Source: Cymbidium sinense
Lineage: Eukaryota; Streptophyta; Magnoliopsida; Asparagales; Orchidaceae
Assembly (NCBI GenBank): GCA_021442155.1
Contig: CM038215.1
Coordinates: 6,534,976-6,598,975 of the forward strand
Length of the DNA stretch: 64,000 bases
Reading direction: 5' to 3'
Within the stretch, counting starts at the first letter, position 1, and the number at the start of each line of letters is the position of its first letter. The position numbers were made by a program, and so were the translations under genes. The notes beneath the pieces were generated by a model. The model ran no database searches and had not been told where the DNA came from. It was given only the letters and a program-made list of their open reading frames with translations. Shown piece after piece: positions 1 to 64,000 of the stretch.

Positions 1-479
1 CATAATCCTGAGTGTACCTAGATCACAATCTTATGGGATTCATGCTTATCTAAATAATGTAACCACATATGATGAAAGGACCACCAGTACAAGACACCCT
101 TGAATGTAGTATTGTAATCCATAAATGGTTGCCTCCAATCTAACTCCTCATCCTTCTTGGCAATGCCAACCTTTCCTTTAAGAGAGTACTTTTCGATGAG
201 TTCAATATCAATAAGGGATACGACTCATTTATTTTGGACCTTTATTGATATTGTCTCATCCTCCAGACATGCCAACTCCTTGGAAAGCTTAGCTAAAGCA
301 TATTCTATAGTGTTCTCTCCTCAAGGAATCTTATAAATAGTAATCTCTGAGAGTTAGGCCAACAACTCCATGGTGTACTTATGTGAATTATGGAGCTTGG
401 GCTTTATAACCTTATAGGACCCAGCGATTTGGTTGATAACTAGCTGAGAATCCCCGAAGATGTCAATGTTCTGGATGCT

Positions 480-745
480 TAGAGTAATGGATAACTCCAG
501 GCTAGCAATCAGAGCCTCATATTCAGCCTAATTGTTGGTACAATGATTGGATAGATGATATGAAAATCTCATCACATCATGGTCCATAGTTAAGAGATCT
601 ATTCCAATAGCTGCTTTTCTTGGAATAGTAGATTTTGGTTCTTCTCCTCTTTGAGAGGAAGATGCATGATCAAAGTACATTCCCAGCAGTGAGTGCTAGT
701 ATACCCTAAGTTCATGATTTGTTCATCTAGGAGTCATCACTAAGC
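480..745 (-). pseudogene. Second, archaeal-type RNase H (aRNH), copy A
   Basis: Minus-strand translation gives MYFDHASSSQRGEEPKST, then VMRFSYHLSNHCTNN, a stop, and AEYEALIASLELS. This corresponds to the YFDGAS...CTNNEAEYEAL pattern of the additional RNase H that Tat-lineage plant retroelements carry between RNase H and integrase (family knowledge). The glycine after the first acidic residue is histidine here, and the glutamate of NNEAEYEA is a TAG stop, so the copy is dead. The same domain in copy B (24560-24810) keeps FDG and NNEA, which makes the assignment firm. Confidence 0.75.
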
Positions 746-849
746 AGAGAGTCAGCAGGAAGTGGGTGTGCTGCTAAGAAATCTGCAAGTGCTTATCCTT
801 TCATGCACGGAGGGGTATGAAGGTAATGTCAAACTGTGAAAGGGGCATG

Positions 850-1190
850 GACCATCATGCTAAATGTCTGGATAGCATTGGCCGTGTCATGATATACTGT
901 AGTGGATTGATCCTAGATATTAAGTTCACCTTATGAGGAAGCATGTATTGGTGTAGGTTTATGGATGTAAAGACTAAAGCTTGGCAATGCTTCTCAATGG
1001 ATGGATAATTAGCCATAGAGATTAGATGATGGCTGAGGTAGTATAGTGCATTTTCCTTACCTTTATCATTGACTTTGGCCAATAAAGCACCAAAGGACTC
1101 ATCTAATGCAACCATATAAAGTATGAGTGGCTTGCCCAAGATAGGGGCTGCTGGAATCGACAGCATCATCAGGTAATGCTTGATGTCTTT
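850..1190 (-). pseudogene. RNase H (RT-linked), copy A
   Basis: The classical gypsy RNase H that follows RT and degrades the RNA of the RNA-DNA hybrid. Minus-strand translation shows LDESFGALLA, then ENALYYLSHHL, NYPSIEKHCQALVF and YMLPHKVNLISRINPL, in the order seen in plant Ty3/gypsy RNase H. It lies directly downstream of the RT block of the same element and upstream of the second RNase H. The reading frame is open over about 100 codons but is not joined in frame to RT, so this is a remnant. The equivalent in copy B is at 24980-25330. Confidence 0.8.
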
Positions 1191-1394
1191 GAAGTCATGT
1201 TCAGACTTATCATTCTACTTGAACTTGACATCCATTTTGACAAGTGTTGAGAATGGCTGACATTTTTCCAATAGGTTGGATATAAAGCATATTAGATATG
1301 CCATCCACCCTTAGAATGATCTGAGTTAAGTTAAACTTTTAGGGGGTGGAATTTATAATATTGCTTTGATCTTCACTGATCTATTTTGATTCCC

Positions 1395-1800
1395 TGGTGT
1401 CAGACAACAAAGACAAGGAATTTCCTTGAAGGTACTCCAAATTCACACTTCAGGTGGTTCATTTTGAGGTTAAAGTGTCTTAACTGTTCGAAAACTACTC
1501 TCAAGTCAAGGAGATGGTCTTCCTTCTCTCTACTTTTGACCATGAGATCATCGAGGTAGCACTCGACATGATGATGAATGAGTTCATCAAAGATTCTAGT
1601 CATAGCCTAATGGTTTATAACATTGGCATTTTTAAGGCTAAAAGGAATGACCTTATAGCAATAGACTTCAATCGGTGTTCTAAAAGTAGTGTTTCTTTCA
1701 TCTTCAGGGGCCATCTTTATTTAGTTATATCTATATGAGCCATCCATGAAAGAGAAGACTGCATGAGATGGGGCAATCTCCACAATTAGCTTCGGGATTG
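1395..1800 (-). pseudogene. Reverse transcriptase core, Ty3/gypsy, copy A
   Basis: RT palm and fingers of a gypsy-type polymerase that would copy element RNA into DNA. On the minus strand a FSFMDG block is followed by IKMAPEDE, then by ECYLDDLMVKS, which contains the catalytic YLDD (YxDD) box, and by LKMNHLKCEFG. The order and spacing fit the family. It is not functional: there is an in-frame stop inside the SGYNQIK-like box and a frame change before the YLDD part. Residues around YLDD themselves look intact, which suggests moderate age. Confidence 0.85.
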
Positions 1801-1930
1801 GTAGTGAAAATTCATCTTTTGTACATGCCTTATTTAAATCACTAAAATTGACGTATATGCGCATTTGACCATTCTTATTTGGAAATTCATCTTTTGGATG
1901 CTGACTAAATCCCTAAAATTGACATTGGCT

Positions 1931-2577
1931 AAACCCTAAACCCTAAAGCATAAAACCCAAAACCCTAAACCCAAAACCCTAAACCCTAAACCCTCATCCC
2001 TAAACCCTAAAAACATAAAAACCTAAACTTAAACTAAATAAAACCTAAAAATTAAATATGAAAAAAAAACCAAACCTAAATAAAATAAAAAAATAAAATA
2101 AAAACATAAACTAAAACTTAAACCTAAACCTAAAAATAAAATAAAATAAAAAATAAAAACTAAACTAAAATAAAATAAATAAAAACCTAAACTAAACAAA
2201 TAAAATAAAATAAACCTAAATATAAAAACATAAATAAAAAAACTAAATTTAAGATAAAAATAAAATAAACCTAAAAAGAGTAAAATAAAATAAAAAAAAT
2301 AAACCCTAAACCTAAACCTAAAATAAAACTTAAAAATAAACCTAAAATAAAAACCTAAAACCTAAACTTAAAAATATAAAATAAAAACCTAAACCTAAAC
2401 CTAAAAATAAAAAATAAAACCTAAACCTAAAAGATAAAATAAAAATAAAAATAAACTAAAGATAAACATAAACCTAAACCTAAACCTAAACTTAAAAAAT
2501 AAACTATAATAAAAAACATAAACTGAAATAAATAAACTTAAAATAAACTAAATAAAAATAAAAACAAAATAAATCCC
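1931..2577 (+). repeat. Degenerate telomere-like array, CCCTAAA strand
   Basis: Starts with clean CCCTAAA heptamers (about 1934-2010), then decays into CCTAAA, CTAAAATAAA and TAAAATAAA variants with almost no G on the plus strand. It joins the Tat fragment on the left and a GRP fragment on the right. The repeat order resembles the AT-rich part of the longer units further right. Confidence 0.9.
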
Positions 2578-2684
2578 GCACCACCACTGTGATAACTTCT
2601 ACCTCCACCTTCGCCTCCACCGCTAGATGTAGATTGAGCTTAATTGATGGTGATGTTCCTTACATCAAGGTTCTACACATTCTT
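2578..2684 (-). pseudogene. GRP fragment A (5' part only)
   Basis: Minus strand reads AAGAATG... and translates to NLDVRNITIN, stop, AQS, then a glycine-rich start with GGGEGGG. This matches the end of the RRM and start of the glycine tail of plant glycine-rich RNA-binding proteins (GRP7/8-like; the family normally reads NITVNEAQSR here). Only about 107 bp remain. It differs at four positions from 2855-2961 in fragment B, and the flanking telomere-like bases also match, so A and B are a young tandem duplication with a 277-bp offset. The array polarity flips at its left edge. Confidence 0.8.
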
Positions 2685-2740
2685 AGGGTTTAGGTTTAGG
2701 TTTAGGTTTATTAGGTTCTACAATTTAGGTTCTCATGTTG
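2685..2740 (-). repeat. Short TTTAGGG/TTTAGG spacer between GRP fragments A and B
   Basis: The plus strand carries AGGGTTTAGGTTTAGG and ends in a degenerate stretch. Its first about 36 bases are the same as those to the right of fragment B (from 2962), which supports the tandem duplication of the A/B segment. Confidence 0.75.
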
Positions 2741-2961
2741 TGGCATCCACCATCATATCCTCGATCTCTCCCTCTACCACCACCATGACTGTAACCTCCA
2801 TAACCACCACTGCTCCAACAACCTCCTCTATATCCACTAGCTCATCCAAATAGCGCACCACCACTGTGATAACTTCTACCTCCACCTTTGCCTCCACCGC
2901 CAGATCTAGATTGAGCTTAATTGATGGTGATGTTCCTTACGTCAAGGTTCTACACATTCTT
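2741..2961 (-). pseudogene. GRP fragment B
   Basis: Minus-strand remnant of a glycine-rich RNA-binding protein gene. It runs from AAGAATG (2961) through the NITIN/AQSRS part of the RRM end and the glycine-rich tail to GGATATGATGGTGGATGCC near 2741, where the C-terminal SRYSRG part and the 3'UTR are missing. In other copies this point continues as YDGGSRYSRG. Its 5' half is duplicated as fragment A. It is not a gene: there are stops in the RRM end and the tail is truncated. Confidence 0.8.
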
Positions 2962-3780
2962 AGGGTTTAGGTTTAGGTTTAGGTTTATTAGGTTCTAGAG
3001 TTAGGTTTTTTTATTAAATTTTATTAGTTACTAAGGTTTAGGTTTAGGGTTTGGAGTTTAGGGTTTTAGGGTTTAGGGTTTAGTGTTTAGGGTTTAGGAT
3101 TTAAGGTTTAGAGTTTATGCTTTAGTGTTTTAGGGTTTATAATTTTAAGGTTTAGGATTAGGCATATTAATAGAGTGTGTTTTTTTAGGGTTTAGTATTT
3201 TTTAGGTTAGGGTTATTTTAATTTTTTTAAATTTCTTTAATTTTTAATTTTTTTAGAATTAAGTAAAATTATAGGTTTAGGTTTATTTGGTTTATTTCTT
3301 ATTTTTATTTAGGTTTATTTTATTTTTATTTAGTTTATTTATTTAATTTATTATTTTAGTTTATTTTTTTAGGTTTAGTTATGTTTAGTTTAGTTTTATT
3401 TTATTTATTTTAGGTTTACATTTGGTTTATTTATTTTGTTTAGGTTAGGTTTTATCTTCTTTTTAAGTTTGAGGTTTTAATTTTGGATTTTTAGGTTTTT
3501 AGTTTAGGTTTAGGTTTGGGTTTATGTTTATGTTTTAAGGTTTTATTTTATTTTATTTTTTTATTTTACTTAGTTTAGGTTTAGGTTTTACATTTTTAGA
3601 GTTTAAGGATTAGGGTTTAGAGTTTAGGGTTTGGGTTTTAAGATTATAGGTTTTAGGATTTAAGGGTTTGGGGTTTAGGGTTAGGGATTTTTTTATTTTT
3701 TTATTTTTAGGGTTTAGGGTTTAAGGTTTAGGTTTTAGGTTTAGGTTTAGGTTTTAATTTAAAGTTTATGATTTTTAGTT
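2962..3780 (-). repeat. Degenerate telomere-like array, TTTAGGG strand
   Basis: Plus strand is TTTAGGG, TTTAGG and TTTATTTTA variants, the reverse of the array at 1931-2577. A minus-strand form of the array mark (ATAATTTTACTTAATTC) lies at about 3241-3275. Clean heptamers occur at 3035-3150 and 3595-3740. Confidence 0.9.
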
Positions 3781-4223
3781 TTTTTAATAGAGAATAAATT
3801 CAGATTTAACATTTCTTCTTTTCGATTTCATCAACCAAGTATCACACCAAGTTTTTTAAGACACAAGTAATGACAGATAAAAAATGAGCACGCATAGAGA
3901 AAATCAAAAATCCTAGATAATTATAACCATCTCTAGTGTAAAGACACAATTCCATATGCAGTAGATCTAATCGGTCATTCTTTAGTTTCTCCATTTCCCA
4001 TCGAAACTACCGTGGCCTCTCGAGTAGCGGGATCCACCATTATATCCCTGATCTCACCCTCCGTCACCACCACGGATGTACCCTCCATCGTGCCTCCCGC
4101 ATCCATAACCACCGGCTCACCACTCACACATCCCCACCACCAGTGATAACCACCACCACCACCTTCGCTCCACCGCTAGATCTAGTCAGGTCGACTGATA
4201 TGTTTGATGTCTTGCCCATTCTT
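3781..4223 (-). pseudogene. GRP fragment C with 3'UTR
   Basis: Nearly full-length fragment on the minus strand. It starts at AAGAATGGGC (4223), passes a damaged RRM end and a glycine-rich tail, and reaches GYNGGSRYSRGHGSFDGKWRN followed by a stop near 3998. The C-terminal SRYSRG and WRN plus stop are typical of plant GRP tails. After the stop comes the shared 3'UTR: CTCTATGCGTGCTCATTTTT, GACACAAG on the other strand, then AAGAAGAAATGTTAAATC and a short A-run. Telomere-like repeats resume directly after the A-run. Confidence 0.85.
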
Positions 4224-5861
4224 AGGGTATAGGTTTAGGTTTATTAAGTTTTAGGGTTTTGGTTTTTTTAATTTATTTAGTTAATTTAGGTTTAGGATTA
4301 GGGTTTTGGGTTTAGGATTTAAGGTTTAGGGTTTAGGTTTAGGGTGAGTTTTAGGGTTTATACATTTAGGGTTTACATTTAGGGTTTAGCATTCAAGGTT
4401 TAAGGTTTTATAGGGGAAGGGTTGTGGTATGATTTAGTTTTATGGTTTAGGTTAGTTGGGTTTAGGTATAGGGTTTTTTTTCAATTTTTTTGAATTATGT
4501 AAACTTATAAGTTTAGGTTTATATTTTTTTTATTTATATTCATTTTTTTAATTTTATTTGGTTTATTTTATTTTTATTTAGTTTAGTTTATTTATTTTAG
4601 GTTTATTTACTTTAGTTTAGATTTTTATTTTAGTTTATTTTTAGGATTAGATTTAGCTTTAGGTTTACTTTAGTTTAGTTTTTTTTATTTTTTTATTTTT
4701 TAGGTTTAGGCTTTATTTTTTATTTTTAGGTTTAGGTTTAGGTTTTTATTTTATGTTTTTATGTTTAAGTTTTTGGTTTTTATTTTAGGTTTATTTTTAG
4801 GTTTAGGTTTATTTTTAGTTTATTTTATTTATTTAGTTTATGTTTAAGTTTAGGCTTAGTTTATTTTAGGTTTAGGTTTAGGTTTTATTTATTTTAGTTT
4901 AGTTAATTTTAGTTTTGATTTAGGTTTAAGTTTTCTTTGTTTAGGGTTTCATTATTTTAAGTTTTATTTTGGTTTAATTTTAGGTTTAGTTTTATTTAGT
5001 TTTAATTTTATTTTATTTTAGGTTTATTTTATTTTATTTTAGGTTTAGTTTATATTTTTTAGGTTTTTTTATTTTTTAGTTTAGTTTAGGTAATTTAATT
5101 CATTTTAGTTTAGTTTTATGTTTATTTTATTTCTTTTTGGTTTAGGTTTAAGTTTACATTTAGGTATAGGTTTTAGTTTATGTTTTTATTTTATTTTATT
5201 TTTTTTATTTTATTTTGGTTTAAGTTTTTTTTACTTGTTTTATTTTTAGGTTATATTTAGTTTAGGTTTAGGTTTTTAAGTTTTTGGTTTATGATTTATG
5301 GTAAGGTACAGGGTGGTAGGTTCAGGGTTCTGATTTCTTGGGTTTTGTTTGGGTTTTGGGTTTTGGGTTTAGGGTTTAGTCAAGCTTTGGGTTTAGGATT
5401 TAGGATATAGGGTTGTAGGTTTAGGGTTATAAATGGTTTAGAGATTTTATTTAATTTTTACTTTTTTAATTTTTTTATTTTTTAATTAAAACTAGTAGGT
5501 TTAGGTTTATTTTATTTATTTCCAGATTATAATTTATTTTATTTATTATTATTTTGGTTTTTTTTTATTTTATTATGTTTTTATATATTTTATTTTATTA
5601 TATTTTAGGTTCATTTTATTTTTATTTTAGGTTTAATTTTATTTTATTTTGGTTTTAATTTTTAGTTTAGTTTAGTTTATTTATTTTATTTTGTTTAGTT
5701 ATTATTTTATATTTTATTTTTATTTTAGGTTTAGGTTTAGATTTAGGTTTAGGTTTTAGTTTATGTTTTTATTTTATTTTATTTTTAGGTTTTGTTTAGT
5801 TTAGGTCTACGTTTTTAGCTTTTTAGGGTTTATGGTTTAGGGTTAGTTTAGGGTTTTTTTT
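4224..5861 (-). repeat. Degenerate telomere-like array, TTTAGGG strand
   Basis: Clean TTTAGGG blocks at about 4224-4420 and 5290-5450 alternate with AT-rich TTTAGG/TTTATTTTA parts. Minus-strand copies of the array mark lie at about 4471-4515 (AAGTTTACATAATTC) and 5461-5500 (CTAGTTTTAATT). This is the same unit structure as in the plus-oriented arrays, but inverted. Confidence 0.9.
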
Positions 5862-5976
5862 AGGAAAATTAGGTAATTTTTTATTGTCACAAGGAAAAAG
5901 TACAAAGTCCTTAGAGGGGGTAAATCTCTAAGATAATGCTCAAAGTGCTACAATAAATCCTGAAGAGATAAACCCC
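5862..5976. other. Unassigned 115-bp segment beside an RTE fragment
   Basis: Non-telomeric sequence (AAGGAAAAAGTACAAAGTCC, then GAGGGGGTAAATCTC) that I could not match to anything else in the window. It sits where the array changes from TTTAGGG to CCCTAAA polarity. It could be unrelated filler captured at a repair junction or a decayed part of the adjoining RTE element. Confidence 0.4.
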
Positions 5977-6112
5977 CTATGCTCTATTACTCTCTCCCGT
6001 AATTTTAATGTATGACACTTTAACTTAATTCTTCTATAATTTGCACACTCTTGTGCATCACCGTTATTCTTAAATATAGGAACCAAACACTTTCTCCACT
6101 CATCTGGCATCC
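5977..6112 (-). mobile_element. RTE-type non-LTR retrotransposon fragment
   Basis: Minus strand encodes the RT N-terminal motif MPDEWRK...KNNGDAQECANY and a decayed GIKL...KLW part. It matches 14800-14940 of the larger RTE copy, for example TTTGCACACTCTTGTGCATC. Only about 136 bp is present and both ends abut other repeats, so it is a scrap rather than an insertion with its own 3' tail. Confidence 0.8.
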
Positions 6113-9100
6113 TAAACTGAAATAAATAAACCTAAAATGAATAAACTAAACTAAATAAAAATAAAAAAAATAAATCAAAATAAAAATAAAATAAACTAAA
6201 ATAAATAAAAAATAAACAAAATAAACCTAAACCTCCACTTGACTTAATTTAAAAAAATTAAAAAAAAATAAATATAATAAAAAATGCTAAACCCTAAACC
6301 CTAAACCATAAACCCTAAACCCTAAAACCTACAACCCCAAACCTTAAACCCTAAACCCCAAAACCTAAACCTTAAACCCTAAACCCTAAAAACTTAAAAA
6401 CCTAAACCTAAATTAAGTAAAACTTCAAAATAAAATAAATAAAAAAACCTAAACCTAAATAAAATTATATAAAATAAAAACCAGAACTAAAACCTAAACC
6501 TAACCTAAAACCTAAACCTAAAACTAAAACTAAAATAAAATTAAAAAATGAAAAAATAAACAAAAATAAAATAAATAAAAACCTAAACTAAACTAAAAAA
6601 TAAAATAAACAAAAAAAAACTTAAATAAAACCAAAACTAAACGAAAAATAATAAAAAAATAAACCTAAAAAAATAAAACAAAAACTAAATAAAAACCTAA
6701 AACTAAAATATAAACTTAAAATAAATAAAAAATAAATCCAAAACCTTAAAAATAAAAAAGAAACACCTAAATTTAAAATAAATAAAATTAAAAAAACCTA
6801 AACCTAAAATAAAATAAATAAAATCTAAACCTAAAACTAAACTAAACTAAACTAAAACCCTAAAATAAACAAACAAAATAAACTAAAAAAACCTAAACAT
6901 AAACTAAAAAATAAAACTAAAATAAAATCCTAAAACCAAAACCTAAAAAATAAAACCTAAACCTAAAAAATAAAATAAAAACAGAACGAAACTAAAAAAT
7001 AAACACAATCCTAAACTTAAACCTAAAAAAATAAACTAAAATAAAAAAGCCTAAACTAAAATAAACAAACCTGAAATAAACTAAATAAAAAAACCTAAAT
7101 AAAATAATAAGATAAACTAAAATAAATAAAATAAATTAAATAAACAAAAAACCTAACCTGCTATAATTAAAATAAAAACCTAAACCTTAAACCCTAAACT
7201 AAACCTAAATACTAAACCTAAACCAGATACTTAAACCCTAAATGTAAACTAGAACTAAACTAAATCCTAAACCATAAACCATAAATAACCTAAATCCTAA
7301 ACAAATGCTAAACCTAAACCCTAAACCTAAACCTAAACCACCCTAACCTAACTAAGCTCTAAACTTAAACCTAAACTCAAACCCTAAACTACTAAACCTA
7401 AACTATAAACTAAACCCTAAACCCTAACCCTAAACACTAAACCATAAAACCCTAACCCCTAAACTAACCCTAAACCCTAAGCTAAAGCTAAACCCTAAAC
7501 CCTAATTCCAAAACACTAAACCATAAACTTTAAACCCTAAACCCTAACCCTAAACACTAAACCATAAAACCCTAAACCCTAAAACCCTAAACCCTAAACC
7601 CTAAACCCCAAACCCTAAAAACCTAAAAACCAAAACCTAAAGTAAATAAAACCTAAAAATAAAATAAATAAAAAACCCAAACTAAATAAAATAGAAAAAT
7701 AAAATAAAAACCTAAACTTTAAAAAAAACTAAAATAAAATAAATAAAAACCTAAACTAAACTAAAAAAATAAAATAAACATAAGATTAAAAAACAAAAAT
7801 AAAATAAAAACTAATTGTAAAATGAAAAATAAAATAAACCCAAAATAAAATAAAATAAAAATTAAATCAAAAATAAAACCTCAAAAATAAACCTAAAAAT
7901 AAATTGAAATTAAAACCCAAACTCTAAACTAAAATGAAAAACTAAACTAAAATTAAAAATAAAATAAACCTAACCCTAAACTAAAATAAATAAAACCTAA
8001 ATCTAAACCTAAAATAAACTAAACCTAAACCCTAAACTAAATAAAATAAAATATACTAAAAATAAACCTAAACCTAAACTAAAAAATAAAATCTAAAAAT
8101 AAACCTAAAACCTAAACCCTAAGCCCTAAACCATAAACGCTAAAATGCTAAAAACCTAAACCTAAACTAAATACAACCTAAAAATAAAATAAATAAATAA
8201 AACTGAACAAAAAAAGAAAACTAAATGATGAATAAAAATAAAGTAAACATAAAATAAAATAAAATAAAATCTAAATAAAAACCATAACCTAAAATGTAAA
8301 TCTAAACATAAAACTTAAAAATAAATAAAAAATAAAGCCTAAACCTTAAACTAGAAAAAAAACCTAAACCTAAAATAAGCAAAATAAATTAATCCTAAAC
8401 CTAAACTAAAATAAATAAAACCTAAACCTAAAATAAACCAAAAATAATCCTAAGCCTAAACTAAAAAATAAAACCTAAAATAAAAACCTAAAGCTAAAAA
8501 AATTAATTAAAAACCTCAACCTGAACCTAAAATAAAAAATAAAACCTAAACCCAAAAAATAAAATAAAAATAAAACTAAACTAAAAAATAAACATAAACC
8601 TAAACTTAAAAAATAAACTAAAATAAAATACCTAATCTAAAATAAATAATCATAAAATAAAAAATAAACTTAAATAAAAAATAAACTAAAATAAAAAAAA
8701 AAAAAAAAAATCTAAACATATCAGTTTACCTTATTTAAAAAAAAACTTTAAAACTAAGCATAAACCCTAAACCAAAAATAACCTAATAAACCCTAACCTA
8801 AACTAAATACCCTAAACTTAAACCTAAGAAACCATAAACTATAAACCCTAAACCCTAATCCATAAACCTAAAACCTAAATAAAATCCTAACAACTATAAA
8901 CCTAAATAAACCTAACTAAACCTAAACCTAAAACTAAACCTAACCTAAAACCCTAAACTAAGCCCTAAACTCAAACCCTAAACACTAAATAAACCTAAAC
9001 CCTAAACTAAACTAAACCAACCTAAACCCTAATAAACCTAAACCTAAACCCAAAACCTAAAACCTAAAACCTAAACCTAAATTAAAACACTAAACTCTAA

Positions 9101-11620
9101 ACCATAAACCTAAACCCTAACCTACACTAAATAAAACCCTAAAACCTTAACCTTAATCCCTAAACACTAAACCCTAAACTCTAAAAACCAAAAAACCTAA
9201 ACCCAAAAGTAAATAAAACCTAAACATAAATAAATAAAAAAACCTAAACTTAAACAAATTAAAAAAAAATAAATAAAATAAAATCCTAAACTAAAACTTA
9301 AACATAAACTTAAAATAAAATAAAATAAAAAATAAAAATAAAGTAATAAAATAAATAAAAACCTAAACTAAACTAAAAAATAAAATAATCTGAAGAATAG
9401 AAAACCTAAATAAAATAAAAACTAAACATAAAATAAAAATAAAATAAACCTAAAATAAAATAAAATATAAACTAAATAAAAACCTGAACCTAAAAAATAA
9501 ACTTAAAAATAAAACCATAAAATAAATAAAAAATAAAACCCAAACCCTAAATGAAAAAGAAACTAAACATAAAATAAAAATAAAATAAACAAAATAAAAT
9601 AAACTTAAACTTAAACTAAATTAAACTAAACTAGAATAAATAAAACTTAAACCTAAACCTAAAATAAACTAAACTTAAACCTAAAATAAACTAAACCTAA
9701 ACCCTAAACTAAATAAAATAAAATAAACTAACGATAAACCTAAACCTAAACTAAAAAATAAAACTTAAGAATAAACCTAAAATGAAATATTAAAACCTAA
9801 ACCCTAAAAAGCTAAAAACCTTAACCTAAACTAAAAAAACCTAAACATAAAATAAATAAAAAAATATAAACAAAAATAAATTGAAAGATAAATAAAAAAA
9901 TAAAACTAAAATAAAATAAAATAAAAACTAAATAAAACCTAAACTTAAAATATAATCCTAAAATAATACATAAAAAAATAAATAAAAAAATAAAACTTAA
10001 ACATTAAACTAAAATAACCAAAACTTAAATAAACAAAATAAAATAAACCTAAACCTAAACTAAAATAAATAAAACCTAAACCTGCAATAAACTATACCTA
10101 AACCCGAAACTAAATAAAATCAAATAAACTAAAAATAAACTTAAACATAAACTAAAAAATAAAACCTTAAAATAAACCTAAAATAATAACTTAAAACCTA
10201 AACCTAAAACAATAAAATGAAAACCTAAACCTAAACCTAAAAATAAAAAATAAAACTTAAACCTAAAAAATCAAATAAAACTTAAACTAAACTGAAAAAT
10301 AAGCCTAAACTTAAACCTAAACATAATAAATAAATAAAAATAAAAATCCTAAACAAAAATTAATAAACCAAAAATAAACAGAATAAAAATAAAAAATAAA
10401 CCTAAATAAAAATGAAATAAATAAAATAAACTAAAATAAATAAAAATAAACTAAATAAATTAGAGAAAGACCTAAACCTGTTGGTTTACCTAATTTTAAA
10501 AAAAAACCATAAACCTTAAACCCTAAACCCTAAACCCTAAATCCTAAACCCTAAACCCTAAAACTAAGCCTAAACATTAAACCGTAAACTAACAACCCTA
10601 AACCATAAACCCTAAATAATAATAAATCCATAACCTTAAACCCTAAACCCTAAATTAACCCTAAACCCTAAACCTTAAACCTTAAACCCTAAATCCTAAA
10701 CCATAAATCCTAACCCCAACTAAACCCTAAACCCTAAACCCTAAACCCTAAACCATAACCCTAAACCATAAACCCTAAACCCTAAACTAACCCTAAACCC
10801 TAATAACCCTAAATAAAGCCTAAACCTAAACTAATCCTAAACCTAAACCCTAAACCTAAACCATAAGAAACCATAAAATCATAACCAAAACTAAACATTA
10901 AAGCCTAAACACTAACCCTAAACCCTAAACCCTAAACCCTATCCCTAAACACTAAACCATAAAACCTTCTAAAACTCTAAAACCCTAAACCTTGAACCCT
11001 AAACCTTAAACCCCAAACCCTAAACAACCTAAAAACCTAAATCAAAAGTAAATAAAACTTAAAAATAAAATAAAGAAAAAACTTAAACTAACTAAAATAA
11101 AAAATAAAATAAAATAAAAACCTACACTATAACCTAAACCTAAAAATAAATAGATTAAAAAAATAAAATTAAACATAAATAAAATAAATAAAAACCTAAA
11201 CTATACTAAAAATAAAATAAACCTAATAATAAAAAACCTAAATAAAATAAACACTAAACATAAAATAAAATTAATATAAACATAAAATAAACCTAAAATA
11301 ATAACTAAATAAAAACCTAAACCTAAAAAAAAATAAAAAATAAAACTCAAACCCTAAACTAAAAAGAAAAACTAAACCTAAAATAAAAATAAAATAAATA
11401 GAATAAAATAAACATAAACCTAAATTAAAAGAAACTACTAAAATAAATAAAAACCTAAACCTAAACCTAAAATAAACTAAACCTAAATGCTAAAGTAAAC
11501 AAAATAAAATAAACTAAAAATAAACCTAAGCCTAAACTAAAAAATAAAACCTAAAAATAAACTAAATAAAAAAAAACTAAATAAAAATAAAATGATAACT
11601 AAATGAAAAAAAATAAAGTT
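6113..11620 (+). repeat. Telomere-derived satellite array, CCCTAAA strand
   Basis: 5.5 kb nearly free of G on the plus strand. CCCTAAA-rich blocks (about 6287-6395, 7180-7625, 8750-9195, 10505-11045) alternate with longer AT-rich blocks built from CCTAAA, CTAAAATAAA and AATAAA words. Three AT-rich blocks end in the array mark: 7152-7175 (weak), 8717-8745 and 10478-10508, each followed by an A-run and fresh CCCTAAA. The words within AT-rich blocks recur in the same order: CCTAAATAAAATAAAAAC-like phrases at about 9408 and 11228 are followed by the same neighbours. This supports amplified units of about 1.5-1.8 kb rather than simple decay. There is no GRP piece in this section. Confidence 0.9.
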
Positions 11621-12733
11621 AACAATAACAACAACAACAACAATAAGCCTTTATCCCACTTAGTGGGGTCAGCTACATGAATCCTTTGTCTCCATCGTGC
11701 CCTACTATGTGTCAAATTCTCATTTAATTCAAGCATACTAAGGTCATTTTTTATACACCTTAACCAAGTCTTTTTAGGTCTACCTCTACCTTTCTTAATA
11801 TAAGGAAAATCTAATGCATCTACTCAAAATCATAACATTTTATGTTGCCAAACCATCTAAACTCTTTTAATCTTACCGCCATTGAGCTACTAATTTTTTC
11901 CTAACATACTCATTTTGCATTTTATCTTTAAGAGTAAAGCCACTCATCCACCTGAGCATCCTCATCTCTGTAACACTTAACTTAGTCTTATGCTTCTTTT
12001 TTACTAGCCAACATTCTGCACCATACATCATTGTAGGTCTTACCACAATCTTATAAAATTTTCCTTTAAGTTTAAGTGGAACTTTTCAACCACACAACAA
12101 GCCAGATGCATTCCTCCACTTCAACCATCCAACTTGAATTCTACTAATAACATCTCCATCTATTTCACCACCATTTTGAACAATAGCCTAAATATAATCG
12201 CTCTTATTAATGACTTGTTCACCTAATGTCACAACACTACCACTAGAACTTCTACAACTAAAATTACACTCCATATATTCAGTTTTAGATCTACTTAAAT
12301 GAAAACCTTTAGACTCTAATGTTGACCTCCATAAGTCAAGTTTCTCTTGGACTCCATCTCTAGTCTTATCAACAAGAAGAGTGTCATAATACAAAAAGCA
12401 TACACCAAGGTACATCTTCTTGTAAATACTTAATAAGAACATCCATAACTAAAGCAAAATGATAAGTGCTTAAAGCTGATCCTTGATGAAATCCAATTGA
12501 AATAGGAAAATATTTTATCAATCCTCCTTGTGTAAAACAAGTACTCTATTATACATATCCTTAATGACTTGAATATAACCAATATTAACTACTCTTTCTA
12601 GAACTCTCCAAAGAACATCTTTTGAAACTTTATCATAAAAAACCAATAATATAGATCCTCCCTTTTCTATACTCCATCAAACCTCTTAACCAATGTATAG
12701 CATCCATAGTTGATCTACTTGGCATGAAACCAA
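11621..12733 (-). mobile_element. RTE-type non-LTR retrotransposon, 5'-truncated (copy 1)
   Basis: The 3' end is at the left: an (AAC)n tail at 11621-11643 followed by CCCACTTAGTGGGGTCAGCT, the conserved 3' end of plant RTE elements. On the minus strand the RT C-terminal half reads LDLWRSTLESKGFHLSRSKT and EYMECNFSCRSSS, typical of the RTE/BovB clade. The polymerase box, normally FADD, reads YYDT. The 5' end stops at the GFMPxRST-like motif at 12733, where AAACCAAAAACCCTAAA could have served as a microhomology. There are many frameshifts, so this is an old dead copy within the array. Confidence 0.88.
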
Positions 12734-13680
12734 AAACCCTAAAAACCCTAAACTCTAAAGCCTAAGCACTAAACCCTAAGCCCTAAACCGTAAACCCAAA
12801 CCCAAACCCAAAACCCTAAACCCTAAAATGCTAAACCCTAAAACCTAAACCCTAAACCTTAAACACTAAACCCTAAATTCTAAACCCTAAAAACCTTAAC
12901 CTAAACTAAAAAGACCTAAAAATAAAATAAATAAAAAATCTAAAACTAAATAAAATAAAATAAAAACTTAAATTAAAACCTAAACTTAAAAATAAAATAA
13001 AATAAACAAATAAAAATAAATATAAATAAAATAAATAAAACCTAAATAAACTTAAAATAAAATAAACTTAAGAATAAAACCTAAATAAAAACTAAAAAAA
13101 ATAAAATAAAATAAAACTATAAAAAAATAAAATTAAATCTAAATATAAACTTAAACTTAAAACATAAACCTTAAAATAAAACCTAAAAAAATAAATAAAA
13201 AAATAAAACCTAAACCCTAAACCTAAAAAAAAAAATAAAAAATAAAATAAAAAATAAAATAAACCTAAACCTACTAAAATAAACTAAACTAAAGTTAATA
13301 AACCTAAACCTAATCTTAAAATAAACTAAACCTTAACAAAAAACCTAAACTAAATAAAATAAAATAAACTAAAAATAAAACTAAACCTAAACTAAAATAA
13401 AAAAAACTAAAATCAAAACCTAAAACTTAAACCTAAAAAATAAAATAAAAGCCTAAACCTAAATCTAAAAATAAAAAATAAAATAAAAATAAAACTTAAT
13501 TAAAAATTAAACGTAAACCTAGTCCTAAACTAAAAAAATAAACTAAAATAAATAAACCTAAAATAAATAAATTAAAATAAATAAAATTAAAAAAATAGAT
13601 CTAAATAAAAATAAAAATAAAAAAGTAGAATAAATAAAACCATAAACCCTAAAACCATAAACCCTAAATTAAACCTACAA
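12734..13680 (+). repeat. Telomere-derived satellite array between two RTE copies
   Basis: CCCTAAA-rich at 12734-12900, then AT-rich unit words up to about 13640 and a few CCCTAAA words before the next RTE tail. It is about one unit long and shows the usual internal order; the array mark itself is not visible here. Confidence 0.85.
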
Positions 13681-15370
13681 CCAACAACAATAAATAAACA
13701 AGCCTTAATCCCACTACCTACATGAATCCTTCGCCCATTGTGTCCTATTATGTGTCAAATTCTCATTTAATTCAAGTATACTAAGATCATTTTTAAACAT
13801 CTTAACCAAGTCTTTTAGGTCTACCCTACCTTTCTTAACATAAAAATCATCTACTCCTAAAAGTCATCGACTAAAACCACTAACTCTCCTAATCTTATCT
13901 ACCACTGAGCTACTCCAACTTTTCCTAACATACTATTTTGCATTCTATCTCTAAGAGTAAAGCCACTCATCCACCAGCATCCTCCCTAAATAACACTTAA
14001 CTTAGTCTTATGCTTCTCTTTATTGGCCAACATTCGCACCATAAGTCATTGCAGTCTTACCACCATCTTATAAAATTTTCCCTTAAGTTTAAGTGGAACT
14101 TTTCTATCACATAATAGGCCGATGCATTCCTCCACTTCAACCATCCAACTTGAATTCTACTAATAACATCTCCATCTATTTCACCATCATTTTGAACAAT
14201 AGAGCCTAAATATCTGAATCGCTCACTCTTATTAATGACTTGATCACCTAAAGTTACAACACTATCACTAAAACTTCTACAACTAAAATTACACTCCATA
14301 TATTCAGTTTTAGATCTACTTAAATGAAAACCATTAGACTCTAAAGTTGACCTCCATAATTCAAGTGTTGGACTCCTCTCTAGTCTTATCAACAAGAAGA
14401 ATTTCATCAAAAAAGCATACACCAAGGTACATCTTCTTGTAAATGCCTAACATCCATAACTAAAGTAAAAGATAAGGGCTTAATGTTGATCCTTGGTGTA
14501 ATAACTAAATAGGAAAATATTTTGTCAATCCTCCTTGTGTTTGGATGCAAGTAACAGATCTAGTATACATATCCTTAATGACTTGAATATAACCAATATT
14601 AACTCATTTCTTTTCTAGAACTCTCCAAAGAACATCTCTTGAGACTTTATCATAAGGTTTCTCTAAATCAATAAATATCATATGTAGATCCTTCTTACTT
14701 TCTATGCTTCTCCATCAAACCTCTTAACAAATGTATAACATCCATAGTAGATCTACTTGGCATGAAACCAAACGATTGTGAGAAACTATCACATCGTAAC
14801 CTATGCTCACTATTTCTCCCATAATTTTAATGTATGGACATTAACTTAATTCCTCTATAATTTGCACACTCTTGTGCATCACCTTTATTCTTAAATAAAG
14901 GAATCAACAAACTCTTTCTCCACTCATCCCATCTTTTAGTCTTTAAAATAACATTAAAAAGATTTGTAAGCCAAGAAATTCCTTGATCTCTAAACATTTC
15001 CACACATCTATTGGAATATTATCTGGTCCTAAGCTTCCACATTTCATTTTCTTTAAAGCTTCATTAACTATTTACTAATAATGATGATAAAATAAATGAA
15101 ATTCTCTATTTTGTTTAGGGTATTAAGGTTGCTAAAATCAATAACTTTCAATATCCTTCATTGAAAAGTTTATCAAAATACCTCATCCACCTATTTTCAA
15201 TATCTTTTCTAAGAAAAGCACTTTATTATTTTCATCCCAACTCACTTGAACTATGTCTACTTCTCCTATCTAACTTATACATACATCTTTCACCTTCTTT
15301 GGTATCTAATCTATTGTATAAATCACTAAAAGCTAAATTTCTTAAATCTAACCACTTTATATCTTTCCCA
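13681..15370 (-). mobile_element. RTE-type non-LTR retrotransposon, longer copy (copy 2)
   Basis: Same family and orientation as copy 1, with a degenerate CAACAACAATAA tail at 13681 and the RTE 3' end CCTACATGAATCCTT. From 15370 leftward the minus strand shows a pre-RT part (GERCMYKLDRRSRHSS), KKMKCGKLGPDNIPIDVWK, WRKSLLIPLFKNKGD, ECANYRGIKL and, in one open stretch (14425-14057), LWRSTLESNGFHLSRSKT and RFRYLGSIVQNDGE. The FADD-containing part is deleted or scrambled near 14400. The endonuclease and the rest of the 5' end are absent. Confidence 0.88.
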
Positions 15371-16295
15371 ATTAAATAAAATAAAATAAAAATTAAATAA
15401 AAACCTAAACCTGATAAATAAACCTTAAAATAAATAAAAAATTAAACTTAAACCCAAAACTAAAACAAAAAACCTAAACTTAAAATAAAAATTAAATAAA
15501 CAAAATAAAATAAACCTAAACCTAAACTAAAATAAACTAAACTAAAATAAATAAAACCTAAACCTAGTATTAAATTAAACTAAACCTAAACTTAAACTAA
15601 AGTAATAAAATAAATTAAACTAAAAATAAACATAAACCTAAGCTAGAAAATAAAACCTAAAATAAACCTATAATAAAAACCTAAAACCTAAACCAAAAAA
15701 AAAACCTAAACCTATAAATAAAATTAATGAATAAAACCTAAAAATAAAAAATAAAATAAAAACAAAACTCAACTAAAAAATAAACCTAAACCTAAACCTA
15801 AACCTAAAAAATAAACTAATATAAAGAACCTAAACTAAAATAAATAAACCTAAAATAAATAAAAATAAAAGATAAACTTAAATAAAAATAAAAAAATCAA
15901 ATAAACTAAAATAAATAAAAAATAAACTAAATAAACCCAAACCTTAATAAAAAAAACTTTAAACCCTAAATTCTAAACTGTAAAAATTAAACCCTAGACA
16001 CTAAAACTAACTCTAAACCCTAAACTTTAAGCATACAACCTTAAACCCTAAACCTTAAACCCTAATCCTAAATCCTAAACTCTAAAAGCATAAACCCTAA
16101 AACCCTAAACCCAAAACCCTGCACCCTAAACCCTAAACCCTAAACCCTACACCCTAAACCATAACCTAAAACCCTAAACCCTAAACCATAACCTAAAACC
16201 CTAAACCCTAAACCCAAAACCCTAAACCTAAACCTAAAGTAATTAAATAAATTAAAAAATAATCTGAAACCCCAAAAAACTTAAACTAAAACCCT
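15371..16295 (+). repeat. Telomere-derived satellite array
   Basis: AT-rich unit body at 15371-15935, ending in AAATAAACCCAAACCTTAAT plus an A-run (15936-15960, a decayed array mark), then CCCTAAA-rich sequence to the GRP fragment. Clean heptamers are densest at about 16085-16215. Confidence 0.88.
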
Positions 16296-16716
16296 AAGAA
16301 TAGGTGAGCCTTGAAAGGGAATGTCACACAAGTGTGCTCGCCTAGTCGTAGTGGAGGGAAGCTGAGGTAGTTGTTGTAGTGGTGATGGGGGATCTGAAGT
16401 TGCTGGTGGATATGGAGGTGGTGAGCAGTGGTGATTATCGAGGTGGGAGGAGTGACAAAGGGAGAGATCAGGGATATGATGGTGGATCCCGCTACTCGAG
16501 AGGAAAGAGTGGTTTTGATGGGAACTAAATAAACTAAAGAAGATCGACTGCTATTAGTCTTTATAATGGTGGTAAGTTATTTAGGGTTTTTAATTCGCTC
16601 TATGCATGCTCATTTTTTATCTATGTCATCGCTTGTGTTTTAGAAAACTTAATTTATTACTTGGTTGATGAAATCAAAAAGAAGAAATGTTGAACCTAAA
16701 TTTATTCTCTATTTAA
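16296..16716 (+). pseudogene. GRP fragment D with 3'UTR
   Basis: Plus-strand copy directly preceded by AACCCT. The RRM end is strongly damaged, but the tail GYDGGSRYSRGKSGFDGN (tryptophan codon now a stop) and the final asparagine and stop are clear near 16470-16535. The 3'UTR keeps TTTAGGGTTTTTAATTCGCT, CATGCTCATTTTTTATCTAT, GTCATCGCTTGTG and AAGAAGAAATGTTGAA, ending in an A-run with CCCTAAA words beyond. The glycine tail has insertions and frame changes. Confidence 0.85.
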
Positions 16717-18226
16717 ACAAAAAAATCAAAAACTCTAAACCCTAAAATTAAACTTGAACCTTAGACCTAAACCCTAAACCCTAAGCCCTAAAAATCCTAA
16801 ATCCAAAATCTTAAACCCTAAAACTAACCCTAAACCCCTAACCCTCATCTTACAACTCTAAACCTACAACCTTAAACCTACAACCCTAAACCCTAAACCC
16901 TAACAAACCATAAACCATAATCCCTAAAACCTACACCAAAACTCTAACTAAAACCTAAACCCTAACTAACCTAATCTAAACTATAAAACCTAAAACCCTA
17001 AAACCTAAACCCTAAAGTTTAAAGTTTAAACCCTAACACTAAACTTAACCCCTCACCCTAAACTCCTAAACTAAACCTAAAGTTTCAACCTAAAACCTAA
17101 ACCATAAAACCTAAACCCTAACCCTAAACCCTAAACCCTAAAACCCTAAATCGTAAACCATAAACCTTAAAAATCTAAAAACCTAAACCTAAACTAAATA
17201 AAATATAAAATAAAATAAATAAAAAATCTAACCCTAAATAAACTAAAAAAATGAAACAAATAAAAAATTAAAAATAAACTAAAATAAAACTAAAAAAATA
17301 AAATAAATCTAAGAATAAAAAACCTAAATAAAATAATAACTAAAAATAATATAAAACTTAAATAAAATAAAATAAAAACTAAATAAAAACCTAAACCTAA
17401 AAAAACTAAAAATAAAGCTTAAACCCTAAATAAAAAAAACTAAGCCTAAAAAAAATAAAAAAAATTAATTAAATTAACTTAAACCTAAACTAAAATAAAC
17501 TAAACTAAAATAAATAAAATCTAAACCTAAACCTAAAAAAAAAAACCTAAACTTAAACCTAAACTTAATAAAATAAAATAAACTAAAAATAAACCTCAAC
17601 CTAAACTAAAATATAAAACCTAAAAATAAACCTAAAATAAAAACCTAAAAATAGAAAGTCAAAACTTAAACCTAAACATAAAAATAATAAATACAACCTA
17701 TACCTAAAAAATAAAATAAAAATAAAAATCAATAAAAAATAAACCAAAACTTAAAAAATAAACTAAAATAATAAATCGAAACTAATATAAATAAAACATA
17801 AATAAATAAACTAAACTAAATAAAAATAAAAAATAAACCTAAATAAAAAAATAAAATAAAATAAACTCAAATAAATAAAAAATAAACTAAATAAACCTAA
17901 GCCTTTTATTTTTTTTAAAAAAAGCCCACTAAACCCTAAATCCTAGACCTTAAACCCTAATCCCTAAAACTAACCCTAAACTACAACCCTAAACCCTAAA
18001 ATGCTAAACCCTAAACCCTAAACCATAAATCTTAAACCCTAAACCCTAAACCCTAAACTTTAAAACCCTAAACCCTAAACCTGAAACTCTAAACCCTAAA
18101 ACCCTAAAACCCTAAACCCTAAACCCTAAACTATAAACCCTAAAACCTACAACCCTAAAACCATAAACCTAACCCAAAAAAACCCTAAACTAACCTAAAC
18201 CCTAAACCCTAAACCACCATAAACCT
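16717..18226 (+). repeat. Telomere-derived satellite array
   Basis: CCCTAAA block 16735-17165, AT-rich body 17190-17895, array mark in a diverged form at 17896-17926 (GCCTTTTATTTTTTTTAAAA), then CCCTAAA block 17930-18226 leading into the next GRP fragment. This is one complete unit, and the GRP piece sits inside its CCCTAAA block. Confidence 0.9.
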
Positions 18227-18670
18227 AAGAATGGCAAAACCTTGATTAGAACATCTCGGCCAACTAGACTCTATAGATTTGGCGGTGGAGCTAAGTGGAG
18301 CAAGGCATAGTGGTGGGGATCTGACGCTAGTGGATATGGTGGTGGTAGTTGGAGTAGTGGTGTTTATGAAGGCAGAGGAGCAATGGAGGTTATGGTGGTG
18401 GCGAGGATATATGGGATATGATAAGATCCGCTACTGAGTTGGTGGTCACGGAACTAGAAAAATTGAAGAATGGCTGACATGATCTGCTAATTTTGGAACT
18501 GTGTCTTTACAGTAGAGACTTCTCAACTTATCTAGTATTTTTGATTTGCTCTATGGGTGCTCAATTTTTATCTATGTCATCGCTTATGTCTTAAAAAACT
18601 TAGGGTGTTACTTGGTTCATGAAATCGAAGAGAAGAAATGTTGAATCCTAATTTTTTCTCTATTAAAAAA
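18227..18670 (+). pseudogene. GRP fragment E with 3'UTR
   Basis: Begins AAGAATGGCAAAACCTTGAT immediately after CCT, the same 5' breakpoint as fragments A-D and I. The RRM end and glycine tail are badly frameshifted, and the SRYSRG part is reduced to CGCTACTGAG. The 3'UTR is well kept: GGAACTGTGTCTTTACAGTA, TTTTGATTTGCTCTATG, GAAGAAATGTTGAATCC, then CTCTATTAAAAAAA. Telomere-like repeats follow at once. Confidence 0.83.
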
Positions 18671-18942
18671 ATTGTAAAACCTAAACCCTAAACCCTAAAC
18701 ACTAAACCCTAAACCCTAAACCCTAAATCATAAACCCTAAACTCTAAATCCTAAACCCTAAACCCTAAACCCTAACTATAAACCCTAAACCTTAAACCAT
18801 AAACCCTAAAACCCTAATCCCTAAACCCTAACACCTAAAATTGTAAACCCTAAACCATAAAACCTGCAACCCTAAACCCTAAACCCTAAACCCTAAACTA
18901 ACCCTAAACTCTAAACCCCAAAACTAGCCCTAAACCCTAAAC
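18671..18942 (+). repeat. CCCTAAA block at the right edge of the first array
   Basis: Fairly clean CCCTAAA heptamers, the freshest-looking stretch of the first array. It ends abruptly at about 18942, where unrelated AT-rich sequence begins. The retroelement block that follows ends at 31667 with a GRP 3'UTR scrap and more CCCTAAA, so both arrays may once have been continuous. Confidence 0.9.
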
Positions 18943-20039
18943 CTTGAATAAAGATGTCATTAGGTGTATATCTAAAGAATGACCTAATCCCAGCATAGTT
19001 ATGGTAGTAAAAGAAAATATCTTCAAGAGACATTGCCTTGACTATTAGAGATGTGAATACCCTAAAATCTAACCCTAATTTATATTATTATACCATATAT
19101 TAAGTATAATGTAGCATCATATATTTGAGCATGTAGTGATGTGTTTTTGGATGTTATAAGATGTTTTGAAATGTTTTAGTATATTATGGTATTATGCCCT
19201 ATAGTCTATATTAATAGAAATCATAAAAATATTGGTTTAATAAATCAGATGATGAAATTTCTTAAATTTGAAGTGGGAATTAGGTTGTACCAAAGGTCAC
19301 CACTTGTAGTATAAAAGTAAGATTTTATGTTCAAAATAAATATTATATGTTGTAGCATAGTATAGCATCATATATTATAATATATTGTTCTATGAATTTT
19401 AAATTCTTTAGTATTTTATCATGCAGAGAACCTACAATATCATTATTTATAAAAATGTAGATTTAGACTTCAAAATGGTGGAATTTGGCCAAATTCATAA
19501 TAGGTAGAGCATGGCATCATAATATACTATTTCAATTTCAAATATGTAAGTGATACGACTAAAACATATAGTTTTTTATTATTTAAACTAATTTTATGAT
19601 TTTTTTATCTTAGCAATCCCTTTTGATGTGATATGCAATATAATATAATATAATATAATATAGTGTATTATAATATAGGATCCCATAACAAAGTGTAGCA
19701 TCATGCAATATAGCATACTATTGTGTATTACTACTTATTGTTTAGCATATTTTAGATTGTTATAGTATGATGTAGTAGAGTTTATAGTGGTATAATTCAT
19801 AAAAATTCTAATTTATAGGCTAAGATGATGGGATTTGGCCAAATTTAAGGTAAGCTTTAGGGAACATCATTAGTGTGCTATGGAGTGTCATTTAATAAAA
19901 AAAAATGGAATTTTGCATCCAAAAGAAATGTTCATTTTTCAACCAAATTAATTAATTTTTTTCCTTAAAGTGATTCATTTTAAGGTGTAATGTAAGATAA
20001 TATATTATATGAATGCATATTAAAATATAAAAAATAATA

Positions 20040-20089
<50 letters not shown>

Positions 20090-20580
20090 TGAATGTGCTG
20101 ATGTGTTACTAAATGTTATCAAACATTTTAGTATGTTTTACTTTTGTTATGACATATTGGGTCAAAACTCACAAAAATGTTAATTTGAAGGTTGACATGG
20201 AAGAATTTGACAAAATTCATGGCACACACCAAGAAGCAACACAAAAATTATGCTATTTTGTACCATTTTTAATAGAAAATTAATAATTTTACATCTAAAA
20301 TGAACATTAATCATATTTTGAGAAAATTTTGTTATTTGTTACTTTTAAGTGATTCTAATAAAGTGTAATGTTAGACAATATTTTATATTATAGAAAATTA
20401 TAATATAACATCATATATTATAATATAATATAGTGTGTTAATTCATAATGTAATATGTTTTGTATGATATTGTATAGTTAGTTTGAGCTTGCACCATCAC
20501 AAATTATAAAATGGTGATTACAATGTTAAGATGATGCAATTTGAACAAATACATTGTTAGGCTTTTGGTTGAAGTATTAA
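18943..20580. repeat. Diverged ~350-bp tandem repeats, AT-rich
   Basis: No coding potential seen. A recurring phrase close to GATGGGATTTGGCCAAATTC occurs at about 19250, 19475, 19830, 20200 and 20535. It is followed each time by a similar run (TAGCATCAT/ATAATATA, then aaaTGGAATTTT...CATC-AAA-TGAA). Most spacings are about 335-370 bp. It lies on the 3' side of the minus-strand Tat element B, so it may be its 3' spacer or a separate satellite. Small internal microsatellites are listed separately. Confidence 0.6.
20044..20083. repeat. (TA)n microsatellite
   Basis: About 20 TA units, the longest simple repeat in the left half of the window, within one member of the 350-bp repeats. Confidence 0.97.
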
Positions 20581-22979
20581 AGGTGTGCATAAGAGAAGAA
20601 ATAAGATTTGATGAGAATTCCATGTCAAGGACATGGGGAGATCGTTAGGGAAATCACACGCATTGGACATGACATGTGAGGGGTCTATATCGAGGGCATA
20701 GAAGAAGAAAATCTGTTAGGGATAATGTTTGAAATTGATTTGATTATATGATATATGGAAAGAAGATCCGCTAGAGATAAGAATTTATAATCCACTGGGG
20801 ATTATGATCGAATTGACTTTAATTTGTGTTGTTTTAATTGATGTGGAGGCATATCTACTAGAGATATGGGCTCGAGTCCGCTAGGGATCGGGTATATGAA
20901 CCTTCTTCTGGGAAGTAGGTTTTATATCCTGGGATTAGGATTTGAGTTTGTTTTCATATATTTGTTTCAGGATGTATCCAGTAGAGATAATAGTTTGGTT
21001 GTATTTCTTTGATTTAGACTCTATTAGGGGAGTTGGTTTAATTTGGTTTGGTTTTGAATTTTATTTGTTTGCTTGACTTATTTATTTTATTTGTTTGCTT
21101 GACTTGTTTATATATGATTTGGAGCTCCACTAGAAAAAAAGGGTGTGATTTAACTCCACTAGAGAAAATAAGATTGGGTTTAATTTAACTGAGTTAATGT
21201 ATGGACCTTGTGGTGCGATGGACCCAAAAAAGGGTTAAATCAGCCTTGACCTACCTTAAGTTTACAAATCTAAAGGGATAGTCTACCGGCTGCGGGGTAG
21301 AGCTAACCAACCTAAGGGGTTGCCTTTCGATGTATAATGACTATGCTAAGAAGAAGACGTAGCAGACTTACATCTTCCAAAGCAAGGAACAACCACTGGG
21401 GTGACCTATTGGATGCACAACATATCAAACCTGACTTAGGGTGACTACTAAGTGAAGGCCGCTGGGGACTTATGTCAACTTAAAAGTAGTGAAGATTAAT
21501 TTTATCTTAAATATGATTTGATATGATTTGTTTGGTTTAGTTTGATTTCAAATTGAGGGCATATTCACTAGGGATGTGAGCTCGGTCAAATTTGATAGAT
21601 TTAATTTATGGACCATGTCAATGTGTGATGGACCCACCGAGAAGAGGCTATATCGAACTTGTCCTATCTCTGATTTACAAATCAAAAGAGATAGTTTACT
21701 GGTCATGGTAGAGCTAGGTTGGGAAGAAGGCGTAGTAGGCTTACATCTTCTAAAGGGAACAACTGGGTGACCTATTGGTAGCAAAATAAATTGAACGACT
21801 TAGGGCAACCAAGTGAATTCACTTATATCAACTTAAGAGTAGTCAATAATCCTATAGGGAATTTTTTGACATCCTAAAGATAGAATACACCTTAGGAAAA
21901 GGTACCGCTAGGGTGTCCTCCTAATACACAAGTGAATATATATTTTATTTATAAGTTTGTGGACCATGTTGGTGTAGGGACCACAAAGAAGGGTTCCTAT
22001 CTCCCTGACATCGACCAAGGAAGAATCTCATCCATAAGATGAATTCTCCAACCATAGGGTGGTTACTAGGAAAGGGGAACCATTGAATCCGATAGTAAAT
22101 CAGGTAGTGTATAAATGGGGTCACAAAGGACGTGATCCAAATATAGTGCCCATAGGGGAAGTGCTACTAGGGGCGTTATCCTCAGCCTTATAAAAGAAAT
22201 CCTATAAGTGTACGATGGCCAACTCAAGGAGAAAGCATAGCAGACTTACATCTGCCATGAGTGGTGTATCTTAAGATGCGAGAACCAACCAACCTAAGGT
22301 GTATCCATCATAATGAGTGGTGTATTCCTCAGCATAGTGAGAACCACCCAACCTAAGGTGCTCGTCAATATGCAATGATCAACCTAGAAAGAAAGCATGT
22401 AGGCTTACAACTTTCCAAATAGAACTGATCATCAGAATAGTCTATTAATGATGGGACAGATGCTATTTGACCTAGAGTGACTACTAAGCGGGGATCCACG
22501 AGGAAGGACTGGACCCAGACCTGAAGCATTCAGGAGGGAAGGAACAGCTAGGGGACTTATCCTAAACCTCAAATATACTTGACCCAGTTAATACACGAAG
22601 GCTAATCTAAGAAGAAAGGATAGCGTACTCACATCCTCTTAAATGAAGCCAACATGAGGTAGCTTACCGGCTACGTAGTAAGACATACCAAACTAATAAG
22701 GTGCTTATCAATGTGCCATGGACAAGTAAGGAAGAAAAGTGTAGCAGACTTACATCCTCCAAAGCAAAAAGACCACTAGGGGGACCCACTAGCAAGGTAG
22801 CATGTCAGCCCGACCTAGAGTAGCTACTTAGTGAGTGTCGCTGGGGCATTATCTCAACTCAGAGTAGCCTGAGACAAAAGATATGTGTTTGCTTTATATG
22901 TTTAAGTGTAGTTTCTATCTATGTTGTGTTGATGAAGGATAGAACACTGCTCAAGTTTCATACACCTACCCTAAACACA
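20581..22979 (-). repeat. Irregular repeats, probable 3' spacer of Tat element B
   Basis: The stretch lies downstream of the integrase of the minus-strand element B. From 20700 to 21570 a short word close to CCRCTAGRGATA recurs about ten times. From 21190 to 22870 a longer diverged module recurs: words close to AGCAGACTTACATCTTCCAA occur near 21360, 21733, 22240, 22400, 22622 and 22744, each with neighbours such as GACCTATTGG and CAACTTAAAAGTAG. Tat-lineage elements are known for long, tandem-repeat-bearing 3' untranslated regions, which fits. I see no open frame of note; small open frames at 21548-21784 on both strands overlap the repeats and look accidental. Confidence 0.55.
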
Positions 22980-23079
22980 TCATGCCAGATTCACAAACAA
23001 AAATACTTTCAACATGGAAGAGATTGAATTCAAAATGGAATTTTCATTGATGATAACTATTTTCAAAAATGATTTATAA

Positions 23080-24060
23080 TATTTCTTTAAGTATAGCCCA
23101 TTGATTAGAAGCATTAGTCCCTTTCTCTTATGATTAATAAGTTGATCAGATCCTCCTTGGTAGGCCTTCTCTATGGTGAAAGGGCCTTCCCAAGTGGGTT
23201 CAAACATGCCTCCCATATTATGATGGGAAACAATCGGTCTCCTTAGAATAAAATAAGCTCTCCTACTTGAAAAGCTCTAAGACAGACCAACTTATTGTGA
23301 GCTTGAGTCATTTTAGCTTTGTACAACCCAAGATTTTGGCATACTAGCAGACATCTCTTTTCTAAACCATTAAGCTCTTCTAACTGTAACTTAGCATTCT
23401 GCTCTATTGTGATCTTGCAACCCACAGCTATCCTTAGTGATTGGAGTTAGACTTCTAATGGTAGAATGACTTTGGACCTATATACTAAGGAGAAAGGAGT
23501 AGGCTGAATTGGTGTTTTATATGTGGTGCGGTAGGCACACAAGGCTTCAACTGATTGCTCATGCCACTGTTGCTTATTATTGTCGAGTGTCTTCTTTAAT
23601 ATTTGGATGAGAGTTTTTTTTGAAGACTTCTAAAGCCGTTTGACCTCGATCAATTGATGGTAGAATATCTCCAATCTATATTGTGTCTCAAAGAAAAGTT
23701 GTTGATATCAGTGCTCTTGAATGCAGTATCATTATCAGATAATTAATTCAAGGCACTCCGAACCTATATACGATATGGTTCTAAAAAATTGAGCACATGC
23801 TCGACCTCTCGAGAATCCTTCACCCATTTGGAAAAGTAGTAGTGTAAGATAAAGATGACCCTTGAAAGAAGGAGGATCAATCAAACCCACTATGTCGATG
23901 CAACACTCAATAATGAGGCCAATGTATGAATAGAATGTTGGGTGGTAGGACCACACCGGTATTTGACATTGGTGGCATCACTAGTCTTATCCATGCAATC
24001 TTTGATTATCGATGGCCAATGGTATTCTAGTATCTTGATATTAGCTTTCATCTTAAACCC
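23080..24060 (-). pseudogene. Integrase, Tat copy B
   Basis: DDE integrase that would insert element cDNA. The minus strand shows YHWPSIIKDCM (end of the zinc-binding part), CIDIVGLIDPPSFKGHLYL with the first catalytic Asp at 23894-23896, SDNDTAF with the second Asp at 23734-23736, and ALEVF with the Glu at 23628-23630. The second Asp and the Glu are about 35 codons apart, as in DD35E enzymes, but the motifs lie in different frames, so frameshifts separate them. QQWHE and ALCAYRTTYKTPIQPTPF follow. The C-terminal part carries WEGPFTIEKAYQGG and ends with LYLKKYY near 23085. Confidence 0.85.
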
Positions 24061-24559
24061 TCCCACATAATCTGAAGTGTACCTCGATCATGATCTTTGC
24101 TGCTTTGTCTAAAACAATGTAACCACATATGATCAAAAGATCACTAAAAGACACCATCCACAAGAGCATAGAAAGTTCTCTCTCGCTTCATCGATAGGCT
24201 TGGAACTTCTCTTGAGATAGTTTATCTTTATTTAAGTAATCCATGAATGGTTGCCCAACTCCCTCCCTTCTTGGCAATGGAAACCTCCCCTTCAAGAGAG
24301 TACTTTTGATGAGTTCAATATCAATGGGACTTGTCTATTTTGGACCTTTATTGATATGGACTCATCCTCCGACATGCAAACTCCTTGGCAATGTTGGCTA
24401 AAGAATACGCTACGACATTCTCTCCTCGAGGAATCTTATAAATGGTAACTTTTAGTATATGGGCCAACAACTCTATGGTGTACTTATTATAGTGATGGAT
24501 CTTGGGCTTTATATCCTTAAAGGGCCTAGGGATTTGGTTGATAACTGAGAATCATCAAG

Positions 24560-24810
24560 ATGTTGATGTTCTAGATGCTTAGAGTAATGACTAACCTGCA
24601 CGCAATCGAGCCATATTAGCTTCATTGTTGGTGTAAGGATTGGACAGATGATATGAGAATCTCATCACATCACGGTTTAAAGTTAAGAGAACTATTCCTG
24701 CCCTTATCTTTCTTGGAATAGTAGACTCTGGTTCTTCTCCTCTTTGAGAGGAAGTCACACCATCAAAGTACACATCCCAATGGTGAATTCTAGTACCTCC
24801 TAAGTTCATG
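24560..24810 (-). pseudogene. Archaeal-type RNase H (aRNH), Tat copy B
   Basis: An open stretch of about 100 codons reads HWDVYFDGVTSSQRGEEP, RAGIVLLT and FSYHLSNPYTNNEANMARL. The Asp of YFDG and the Glu of TNNEA correspond to acidic residues of the extra RNase H found in Tat elements. It is better preserved than in copy A, although AEYEAL has become ANMARL. Upstream in the same frame is MKGQALADFLAAHPLP, the usual linker between the two RNase H domains. Confidence 0.82.
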
Positions 24811-24979
24811 ATTTGTTCATCAGGATAATCACTAAGCAAAGAGTCAACAGGAAGTGGGTGTGCTGCTAAGAAATCTGCTAACGCTTGTCCTTTCATTGCA
24901 CGGAGGTATGAAGGTAATGTTGAACTATGAGAGGATCATGGACCATCATGCCAACCATCGAGATAGCATCGGTCGTGTC

Positions 24980-25330
24980 ACTAGATACTATAGTGGATTT
25001 CTCCTAGAGATTAAGTTCACTTTATGAGGAAGCATGTAGTGTTGTAGCTTTTGGGATGCAAAGATTAAAGCTAGATAGTGCTTTTGAATGGGTGGATAAT
25101 TAGCCTCAGCAGGGATTAGATGGTAGCTGAGGTAGTATAGTGCATTTTCCTTCCCTTCGTCATTAGCTTGGGCCAACAAAGCACCAAAGGAGTTGTCAAC
25201 TAAACAGTAAAGTTTGAGCGCTTGCGGATAGGGCTACTAGAACTGACATCAATAATGCTTGATGTCTTCAAGGCATGCTCACACTTATCATCCCACTTGT
25301 ACTTGGCATCCTTTTGACAAGTGCGAGAAT
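24980..25330 (-). pseudogene. RNase H (RT-linked), Tat copy B
   Basis: Minus strand translation MLAQANDEGKENALYYLSYH, NYPPIQKHYLALIFASQKL and YMLPHKVNLISRRNPL matches gypsy RNase H and copy A. The usual EKE triad site in this block reads QKH. The start of the domain (25200-25330) is frameshifted. Confidence 0.8.
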
Positions 25331-25379
25331 GGTCGACAACTTGATAGGTTGGATATAAAGCATCTTAGATATGCCAACC

Positions 25380-26215
25380 CCTTAGAATGATCCGAGTTGA
25401 GTTAAACTTTTAGGGGTGGCATTTCTAATATCGCCTTGATCATCTCGATTTCAATTCCCGGTGTATAACAAACCCAAGGAATTTCCAAGCTACTCAATGC
25501 ATACAAGGGTTCATTTTGAGGTTAAATTATCTTAACTGTTTGAAAACTACTCTCAAGTCAAAGAGATGCTCTTACTTTTTTCTACTTTTGACCATGAGAT
25601 CATTGACATAACACTCAACTTGATGTTGAATGAGTTTGCCAAAGATTTGAGTCATAGCCTGTTGGTATTTAGCACCAAAATTTTAAAAGCTGATGGCATG
25701 ACCTTATAAAAATAGATTTTGATCGGGGTTCTAAAAGCAGTGTTTCTTTCATCTTCAGGGGGCATCTTTATTTGGTTATATCCAAATAAACCATCCATGA
25801 AAGAGAAGAATGCATGAGATGAGGCAATGTCCACCATCGCCTGGGATTGGTAGAAATTCATCTTTTGGACATGCCTTATTTAAATTTCTAAAATTGATGC
25901 ATATGTGAATTTGGCCATTCTTTTCTTAACTAGGACAATACTAACCGTAGGGTATTTTTCTTTTGATGAAGCCATCAATCAATTTCTTGACTTTAAATGA
26001 CCTATATTCTAATCTAATGCATGTGTCTTGCTTGATAGGGTTAGGCTCTATTCCTAGTTTATGGACTGCTACGTCAAGAGCCAATCCAGGCATCTCTTCA
26101 TAACTCCATGTAAAGTAGTCCTTAAACTCAGTCAATAGCTTAACTAAGTCATTGGTTTCAATTTCATTCAACAAAGAACTAATATATGTCCGTCGTGGAT
26201 CTTCTTTAATTCTTA
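25380..26215 (-). pseudogene. Reverse transcriptase, Tat copy B
   Basis: The upstream part reads LLTEFKDYFTWSYEEMPGL then VAVHKLGIEP and IKQDT, the conserved approach to gypsy RT. Next comes MVDIASSHAFFSFMDGLFGY, NQIKMPPEDERNTAFRTP and YKVMPSAFK. The YxDD region near 25600-25620 is damaged: CVMSMIMWSK-like in one frame, VECYVNDLMVKS-like in another, suggesting a DD to ND change. RT is split over several frames. Confidence 0.82.
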
Positions 26216-27169
26216 TGTTGATTTCTTTGAACTCATCGATGGTTGACTCTTTTCTTCAAACTCGGTGCATCTTTTACTTCAAAATCATTTGATCATCAAG
26301 TTTCTAAGCACACCCTCATATGAGTTAATGTGATTTGAAAAGAACCAATCGACTCCAAATGATTGGTGATGACAAAAGTAGTAATCATCATCATCGACTA
26401 GAACTATATATTGAATCCTAGTCTCTTGATTGAGAGCTTTTGCATTTGTTCTTCCATATTTTGAAGTAGTCTCATGCTTTGACCAAGTATAGGGATTAAC
26501 CTTTTCTTTGCTAAATTATGAACATAAGATAAGTACCAATCAAAAGGTAATTCTATTAAAATTTATATGAATCATCCTCAAGTTCTACATAAATTTCTTG
26601 ACTTGAGGATGATGCTCTGAAAGAACCTCTCGAAGTCTTCACACGTGTTGACTTAGGGGCTTCTTTAACTACCAAACCTCAACTTTTGAGAAAGTGAGGT
26701 TAGAGCTAAGGTTCCCAACCGATGCCTAACTATTTCACATATAGACTTGGATGACACTTATGCTTTGCTTTGGAGCCCGATCTTCATATATCTAGCTCAA
26801 CACCCAAGGGAATCTACTACTAAGAAGAGCTTCCTGGTGTGCTAACCATATAAGACTCATCCTATGAACTAGATTCTACGTCTATATGGATAGCAGTGTC
26901 TACTCCGGTAGCGGGACATATCTTTGTGGGCCAATAAAGAGGTTTTCCACCCCGACCGCCTCTAGCTATTCCTCTCCTTAGTGGAGGTTAGGTCATCCTA
27001 CCCATATGTTGAATGGAGTAATGAACTGGTGGAATTTAATGTCATGCTCCACTTCCTCCTCGAAGTCTATTTCCGCTCCCTTTTATTTTCCTTTTCATTC
27101 TTTTTTCCTTTTCTCTTTCTTTTTCTTTTTCTTTTACTTTTTTTTTTATTTTTAAACTTTGGCCAAGTT
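26216..27169 (-). other. Linker between protease and RT of Tat copy B
   Basis: Minus strand contains SMDEFKEINIRIKEDPRRT-like sequence just before RT, the usual plant gypsy approach to the polymerase. The rest (26400-27050) shows no recognisable domain and many stops. A pyrimidine-rich tract at about 27085-27155 gives a lysine/glutamate-rich run on the minus strand; that is a low-complexity artefact or a linker expansion. Confidence 0.5.
27085..27155. repeat. Pyrimidine-rich low-complexity tract
   Basis: Plus strand is almost only C and T, with CTTTTT-type words (TTTCTCTTTCTTTTTCTTTT). It creates the artificial KEKEREKEK run on the minus strand. Confidence 0.95.
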
Positions 27170-27430
27170 CACAAGAATAGACTTGTTGATTTTGAGGGAG
27201 GTAGTAAGCCACATCCTCATATATGTCGACCTGAACTATAAATAACTTGATATCTCCTTTGACACAGTAAATGATCCCACCTCTCATAAACTTCATACAC
27301 TGATGTAAAGAAGATGAAACTATATTGTTCCCATGTATCCATAGTCTCTCAAGAAAATCATTGAAATATGTATCTGAGTCTATAATGTGAAACTTGGCTT
27401 TGGTCTTCCAATCATCTATCTTTTGGAGTG
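27170..27430 (-). pseudogene. Retroviral-type aspartic protease, C-terminal part, Tat copy B
   Basis: Open minus-strand frame reading FHIIDSDTYFNDFLERLWIH, then SSSLHQCMKFMRGG, and IKLFIVQVDIYEDVAYY. This matches the part of plant gypsy proteases that usually reads F.VIDADTSYNALLGRPWIH...PSTLHQ.LKF. The catalytic D-S/T-G segment would lie further right and is missing, because the element is cut at about 27480. Confidence 0.75.
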
Positions 27431-27480
27431 TGGATTCAATCTTCCCATCTTAGACTTAGTCTCTAGACAAGACTTCTAGT

Positions 27481-30400
27481 CATAAGACACTTAATAAACA
27501 CTTAACCTAAGCCTAAAGACTTAGAAGGGTTAACCATAGGATTAGGTTATGCCCTAGGGATTAGGATAATCCACCAACCCTACAACCCAAATCCAATTCA
27601 TGTTCACCTTCTCAAACCATACCTCCAGTTTAGTTCAAACATCAAATTCAAATCCAAATCCAAACCCAAACTCCAAAACCAAATGATTGAAGCCCATGAT
27701 CAAATCCAAACTTGAAACCCTTCCTAAGCCATATGACCTATCCCATGGACTTAGCCAAATCTTAATCCAAATCAATCCAAAATCAATTGATTTTCTCATA
27801 ATAAATTTATATCTTCAATCATCTTCTAAATATAAATCAAATCTACATTCAAATGATTAAAAGTAAATCAAACTAAATCAAATTAAATCAAACCCTTCCT
27901 AGGCCATATGACCTATCCCATGGACTTAGCCAAATCTTAATCCAAATCAAGTCAAACTCTTGATTTTCTCACAAATCAATCATATTTTCAATCATCTTTA
28001 CAAATTTAAATAAAATACATATAAATCATCAAAACTAAATCAAACCAAATCAAAATCCAAACTATGCCACATGACCCAACTCCATGGACTTAGCCAAATT
28101 CCTTCATTCCAAAACCCAAATTCAATTGATTTTCTCATGAATCAATCATACATTCAATCATATTCACAAATATAAATGAAATCTACAATCATAAAGCCAA
28201 ACCAAAATCAACCCAAGTCAAACCCAACTTAACCCTTTTGACTTGAAATGTTCAAATGAACCAAAACCCATTTGAACCCAATTGTAAATTGAATTTATAT
28301 ATCAATTTCAAATTCATATATAAACTCAAATAAATTAAACTCAACCCAAAATCAAGCCAACTAAACCCAATTGGTCCACTTGACCCAAAGTGGCCAATTT
28401 GACCTATTTGAGCCATGTTCTAATCCTTCCCAAATTGGATTGAACCAAGCACATCAAAACATCCCATCATGATTGTTGATCACCCTAGGTTGATCAATTG
28501 CCACAAATTAGATCAAAACAAGTCAACTTGGTCATTTGAGCAAGTCAACCCCTTAACCCATATGAACACAAACTAGCCAAATTGCAACCTAAGCCAAATC
28601 CTTTGAAACCAATGATTCATACCAAATCAAAATCAATATTTGAATATGACTTGACCTTCAATTGAGTCAAACCAAACCCAATTGGCCCCTCTTGACCCAA
28701 GATGACCCAAATTGACCTAAAAGACCAAATTGGGTCAAATAAAAATATAAACCAAATTATTGCAAGTAATGGCTCAAGTTCATTCCAAATTTATTGTTGA
28801 ACTTGACCAAAGCCATGATTGGACCCATTGAACCCAATTGACCTACATAGCCCAAATTGACCTAAAGGTTCAAGTTGGCCTAAAAAAAACTAAATCCAAA
28901 TTAATTGAAATCAAAGCCTACAATCATTTTCTTCAACTAAACCAAGTAATTTGTGGTCAAATTGGTCAACTTAACCCATTTGACCCAAATGAATTCAAAT
29001 GAGCCAAAATCAAGGCCAAACTAAACCAAACCAATTGAACCAAAACATCCCAAATGATCATATGAACTTGACCCAACTCTTGGTTTGACTAATTTGACCA
29101 ATTGGTCAACTTGACCAACATAACCCAATTTGACCTAAATGAGTCAAATTGAGCCAAACTAACCAAATCAACTCCAATTGACTTGAAATTTGGGCCACTT
29201 TGGCTCATTTCAAACAAATCAAATCCATTGCCAAATGATCATTCTACCCTTGGGTAAAGGGCATCACATGAGATAAATCACCCATGTAAGTGGTCATTTC
29301 ATTCTTGGCCACTTGGTACTAATGGTCCACTCATTTGCCCAACCTGACCAAATGGATTGACCCATGGGAGGTGAAATCACCTCACCTTCCCCATTAGCAT
29401 TTGAAACCCATAGGACACCCATGATTCCTCCTTGCCACCTCCACACCTTCAACCAACCTATAAACCACTCACCTCCTCCACCACCTCGAGATGGTCGATG
29501 GCCTAGAGCCAAAACCCAATCCCACCATCCGATGAAGATGATGGTGGGTATACACCCTCGTTTCCACTCAAACACACAAAAAATCATTCTAGTGCCTAGC
29601 TACCCAAGAAGAGCTGTAGAGCCATTCCTAAGCTCCCAAGCTCATTTGATAAAAAATGCCATTCCTCATCAAAAGACATCATTCATCTAACTTTCCTATT
29701 TCTCCATCAAACTCAAATTAACTTTGCATGCATTCTATTTTGAGCAAGAAGAATCATCTCAAGCTTCGAGCACCGAGGTGGACTTGATCAATGCTAATCT
29801 CCAAATCATCATTTGTGGCTTCAGTGAACGTTGGAATTGATCCAATCTCAACAGGTTTCATCTCCAGATGAAGCTTTCAATCATTTAGCCTCGGTCTTGA
29901 TCTCGCTATGCTTTCAAAACGATCCTTAAGCAAAATGGGTTGTAGCTTTTTTGAAGAAAACTTGCATCTCTTGATCTTGACCATTGATCCTCCATCGATG
30001 CCATGAAGGTGTGGATCCTTTTGAGTTGATCCAGCTCTGTAAGCTTAGATCAAGTGAGCATTGGTGGATGGACACCCATTCTCCTCACAAGACGGATCAT
30101 GTATCTATTCTACATGATCTATTGTGATTAGAATGCTAGATCGATTTGATTTAACTTATTAACCTAAGGGATTAATTTAGATCTTAGATCAAATCAAGAG
30201 TATCCGCTACCACAGGCAATCGAAGTATGATAAGTTTTAGATAGCCAATCCACGTGGAAAGCACAACACGTGGCTCCAACAAAATTATGCTTTCATTAAG
30301 CTTAATTAATCAATTTTAATGGCTGAAACTTATAAAAATCATAGGGAAATCAAAATATTAAAAAAAATACTCATTTTAAAGGTATGAAGAGAATTAATTA

Positions 30401-31667
30401 AAATGATATTACCTAATTTTGAATAGTAATTAAGGTTTAATTAAGTTTAATTATAAAATTTTAGCTTAATTACTCCTTAATTGAGCAATTAATCCCAAAT
30501 TTTGTTAATTTAATGGGATGACCTCTCCCATGATTTTCTTGGGATATATTGCTCACTTAATTAGGAAAATTAACTAATTAAACCTTAACTTCTCTTTTAA
30601 GTAATGATTAATTAATACCATGAAGAGTATCAAATTGGTTAATTAAGTTTATTAGTCATTATTCATAGTAAGAAAACTAAGGAATAGGGTTGGGACCCCT
30701 TTCCCTAAGTTCATTTCACTCTATTTTAAAATGAAATTAATTAAGATTTAACTAGTTAATTAAATCACTTAATCAAATTAAAATCATAATCACATCAGAC
30801 CTTAATTAATTAAATCATGGGGTAGATCTTTAGTTGTTTAATAACCTAAAGGAGTTTAATGAAATTATGGTTAGTCCACATGTGTGGGAAAACCATAGAA
30901 GTAATTAATTAAGTCTCTTAATCTAATTAACTATTAATCATGAGCCAATTGCATTAGGCCCCTTTATTTCCTAGTATATTGCAAGTTTATTTTATATGCA
31001 TATCATGTTGGCTCATAATTATTTAGTTAATTACTTTAAGGTGACATAGGTAAGGGTAATTAATACATCTAATTAAAAGTTCATTAATTAACCCATAAAT
31101 AAACTTAATTACATTTCCTTAAATCAAATCACTAATGTGGGAATGGGTTTAAATCAACAAGTGATGATTTCTTCTCTTTTTTAAATCAAATCAAATCCAA
31201 AACTTAATTAATAAAGAAGCTTTGGTTTGTTTTAAAAATCTTATTTGATTTAATAGTCCTTAAGAACTAGTTTGGTTGAATGAATCACATGCTTATATTT
31301 GATTGTCCTCTTTCCAATCATGTAAAATTTGGTATGTCATTTGAATTCATGCATCCATCTTTTCAAAATCAAGTAAAATAAAATTTTCCTTTATGTAAGC
31401 TTGCATGTGTTGATTTAATTTAATATATGTATTATCATTATTAAATCCAAATGTATTTTCAAAAGCTTATAAATGAATAATAATATGTTTTATGATGCTA
31501 GTTATAAATACATAACAAATGCATATTCTTATTTTAAGTGCATGAATGTTGAGTTCTCTTTCCTCTTTCATGTGTTGATTTATATAAGATTGAATGGTAA
31601 TATAATGACATCTCTGAAACGAGGCGCTAGCCCCAAGGAGGTCATTGATTAATTTCCCTAGTTATTT
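27481..31667 (+). repeat. AT-rich LTR-like region, probably partial LTR of a Tat-like element
   Basis: No coding potential. 27560-29250 is full of short words such as TTGACC, CCAATTG and GTCAAC; 29300-30200 is richer in GC; 30280-31600 is full of TTAATTAA. The same order (GTCAAC-rich, mixed, then TTAATTAA-rich with AAAACTTATAAAA near the start) is seen in the 4.5-kb LTR at 49830-54334. It may therefore be a truncated LTR of a related, plus-oriented family. I could not find its terminal bases. Short open frames at 29294-29690 on both strands look accidental. Confidence 0.45.
30245..30274 (+). promoter_or_regulatory. CCAAT box with paired CACGTGG (G-box/ABRE-like) sites
   Basis: A CCAAT word (30245-30249) followed by two direct CACGTGG words at 30251-30257 and 30268-30274, 17 bp apart. 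G-boxes bind plant bZIP and bHLH factors (established). In an LTR-like region this could be an enhancer, but no transcript start is visible. Confidence 0.4.
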
Positions 31668-31716
31668 TAATGAAATTAAAAGAAGAAATGTTGAATCAAT
31701 TTGTTCTCTATTAAAA
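31668..31716 (+). pseudogene. GRP fragment F (last 49 bp of the 3'UTR)
   Basis: TAATGAAATTAAAAGAAGAA, then ATGTTGAATCAATTTGTTCT and CTATTAAAA is the end of the GRP 3'UTR seen in fragments C-I. It stands at the join between the LTR-like block and the second telomere-like array, so the block probably replaced or displaced the rest of this fragment. Confidence 0.8.
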
Positions 31717-33200
31717 CCAAAACCCTAAACCATAAACCAAAACTCAAACCCTAACCTAAAAAACATAAACCCTAAACCCTAAACCCTAAACCCTAAACCC
31801 TAAACCCTAAAACCTACAACCCTAAACCTTAAACCCTAAACCCTAAACCCTAAACCTAAACTAAATAATACCTAAAATTTAAATAAATAAAAAACCTAAA
31901 CCTAAAAAAACTAAAATAAAAATAAAATAAAAACTTAAACTAAAACCTAAGCCTAAACATAAAATAAAAATAAAAACTAAATTAAAATAAAATAAATAAA
32001 AACCTAAACTAAACTAAAAAAATAAAATAAACCAAAAAATAAATAAAAATAAAACCAAAACCCTAAACCTAAAATAAATAAAATAAAATAAACATAAACC
32101 TAAACTAAAATAAACTAAAATAAAATAAATAAAACCTAAACCTAAACCTAAGATAAAAATATAAACTCTAAACTAAATAAAATAAAAACTAAAATAAACC
32201 TAAACCTAAACTAAAAAAAACCTAAAACCTAAAATAAAAACTAAAACATAAACCTAAAAAATAAATAAAAAAACCTAAACCTAACTAAAAAAAAAATAAA
32301 ACCTAAACCTATAAAATAAAATAAAAATAAACTAAATAAAAAATAAGTTAAACTAAACCTAAACCTAAAAAAATAAAAAAAAATAAAAAACCTAAACTAA
32401 AATAAATAAATAATAAAAAATAAAAAAAATAAACCTAAATAAAATAAATAAAATAAACTAAACTAAAAAATAAACTAAATAAATAATAAACCTAAACCTA
32501 CTGTACTTAATTAAAAAAAAAACAATAAACTAAACCCTAAACCTAAACCAAACCTTAAACCTAAAATTAACCCTAAACCTAAACCTAAATAAACCTTAAA
32601 CTAAACCCTAAACCAAAATCCTAAACCCTAAACTTAAACCTAAAACCCTAAACTAAACTTAAACCAAAACTTAAAAAACCTAAAACCTGTCTAAACCTTA
32701 AAACCTAAACCTAAAACCCTAAAGTAAAATACTAAACCTAAATTAAACTAACTAAGCAACCTAAACCTAAACTAAACCCTAAAATAAAACTAAAGTTTAA
32801 AGCTAAACCTAACCTAATATAAACCTTAAACCTAAAACCTATACTTATAAATAAAAAACCAAAACCCAAAAAACCAAAAAACCTAAACCTAAAAAATAAA
32901 ATAAAAATAAATACTCTAATAAATAAAATATAAAAAATAAAGTAAATTAAAAACCTAAACTAAAACCTAAACCTAAACCTGAAAATAAAATAAAATAATA
33001 AAAATGAACTAATATAAAATAAATAGAAACCTAAACTAAATTAAATAATAAAATAAACCTAATAATAAAAAACCTACATAGATTAAAAAACTAAGCATAA
33101 AATAAAAATAAAATAAACCTAAAATAAAATAAAATAAAAACAAAATAAACCTAAACCTAAAAAAATAAACATAAAACTTAAAATAAATAAAATAAATAAA
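31717..33200 (+). repeat. Telomere-derived satellite array
   Basis: CCCTAAA block 31725-31855, AT-rich body 31860-32497, array mark 32498-32522 (CTGTACTTAATT plus A-run), a second less clean CCCTAAA block 32523-32850, and another AT-rich body to 33200 that runs directly into GRP fragment G. Confidence 0.9.
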
Positions 33201-33589
33201 AGGTGGTTATCACAATGGTGGTGGGGCTGAGGTGATGGTGGATATGGAGGTGGTGGTAAAGTGGTTATGAAAGAGAGCATTTAGGTTACAACTGTTGCGG
33301 TGGCAGAGGAAAAGATCGGGGATATGATGGTGGATCTTGCAACTCGAGAAGTCGCGGTGTTTCTGATGGGAACTAGAGAAATGAAAGATCAGCTGATTCA
33401 ATCTACTACTTATGAAACTATCTTCACAGTAGAGATGGTTCTAGTTATCTAGGGTTTTTGATTTGCTCTCTGCGTGCTCATTTATGATTTATGTCGTCGC
33501 TTGTGTCTTAGAAAACTTTATGTGTTCTTGGTTGGTGAAATTGAAAAGATGAAATGTTGAATCTAAATTGATTCTCTGTTAAGAAAAAA
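33201..33589 (+). pseudogene. GRP fragment G with 3'UTR
   Basis: Starts inside the glycine tail (GGTGGTTATCACAATGG), so unlike the other copies it lacks the RRM end and joins AT-rich rather than CCCTAAA sequence. The tail contains GYDGGSCNSRSRGVSDGN and a stop in place of tryptophan. The 3'UTR is well kept: TTCACAGTAGAGATGGTTCT, TTTTGATTTGCTCTCTGCGT, GTCGTCGCTTGTGTCTTAG and AAATGTTGAATCTAAATTG, ending CTCTGTTAAG plus A-run. Confidence 0.85.
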
Positions 33590-36500
33590 CCAAAAAACCT
33601 AAACAAAAAATTGAACATTAAACCTAAAACCTAAACCCTAAATATTAAACCCTAAAACTTAAATACCCTAAAATCTAAACTCTAAACCCTAAACCTTAAA
33701 ACCCTAAACCCTAAAACCTAAACCCTAAACCCTAAACCTGAAATCCTAAATCCCAAAACCTAAACCTTAAACCCTAAACCCTAAACCTTAAACCCAAAAC
33801 CCAGAAACCTTAACGCTAAACCCTAGCCCCAAAAAGCTAAACCTAAACAAAATAAAATGTAAAAAATAAAATAAATGAGAAAAATTAAACTAAAATAAAA
33901 CAAAAAATAAAAAATAAAAAATAAAAACTAAAATAAAATAAAATAAATAAAACATAAACTAAACTAAAAAATAAAATAAACTTAAAAATAAAAAACCTAA
34001 ATAAAATAAAAACTACATGTAAAATAAAAATAAAATAAACGTAAAATAAAATAAAATAAAATAAAAACTAAATAAACACCTCAACCTAAAAAATAAAACC
34101 CAAAAATAAATAAAAAATAAAACTTAAACCCTAAACTGAACAAAAATCTAAACCTCAAAATAATCAAAATAAAATAAACCTACACCTAAAATTAACATAA
34201 ACTAAATCTAAACCCTAAACTAAATAAAATAAAATAAAATAAAATAAACCTAAACCTAAATTCAAAACTAAAACCAAAAAATAAATCTAAAAAAAAGCCT
34301 AAAACCTGAACCTAAAAAAATAAAATAAAAATCTAAACCTAAACCTAAGGACAAAAACCTAAACAGAAAAGAAAACTAAACTAAACTATAAAATAAACAT
34401 AAACCTAATCTGAAACCTAAAAAATAAACTAAAATAAATTAGTTAAACTAAATAAAAATAAAAAATAAACACAAATAAAAAAAAATAAAATAAACTAAAA
34501 TATATAATAAATAAACTAAATAAACTAAATAAAACTAAACCTAGTAGTTTACTTAATTTTAAAAAAACACCCTAAACCTCAAACCCTAAACTCTAAATCC
34601 TAAACCCACCTAAACCCTAAAAATCCTAATCATAAACCCAAAACCCTAAATACTTAAAAACCTAAACCTAAAGTAAATAAAACCCAAAAATAAAATAATT
34701 TAAAAAAACCTAAACTTAAACAAAATAAAACAAAATAAAATAAAATCAACACCTAAAATAAAAATGAAACCTATACCTAAAAATAAAATAAATGTAACTA
34801 AAAATAAACTAAAATAAATAAATAAAACTCAACTAAGCTAAAAAAATATAATAAAGCTAATAATAAAAATCTAAATATAGTAAAAACTAAATGTAAAATA
34901 AAAAATAAACCTAAAATAAAAGAAAATAAAAACTAAATAAAAACCTAAACCAAAAAAATAAATAAAAAAAAAAAAGCCAAACCCAAAACTAAAAATAAAA
35001 CTTAACCTAAAATAAAAATAAAATAAACAAAATAAAATAAACCTAAACCAAAACTAAGATAAACAAAACTAAAATAAATAAAACCTAAACCTAAACCCTA
35101 AATTAAATTAATTTAAATAAACTGAAAATAAACCTAAATGTAAACTAAAACATAAACCCTAAAAATAAACCTAAAATAAAAACCTAAAGCCTAAACCCTA
35201 AACCCTAAACCCTAAACCCTAAAAAAAAAAAACCTAAACTAAAAAAAAAATAAAATAAATAAAAAAAATCTAAAATAAAATAAATAAAATAAAATAAAAC
35301 TTAAACCTAAAAAAACTAAAGCCTAAAGAAGAAAATAAAATAAAAAATATTAACCAAACTAAAATAAAATAAATAAAATCCTAAACTAAATTGAAAAAAA
35401 TTAAAAACCTAACTAAAATAAAATAAAATAAACCTAAAATAAAATAAAACAAACATTAAATAAAAACCTAAACCTAAAAAATAGACATAAAAATAAATAA
35501 AAATAAAACGTAGACCCTAAACTAAAAAAAATATAAACCTAAAATAAAAATAAAATAAACTTGAACCTAAACTAAAACAAACTAAACTAAAATAAATAAA
35601 ACATAAACCTAAACCAAAAATAAACTATACCTAACATAAACTTAAACTAAATAAAATAAAATAAACTAAAAATGAACCAAAACCTAAAGTAAAAAATTTT
35701 AGCTAGAAATAAACCTCAAATAAAAACCTAAAACCTAAACTTAAAAAAATAAATTAAAAACCTAAACCTAAACCAAAAAATAAAAAATAAAACCTAATCT
35801 AAAAAATAAAATAAAAATAAAACTAAATTAAAAAATAAACCTAAATCTAAACCTTAACCTAAACATTAACCTAAAAAAAACTAAAATAAATAAACTTAAA
35901 ATAAATAGGCTAACTAAATAAAAATAAAAATAAAATAATAAAATAAACTGAAATAATAAAAAAATAAACTAATAAACCAAAACCTATCAATTTACTTAAT
36001 TTTAAAAAAAATTAAGCAGATAAAAAAATAAAATAAAAATAAAAAAAATTCCTAAACCCTAAACCCTAAAACCCTAAACCCTAAACCTTAAACCCTAAAC
36101 CTTAAACCTAAACCATAAACCCCAAAACTTAAACCTTAAATGCTAAACCCAAAATCCTAAACCCTAAAAACATAAAAACCTAAAGCTAAACTAAATAAAA
36201 CCTAAAAATAAAATAAATAAATAAGCATAAACCTAAACTAAAACTGAAACCTAAACCTAAACCTAAAAAGAAAATAAAATAAAAATTAAAAACTAAATTA
36301 AAATAAAATAAATAAAACATAAACTAAACTAAATAAAATAAATAAAATAAAATAAAAGCTAAACCTAAACTAAAGATAACATAAACCTAAAATAAAATAA
36401 AATAAAACTAAATAAAAGCTAAACCTAAAATAAACCTAAAATAAATAAAAAAGAAAACCTAAACTCTAAACTTAAGGAAAAAACTAAACCTAAAATAAAA

Positions 36501-38118
36501 AATAAAATAAACCTAAACCAAAACTAAAATAAACTAAACTAAAATAAATAAAACCAAAACCTAAAATAAACTAAACCTAGACCTAAACGTAAACCAAAAC
36601 TAAATAAAATAAAATAAACTAAAAAATGAACCTGAACCTAGACTGGAAAATAATACCTAAAAATAAAATTATATAATAAAAACCTAAACCTAAACCTAAA
36701 AAATAAAATAAAAAAAACTAAACCTAAACCTAAACCTAAAAATTAAACTAAAATAAATAAACCCAAAATAAATAAATTAAACTAAATATAAAAAATAAAA
36801 CTAAGTAAAAACAAAAAAATTAAACTAAAAAAAGAAACTAAATAAACTTAACCTACCAATTTATTTAATTCAAAGAAAAATTTAAAAAAAAAACCTTAAC
36901 CCTGAACCCTGAAATCAAAACCCTAAACCCTAAAACCCTAAATCATAAACTCTAAACCCTAAACCCTAATCCTAAACCTTAAAACCATAAACTCTAAACC
37001 CTAGACCCTAAACCTTAAACAAGCCCTAAACCCTAAGCAAACCGTAAACCCTAAACCCTAAACCCTAAACCCTAAAATTTAAATCCTAAATCCTAAAAAC
37101 CCTAAACCAGAAAGCCTAAACACTAAACCCTAAACCCTAAACCCTAAAACCCTAAACTCTAAACCCTAAAAACCTAAAAACCTAAATCAAAACTAAATAA
37201 AACCTAAAAATAAAATAAATAAAAAAACTAAACCTAAATAAAATAAAAAATAAAATAAAATTAAAACCTAAATTAAAACCAAAACATAAACCTAAAAATA
37301 AAATAAAATAAAATAAAAAATAAACTAAAATAAAAGAATGTAAAACCTAAGCTAAACTAAATAAAATAAAATAAACATAATATTAAAAAGACTTAATAAA
37401 ATAAAAACAAAATGTAAAATAGAAATAAAATAAACCTAAAAGAAAACAAAATAAAAACTTAAACCTAAAAAATAATCCTAAAAATAAAACTTAAAAATAA
37501 GTAAAAAATAAAACCTAAACCCTAAGATAAAAAAAAACTAAACCTAAAATAAAAATAAATAAAATAAAACCTAAACCTAAACCTAAAAAATAAAATAAAA
37601 CCTAAACCTAAACCTAAAAAATAAGCTAAACTAAAAAACCTAAACTAAAATAAATAAACTGAACAAAACAAAATAAAAACATAACAAAATAAAAAAATAA
37701 AGAAAAAGACAAAAATAAATAAATAATAAACTAAATAAACTAAACCTACATGTTTTCTTATTTTTTTTAAAGAAAAAGAAAACCCTAAATGCTAAACTTT
37801 AAAGCTAACCCTATACCATAAAGCCTACACCTACAACACTAAACCTACAACCCTCAACTCTAAACCATAAACCCTAATCCCTAAAAAATGCTAAACCCTA
37901 AACATTAAATCCTAAACCCTAACCTTAAACCCTAAACTCTAAAAGCATAAACCATAAAACCCTAAAACCTTAAACCCTAAATCCTAAACCCTAAACCTAA
38001 TCCTAAACCTTATACTTGAAACCCCAAACCATAAACCTAAACCTAAAGTAAATAAATAAATTAAAAAAATAAACATAAACCATAAAACTTAATAAATCTA
38101 AAAATAAACCTAAACATT
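33590..38118 (+). repeat. Telomere-derived satellite array, four marked units
   Basis: CCCTAAA blocks alternate with AT-rich bodies. Array marks, each followed by an A-run and CCCTAAA-type words, lie at 34541-34567 (GTAGTTTACTTAATTTT), 35984-36010 (TATCAATTTACTTAATTTT), 36852-36880 (CCAATTTATTTAATTC) and 37746-37778 (TGTTTTCTTATTTTTTTT). Spacings are about 1.44, 0.87 and 0.89 kb. The phrase CCTAAATAAAATAAAAAC and its neighbours recur in the AT-rich bodies near 34002, 34866 and 37385. Confidence 0.9.
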
Positions 38119-38577
38119 AGGAAAGGGGCAAAACCTTGATGGCAGGAACATCACCGTAAACCAAGCTCAGTCTAGATCTGCTAGTGGAGGCGAAGGCAAA
38201 GGCAGCAGTTATCAAAGTGGTGGTGAGGTATCTGGAGGTGCTGTTGGATTTGGAGGTGGTGGTTAGAGCAGTGGTCGTTACAGAGGTGGGAGGAGCGACG
38301 GTGGTAATAGTCGTGGTGGTGGTGGAGGGAGAGATCAGAGATATGATGGTGGATCCCACTACTCGAGAAGTCGGGGTCATTCTGATCGGAACTGGAGAAA
38401 CTGAAGAACTGCCAATCTGATCTGCTGCTTATGGAACTGTGTCTTTTATTTTGCTCTATGTGATCATTTTTTATTTATGTCATCATTTGTGTCTTGGAAA
38501 ACATGGCGTGTTACTTAGTTAATGAAATCAAAATGAAGAAATGTTGAATATGAATTTGTTCTATGTTAAATGAAAAA
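38119..38577 (+). pseudogene. GRP fragment H with 3'UTR (best preserved)
   Basis: From CAA at 38129 to TGA at 38402-38404 the frame encodes 91 residues with only one internal stop. It starts QNLDGRNITVNQAQSRSASG, which is the last beta-strand and end of an RRM in plant glycine-rich RNA-binding proteins (GRP7/8-like). A glycine-rich tail follows, then RYDGGSHYSRSRGHSDRNWR, Asn and stop. The single break is GGTTAGAGC, likely a former TGG. Longer open frames on both strands here are shadows. The 3'UTR runs to TTGTTCTATGTTAAATGAAA at 38577. The full gene would need about 70-80 more N-terminal residues, which are nowhere in the window. Confidence 0.9.
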
Positions 38578-41500
38578 CCCTAATCCCTAAACTATAACCT
38601 CAATCCTGGACTTAAAACCTAAACCCTCAACCCTAAACACTAAACCCTAAAAACCCTAAACCCTAAATAATAAACACTAAACCCTAAGCCCTAAAACCTA
38701 AACCCTAAACCCTAAACCCTAAACCCTAAACCCTCAACCCCAAACCCCAAACCTTAAATCCTCAACTAACATTAAACCCTAAATCCTAAAAACCTTAAAA
38801 CCTAAACCTAAACTAAATAGAACATAAAAATAAAATAAATAAAAACCTAAAAAAATAAAATAAAATAAAAACATAAACTAAAACAAAAAACTAAACCAAA
38901 ACCTAAAACAAAAATAAAATAAATAAATAAAACCTAAACTAAACTAAAAATAAATAACCTAAATAAAATAAAAACTAAACCTGAATTAAAAATAAAATAA
39001 AATGATAGTAAAATAAAAAAAAAGTTAAAAAAATCTAAACCTAAAAAATAAACCAAAAAAGTAAAACCTAAAAGTAAATTAAAAATAAAACCTAAGCCCT
39101 AAATTATTCAAAAAAGAAAAATTAAATAAAAGTAAAATTAACAAAATAAAATAAATCTAAACCTAAACTAAAATAAACTAAAACCTAAACCTAAACCTTG
39201 AAATATAATAAAATAAAATAAAATAAAAAAATTAAAAAAAAAATAAAAATTAAACCTACTAAACTAAAAAATAAAATAAACCTAAACATAAAAAAACCTA
39301 AATAAAATAAAACTAAACCTAAAATAAAAATAAAATAAAATAAAACCAAAAGAAACTAAAATAATCCTAAACCTAAAAAATTAAATAAAATAAAATAAAC
39401 CTAAACTAAACAAAAATAAACTAAACTAAAATAAATAAAACCTAAACCTAAAACTTAAATAAACTAAACCTAAACCAAAACCTAAACTAAAGAAAATAAA
39501 ATAAACTAAAACTAAATGTAAATCTAAACTAAAAAATAAAACCTAAAAATAAACCTAAAATAAAAACGTAAAAACTAAACAAAAAAATAAAAACTAAAAA
39601 CCTAAACCTAGACCTAAAAATAAAAAATTAAACTTCAACATATAAAAAAATAAAGATAAAACTAAACTAAAAAAATAAACATAATCCTAAACCCAAATTG
39701 AAAAATAAACTAAATAAAAAACTTAAACAAAAATAAATAAACCAAACTAAATAAAAAAATTTAAACCAAAAAAAAATCAAATAAACTAAAATAAATAAAC
39801 TAAATAAATTAAATAAACCTAAACATATCAGTTTACTTAATTTTTTTAAAGAAAACCTAAACCCTAAACCCTAAACCTTAATCCCAATCACAAACCCTAA
39901 ACCACCCCACCCTAAACTAACCCTAAACCTATAAACCTAAAATAAAATAAAATAAAACTCTAACCCTCCACCCTAAAACCTAAACTTGCACCCTAAACCC
40001 ACTCCCTCACCACTCCCTAAACCCTACCATAAACCTAAACCTAAACCCTAAACTAACCACTCTATGGACTAAACCACTAAACCTAAACCCCAAACCCTAA
40101 ACCCTAAGAAACCCTAAACCCTAAACCAAAACCCTAAACCTAAACCTAAAATCTAAACATAAACTAAATAAAACCTAAAATAAAATAAAAATAGAAAACC
40201 TAAACATAAATAAAATAAATTAAAACCTAAATTAAAACCTAAATCTAAATCTAAAATAAAATAAAATAAAAAAATGAAAACTAAAACTAAAATAAAGAAA
40301 AACATAAATAAATTAAAATTAAAATAAACCTAAAAATATAAAACTTAAATAAAATAAAACCTAAATGTAAAATAAAAATAAACTAAAGCTAGAATAAAAT
40401 AAAATAAAAAGCTAAACCAAAAAAATAAACCTAATACCATATAAAAAATAAAACCTAAACCCTTAACTGAAAAACATAACTTAAATAAACAACATAAAAT
40501 AAACTAAACTAAACTAAACAAAACAAAAATAAACAAAATATAAACCTAAACCCAAAATAAACTAAACCTAAACCCTAAACTAAAAATAATAAAATAAACA
40601 AAAAATAAACCTAAGCTTAAAGTAAATAATAAAACCTAAAAATAAACCTAAAATAAAAATGAAAAACCTAATCTACGAAAATAAAATAAAAACCTAAACC
40701 TAAACCTAACAATAAAAATAAAACCAAAACATAAAATAAACAAACTAAAAATAAAACAAAATTTAAAATAAACTTAAAAATAAACTAAAATAAAACCTAA
40801 ACTAAAATAAATAAACCCTAAATAAATAAACTAATAAAAAATAAAATAAAAATATATAAATAAAATAAAAGTAAAATAAATAAAATCAACTAAATACCTA
40901 GTTTACTTTTTTTTTTTAAAAAACTCTAAACCCTAGACTTCCCCCACCCTAAACCCTAAAACCCCACCCCACCCTGATCCCAAATCTTAAACCCCCTAAA
41001 CTAAACTCTACTTAAACCTCAAATCTCCTAAACTCTAAACCCTAAACCCTAAATCCTAAACCCTCCCTAACTGAGCTGACCCTAAACCTTACTAACCACC
41101 CTAAACTCAAATTAACCACCCACCACCCAAATCCTTAACCTAAACTCTACTACCCAACCCTAAACCCTAAACCTAACCTATCTCTCCTAAACACTAATCT
41201 TAAACCCTAAACCCCAAACCTGACCCTAAACCCAATCTGGACCTTCCCTAATCCTAATCTGAGCTAACATAATCCACTAAATAAACCTAAAATTAAAATA
41301 AAAAAACTAAAGCCCAAAAATAAAATAAAATAAAATAAAACCTATAAACCTAAACCTAAACTTAAAATAAAATAAAATTAAGAAAATAAAGTAAACTAAA
41401 ATAAATAAATAAAAAACTCTAAACTAAAAATAAAATAAACCTAAGAATAAAACCTAAATATAACAAACTAAACATAAAATAAAAAAGTAAAGCTAAAATA

Positions 41501-42185
41501 AAATAAAATAAAACTAAATATAAACTTAAATAAAATAAATAAATAAACCTAAACCTAAACTAAAATAAACTTAAAATAAAAATAAAACTAAATAAAATAA
41601 ACCTAAACCTAAAAAAATAAATAAAATAAAACACCTAAAATAAACTAAACTTACTAAACCTTATAAATAAAATAAAATAAACTAAAATCAAACCAAAACC
41701 TAAACTAAAAAATATAACCTAAAAATAAACCTAAAACCTAAATGTAAAAGAATAAAAAAAACCTAAACCTAAACCTAGAAAATAAAATAAAAAATAAAAC
41801 ACAACTAAAAAGTAAACCTAAACCTAAACCTAAATCTAAAATATAAACTAAAATAAGAAACCTAAACTAAAATAAATAAACTAAAATAAATATACTAAAC
41901 TTAATAAAAAAGTAAAACTTAACTAAAAATAAAAAATAAAATAAAATAAAATAAATAAAAGATAAACTAAATAAACCTAAACCTATTGATTTACATAACT
42001 TAAAAAAAACCATAAACCCTAAACATAAACCATAAACCCTAAACCTTAAACCTTAAATTGTAACACCTAAAAAACCCTAAACCCTAAACCCTAACCATAA
42101 ACCGTAAACCCTAAACCTAAACCTAAAGTAACTAAATAAATTAAAAAATAAACCTAAAGCCTAAAACATAATAAACTTAAACCCT
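38578..42185 (+). repeat. Telomere-derived satellite array, three marked units
   Basis: Array marks at 39825-39855 (TATCAGTTTACTTAATTTTT), 40897-40922 (CTAGTTTACTTTTTTTT) and 41982-42008 (CTATTGATTTACATAACTT) close AT-rich bodies, about 1.07-1.09 kb apart. The stretch 40923-41290 is unusual: CCCTAAA words mixed with CCACCC and CTCCCTAACTGAGCTGACCC, richer in C than the rest. The last CCCTAAA block runs into GRP fragment I. Confidence 0.9.
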
Positions 42186-42667
42186 AAGAATGGGCAGAAC
42201 CCTGATCGCAGGAACATCACTATCAACTAGGCTTAGTCTAGATCTAGGTGGAGAAGGTGGAGGCGGCTTATCGCATTGGTGGTGTGGGGATCCAAGGTCT
42301 TGTGGATATGGAGGTGGTTGTCGAGCGTGGTGGTTATGGAGGCAGGAAGAGTGATGGAGGTTACAACCACAGTGGTGGAGGAGGGAGAGATCGGGGATAT
42401 GATGGTGGATCTCGTTACTCAAGAGGCCTGGGTGGTTCTGATGGGAACTAGAGAAATTGAAGAACGGTCGATCCGATCTACTATTTATGGAACTGTGTCT
42501 TTACTGTAGAGACAGTTCTAGTTATCTAGGGTTTTTGATTTTCACTATGCATGCTCATTTTTTGATCTATGTCGTCGCTTGTGTCTTAAAAAAGTTGGTG
42601 TGTTACTTGGTTGATGAGATCAAAAAGAAGAAATATTGAATATAAATTTGTTCTCTGTTAAAAAAAA
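42186..42667 (+). pseudogene. GRP fragment I with 3'UTR
   Basis: Begins AAGAATGGGCAGAACCCTGA directly after ACCCT. The RRM end NGQNPDRRNITIN, stop, A, stop, SRSR is clear. After a frame change the glycine tail reads GGYGGRKSDGGYNHSGGGG, then RDRGYDGGSRYSRGLGGSD, GN, stop in place of Trp, RN and stop (about 42430-42460). The 3'UTR includes CTGTAGAGACAGTTCTAG, CTAGGGTTTTTGATTTTCAC, GTCGTCGCTTGTGTCTTA and AAGAAGAAATATTGAA, with CTCTGTTAAAAAAAA at the end. CCCTAAA words resume at once. Confidence 0.88.
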
Positions 42668-44560
42668 TAAAAACCCTAAACACTAAACTAAAACCTAAAC
42701 CCTAAACCCTAAACCCTAGACCCTAAACCCTAAAACCCTAAAAATTAAACCATAAACCCTAAAACATAAACCCTAAACCCTAAACCCTAAACCCCAAACC
42801 CTAAACCCTAAACCCTAAACAAAACCCTAAAACTTAAGCTAAAACCTAAAACTAAAACAACATAGATAAAATAAAATAAAAGAAAAAAAATAAAATAAAA
42901 CATAAAACTAAACCTAAACCTAAACCCAAAAAACAAAATAAAATAAAAATAATAACTAAAGAAAAATAAAATAAATAAAAACAAAAACTAATCTAAAAAA
43001 CATAAATAAAATAAAACTAAACCTTAAATAAAATAAAATAAAACTAATAAATACCTAAAATTCAAAAATAAACCTAAAAATAAAAAAAATAAAACCTAAA
43101 CCTAAAACAAAAAAAAAATAAATCTAAACCTAAACTAAAATAAACTAAACTAAAAAAATAAAACCTAAAGCTACAACAAGATAAAATAAAATTAAATAAA
43201 CCTAAACTTAAACTTAAAATAAAACCTAAAAATAAAACTAATATAAAACCTAAACCTAAAAATAAAATAAAAGCCTAAACCTAAACCTAAAATAAAAATT
43301 AATCCTAAAATAAATAAAATAAAATAAAATAAAAAAAAAAAACTTAAAATAAACTAAAATAAAAAACCTAAATTAAAATAAATAAATTAAACTAAATTTA
43401 AATAAAAATAAACCTAAATAAAAATAAAAGTAAAATAAACTAAATAAACATAAACTAACCAGTTTATATAATTTTAAAAAAATTAAAAAAAGTTAAAAAA
43501 AATTAAATAAAAAAACCTTAACCATGAACCCTAAACCTAAAACTAAGCAAAAACCCTAAACCCTAAACCCTAAACTTTAAACCCTAAACCCTAAGACCCT
43601 AAACCCTAAACCCTAAACCCTAAAACCTACAACCCTAAACCCTAAACCCTAAACCCTAGAAACTTAAAAACCTAAACCTAAAATGAATAAAACCTAAATA
43701 TAAAATAAATAAAAAAACTTAAACCTAAATTAAATAATAAAAATAAAATAAGATAAAAACCTAAACTAAAACCAAAACCTAAACCTAAAAATAAAATAAA
43801 ATAATAAAAATAAAAACTAAACTAAAATAAAATAAAAAAAAACTTAAACTAAACTAATAAAATAAAATAAACCTAAATAAAATAAAACCTAAACACAAAA
43901 TAGAAATAAAATAAACTTAAAATAAATTAAAATAAAAACTATATAAAAACCAAAACCTAAAAAAAATCTAAAAAAGAATAAAAAATAAAACCTAAACCCA
44001 AAACTAAAAAAATCCTAAACCTAAACTAAAATAAACTAAAGTAAAATAAATAAAACCTAAACCTAAACTTAAAATAAACTAAACCTAAATCGTAAACTAA
44101 AAATAATAAAATAAACTATAAATAAAGCTAAACCTAAAATAAAAAATAAAACCTAAAAAAAAATATCCTAAAATAAAACCTAAAATCTAAACAAAAAGAT
44201 AAAATAAAACTAAACCTAAACCTAAATAAAAACCTAAACCTATAATAATAAAGTAAAACCTAAACTTAAAATATAAAATAAAATAAAACTAAACTAAAAT
44301 TAAGCATAAACCTAAACATGAACCCTAAAAGAAACTAAAAATAAAACTTAAACAAAATAAATAAACTAAACTAACTAAAAAAAAATAAACCTAAATAAAA
44401 ATATAATATAAACTAAATAAACCTAAACCTACCAGTTTACTTAATTAAAAAAAACCCTAAACTCTAAACAATAATCCTTAAACACTAAATCCTAAACCCT
44501 AAAATCTAAGACTAACCTTAAACCCTAAACCCTAAACCTACAATCTTAAACCTACACTCT
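42668..44560 (+). repeat. Telomere-derived satellite array, last marked units
   Basis: CCCTAAA block 42672-42835, AT-rich body to 43455, mark 43456-43480 (CCAGTTTATATAATTTT), CCCTAAA block 43510-43670, AT-rich body, mark 44428-44455 (ACCAGTTTACTTAATT plus A-run), then a short CCCTAAA block to about 44560. Confidence 0.9.
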
Positions 44561-44894
44561 AACTAAAAAAATTAAAAAAACTAACTAACCCCCCCCAAAC
44601 CCCAACTAAACTAAAACTACAACCTAAATAATACTAAAACTAAAAAAACTAAACTTAAATTAACTAAAAAAACTAAACTAATAAAAAACTAAACCTAAAA
44701 CCTAAAAGAAAAATAAATACCTAAATCCCCAAATGATAACTAAACTAATTAAACTATTAAAACAAAAATAATAAACAAACTAATAAAAAATAAACCAATC
44801 ATAATAAAACTAAAAAACTAAAACAAAAATAATAAAAACCCCAAATAAAACTAATAAAACATACCCCATCCCCAAAAAAACTAAACCTAAGCCC

Positions 44895-44927
<33 letters not shown>

Positions 44928-45127
44928 CTAATAATAACTAAAACTAAACTAAAAATAAAATCTAATAAATAATAAATAACTAAAAAACCTAAACCCTAAA
45001 AATAAAATTAGTAAAAAAAAACCTAAATCCTTAAACCTAAAAGACTAACGATGCTAAACCAATAACTAAAAAAACCTAAACCGCTAAACCCTATAATAAA
45101 CTAAAAACTAAAACAAAAACCTAAACC
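44561..45127 (+). repeat. Strongly decayed end of the telomere-like array
   Basis: CTAAA and AATAA words without clear units; includes an eight-C run at about 44589-44596 and an (AAT)n tract at 44895-44926. The LINE 5' end follows. A fresh explanation for the loss of unit structure is not visible. Confidence 0.75.
44895..44926. repeat. (AAT)n microsatellite
   Basis: About 10 to 11 AAT units inside the decayed end of the array. Confidence 0.95.
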
Positions 45128-45299
45128 CATTTCGCGGCCCCTTCCTGTTTCAAGCTCTGGCGATTCTTGAATCCCTTTCCTTTTCATTCTCTTTCTCATT
45201 ATTTATGTGCTTATTTTCCAAAAATTTCTTCCAGTTTGGCTTCGGATCTTCTACCTTAGGTTGATCCTTGTTCGGTTCTTAAGTGGTGCACCTATTACC

Positions 45300-46830
45300 A
45301 TGGCGTCGGGTTCTACGAATACTTAGGAAAACCAAATGCTCCAGCTACTCTAGCTCGGGCTTTCGATTCTTTAGGTATAGCTAATCCTTTGCCTCTAAAT
45401 CCTTCAAAGATGCCTTATCTGGTAAGGATTCTTCAACTTCTTCTAATCTTTCTTTAAACCTGGTTCATACAACCTTGAAAGGTGTTCCAACTATTATGTG
45501 CTCTAACTTGGATACTAAAAAACTAGTCGAGCCTTATGTGTATACTTTGATTGGAAAATTTTCTTTTCAGCATCCTAGTATGGAGGAAATTTGATTTTTC
45601 TATCACGATTTGAATATTTCTAGTGTCTTTTTGATTGGTTTACTAGATGGTAGACTTGTGCTGATTAAATTGTCTAATGACCTTGATTATAGTCATATCT
45701 TTGCTCATCGATCTTATTATACTAAAAACTTTCAAATGTGTATTCTTAAATGGACTCCATTTTCTTGACTTTAAAAGGAATCTCCTATAACACCAGTTTG
45801 GTTATCTTTACCTAATTTTAGGTTCACTTTGTTAATTATCAATTCTTGCATGCTGGGAGTTCTATTTTGGTAGACCCTTGCAAATCAATCAAGCAACCGT
45901 AGCCAAATCTAGGCCATCAATTGCTCAGATCCTTGTTGAAATTGATGTAACAATGAAATTTTCTTAGGAGGCGTGGATTCGATCAGAGAAATATGGATAT
46001 TTCTAGCAGGTTGATTTTAAAAACTTCCCTGCTTTCTACAATCATTGCAAAACTCATGTGCATGATGTATTAGAATGTTTTGTTCCTCATCAACATCTTT
46101 GAAAGAAAGTGGTTAAAGATCTTAAGGTTGGTGGAAAAATTGGAGATTTAAAAAGTGATTAAAAAAATTCTGCTTTAAATGAAATGGATAACAATGTTGT
46201 GAATGAAATTGTTGATGTTTCTAATGATGTTCATAATGTTTCTAATGTTGTTCCCAATGTAAGTGGTAGTGATAAGCTTGTTAAAAATGCTTATGGAATT
46301 GTTTTGGAGAGTAATCGGTTTTTGCTACTTTATTTTGATATTCTAAAATTTGCAAGTGGATAATTTTCCTATTTTAGTTTCTAATTCTATGGAGATTTGT
46401 GATAAAGTTGCTAAAAATATTATAGAAAATGTTTCTCTTATTTTGAAAAAAAATTTAAAAGAAAATCTTCTTTTATCTTCTTTGAATTTGGGCAAGAATG
46501 ATGGTATGGAGCTTGTTGAGAATGTGCAGCCAAGTTTTTGTTTGGTTAATAAATCTATTTCTACCCTTTCTTTAATGTTATATCAAATAGTATTTTGCTT
46601 AGTGATAATTCTCATTTAATGGAGAATGAGGATTTATCTTATTTTCAAATGGGATCTTCTCCTAAATCTATTTTTATTAATGATGACAAAAAATTTTATG
46701 ATGATCAATCCATGGAAAATGAGACCTATTTTTAAACTATTTTTGTGAAAAGGAAAAAATATTTTAAAAATTATCCTCCTAAAGTTTCTAGATCGACTCA
46801 ACCTTCTTCATCTTCTTTGCCTAATAAAAA
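45300..46830 (+). pseudogene. LINE ORF1, DUF4283-like RNA-binding protein
   Basis: The likely start is ATG at 45300 (MASGSTNT, then a stop). The middle shows YVYTLIGKFSFQHPSMEEI, FFYHDLNISSVFLIGLLDGR, DLDYSHIFAHRSYYTKNFQM and ILKWTPF, which is the DUF4283 layout of plant LINE ORF1 proteins. It goes on with PITPVWLSLPNF, RPSIAQILVEIDV, EAWIRSEKYGYF and FPAFYNHCKTHVHDVLECFV. The last is a zinc-knuckle-like CxxCx4Hx4C site with its first Cys replaced by Tyr/Asn. The protein would coat LINE RNA. The part after 46130 is low complexity (DNVVNEIVDVSNDVHNVSNV) and typical of the variable C-terminus. Frame changes separate the motifs. Confidence 0.8.
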
Positions 46831-46833
46831 TTA

Positions 46834-49829
46834 ATGTTTAACTTTCTTATTTGGAATGTGAGGGGAATTGGTACTCTTATTGTTATAAACAGAATCACTA
46901 ATCTTTGTAGAATTTATAATGGTGGTTTCTTGGTTATTCTTGAACCTCTTTTTTTTCTTCTAAAATAATGCATGCGGCCAGGATGATTGGTTTTAGCAAT
47001 TTTTATTTCAATAGCAATAATAACATTTGGTTATTTTGGAATATCTCTTTTTCTACTAATGTTATTAATGATTTTCATCAAGTTATTAATGTGGATATTT
47101 CATTTGGTTATTATCATGCTTTTGGTTCTTTTGTTTATGCTTCTTGTAACAAGTTAGGGAGGAGAATTCCTTGGGATAAATTATTGAATTTCACTTCTGT
47201 TGTTAATAGTTCTTGGATTGTTAGTGGGGATTTCGATATGGTCCTTTTCTTAATGAAAGTAAAGGGGGTTCTTTGTTGAATTTACATTAAATAGAAGATT
47301 TTACAAATATGATTTTGGATTGTAATCTTTATGATGTTGGTTTCATTGGTTCTCAATTTACTTGGAATAATCATAGATTGTGGCAACAGTTTGATCATGC
47401 ATTATTTAATAATTATTTGTTAAATTGTTAGCCTTTAACTTCATTGGAGCATCTTAATAGAACTCTCTCAGATCATGCTCCTTTTTGGTTTCTATTAAGG
47501 ATGCTGTTAATAACAATAATGTCATTAAAAATTTTTGTTTCCAAAATATGTGGTTACAAGATAAAAGTTTTCTTGATGTTATTGCTTATAATTAGTGTGC
47601 TCTTCTTTCTCCTGATGATTCTGCATTTGGTATGATGAGATTTTGGCTTAAGCTTAAAAGTGTTAAGCATAATATCACTTGGTGGAATAGAAACTGCTTT
47701 AAAAATCTTTTTGATAATATCAAGAATATGGAATAAAAGGTGAAAGATTTGGAAGAACTTGTTATTACTGATTGTTCTTCCTATTCTATTCTTGCTGAAG
47801 CTAAAGATAATCTCATTAAGTTTCAAGATTTGGAGGAGACTTATTGGAAACAAAAAGCTACCTCTAAGCATCTTTCTGAGGGGGAGAGAAACACTAAATA
47901 TTTTCATGCTTTGGTAATGAAAGGAGAGTTCTTTGTTACATTCATAAAATGAAGAACTTTGATGGTTCTTGGCTTACCGAAAAAGAGGATGTATTTTCTT
48001 CTACTCTTAATTATTTTAAAGATCTTTTAAATAAAAATTATCAACTGAGCCTTTATCCAATCCCTCTATCATCCCTTCTATTATGTCTACTGAGGATAAT
48101 GAGTGCTTGGTTGCTCCTCCTTCTAATCAAGAAATTTATAATATTTTTAATGGTGTGAATGTTAATTCTATTGCAAGGTTCTGGTTACTTTATTCTTTCA
48201 AAAATCTTGGTTTATTATTAAAATTGATCTTGCTGATGTTGTTAAGGATTTTTTTCAAGGGAATTCTATTCCTAAATATTTTACTAGCACTTCTATTATT
48301 CTTAATCCTATGAAATATAATTCTAACTTTTGGAATGACTTTAGACATATTAGTCTTTGTACTTTTTTCAATAAATTTATTTCTAAAATTTTGATTAATA
48401 GGCTCAGTAAGTTTCTTCCTAAGATTATCTTTCCTAATCAAACTAGCTTTGTGAAAGGTAGAACTATTTTGGATAACATCTTGCTTGCTCAAGAATTGAT
48501 TCATGATTTGAATGTTAAAACTATAGGTGGAAACTTACTTTTTAAGATTGACATAACCGAAGCTTATGATAACATTTCTTAGGATTTTCTTAATATCATT
48601 TTTACATTATTTGGTTTTCCTAATCATTTTCTTTCTTTGGTTAACAATATAATTAGAAATTTTTGGTTTTCATTAGTTATCAATGGTGAAAACTTTGGTT
48701 TGTTTAATTCCTCTGAAGGTATAAGACAAGGTGACCCTCTTTCTCCATCGCTTTTATTATTGTGGATGAATATATGTCTTGTTGGCTTAATCTTTTTTTA
48801 GAAGAATTCTAATATGTATTTTAGGAATCTGGGTGGTTTGGCTATCTCTCACTTAAGTTTTGCTAATGATTCATAATTTTTTGAAATTGCTCATTACATT
48901 ATGTTAAAAAACTTAAGGATTTTTTAAATAAATTTGAAAATGAAAGTGGCCTTTGGATTAGTACACATAAAAGTTGTTTAATCACTTCTACTTTTATTTC
49001 TATTTATAGAATTTATAAAATAAAGGACATCACTAAGTTTTTCTCATCAAAATCTTCCTACTAAATATTTAGGCTCCCCTTTATATTGTGGCCATAAGAG
49101 ATCCCATCTCTTTGATGAGGTAATTCATATTATTCAAAATAAAATTTCTACCATTGAATTTCATTTTTTATCTTTTGGTGGTAGATTAATTGTTATTAAA
49201 AGTATTCTTTATTTTCATCCTTTTTACTTGTTTCTTAATATTGTTCCACGTTCTTATCAAGATTGAAAGACTTTTCAATAAGTTTTTTTAGACTAGAAAA
49301 AAGGCTTCATTGGACTTCTTGGTCTAATATGTGTGGTATTATTTATGAAGGTGGTATTGGGTGTAGATCTTTAAGGGATTTTGCCAATGTTTTTTCATAT
49401 AAACTTTGGTGGAATTTTTGGAAAAATGAAAGTTTTTGGGCTAAATTCATGAAATTTAAATATTGCAAAGGTAAGCATCCTTTAATTTGCAATTATAAAC
49501 ATGGTGACTCTATTGTTTGGAAATGGATTTGTGATATTAAATGGAAAGCAGAACGTCTCATTTTTTGGGGTATTACTAATGGATTTTATTTCTTTGGGTG
49601 AGATAACTGGATGGGGGATTTTTCCAATGATTCTCTGCTTAATACTCACTCTACTTCTTTGACAGTTAGTCATTTTATTTATAATGGTGAATGGAATTTC
49701 TCTTTTTTAAATGATTTGATTCTTGATTTCATTAGTAATAACATCATTAATATTCCTATTGAAGGTAATTTTTTTGGATCAAATTATTTTCAAAATTTCT
49801 AGTAAAAGAGAATTTTCTTTTAAAGATAC
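46834..49829 (+). pseudogene. LINE ORF2, endonuclease and reverse transcriptase
   Basis: ATG at 46834 gives MFNFLIWNVRGIGTL and FLVILEPL, the APE-type endonuclease start with its catalytic Asn and Glu. WIVSGDFDMV, DVGFIGSQFTWNNHRLW and LSDHAPF (catalytic Asp-His) follow in shifted frames. The linker has LEETYWKQKATSKHLSEGER, NTKYFHA. RT shows ISLCTFFNKFISKILINRLS, FPNQTSFVKGRTILDNILLA, LLFKIDITEAYD and EGIRQGDPLSPS. The polymerase box reads SFAND (48856-48870) where FADD is expected, a GAT-to-AAT change. After RT come GGIGCRSLRDF, KLWW and FFGxDNWMGDFS. The ORF is cut by the LTR at 49830. Confidence 0.85.
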
Positions 49830-52800
49830 TATTGACCTCATTCTTGGAAGAGGTCATTTTAGCAATGAGAAGATCTCAAGTTCAAATAAAGATTTCCTAA
49901 TTCAATATCCAAGTCACTATGCTTAGTAACTTAGGAAATGCATTTTGAACTAAATCCAATCTACTTGGTTTGATGCAAAACCAAGTCAAATATATAGAAT
50001 AAATAAAATCAAGTAAATCAATGAAAATAAAATGGAAGCTCAAAGTCAAACTTAATGTCAACTCTAGTCAACCTAGGATTGACTTATGTGGATCCACTTG
50101 GTCAAAAAGTCAACCCACTAAAATTTGACCAAATTAAACCATCAAAAATATTTCAAATGATCAAATAAACATGTTCGATCACAATGACAAAGAAATTTGA
50201 GTCCATTGAGGCCTAGATTAGGTAAGTTAAATTCCATAAGTCAAAATAACCTAAATAGGCTACATTGAACTCAAACCAAAGGAAAATTCAAATCACTTTC
50301 AACCAACGCATATGGGATGGAGACTAATCCTATTAAACCTTTATAATGAGGGAATTAAGTGCTAATTAACCTCCATAACTAAGTCACTTTAGGAACTAAA
50401 TGATAAAACCCATAATGAATTAAAAAAATTCACTAAGGGAAGGTAAAATCCATTTTCCATTCCCTATCTCCCCACTCTTGACCTAGACACTTGTAAGAGG
50501 GGAATCCAAGCTCTCTCATTCCCCAAGCTACCAAGGATTAGCCAAAAAAGAGCTTTAAAGCTCTCGACCACATAGCATAGATACACTCTTCCCAGGAAGT
50601 TCCCTTCACCTTCTTACATCCAAACCAAATCCAAATGAAAACTCTTCCCCCTGCCAAGTGTTCTTAGCCATTGCAAACCACTAAAGCCAAAATTTCTCAA
50701 GCCAAGGGTTGGTCTAGGGAATAATCTATAAGGAATTAACCCAATTCCTTTTGGAAGCAAGTTTGATTCGAGGTTCTAAAGCTCTATGACCAAAGCTAAT
50801 CTTCCAATAAATTGAGGTATGTCATTAACGAGCTTGAGTTTTTCCTTAAATAATTTGATTGTGATCATTTTCAAACAAAACATGATCTTTAATAAGATCA
50901 AACCATAAATGATCATAGAATATCCTTCGATGTAGTAATTGTCACTTAATTTCATCTAGATCATTCACAATTAAAACACTATGGCTCTTGACTCTCACAA
51001 GAAATGAGCCCTCCACCATTCGATCCATGTATTTGGATTGGGCGATCTAGATCTAGCGGTGATGATTTTGCCCTTTAAGAAACCATGGGATCGATCGACG
51101 TCGATGTGGCACCGTGAGGTCGCGTAAAACCCGTGCATGCCATATGGCGAGATGCACCAAGCCGCGGCATCATGGATTCACTTAAAATCATTAAATACCA
51201 TTATTTAATGGTTTAAAATCATTAAAAATTAACAAAACTTATAAAATTTATAGAAAAATAAATATAAATCAGAAAAATACAAATGAAAGCTTTATGGATT
51301 CATCTTGATGAGAGGAATCCATATGAATTAAAATCCCCAATTTTTATTGGGTATTTTTCTCCTTAATTAGGGTTAATTAAAAACATTAAACCATAATTAC
51401 TCTCTAATTAATTATCGAACTAATTTGAAGCTTTGGGGAATTGAAATTAAGCATGAAATACACCTTAGATGAATTATTGGGGATTCAATTCTCTAAATTC
51501 AATGAAAATTGAAAATTCATATGCTTAACCTTTAAATCAATCAAATTAATCAATCCTTAATGAAACAATTAGGGAATTTTAATCTAACAACCTTAAATCA
51601 CCCTAATGAACTTCAGTGAACATTAAAACATCACTTAAACTCAATTAAACCTAAAAATCCTTAAATTGACCTAATTAGGTAATTAAATGAATCAAATAAT
51701 GCAATTAAATAAACTAAATTTAATTAAATCATAGTAAATCAACCAGTTAACCAACAATTATGAATAAACCCTCATTGGAAAGATATTTTAGTGAAGATTT
51801 TATAAAAAATAAACCCCTTAACTGAATCTCATTAAATTAGGCCTAATTTAAGTTTTAATGAATTAATAAAAACCTTAATTACTCCCTAATTATAAATCTA
51901 ATCAAGAAATAATTAAGAAACTTCTCTAAATATCCTAAGTAAATTGAAGAGATCAAACTCAATCTTAAGTTAATGAAGTAAAACCTTTGGTTAACAAAAT
52001 TAATAATTAACTTAAACCTTAAACTTTGAATCAATGAAATTTAATGAAAACACTCATCTCTAATGATTTTAAGAATGAATCTAAAACTTTGGTCAATTAA
52101 ATTAGATGATATTAACACAATACTTTAGGTTAAGCATGAACAAACTTAAGGTACTAATTCATATTAATGAACTTAAACTTTAACCTTACAAATCCATAAT
52201 TTGATAAACTTAAATTAAATTGAATGAAATCAAACTTTAATCTAAACTCTTTAAATTAACATGAACCAAATCAAATGAAACCCATATAGCTTAAAACGTG
52301 AACTTAAAGGAGCTTAGCAAAGCCTTACAACACAAACTCCTCTTTTACACACACTAGATCATTTAGGTCACAGACTCTAGATCGAGGTTAGATCATTTTA
52401 TGATTTTCTTTAATCTTCTATGCTATACTTCACATGTCTATGTGGTGTATTTCTTTAGACTGGATGCCTAGGCTTGTTTGTTCATTGGACTTGATGTTAG
52501 GGTGTTTTTTTTAGATTTATCACTATTTTCTATAGGGGTTGTGTTAAAGGGATCTCTGTAATAAATAAATCATAAAATTATTGTTTGCATGTAGGTGCTG
52601 AAAATCCCAAAACATAGTCTAGAGGGATAGGTGAAAGTAATATAAGCTTGTATGTTTGTGAAATATAAATTGCTTTTATGTTGTGTGTATTTCCTCTATT
52701 TTTTTGGTTTAGTATTTTTTTGAATTTTAAATGTAAATTTGAGCTTAGAATTACATTAGGATCTATGGGGTCTTGGATTAATTAAGACTGTGATGGTGCT

Positions 52801-54334
52801 GGTCTTATTGGAGCCGATGGATGTCCCAGAAGGAGACTTTCCGAAAGAAGACTATAGATCTAAACTTGTAGTTCTAGGCCAGGTTGTATAAGGGAAAAAC
52901 TCAACTGTACATTTTTCTTTCTTTTGGATTGTACAGTGGTACCCTCCCACATCGACCTTTTTGTTATATAATTTAATTTGGCTTGATTTATTTTGGGGTG
53001 GAATAGAAACAACATGCTTTTTCTAAGTTTCTTTCTATGCTATGTTTGTGTTGTGATGTATGCCTAGACGTAGGCTCATAGGATAAACTAAATTTTCTAC
53101 CCAACTAAATCAATCAAAACATAAAAATAAATACAACTCATAATCTTTATATAAAAGGCATTAAAGAAAGAAGATAAAATGTAGCACCCCTTAGTTGGAT
53201 GTTTTAACATCATACATAAATCATATTATTTCACTCTTGATTAAGGAAGGGCTTCCGTCTTTGCCAGAGAACCTGGGCTTGACCTTTGAGAGCCTATGAT
53301 AAAAGAACACCTTCTTCTATTCTCATTTGTCCCATAACCTTTTTCTAATTGCATGCATTAGGCATAAATGCATTCTTATGACCTAAATGAATCTTGAGTT
53401 AAAATTCATAAAACCTTGGAAATATGCATTAACTACATGCATCCTCATGCCCTACATGATCTTAGGGATTAGGGAGTGAGTCTAGTTTCATAGATTTCTT
53501 TCTTAAAAATGCAACAACTGAGCCATCTTATTTTCATGTGACCTGACTTCATAAATTTAAAATACACTAAGGTGGTGTTAGTGCCTTCTCATAGTTGTAA
53601 GTCTAGAAGAGTCGATTAAAGGCTAGTTCCATGAGATAGCCAATGATTTCCAAGATAGAACTAGGTCAAGCATCGACATGTTAAGCACACACAGACTAGG
53701 TTATGAAGCATCCTTTTAGGAATAATTCTTCAACCCTAGGCATTTCTACAATCTTGTCCTGCTAGAATCTAAGCCCTAGATTCTAAGAAAATGATAATAA
53801 AAATCAAACATTAAATCCCAAATTTGAAGCCCAATCATAGGATAGTTGAAATGTCTATTGGGTATCCCAATATCAATAAGCTTTCCTACTATTTCCCATT
53901 TGACTCTTGAAAATGACTCTCTATAATTTGGAACTCACCCAATTGAACTTCCAAAAATCAATCCTTTGAAAGCTGCCTTAGTAGTCTTTAGAAATAACCA
54001 TGTATTTCTTTAATCGAGAGTATTCTTAAGAAGAGACTTTTCCTAAGATGTAATTAACTATATAGGCTTACCTTTATAGGGAACCATGATCCCAAGATAA
54101 AATAAACCTTGTTCTACCTTTCCATGTAGTTCAGGAGAAAATAATCTAGTACACCAAAGACCCATTAGCCTTAGGAGTCTTTTATTGAAATGATCAAATC
54201 CATTACAGGAGAGCATGTTTATCTTTCGAGATAATATGTTTCTTCTTTAATGTTGTATTTGGTCATCCAAATAAAATATTCCTAAACTCTATGTTGTGTC
54301 ATTTCTTTTCTCTATTCCAAAAAAAACACCAACA
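49830..54334 (+). repeat. Left LTR, 4.5 kb, of a Tat-like retroelement
   Basis: Matches 61410-64000 as a direct repeat from its first bases (TTGACCTCATT..., GAAGAGGTCATTTTAGCAAT). The right LTR begins TGTTGACC; here it is TATTGACC, so the terminal TG has become TA. The right end is placed at CA (54333-54334), 7 bp before a PBS-like site. Inside: GTCAAC-rich 50040-50330, a mixed part with CTTGTAAGAGGGGAATCC, a TTAATTAA-rich part 51180-52280 that the right LTR lacks, and a conserved end part. The LTR interrupts LINE ORF2. Length is at the upper range for plant LTRs, as in Ogre/Tat elements (family knowledge). Confidence 0.85.
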
Positions 54335-54341
54335 TATTTTT

Positions 54342-54359
54342 TGGTGACTTCCCTAGGGA
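54342..54359 (+). other. Primer-binding site, decayed
   Basis: TGGTGACTTCCCTAGGGA, preceded by a T-run, resembles the TGGCGACTCCGCTGGGGA site found just inside the left LTR of many plant Tat-like elements, where a tRNA primes first-strand synthesis. Four differences are visible. It fixes both the LTR end and the plus orientation of the element. Confidence 0.6.
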
Positions 54360-56204
54360 TTGGTTCCTCTCTCCATCTTTAAAAAAAAGGGTTATTTCTA
54401 TATATCGGTAGTGTACTAGTGCCACTCATCAAGGCGCCTTTCTTTCTGGATACCTCTCATTCTTGGTTGAGCCTATTCAACATCTTAGATAGGTTCTAGA
54501 ACTCTTCATTTGTTAGTTAAACGATTGGGTCCTAGAACCACATCTCGAAATAAAATGAGAGAAATAAATTGTCATTTTTGTGAAGGCCTAAATTTGGTTA
54601 AGACAGATTTGAAACCATTCCAATATGGAAAAGAAATGTTAAATTTAAAAAAGTTTGAAAAGTAATTCAAAATTTGTAAAGCAAATCTCCAAAAAATAAA
54701 GTCTTAAAGTTAAACTTATCCTTAATCTTACTTTGGCTTTGTACTAGAGATAAAGATAATCAGGGCAGGGTCCTTGAATGGATACCCTTTTTATTACTAC
54801 ATTTAAAAATGGCGAACACCTAAGGATGTAGATTGAAATGAAGGCGTTCCTTAAAATCCTGAGAAAATCCAAATCAAAAGGTGGCATAGTTATGCCTATT
54901 ACCCCTTTACCACCACGATTAAAGTTTGAATTGCATTTTAAAAAAAAGGATAAAAACAAAAATCATCCCAAAAAGAGATTTTCTTATTGACCTTAGGTAG
55001 AGGTTGGTTAAGGAACTAAATGTGAATCTTCTATTCCTATGGAATAAAATTTTACATAAATGGAAATCAGCTTTAATCTCAATTCATTTCCACAAGTCCA
55101 CTAGAATATTTAAAAATCTGTTGTTCAAGCTGATTGGCCAAATCTAAGGAGTGACTTGGAGGTAACCCTTTTTTAGACCTTTTCAAAACCTTAAATTCTT
55201 AAGAGCTTAGAGAGAGTCAAAAGGAAGATGAAATGACATTAACAAAAAACAAAAGTGAAAGGATTCACTCTTGCTCCTAATCAATCAAGAAAAGAGGGTA
55301 GCGAAAGAGTAATGAATTTAAATGCTTGAATGAGAGCTCTCATTAAATGAAATGATATTTCATGAATGGCTTTAATTAATTATAAAAGCTAAATCATGAA
55401 GAAAAAAATAAATGAAGAGTTTAGTCCTTCTAAATAAATCATGTTTTTAGGATTGGGTCCTAAGGGTGATATTTCTATCTCTTAGAGTAAAAATATGAAA
55501 CTTTATCTCTAGTTAGTTGATAGATAAATCACTTAATGCATTGTCAATCCAAATGAATGAAGAAAGCCTTAGTTTTCTCTGTTAAGATACTAAGCCATTA
55601 TATGCTTTCAATACAAAGTGAACCTAAGGAGAATCCTTTGCAATGTCTTATGACTGATTTCACATTATCTTAATGTCATGCATGGTGGTCAAAGATTTCA
55701 TTGCAAGCTGAGATTACCTTTAATCTTATATGTGTTATAAAAGACTGCAAATCAAACTTGACTTTCTAATAGCACAGCATATACCCTAGAGGGTCCTCTT
55801 CTAAATGATGATCCTTTAAATGAATAGATATTGAGGTCTATTGATCTATTGAGGAAAGAGTTAGACCTACCTTCCCTGCATATCAAAAGGGAAATTCTTG
55901 AAATAAAATTCAAAATGGTAGAGTTATTCCACCTCAAATGACATTGAAAATAAATGGCAAATGAGTCATCTTCAAAATGTGATGTCTTACCCATCTTAGA
56001 GAAGTTGCTTGTAAAATTAAGCATCATAATGCTCTGTTAAAAATAATATGAAATACGAAATAAAATAAAAAATGAAAAAAAATGAAAGTAAAGCAAGGCA
56101 TTACATAATCATGAAATTTGCCTTACTTAATTATAAGCAACTTCTTGATGTGGCATTCCATTATTAAAAGGTTCTAGGGTTATCTTCTATGAAGAAGATA
56201 AACT

Positions 56205-56320
56205 ACAAAGAACTTATTGCCATTTTAGTCGATGAAGAAAATTCAAAAGAAGAAAATATCCAAACCACTTGTTGATATGGGTGCATCGGTCAACATTAAT
56301 TATAAACATGAAAGTGAATT
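56205..56320 (+). pseudogene. Aspartic protease active-site remnant
   Basis: Plus strand reads KPLVDMGASVNIN-like sequence: CCACTTGTTGATATGGGTGC. The Asp codon is at 56274-56276 and the motif is D-M-G-A-S where retroelement proteases have D-S/T-G-A-S. ACG to ATG at a methylated CpG would explain Met. The upstream ELIAILVDEENSKEENI-like part is in keeping with the family but short. Confidence 0.55.
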
Positions 56321-56649
56321 TATATAGGCTGAATTCTAATCAAGATTTGATAAGATGAGCCATATAAATTCAATCAAATAAAGAAAGTAATTTTCAGCTT
56401 CATGAAAATTCAATCTTGAAAACACAACCTAGAAAAAGAACTTAGTCTCAATCACATTGTTCATTGAAGATAAAAATTCAAACATGAAAAAAAGCAACTT
56501 AAGAATTCATGAAACATCTTTAAATGCTCTTGGATGGTCTTATCCAGCATAAATAAAATAAAGAAGGGAATCAAATGGAAAGAAAAAGAAGAAACGTACT
56601 GATTGTTGAAGGATGTTCATATTAATCCTAAAGTGTTAAGTCTTTAGGA

Positions 56650-56860
56650 ATATCATTCTACTACTCTTAAATGACCTCACTACATATTTGATTCCATTAG
56701 AAAATTTTGATTTCAGAAGTGTAAAGTTTTCAAGGAAGTCATTATGCCAATCTTAAATGACTCACTCCACTAAATAATTTTGAATTCATAAGTGTAACAT
56801 CTTTAGAAAGTCATTTCTACCAATTTTAAATGGCTTTACTAGATTTATTGTTCCATGAAA
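56650..56860 (+). repeat. Three diverged ~85-bp tandem repeats
   Basis: Words close to CTTAAATGACTCACT occur at about 56667, 56754 and 56824, each preceded by GTCATT...CCAAT and followed by TTTTGATTTCAGAAGTGTAA-like sequence. Confidence 0.6.
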
Positions 56861-57242
56861 ATATGAAAAAGAAATAGAAATGTTGGATCATATTATATGA
56901 TCAATCAAGCAAAGACTTGAATCATATCAAAAAGTCAATCAATATAATGTTGTATTTGGACAAAAAGTCAAATACATCAAATTTCCTAGAAAATCATTTA
57001 GTGGAGTCATTTCATAAAGAGTGAAATGTTATGGAAATGAATTAAATACATCTATCTTCTAAGTGAAACTTGTAACTAGAAAAATTACGAAATGTAACCT
57101 TTCATAAAGAAATGAAATCAGAATATTACCAAACGAAAGAAAGAAAGAAAAGTAAAGGGATGGAAGGACTATATCCAAGAGTAAAAGAATGAAGTCTAAA
57201 ATTTCTAAGCATGTGGACATTTTTGACTTTAAAATTCTCCAC

Positions 57243-57715
57243 ATCAAAATAAAATGGTAGGGTTAGAAGTTAAAAATTGTCCCTAGCTAAACAAAAATAA
57301 TCAGATATCTCATGCTTTGTCATTTTAGCCTTTGCCATGATTGAGCTCACTTGGTAGGTTAAACAAAAGATAGTGGATCTTCTTTTAGAAGTCCATATTT
57401 TTTTGTCAAAGGTCCCATTGAGTATACTCGATTCCATTACAAATGAAGTGAAAATACCAATGTAAATGGACATTTTAACTTCAAACTTCTCCACATCAAA
57501 ATAAAGTGGTAGGGTTAGAAGTCAAAAATTGTCCCTAGGAACAAAAAATAAGCGATATCTCATACTTTATCATTTTAGCCTTTTCCATGATTGGGTGAGC
57601 TCACTTGGAAAGTTAAAAGAAAAGATAGTGGATCTTCTTTTCCAGGGGTCCATATCTTTTGTATGGAAAAGATCTCATTGAGTATACTCTGATTCCATTG
57701 CAAGTGGCCTATAAC
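57243..57715 (+). repeat. ~249-bp tandem duplication inside the element
   Basis: CATCAAAATAAAATGGTAGG at 57243 recurs as CATCAAAATAAAGTGGTAGG at 57492, and the match continues through GTCATTTTAGCC, GATAGTGGATCTTCTTTT and CATTGAGTATACTC to about 57480 and 57715. Two units only. Confidence 0.9.
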
Positions 57716-57959
57716 CATAAACAAGAAAAGTTATGGAATCATAGAGCCATTGTTGGATAAAAAGGTTAAGTAATTTGGGTCCTCACTTTCTTTTCAAAAG
57801 GCACTCTAGTACAATGCATAAATTTTGTTTAGATGTGTCTCGAGATTTATATAGTCTTCAATTTTGGGATGCACTCTTTGAATTTGAAGAAAAATCCAAT
57901 TACACAATTGATAAGTTGATATCAATGATCTAACTGATCAACCTATCTTTTGGGTTTAA

Positions 57960-58185
57960 AGACTACTTTATCTAGAAATAAATTGAAATGATCTCCAGAT
58001 GTAGTGGTTTATAAACTTAAGCTTGATGCCATTTCCATAAACTAGGTCCCTTGATGATTGTGATCAGATTCAAAAAGAAAAGTAAAATTTTTGCTAAATT
58101 AAAAGCTATAAAATGATGGATGTACATGAGAAGAAAACATTCTTCTTGGTTAGCTAACATCATTGTTGACCCACATCCTGGGACT
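57960..58185 (+). pseudogene. Reverse transcriptase N-terminal trace
   Basis: VVYKLKLDAIS-like sequence (about 58000) is followed by a frameshifted lysine-rich part and HSSWLANIIVDPHPG at 58138-58182. Gypsy RT usually has VVHKL..., then a helix and SSWLANIVPV. Nothing of the FMDG or YxDD blocks is recognised further right. The reading is weak but is in the right place and on the right strand. Confidence 0.45.
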
Positions 58186-59389
58186 AGGGTAGAATCTTTA
58201 CCTTGAAAATGGGTTCATATTACCCATATTTCATTTTAAAATTAAAAAAGGCTTTCATGCACAAGATTATCCTTCTTAAGGATAACTTATCTGAAAATTA
58301 TCAAATTAAAATAATTCTAGAAAAGAAGAATTGAAAGCATATGATATGACATTAAAAATCCTTACAAGAATGTTCTATTATAGAGTCATATCATTCAATC
58401 TCAAAATATTTGGGGCAATTTTGCAAAAAGGGTCTTGATCAAGATTTCTTATAATCGCACTTTCAATTAGGTTGAGGTTATATTGAAAATCTTGCTAAAG
58501 AAGAAAAAGAAAATAAAAGAAACATTAATATGATTTGAAGAATAATCTTATTACTACATATAAGGTCTTGAAATTTACTTTTGAAGTAATTTCAAAGACC
58601 TTGTAGTAAAATATAAAAGGATCAAAAATGCAAAAAAAAAAAAGAAGAAGAAATGAATCAAAGACAGTTATGAAATTTCATTTCATATTTCCTTTAAAAT
58701 AACAATAAATTAATTGAAGAAATTCAATTTCAAACTTATTAGGAGAATCTTAATTTTTCTAATAAGTTAATCCTTTCAATTCCATTATTAATTAGGGATA
58801 AAATTTTGTCTCCATGAGAATCCAAAAGATTATCTTGATTCTCATTCACTTTGAAAAGCTTTAAAGGAATCTTTTGATCTCTATTGATCCCAAGAGAATG
58901 CCCTATAAGCTATTGATTCATGTCAACAAAGCAAAAATGACATACATGTCCAAACAAAAAGAAATAGAAATTACATTTGAGAAGCACTGACTTTGGTTCT
59001 TACTACCTAAAGAACTACACAGTCACATGCAAGCTCAAAAAGATAGAATTCTCATGTTAGTACCCTATGATGTCTTGCCTTCAGTGACATGGACATCTAG
59101 CATGGTTCATTGTAACTTTGAGATGAAAAGTAGAAAGAAATTAAAATGATGAACTTCTATGCTCATGTCATAGTAAAGCATTGGGTCCAAAATATACCCA
59201 AATCCTCCAAAACAATAAATTCCAACTCTTTGAAACCTTCTTCACTAAACTTCTTCATGTGTAAGAAGTATTAGTGAAATCAAGAAATAGAAGCAAACCT
59301 TCCATCACCCTTTCATCAAGTTAGACTGATCAAGTAAAGATTAAGTTCATGAAACTCTTGCTTATTAGTCAAAACTTTTGGGGATTAGG

Positions 59390-61190
59390 AGTAAGTCACT
59401 TTGACCCCTTTTTCGTCATTCATATCACCTATAAGGTGGGAGCAAGCCCTTTTTGGCACCTTTCTTATACATGACTTGAGATGGGAGAAAACCATTTGTG
59501 GCACCTTTCTCATGTCCTATGGGTTTAGAGTAAGCCTTCGTGCACCATTCCCATGAAAAACTATCTTTGTAGGTTTGAGCAAGCCCTTCATGGCACCATT
59601 CCTACTTTCCATAGGTTTTGAGCAAGCCCTTTGTGGTACCATTCCTATTGTGTACATGATTGGATCAAGTCATTGTGACTGCTTTCATGTTACACATGCT
59701 ATTTAGATTGGATTAAGTCTTTCTGACCCCTTTCTAATAGACAGAAAGATGTAAGTCCCTTACTCAGCATTCTTTCTAAACATCAAGGAGTAAGTCCCCT
59801 AGTCGGCATCCTACTTTTATGTACATGATTGGATCAAGTCATTGTGACCCCTTTCATGTTACACTAGCTATTTAGATTGTATCAAGTCTTTAGGACCCCT
59901 TTCTAATAGCCAGAAAGATATAAGTCCCCTAGTCAGAATTCTTTCTAAACACTCATGAGTAAGTCCCCTAGATGACATATTACTATTGTGTACATTATTA
60001 GATCAAGTCATTGTGACCCCTTTCATGTTACACAGGCTATTTAGATTGGATCAAGTCTTTATGACCCTTTCCACTTGAAAAGATGTAAGTCCCTTAGTAT
60101 TCTTTCTAAACATCCAAAGTAAGGCATCCTACTATGTGTACATGATTGGATCAAGTCATTGTGACCCCGTTCATGTTACACAGGCTATTTAGATTGCTTC
60201 AAGTCTTTATGACACCTTTTTAATAGCCAAAAAAGGTAAATCCCTTAGTTAGCATTTTTTCTAAACATCTAGTAGTAAGTCCCCCAGTTGGCATCCTATT
60301 TTGAGGATTGGATCTTGTCTTTAAGGACCCCTCTCCTCTTTTTAGCTAATTAGGATGGATCATGCCTTTAACGACCCCATCTTATTAAATAATCAGAAAG
60401 AAGTAAGTCCCCAGTCAGCATTCTTTCTAGAAAGAAGTAAGTTCCCTAGTCGACATTCTTTCTAATCAATTAAGAGTAAGTCCCCCACTCGGCATCTTAC
60501 ATAAGTGTAAGTCCCCCAGTTAGCATCTTATTTTGAGGATTGGATCATGTCTTTAAAGACCCATTTCCTCTCTTTAGTTAATTAAGATGGATTATGCCCT
60601 TAACAACCTTATCTTATTAGCTAATCACATTAGAGTAAGTCCCCAGTAGGCATCTTATTTTGAGGATTGGATCATGTCTTTAAGGACCCCTTTTCTCTTT
60701 TCAGCTAATTATGATAGATCATGCCCTTAATGACCCCATCTTATTAGCTAATCAAAAAGATGTAAGTCCCCAGTCGGCATTCTTTCTAATAAAAAAGAAG
60801 TAAGTTCCCTAGTCAACATTCTTTCTAACCAAATAAGAGTAAGTTCCCTAGTTAGCTTCCTATTCAAATTTCTATAGAATGGAACCAAGCCATTGAAGGC
60901 CCCATTTCTTTGGACTACTCAAAATAGATTAAGTCCATGTGACCCATATTTAGTAGTCAAAGTTGCATTAGGATCAAGCATTTCAATCCTCTTGTCCCTA
61001 GCATAGCTTTTGAGGATTGGATCATGTCTTTAAAGACCCCTCTCCTCTCTTTAGCTAACTAGGATGGACCATGCCCTTAATGGCACCATCTTATTAGCTA
61101 ATTACATGGATCACTACTATTCTATTTTAGGAGTAAGTCCCTTTGAGCATAGTGATTGCATTGGGAATTGATCATTCTTTGATTCCATTC
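59390..61190 (+). repeat. Tandem repeats in the 3' untranslated region of the nested element
   Basis: Two related subfamilies. The first has CATGATTGGATCAAGTCATT at about 59655, 59825, 59993 and 60140 (period about 150-170 bp), each with GTAAGTCCCCTAGTCGGCAT. The second has TTGAGGATTGGATCATGTCT at about 60302, 60534, 60659 and 61010. Earlier, 59400-59650 has GAGCAAGCCCTTTGTGGCAC-type words with a period near 65 bp. The words GTAAGTCCC and TTTCTAATAG link all parts. Tat-type elements often carry such repeats before the right LTR. Confidence 0.85.
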
Positions 61191-61396
61191 TATTCATCCT
61201 AGATCTTAATGAAGTTAAGTTTCTAGGAATGAATCACACCTCCAAAGCAAAGATAGGTATACATATACATATCTTTCATAATCAAAACCTAAACAGAAAT
61301 TCAAATCAAAAATCAAAATCATGAATTGGGACCCCAAGTCTATGCCTATATATTGATCAATGGTCACCAATATGTGTATGTATGATCCACTACACA

Positions 61397-61409
61397 TATT
61401 GGGGTCCAA
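61397..61409 (+). other. Possible polypurine tract before the right LTR
   Basis: TATTGGGGTCCAA stands directly before TGTTGACC. The G-run fits a short plant PPT core but the following TCC does not; weak. Confidence 0.35.
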
Positions 61410-64000
61410 TGTTGACCTCATTTTTTGGAAGAGGTCATTTTAGCAATGAGAAGATCTTAAGTTCAAATAGAAATTTTCTAATTCAATATCCAAGTCATTA
61501 TGCTTAGTAACTTAGGAAATGCATTTTGAGCTAAATCCAATCTACTTAGTTTGATGCAAAACCAAGTCAAATATCCAACATAAATTAAATCAAGTAAATC
61601 AATGAAAAAATGGAAGTTCAAAGTCAAACCTAAAGTCAACTCTAGTCAACCTAGATTGACTTAAGTGCCCAATTGGTCAAAAGTCAACTAAAATTTGACC
61701 AAATTAAATCATCAAAAATATTTCAAATGATCAAATAAATATGTTTGATCACAATAACAAAGAAAATTGAGTCCATTGTGGCCTATATTAGGTAAGTTAA
61801 ATTCCTTAAATCAAAATAACCTAAATAGGCTACATTAAAATCAAACCCAAGGAAAAGTCAAATCACTTTCAACCAATGCATATGGGATGGAGACTAATCA
61901 TCTTAAGTCTTGCTAATGAGGGCATTAAGTGCTAATTAATCTCTTTAGCTAAGCCACTTAAAGAACTAAATGAGTAAACCCAAAATGATTTAAAAAAATT
62001 ACCAATGGAAGGAAAATCCATTTTCCTTTCCCTATCTTCCCACCTCTTCAGCCTAGACACTTGTAAGGCAGAGAGGGGATCTAACAAGCTTCAAGCTCTC
62101 TTCATGCCCTTAGCGACCAAGGATTAGCCAAAAAAGTGCTTTAAAGCTCTTACATAGCAAAACATAGATACACTCTTCCCCAGGAGGTGAAGTTCCCTTC
62201 ACCTTCATACATCAAACTAAATCCAAATGAAAGCTCTTCCCCCCCATGTGTCCTTAACCATTGCAAACCACCAAAGCTAAAATTTTCAAGCCAAGGGTTG
62301 GTCTAGGGATCAATCGATGTGGAATTAACCCAATTCCTTTGGCAAGCAAGTTTGATTTGAGGTTCTGAAGCTCTAGAATCAATTCCAAAGCCAATCGTCT
62401 AATGAATTGAGGTATTCCATTAACGAGTTTGAGTTTTTCCTTAAGGAATTCATTTGTGGTCATTTTCAAAGAAAATGTGAGCTTCATTAGACTGGAAGCC
62501 TAGGCTTGTTTGTTCATTAGGCTGGATGTTAGGGCATTCTTTCTAGATTTAACACTATTTTTTTGCAAGGGGTTCTGTTAAAGGGATCACTGCAATAAAT
62601 AAATCATAAAATTTTTGTTTACTTGCAAGTGCTAAAAATCCTTTAACATAGTTCATAAAATAGGTGGGCCTAGCAAGCAACTAATGCTAAGCTGTATGTT
62701 TGTGAAATATAAACTACTTTTATTGTCTTTGTGTATTTCTTAATGTCTATTTTGCTGGGTGTAGGATTTCTTTTAAATTTTAAATGTAAATTTGAGCATA
62801 GAATTAGGTTAGGATCTATGGGGTCTAGGATTAGCAGAAGCTGACCCAACCAGGAGATGGTGTAGTGGTCCCTTGTGGGGCTCGATGGATGTCCCTAAAG
62901 AAGGAGACTTTCCTGAAAAAGAAGGCCCAAAGATCTAAACTTGTAGTTCTAGGCTGGGTTGTATAAGGGCAGAACTCAGCTACCCATGATTCTTTCTTCT
63001 GGGGTGTATAGCGGTACCCAGCCGAATCAGCCTTTTTCTTATATAATTAAATTTGGATTGATTTATTTTGGGTGTGCAATAAAAACAACATGCTTTTTCT
63101 AGGTTTCTTTCTATGCTATGTCTGTGCTATGATGTATTCCTGGACATAGTCTTATAGGATAAACTAAATTTTTTACCCAACTAAATCAATCAAAACATAA
63201 AAATAAATGCAATTAATAATCTTCATATAAAAGCCTTGGCATAAAAGCAAGATAAAATATGTAGCAATCCCTTAGCTAGATGTTTTAACATAATGCATAA
63301 ATTATATTATTTCACTCTTGATTAAGGAAGGGCTTCCATCTTTGCCAGAGAACTTGGGCTTGACCTTTGAGAGCCAATGATGAAATAACACCTTATTCTA
63401 TTCTAATTTGGCCCATAACCTTTTTCTAATTGCATCATTAGGCATAAATTACATTCCTATGGCCTAAATGAATCTTGAGTCAAAATTCATAAAACCTAGA
63501 AAATATGCATTAGTTAGATGCATCCTCATGCCCTACATGATCTTAGGGATTAGGGAGTGAGTCTAGTTTCATAGATTTCTTTCATAAAAATGTAATAGCT
63601 CAGCCATCTTCCATTCATGTGACCTAACTACATAAATTTAAAATACACTTTGGTGGTGTTAGCTGGTAGCCTTCTCCAGGAAGGTTGTTAGTCTAGAAGA
63701 GTGAGGAATAGGCTAGTTCTGTCAGGTGAGGAGAATGGCCAATGATTTCTAAGGATAGAACTAGGTCGAGCATCTGATATGTGTTAGAAGCTCCTATAGA
63801 CTAGGTTCTGAAGCATCCTTTTTAGAAATAAATCTTCAACCCTAGGCATTTCTACAATCTTGTGCTGCTAGAATCTAAGCCCAAGATTTCTAAGAAAATG
63901 ACAACTAAAAATCTTAAATTAAATCCCAAATTTGAAGTCCAATCATAGGATAGTTGAAATGTCTACTAGTATCCTAGTATCAATAGGCATTTCATACTCA
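61410..64000 (+). repeat. Right LTR of the nested element, deleted and cut by the window end
   Basis: Starts TGTTGACC and follows the left LTR up to about 62486. It then jumps to the equivalent of 52453 (TAGACTGGAAGCCTAGGCTT), so about 1.56 kb of the left LTR is missing. From there it follows to 64000, equivalent to about 53985, so some 350-400 bp of LTR lie outside the window. The two LTRs differ at many single bases and small indels, so the insertion is not recent. An open frame at 62254-62487 on the minus strand is accidental. Confidence 0.88.

What the first reader, a model, noticed from the sequence alone, without database searches (positions are those of the whole stretch)
2578..42667. 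A host gene 3' end (glycine-rich RNA-binding protein) is embedded nine times in the telomere-like arrays
Fragments at 2578, 2741, 3781, 16296, 18227, 31668, 33201, 38119 and 42186 share the last RRM strand, glycine tail, SRYSRG...WRN stop, the same 3'UTR and a terminal A-run. None extends further 5'. Always the coding strand is the CCCTAAA strand. This is a gene fragment carried as a component of a telomere-derived satellite, a combination I do not know from the literature.
Basis: partly seen in the sequence, partly recalled or inferred. Interest (0 to 1): 0.88.

Follow-up and report, generated by a model that had tools for sequence, protein, structure and literature searches.

The report
Host-gene tail inside telomere-like satellite
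In a large plant genome, most likely an orchid, the tail end of one ordinary gene's messenger RNA was apparently copied back into telomere-like repeat DNA and multiplied with it to more than ten thousand places, so a satellite-like repeat can carry a host gene fragment.

Summary
Nine fragments of one glycine-rich RNA-binding protein (GRP) gene lie in degenerate CCCTAAA arrays, coding strand on the CCCTAAA strand. The genome (3.53 Gb) is most likely an orchid's. I found the intact parent gene (C13:36950260, one intron). Array copies start at one point inside its exon 2 and end at one point in the 3' UTR, where the best-preserved copies carry A7-A10 and the gene reads TGATCATT. So the founder looks like a 5'-truncated, polyadenylated retrocopy. 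The exact 17-base breakpoint occurs 11,478 times, the gene-type junction once. Copies also share the array around them, and at C1:4.10 Mb two composite units stand head to tail (landmark periods 1.56-1.88 kb). Copies lie on many contigs and both strands, in strand-coherent runs where tested, with a poorly resolved, star-like tree; neighbours are no more alike than distant copies: an old burst, since decayed. Best reading: LINE-made retrocopy, then amplification as part of a telomere-like repeat unit. How the unit spread is not settled; no function is shown. A retrogene in a macrosatellite is known (D4Z4/DUX4); my seven literature searches listed nothing like this case.

The parts
2575..2684 (-). 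GRP fragment: 5' piece with CCCTAA|G breakpoint near 2684; broken at 2575 (parent ~771), where the array turns to the opposite strand
   Evidence: blastn; flank strands
2745..2961 (-). GRP fragment: parent 656-900, 3' UTR missing; breakpoint near 2961
3785..4216 (-). GRP fragment with 3' UTR and A7 run; CCCTAA|G breakpoint at about 4216
16299..16726 (+). GRP fragment with breakpoint, 3' UTR and interrupted A-run
18230..18680 (+). GRP fragment with breakpoint, 3' UTR and A7 run; upstream landmark M2 absent
31665..31713 (+). last ~45 bases of the GRP 3' UTR plus a short A-run; non-array DNA upstream
33202..33590 (+). GRP fragment, 5' shortened (parent 744), with 3' UTR and interrupted A-run
38123..38572 (+). 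GRP fragment, parent 657-1146, 3' UTR; A-run interrupted (AAATGAAAAA); frame 38129-38404 searched
42188..42659 (+). best-preserved GRP fragment of the window, parent 656-1146 at 83%, then A8
42125..42185 (+). upstream part of the composite unit: landmark M2 and CCCTAA; M2 is shared by 7 of the 9 copies compared
44433..44454 (+). landmark M1 (TAGTTTACTTAATTAAAAAAAA, 1 difference), mark of the composite unit; also at 32499 and 34545 (2 differences each)
1945..2601 (+). telomere-like array, CCCTAAA strand on +
2965..5884 (-). telomere-like arrays, CCCTAAA strand on - (inverted block; holds the copy at 3785-4216)
6116..18949 (+). telomere-like arrays, interrupted by other DNA at about 11635-12731 and 13690-15350
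31700..45125 (+). telomere-like arrays with the copies at 33202, 38123 and 42188

Best explanation
A single processed copy of a host GRP mRNA (3' end only, with its poly(A) tail) was reverse-transcribed, most likely by a LINE in trans, into a telomere-like CCCTAAA array. The TTTAGGG strand was the primer side, which fixes the coding strand to the CCCTAAA strand. The array unit with this insert then multiplied as a composite repeat of roughly 1.6-1.9 kb (landmark M1 - CCCTAAA - landmark M2 - GRP tail - A-run - CCCTAAA - AT-rich degenerate repeats), in one old burst, in tandem and as parts of larger duplicated blocks. Copies spread over many chromosomes and decayed independently. Shown: one parent gene, one 5' breakpoint, one 3' end with an A-run absent from the gene, shared flanks, a tandem unit at one locus, strand-coherent runs on the stretch tested, long outer branches. 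Inferred: LINE as the machine, priming on the G-rich strand, amplification by unequal exchange, circles or segmental duplication. No function is shown; a passive hitch-hiker is most likely.
For: Intact parent gene at C13:36950260 with one intron. Copies match it from 656 (inside exon 2) to 1146 of L041. Of 17 alignments that reach the 3' part, 10 end at L041:1146-1147, 5 at 1141-1142 and 2 at 1118-1119; in 7 of the 10 an A7-A10 run follows at once, where the gene reads TGATCATT; 3 more (L009 4039, window 3791, 18659) have A7-A8 after 3-5 further bases; A>=7 runs start at 115 of 18,781 array positions. Breakpoint 17-mer: 5832 + 5646 exact copies, reversed control 0. Of 4332 exact internal 21-mers starting at the breakpoint, 2638 (61%) follow exactly CCTAA, about what five bases would keep at ~10% decay each. 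Gene-type junction: 1. 17 substitutions separate at least 70% of the copies from the gene (not polarised, so some may be changes in the gene). Shared flanks: 13 of 36 upstream and 16 of 36 downstream pairs score above the 99th percentile of random array pairs. Head-to-tail units in L042: M1 at 1811 and 3434, M2 at 134, 2017 and 3581, breakpoint at 200 and 2077. Strand runs: 20 against 50.2 expected; 56 of 70 neighbours more than 20 kb apart on one strand. Segmental duplication -5372..1876 with 18675..25922 at 80%. LINE-like 3' ends join arrays with sense on the CCCTAAA strand at 4 of 4 loci found; in L010 a zf-RVT frame lies upstream on that strand.
Against: Target-site duplications cannot be seen in a repeat array, and the intron lies upstream of the truncation, so two classic retrocopy marks are untestable. 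The A-run is short, sits in A-rich surroundings, and is interrupted or short in several copies (window 38123, 33202, 16299, 31665). 23 of 36 upstream and 20 of 36 downstream flank pairs do not exceed the 99th percentile of random array pairs. What precedes the other 1694 of 4332 internal 21-mers was not read. Window copies are irregularly spaced (about 1.5-4.9 kb within a block). Only one tandem pair was read in full. Neighbouring copies are no more alike than others (mean 0.747, n 5, against 0.757, n 100), unlike a satellite under concerted evolution. M2 is absent in 2 of 9 copies. The strand-run statistic rests on 100 listed places in the first 6.7 Mb of one contig and could partly reflect assembly orientation. 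The four LINE-like ends come from loci picked for arrays or flanking the window; none was found in the 20 spaced sample loci or the 10 contig-end stretches.
Confidence: 0.7

Rival explanations
1. SVA-like composite element: the array-GRP unit is itself transcribed, ends at the GRP 3' UTR's polyadenylation site or in the A-rich array, and was spread as RNA by LINE proteins into many sites.
For: Dispersed on many contigs and both strands; short inner and long outer branches and no local homogenisation; LINE-like 3' ends with the same polarity next to arrays; in L002 the copy starts at the breakpoint right behind a LINE-like 3' end and A-run.
Against: In part of the pairs shared sequence continues past the A-run into the array. 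Strand-coherent runs over more than 20 kb are not expected of random insertion. No target-site duplications or sharp outer ends of a composite were seen.
Confidence: 0.18
2. The founder was a genomic DNA piece (part of exon 2 plus 3' flank) joined into an array by break repair, not a retrocopy.
For: Intron loss cannot be tested; the A-run is short and the array is A-rich.
Against: The 3' end falls 196 bases after the stop codon, a usual place for a poly(A) site (general knowledge), and A7-A10 begins where gene and copies part in 7 of the 10 copies that end at 1146-1147.
Confidence: 0.11
3. Independent random insertions of GRP mRNA into arrays, many times.
For: GRP mRNAs are abundant in plants (general knowledge); arrays may be a favoured target.
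Against: One 5' breakpoint in thousands of exact copies, gene-type junction only once, shared flanks in part of the pairs.
Confidence: 0.01

Closest known systems
D4Z4 macrosatellite with the DUX4 retrogene (human 4q; PMC2965761, passages seen)
   Same: A retrotransposed gene copy sits in every unit of a tandem macrosatellite.
   Different: DUX4 encodes a transcription factor and D4Z4 is a subtelomeric array of chromosome 4. Here a 5'-truncated, decayed fragment lies in a telomere-like repeat dispersed at more than 10,000 places.
Interstitial telomeric-like repeats (ITR) of plants (review PMC8621592, passages seen; Cycas blocks PMC9827991, passages seen)
   Same: Telomeric repeats and variants amplified away from chromosome ends; satellite-type amplification, including circles, has been proposed.
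   Different: The passages I saw describe no host-gene fragment in the unit; 'gene fragment' has 0 occurrences in PMC8621592 and 'pseudogene' 0 in PMC9827991.
Telomere-targeted LINEs SART and TRAS of silkworm (PMC4700185, passages seen)
   Same: Non-LTR retrotransposition into telomeric repeats.
   Different: No SART/TRAS-type element was shown here; the insert is a host mRNA piece, in interstitial arrays.
SVA elements of apes (recalled, no call)
   Same: Composite of repeat array and captured pieces with a poly(A) end, moved by L1.
   Different: No composite ends, target-site duplications or transcripts shown here.

Membership tests
Processed retrocopy (retropseudogene) | untemplated poly(A) at the 3' end | tested here: met
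   10 of 17 alignments end at L041:1146-1147; 7 of these run at once into A7-A10 where the gene reads TGATCATT. The parent's poly(A) site itself was not mapped.
Processed retrocopy (retropseudogene) | loss of introns | not testable with these tools
   The only intron (L041 475-563) lies 5' of the truncation at 656.
Processed retrocopy (retropseudogene) | target-site duplication | not testable with these tools
   The target is itself a tandem repeat.
Processed retrocopy (retropseudogene) | 5' truncation and disabling changes | tested here: met
   One truncation point in exon 2; the consensus of 14 aligned copies has stops in all three frames.
Satellite DNA | head-to-tail tandem units | tested here: met
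   L042 units; among 19 neighbour distances under 10 kb, four same-strand ones of 1817, 1828, 1874 and 1877 (one opposite-strand at 1874). Window spacing is irregular.
Satellite DNA | local homogenisation (neighbours more alike) | tested here: not met
   5 neighbour pairs mean identity 0.747, 100 other pairs 0.757. In the weakly supported tree only w16/w18 of the neighbour pairs group (support 0.42).
Satellite DNA | high copy number | tested here: met
   11,478 exact breakpoints; 12,331 first-look candidates, 40 scored.
Telomere-derived repeat (ITR) | canonical CCCTAAA units away from chromosome ends | tested here: met
   314 CCCTAAA in the window, which lies at C2:6.53-6.60 Mb of a 306 Mb contig; 393,212 exact triple units genome-wide.
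SVA-like composite retrotransposon | defined outer ends with target-site duplication | tested here: inconclusive
   Shared flanks run on beyond the GRP piece in part of the pairs; no outer ends found, few full loci available.
D4Z4/DUX4-type retrogene macrosatellite | open reading frame kept in the units | tested here: not met
   5' truncated, stops in all frames of the consensus.

The most novel reading that the evidence does not exclude
The array-GRP unit is a new kind of non-autonomous mobile element of plants: a telomere-like repeat that captured a host mRNA 3' end, gained that gene's 3'-end signals, and was spread by LINE machinery to more than 10,000 sites. Its transcripts or small RNAs could act back on the parent GRP gene.
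Probability: 0.15. Interest if true: 0.88.

Novelty: new variant of a known kind. Interest (0 to 1): 0.7.

Why it matters
It is a well-marked case of a host messenger RNA piece becoming a standing part of a telomere-like repeat family. The captured gene tail gives each unit a readable tag: strand, breakpoint, divergence and neighbours can be followed, which bare CCCTAAA arrays hardly allow. That makes the origin and spread of interstitial telomeric repeats in large plant genomes datable and testable. It also puts thousands of decayed copies of one gene's 3' end into a genome, a possible source of small RNAs against that gene.

Tried and rejected
Terminal-growth model (retrocopy added at chromosome ends, arrays oriented by arm): rejected, because copies lie on both strands along the same contigs. 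Of 10 stretches read at or near contig ends, only L033 and L040 hold long arrays.

Exon-boundary capture (splice acceptor at CCCTAAG|AATGG): rejected, because the breakpoint lies inside exon 2 of the parent.

12.7 kb block 18950-31660 as an LTR element inserted in the array: no hit between its two ends by blastn.

Species as Gnetum (my guess from genome size and chromosome lengths): dropped after the parent protein's two best hits were orchids (the third is a cactus). Cymbidium is an inference: orchid hits, 3.53 Gb, about 20 large contigs; C. ensifolium is given as 3.56 Gb in a passage of PMC9539832; the C. sinense genome paper is not held. An A+T-rich satellite DNA reported from Cymbidium in the 1970s is recalled only; one search listed no such paper.

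Rfam: no match in the window. Pfam: no match for the 91-residue GRP frame. Literature: searches (listings only) showed no paper on a GRP fragment in a telomere-like satellite; the library holds only open-licence papers.

Landmark scan at loose thresholds was noisy (M2 at 5-6 differences matches generic array, and the reversed control is full of hits); only M2 with at most 2 and M1 with at most 3 differences were used.

Confidence went from 0.72 to 0.70 for the second of these; the first two rivals rose by 0.01 each.
Full report
What was checked. The window is G000:C2:6534976-6598975 of a genome of 3,525,751,733 bases in 2174 contigs; contig 2 is 306 Mb. It holds 314 CCCTAAA and 28 TTTAGGG. The array blocks lie at about 1.9-11.6, 12.8-13.7, 15.3-18.9 and 31.7-45.1 kb. 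The nine fragments are real, with the corrections given under the observation check.

The gene. The frame at 38129-38404 matches plant GRPs (7 proteins at E <= 0.1, best 6e-4, Vitis) and 16 residues at the end of the RRM of a solved GRP chain, 4c7q (E 0.34); Pfam gave nothing. Read in full (L041) it encodes MAAPDVEYRLFIGG...SRYSRGGGGSDGNWRN, exon 1 at L041 361-474, intron 475-563, stop codon ending at 950. Its best protein matches are Dendrobium chrysotoxum (94% over 51%, E 2e-74) and Phalaenopsis equestris, then a cactus and other plants, so the host is most likely an orchid; Cymbidium is my inference.

One founder, most likely a retrocopy. The consensus of 14 copies matches L041 656-1146 at 87%. 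The 5' limit is inside exon 2: the gene reads GGGGAT|GAATGGGCAG, the copies CCCTAA|GAATGGGCAG. The 3' limit is 196 bases after the stop codon: of 17 alignments reaching that part, 10 end at L041:1146-1147, 5 at 1141-1142, 2 at 1118-1119. In 7 of the 10 an A7-A10 run follows at once, in the other three an interrupted A-rich run; the gene reads TGATCATTCTG. A-runs of 7 or more start at 115 places in 18,781 array bases, so chance is unlikely but not excluded. Genome-wide the exact breakpoint AACCCTAAGAATGGGCA occurs 5832 + 5646 times, reversed control 0. The gene-type junction GGGATGAATGGGCAGAA occurs once, in the intact gene. Of 4332 exact internal 21-mers that begin at the breakpoint, 2638 have exactly CCTAA before it; the rest were not read. 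Seventeen substitutions separate at least 70% of 15 copies from the gene; without an outgroup some may have arisen in the gene. Independent insertions are very unlikely on the shared breakpoint alone.

The unit. Copies share not only the gene piece but array around it: upstream a landmark AAAGTAACTAAATAAATTAAAAAATAAAC in 7 of 9 copies compared; 13 of 36 upstream and 16 of 36 downstream pairs score above the 99th percentile of random array pairs, the others do not. A closely spaced pair picked from the breakpoint list (L042, C1:4102950-4106600) shows the unit head to tail: M1, CCCTAAA, M2, GRP tail, A-run, CCCTAAA, AT-rich degenerate repeats, M1. Landmark periods are 1564-1883 bases. Among the 99 intervals between the 100 listed places on C1, 19 are under 10 kb, four of them same-strand at 1817-1877 bases. 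Array stretches longer than two units lack a copy (6116-11635 and 33590-38113), so units with and without the tag seem to exist; whether the latter are older or have lost it is open.

How it spread. Forty scored copies lie on C1, C2, C3, C5, C6, C7, C9, C16, C18, C20 and small contigs, both strands, 87-100% identical to the query, the 100% being the query itself (12,331 candidates at first look). Of 20 stretches of 10 kb at round coordinates on C1-C10 one holds a copy. Strand is not random along the first 6.7 Mb of C1: 20 runs against 50.2 expected, and 56 of 70 neighbours more than 20 kb apart agree (p 4e-7). This favours spread by duplication of larger blocks, though assembly orientation could add to it; one such block is visible, window -5372..1876 (from L009) with 18675..25922 at 80%. 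The tree has short, weakly supported inner and long outer branches and neighbours are no more alike than other pairs (0.747 against 0.757): a burst, then independent decay. Changes from the consensus, flanks included, are richest in G>A and C>T (287 and 245 of 1288).

Strand rule. Of 19 copies, the downstream flank is CCCTAAA-type in 18 and the upstream in 17; one broken copy faces an inverted array and two have no array upstream. Reverse transcription primed from the TTTAGGG strand would give this polarity: sense-AAAA-CCCTAAA (inference). LINE-like 3' ends at four loci (window 5878, L001, L002, L010) also run towards arrays with sense on the CCCTAAA strand; the LINE label rests on a zf-RVT frame at L010 469-1080 on the same strand (E 5.5e-7), and for the other three on 75-78% similarity to that end. 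A LINE as the machine is plausible, not shown. The genome-wide count of both orientations could not be obtained (and repeats unanswered).

Known relatives. DUX4 in the D4Z4 macrosatellite is the nearest analogue of a retrocopy inside a tandem unit; plant ITRs are the nearest analogue of the array; SART/TRAS show LINE insertion into telomeric repeats. I saw passages of these papers, not the whole texts. Function: none shown; truncation, stops and decay argue against a protein product.

Noticed in passing
window 5878-5979 (-), L010 2201-2665, L001 1322-1448, L002 1-63: LINE-like 3' ends followed by A-rich sequence and CCCTAAA arrays, sense on the CCCTAAA strand at all four; in L002 the end stands directly before the GRP breakpoint. 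zf-RVT found upstream in L010 only.
   Followed up: partly
window 45130-49601: Non-array DNA with a reverse transcriptase frame (RVT_1 at 48166-48582, E 8e-11, + strand) that abuts the CCCTAAA array at about 45130 in the same polarity; the frame at 49239-49598 has no Pfam match.
   Followed up: partly
window 11635-12731 and 13690-15350: Two similar stretches inside the arrays that read like a LINE on the minus strand with TTG repeats at its 3' end (label recalled; Pfam found no family for 14057-14446). The first stops at 12731 and is followed by CCCTAAA.
   Followed up: partly
window -5372..1876 (from L009) and 18675-25922: Direct duplication of ~7.2 kb at 80% identity that starts inside an array; the 12.7 kb block 18941-31680 matches 9 of the 20 spaced sample loci at 66-82%, so it contains an abundant repeat.
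   Followed up: partly
window 49832-54332 and 61412-64440: Direct duplicate blocks of ~1.1 and ~1.9 kb at 84-86% identity outside the arrays.
   Followed up: no
arrays throughout the window: Degenerate array parts are built of A, C and T on one strand with few G (AAATAAA, CCTAAA, TAAAC), so they look grown by slippage rather than by random mutation of CCCTAAA.
   Followed up: no
L033 (C3:1-5000): The start of contig 3 is a long array of TAACTAAATAA-like repeats without CCCTAAA, turning to the opposite strand near 4879.
   Followed up: no
L001 2430-2600: GC-rich GGCCC-type sequence next to a telomere-like array.
   Followed up: no
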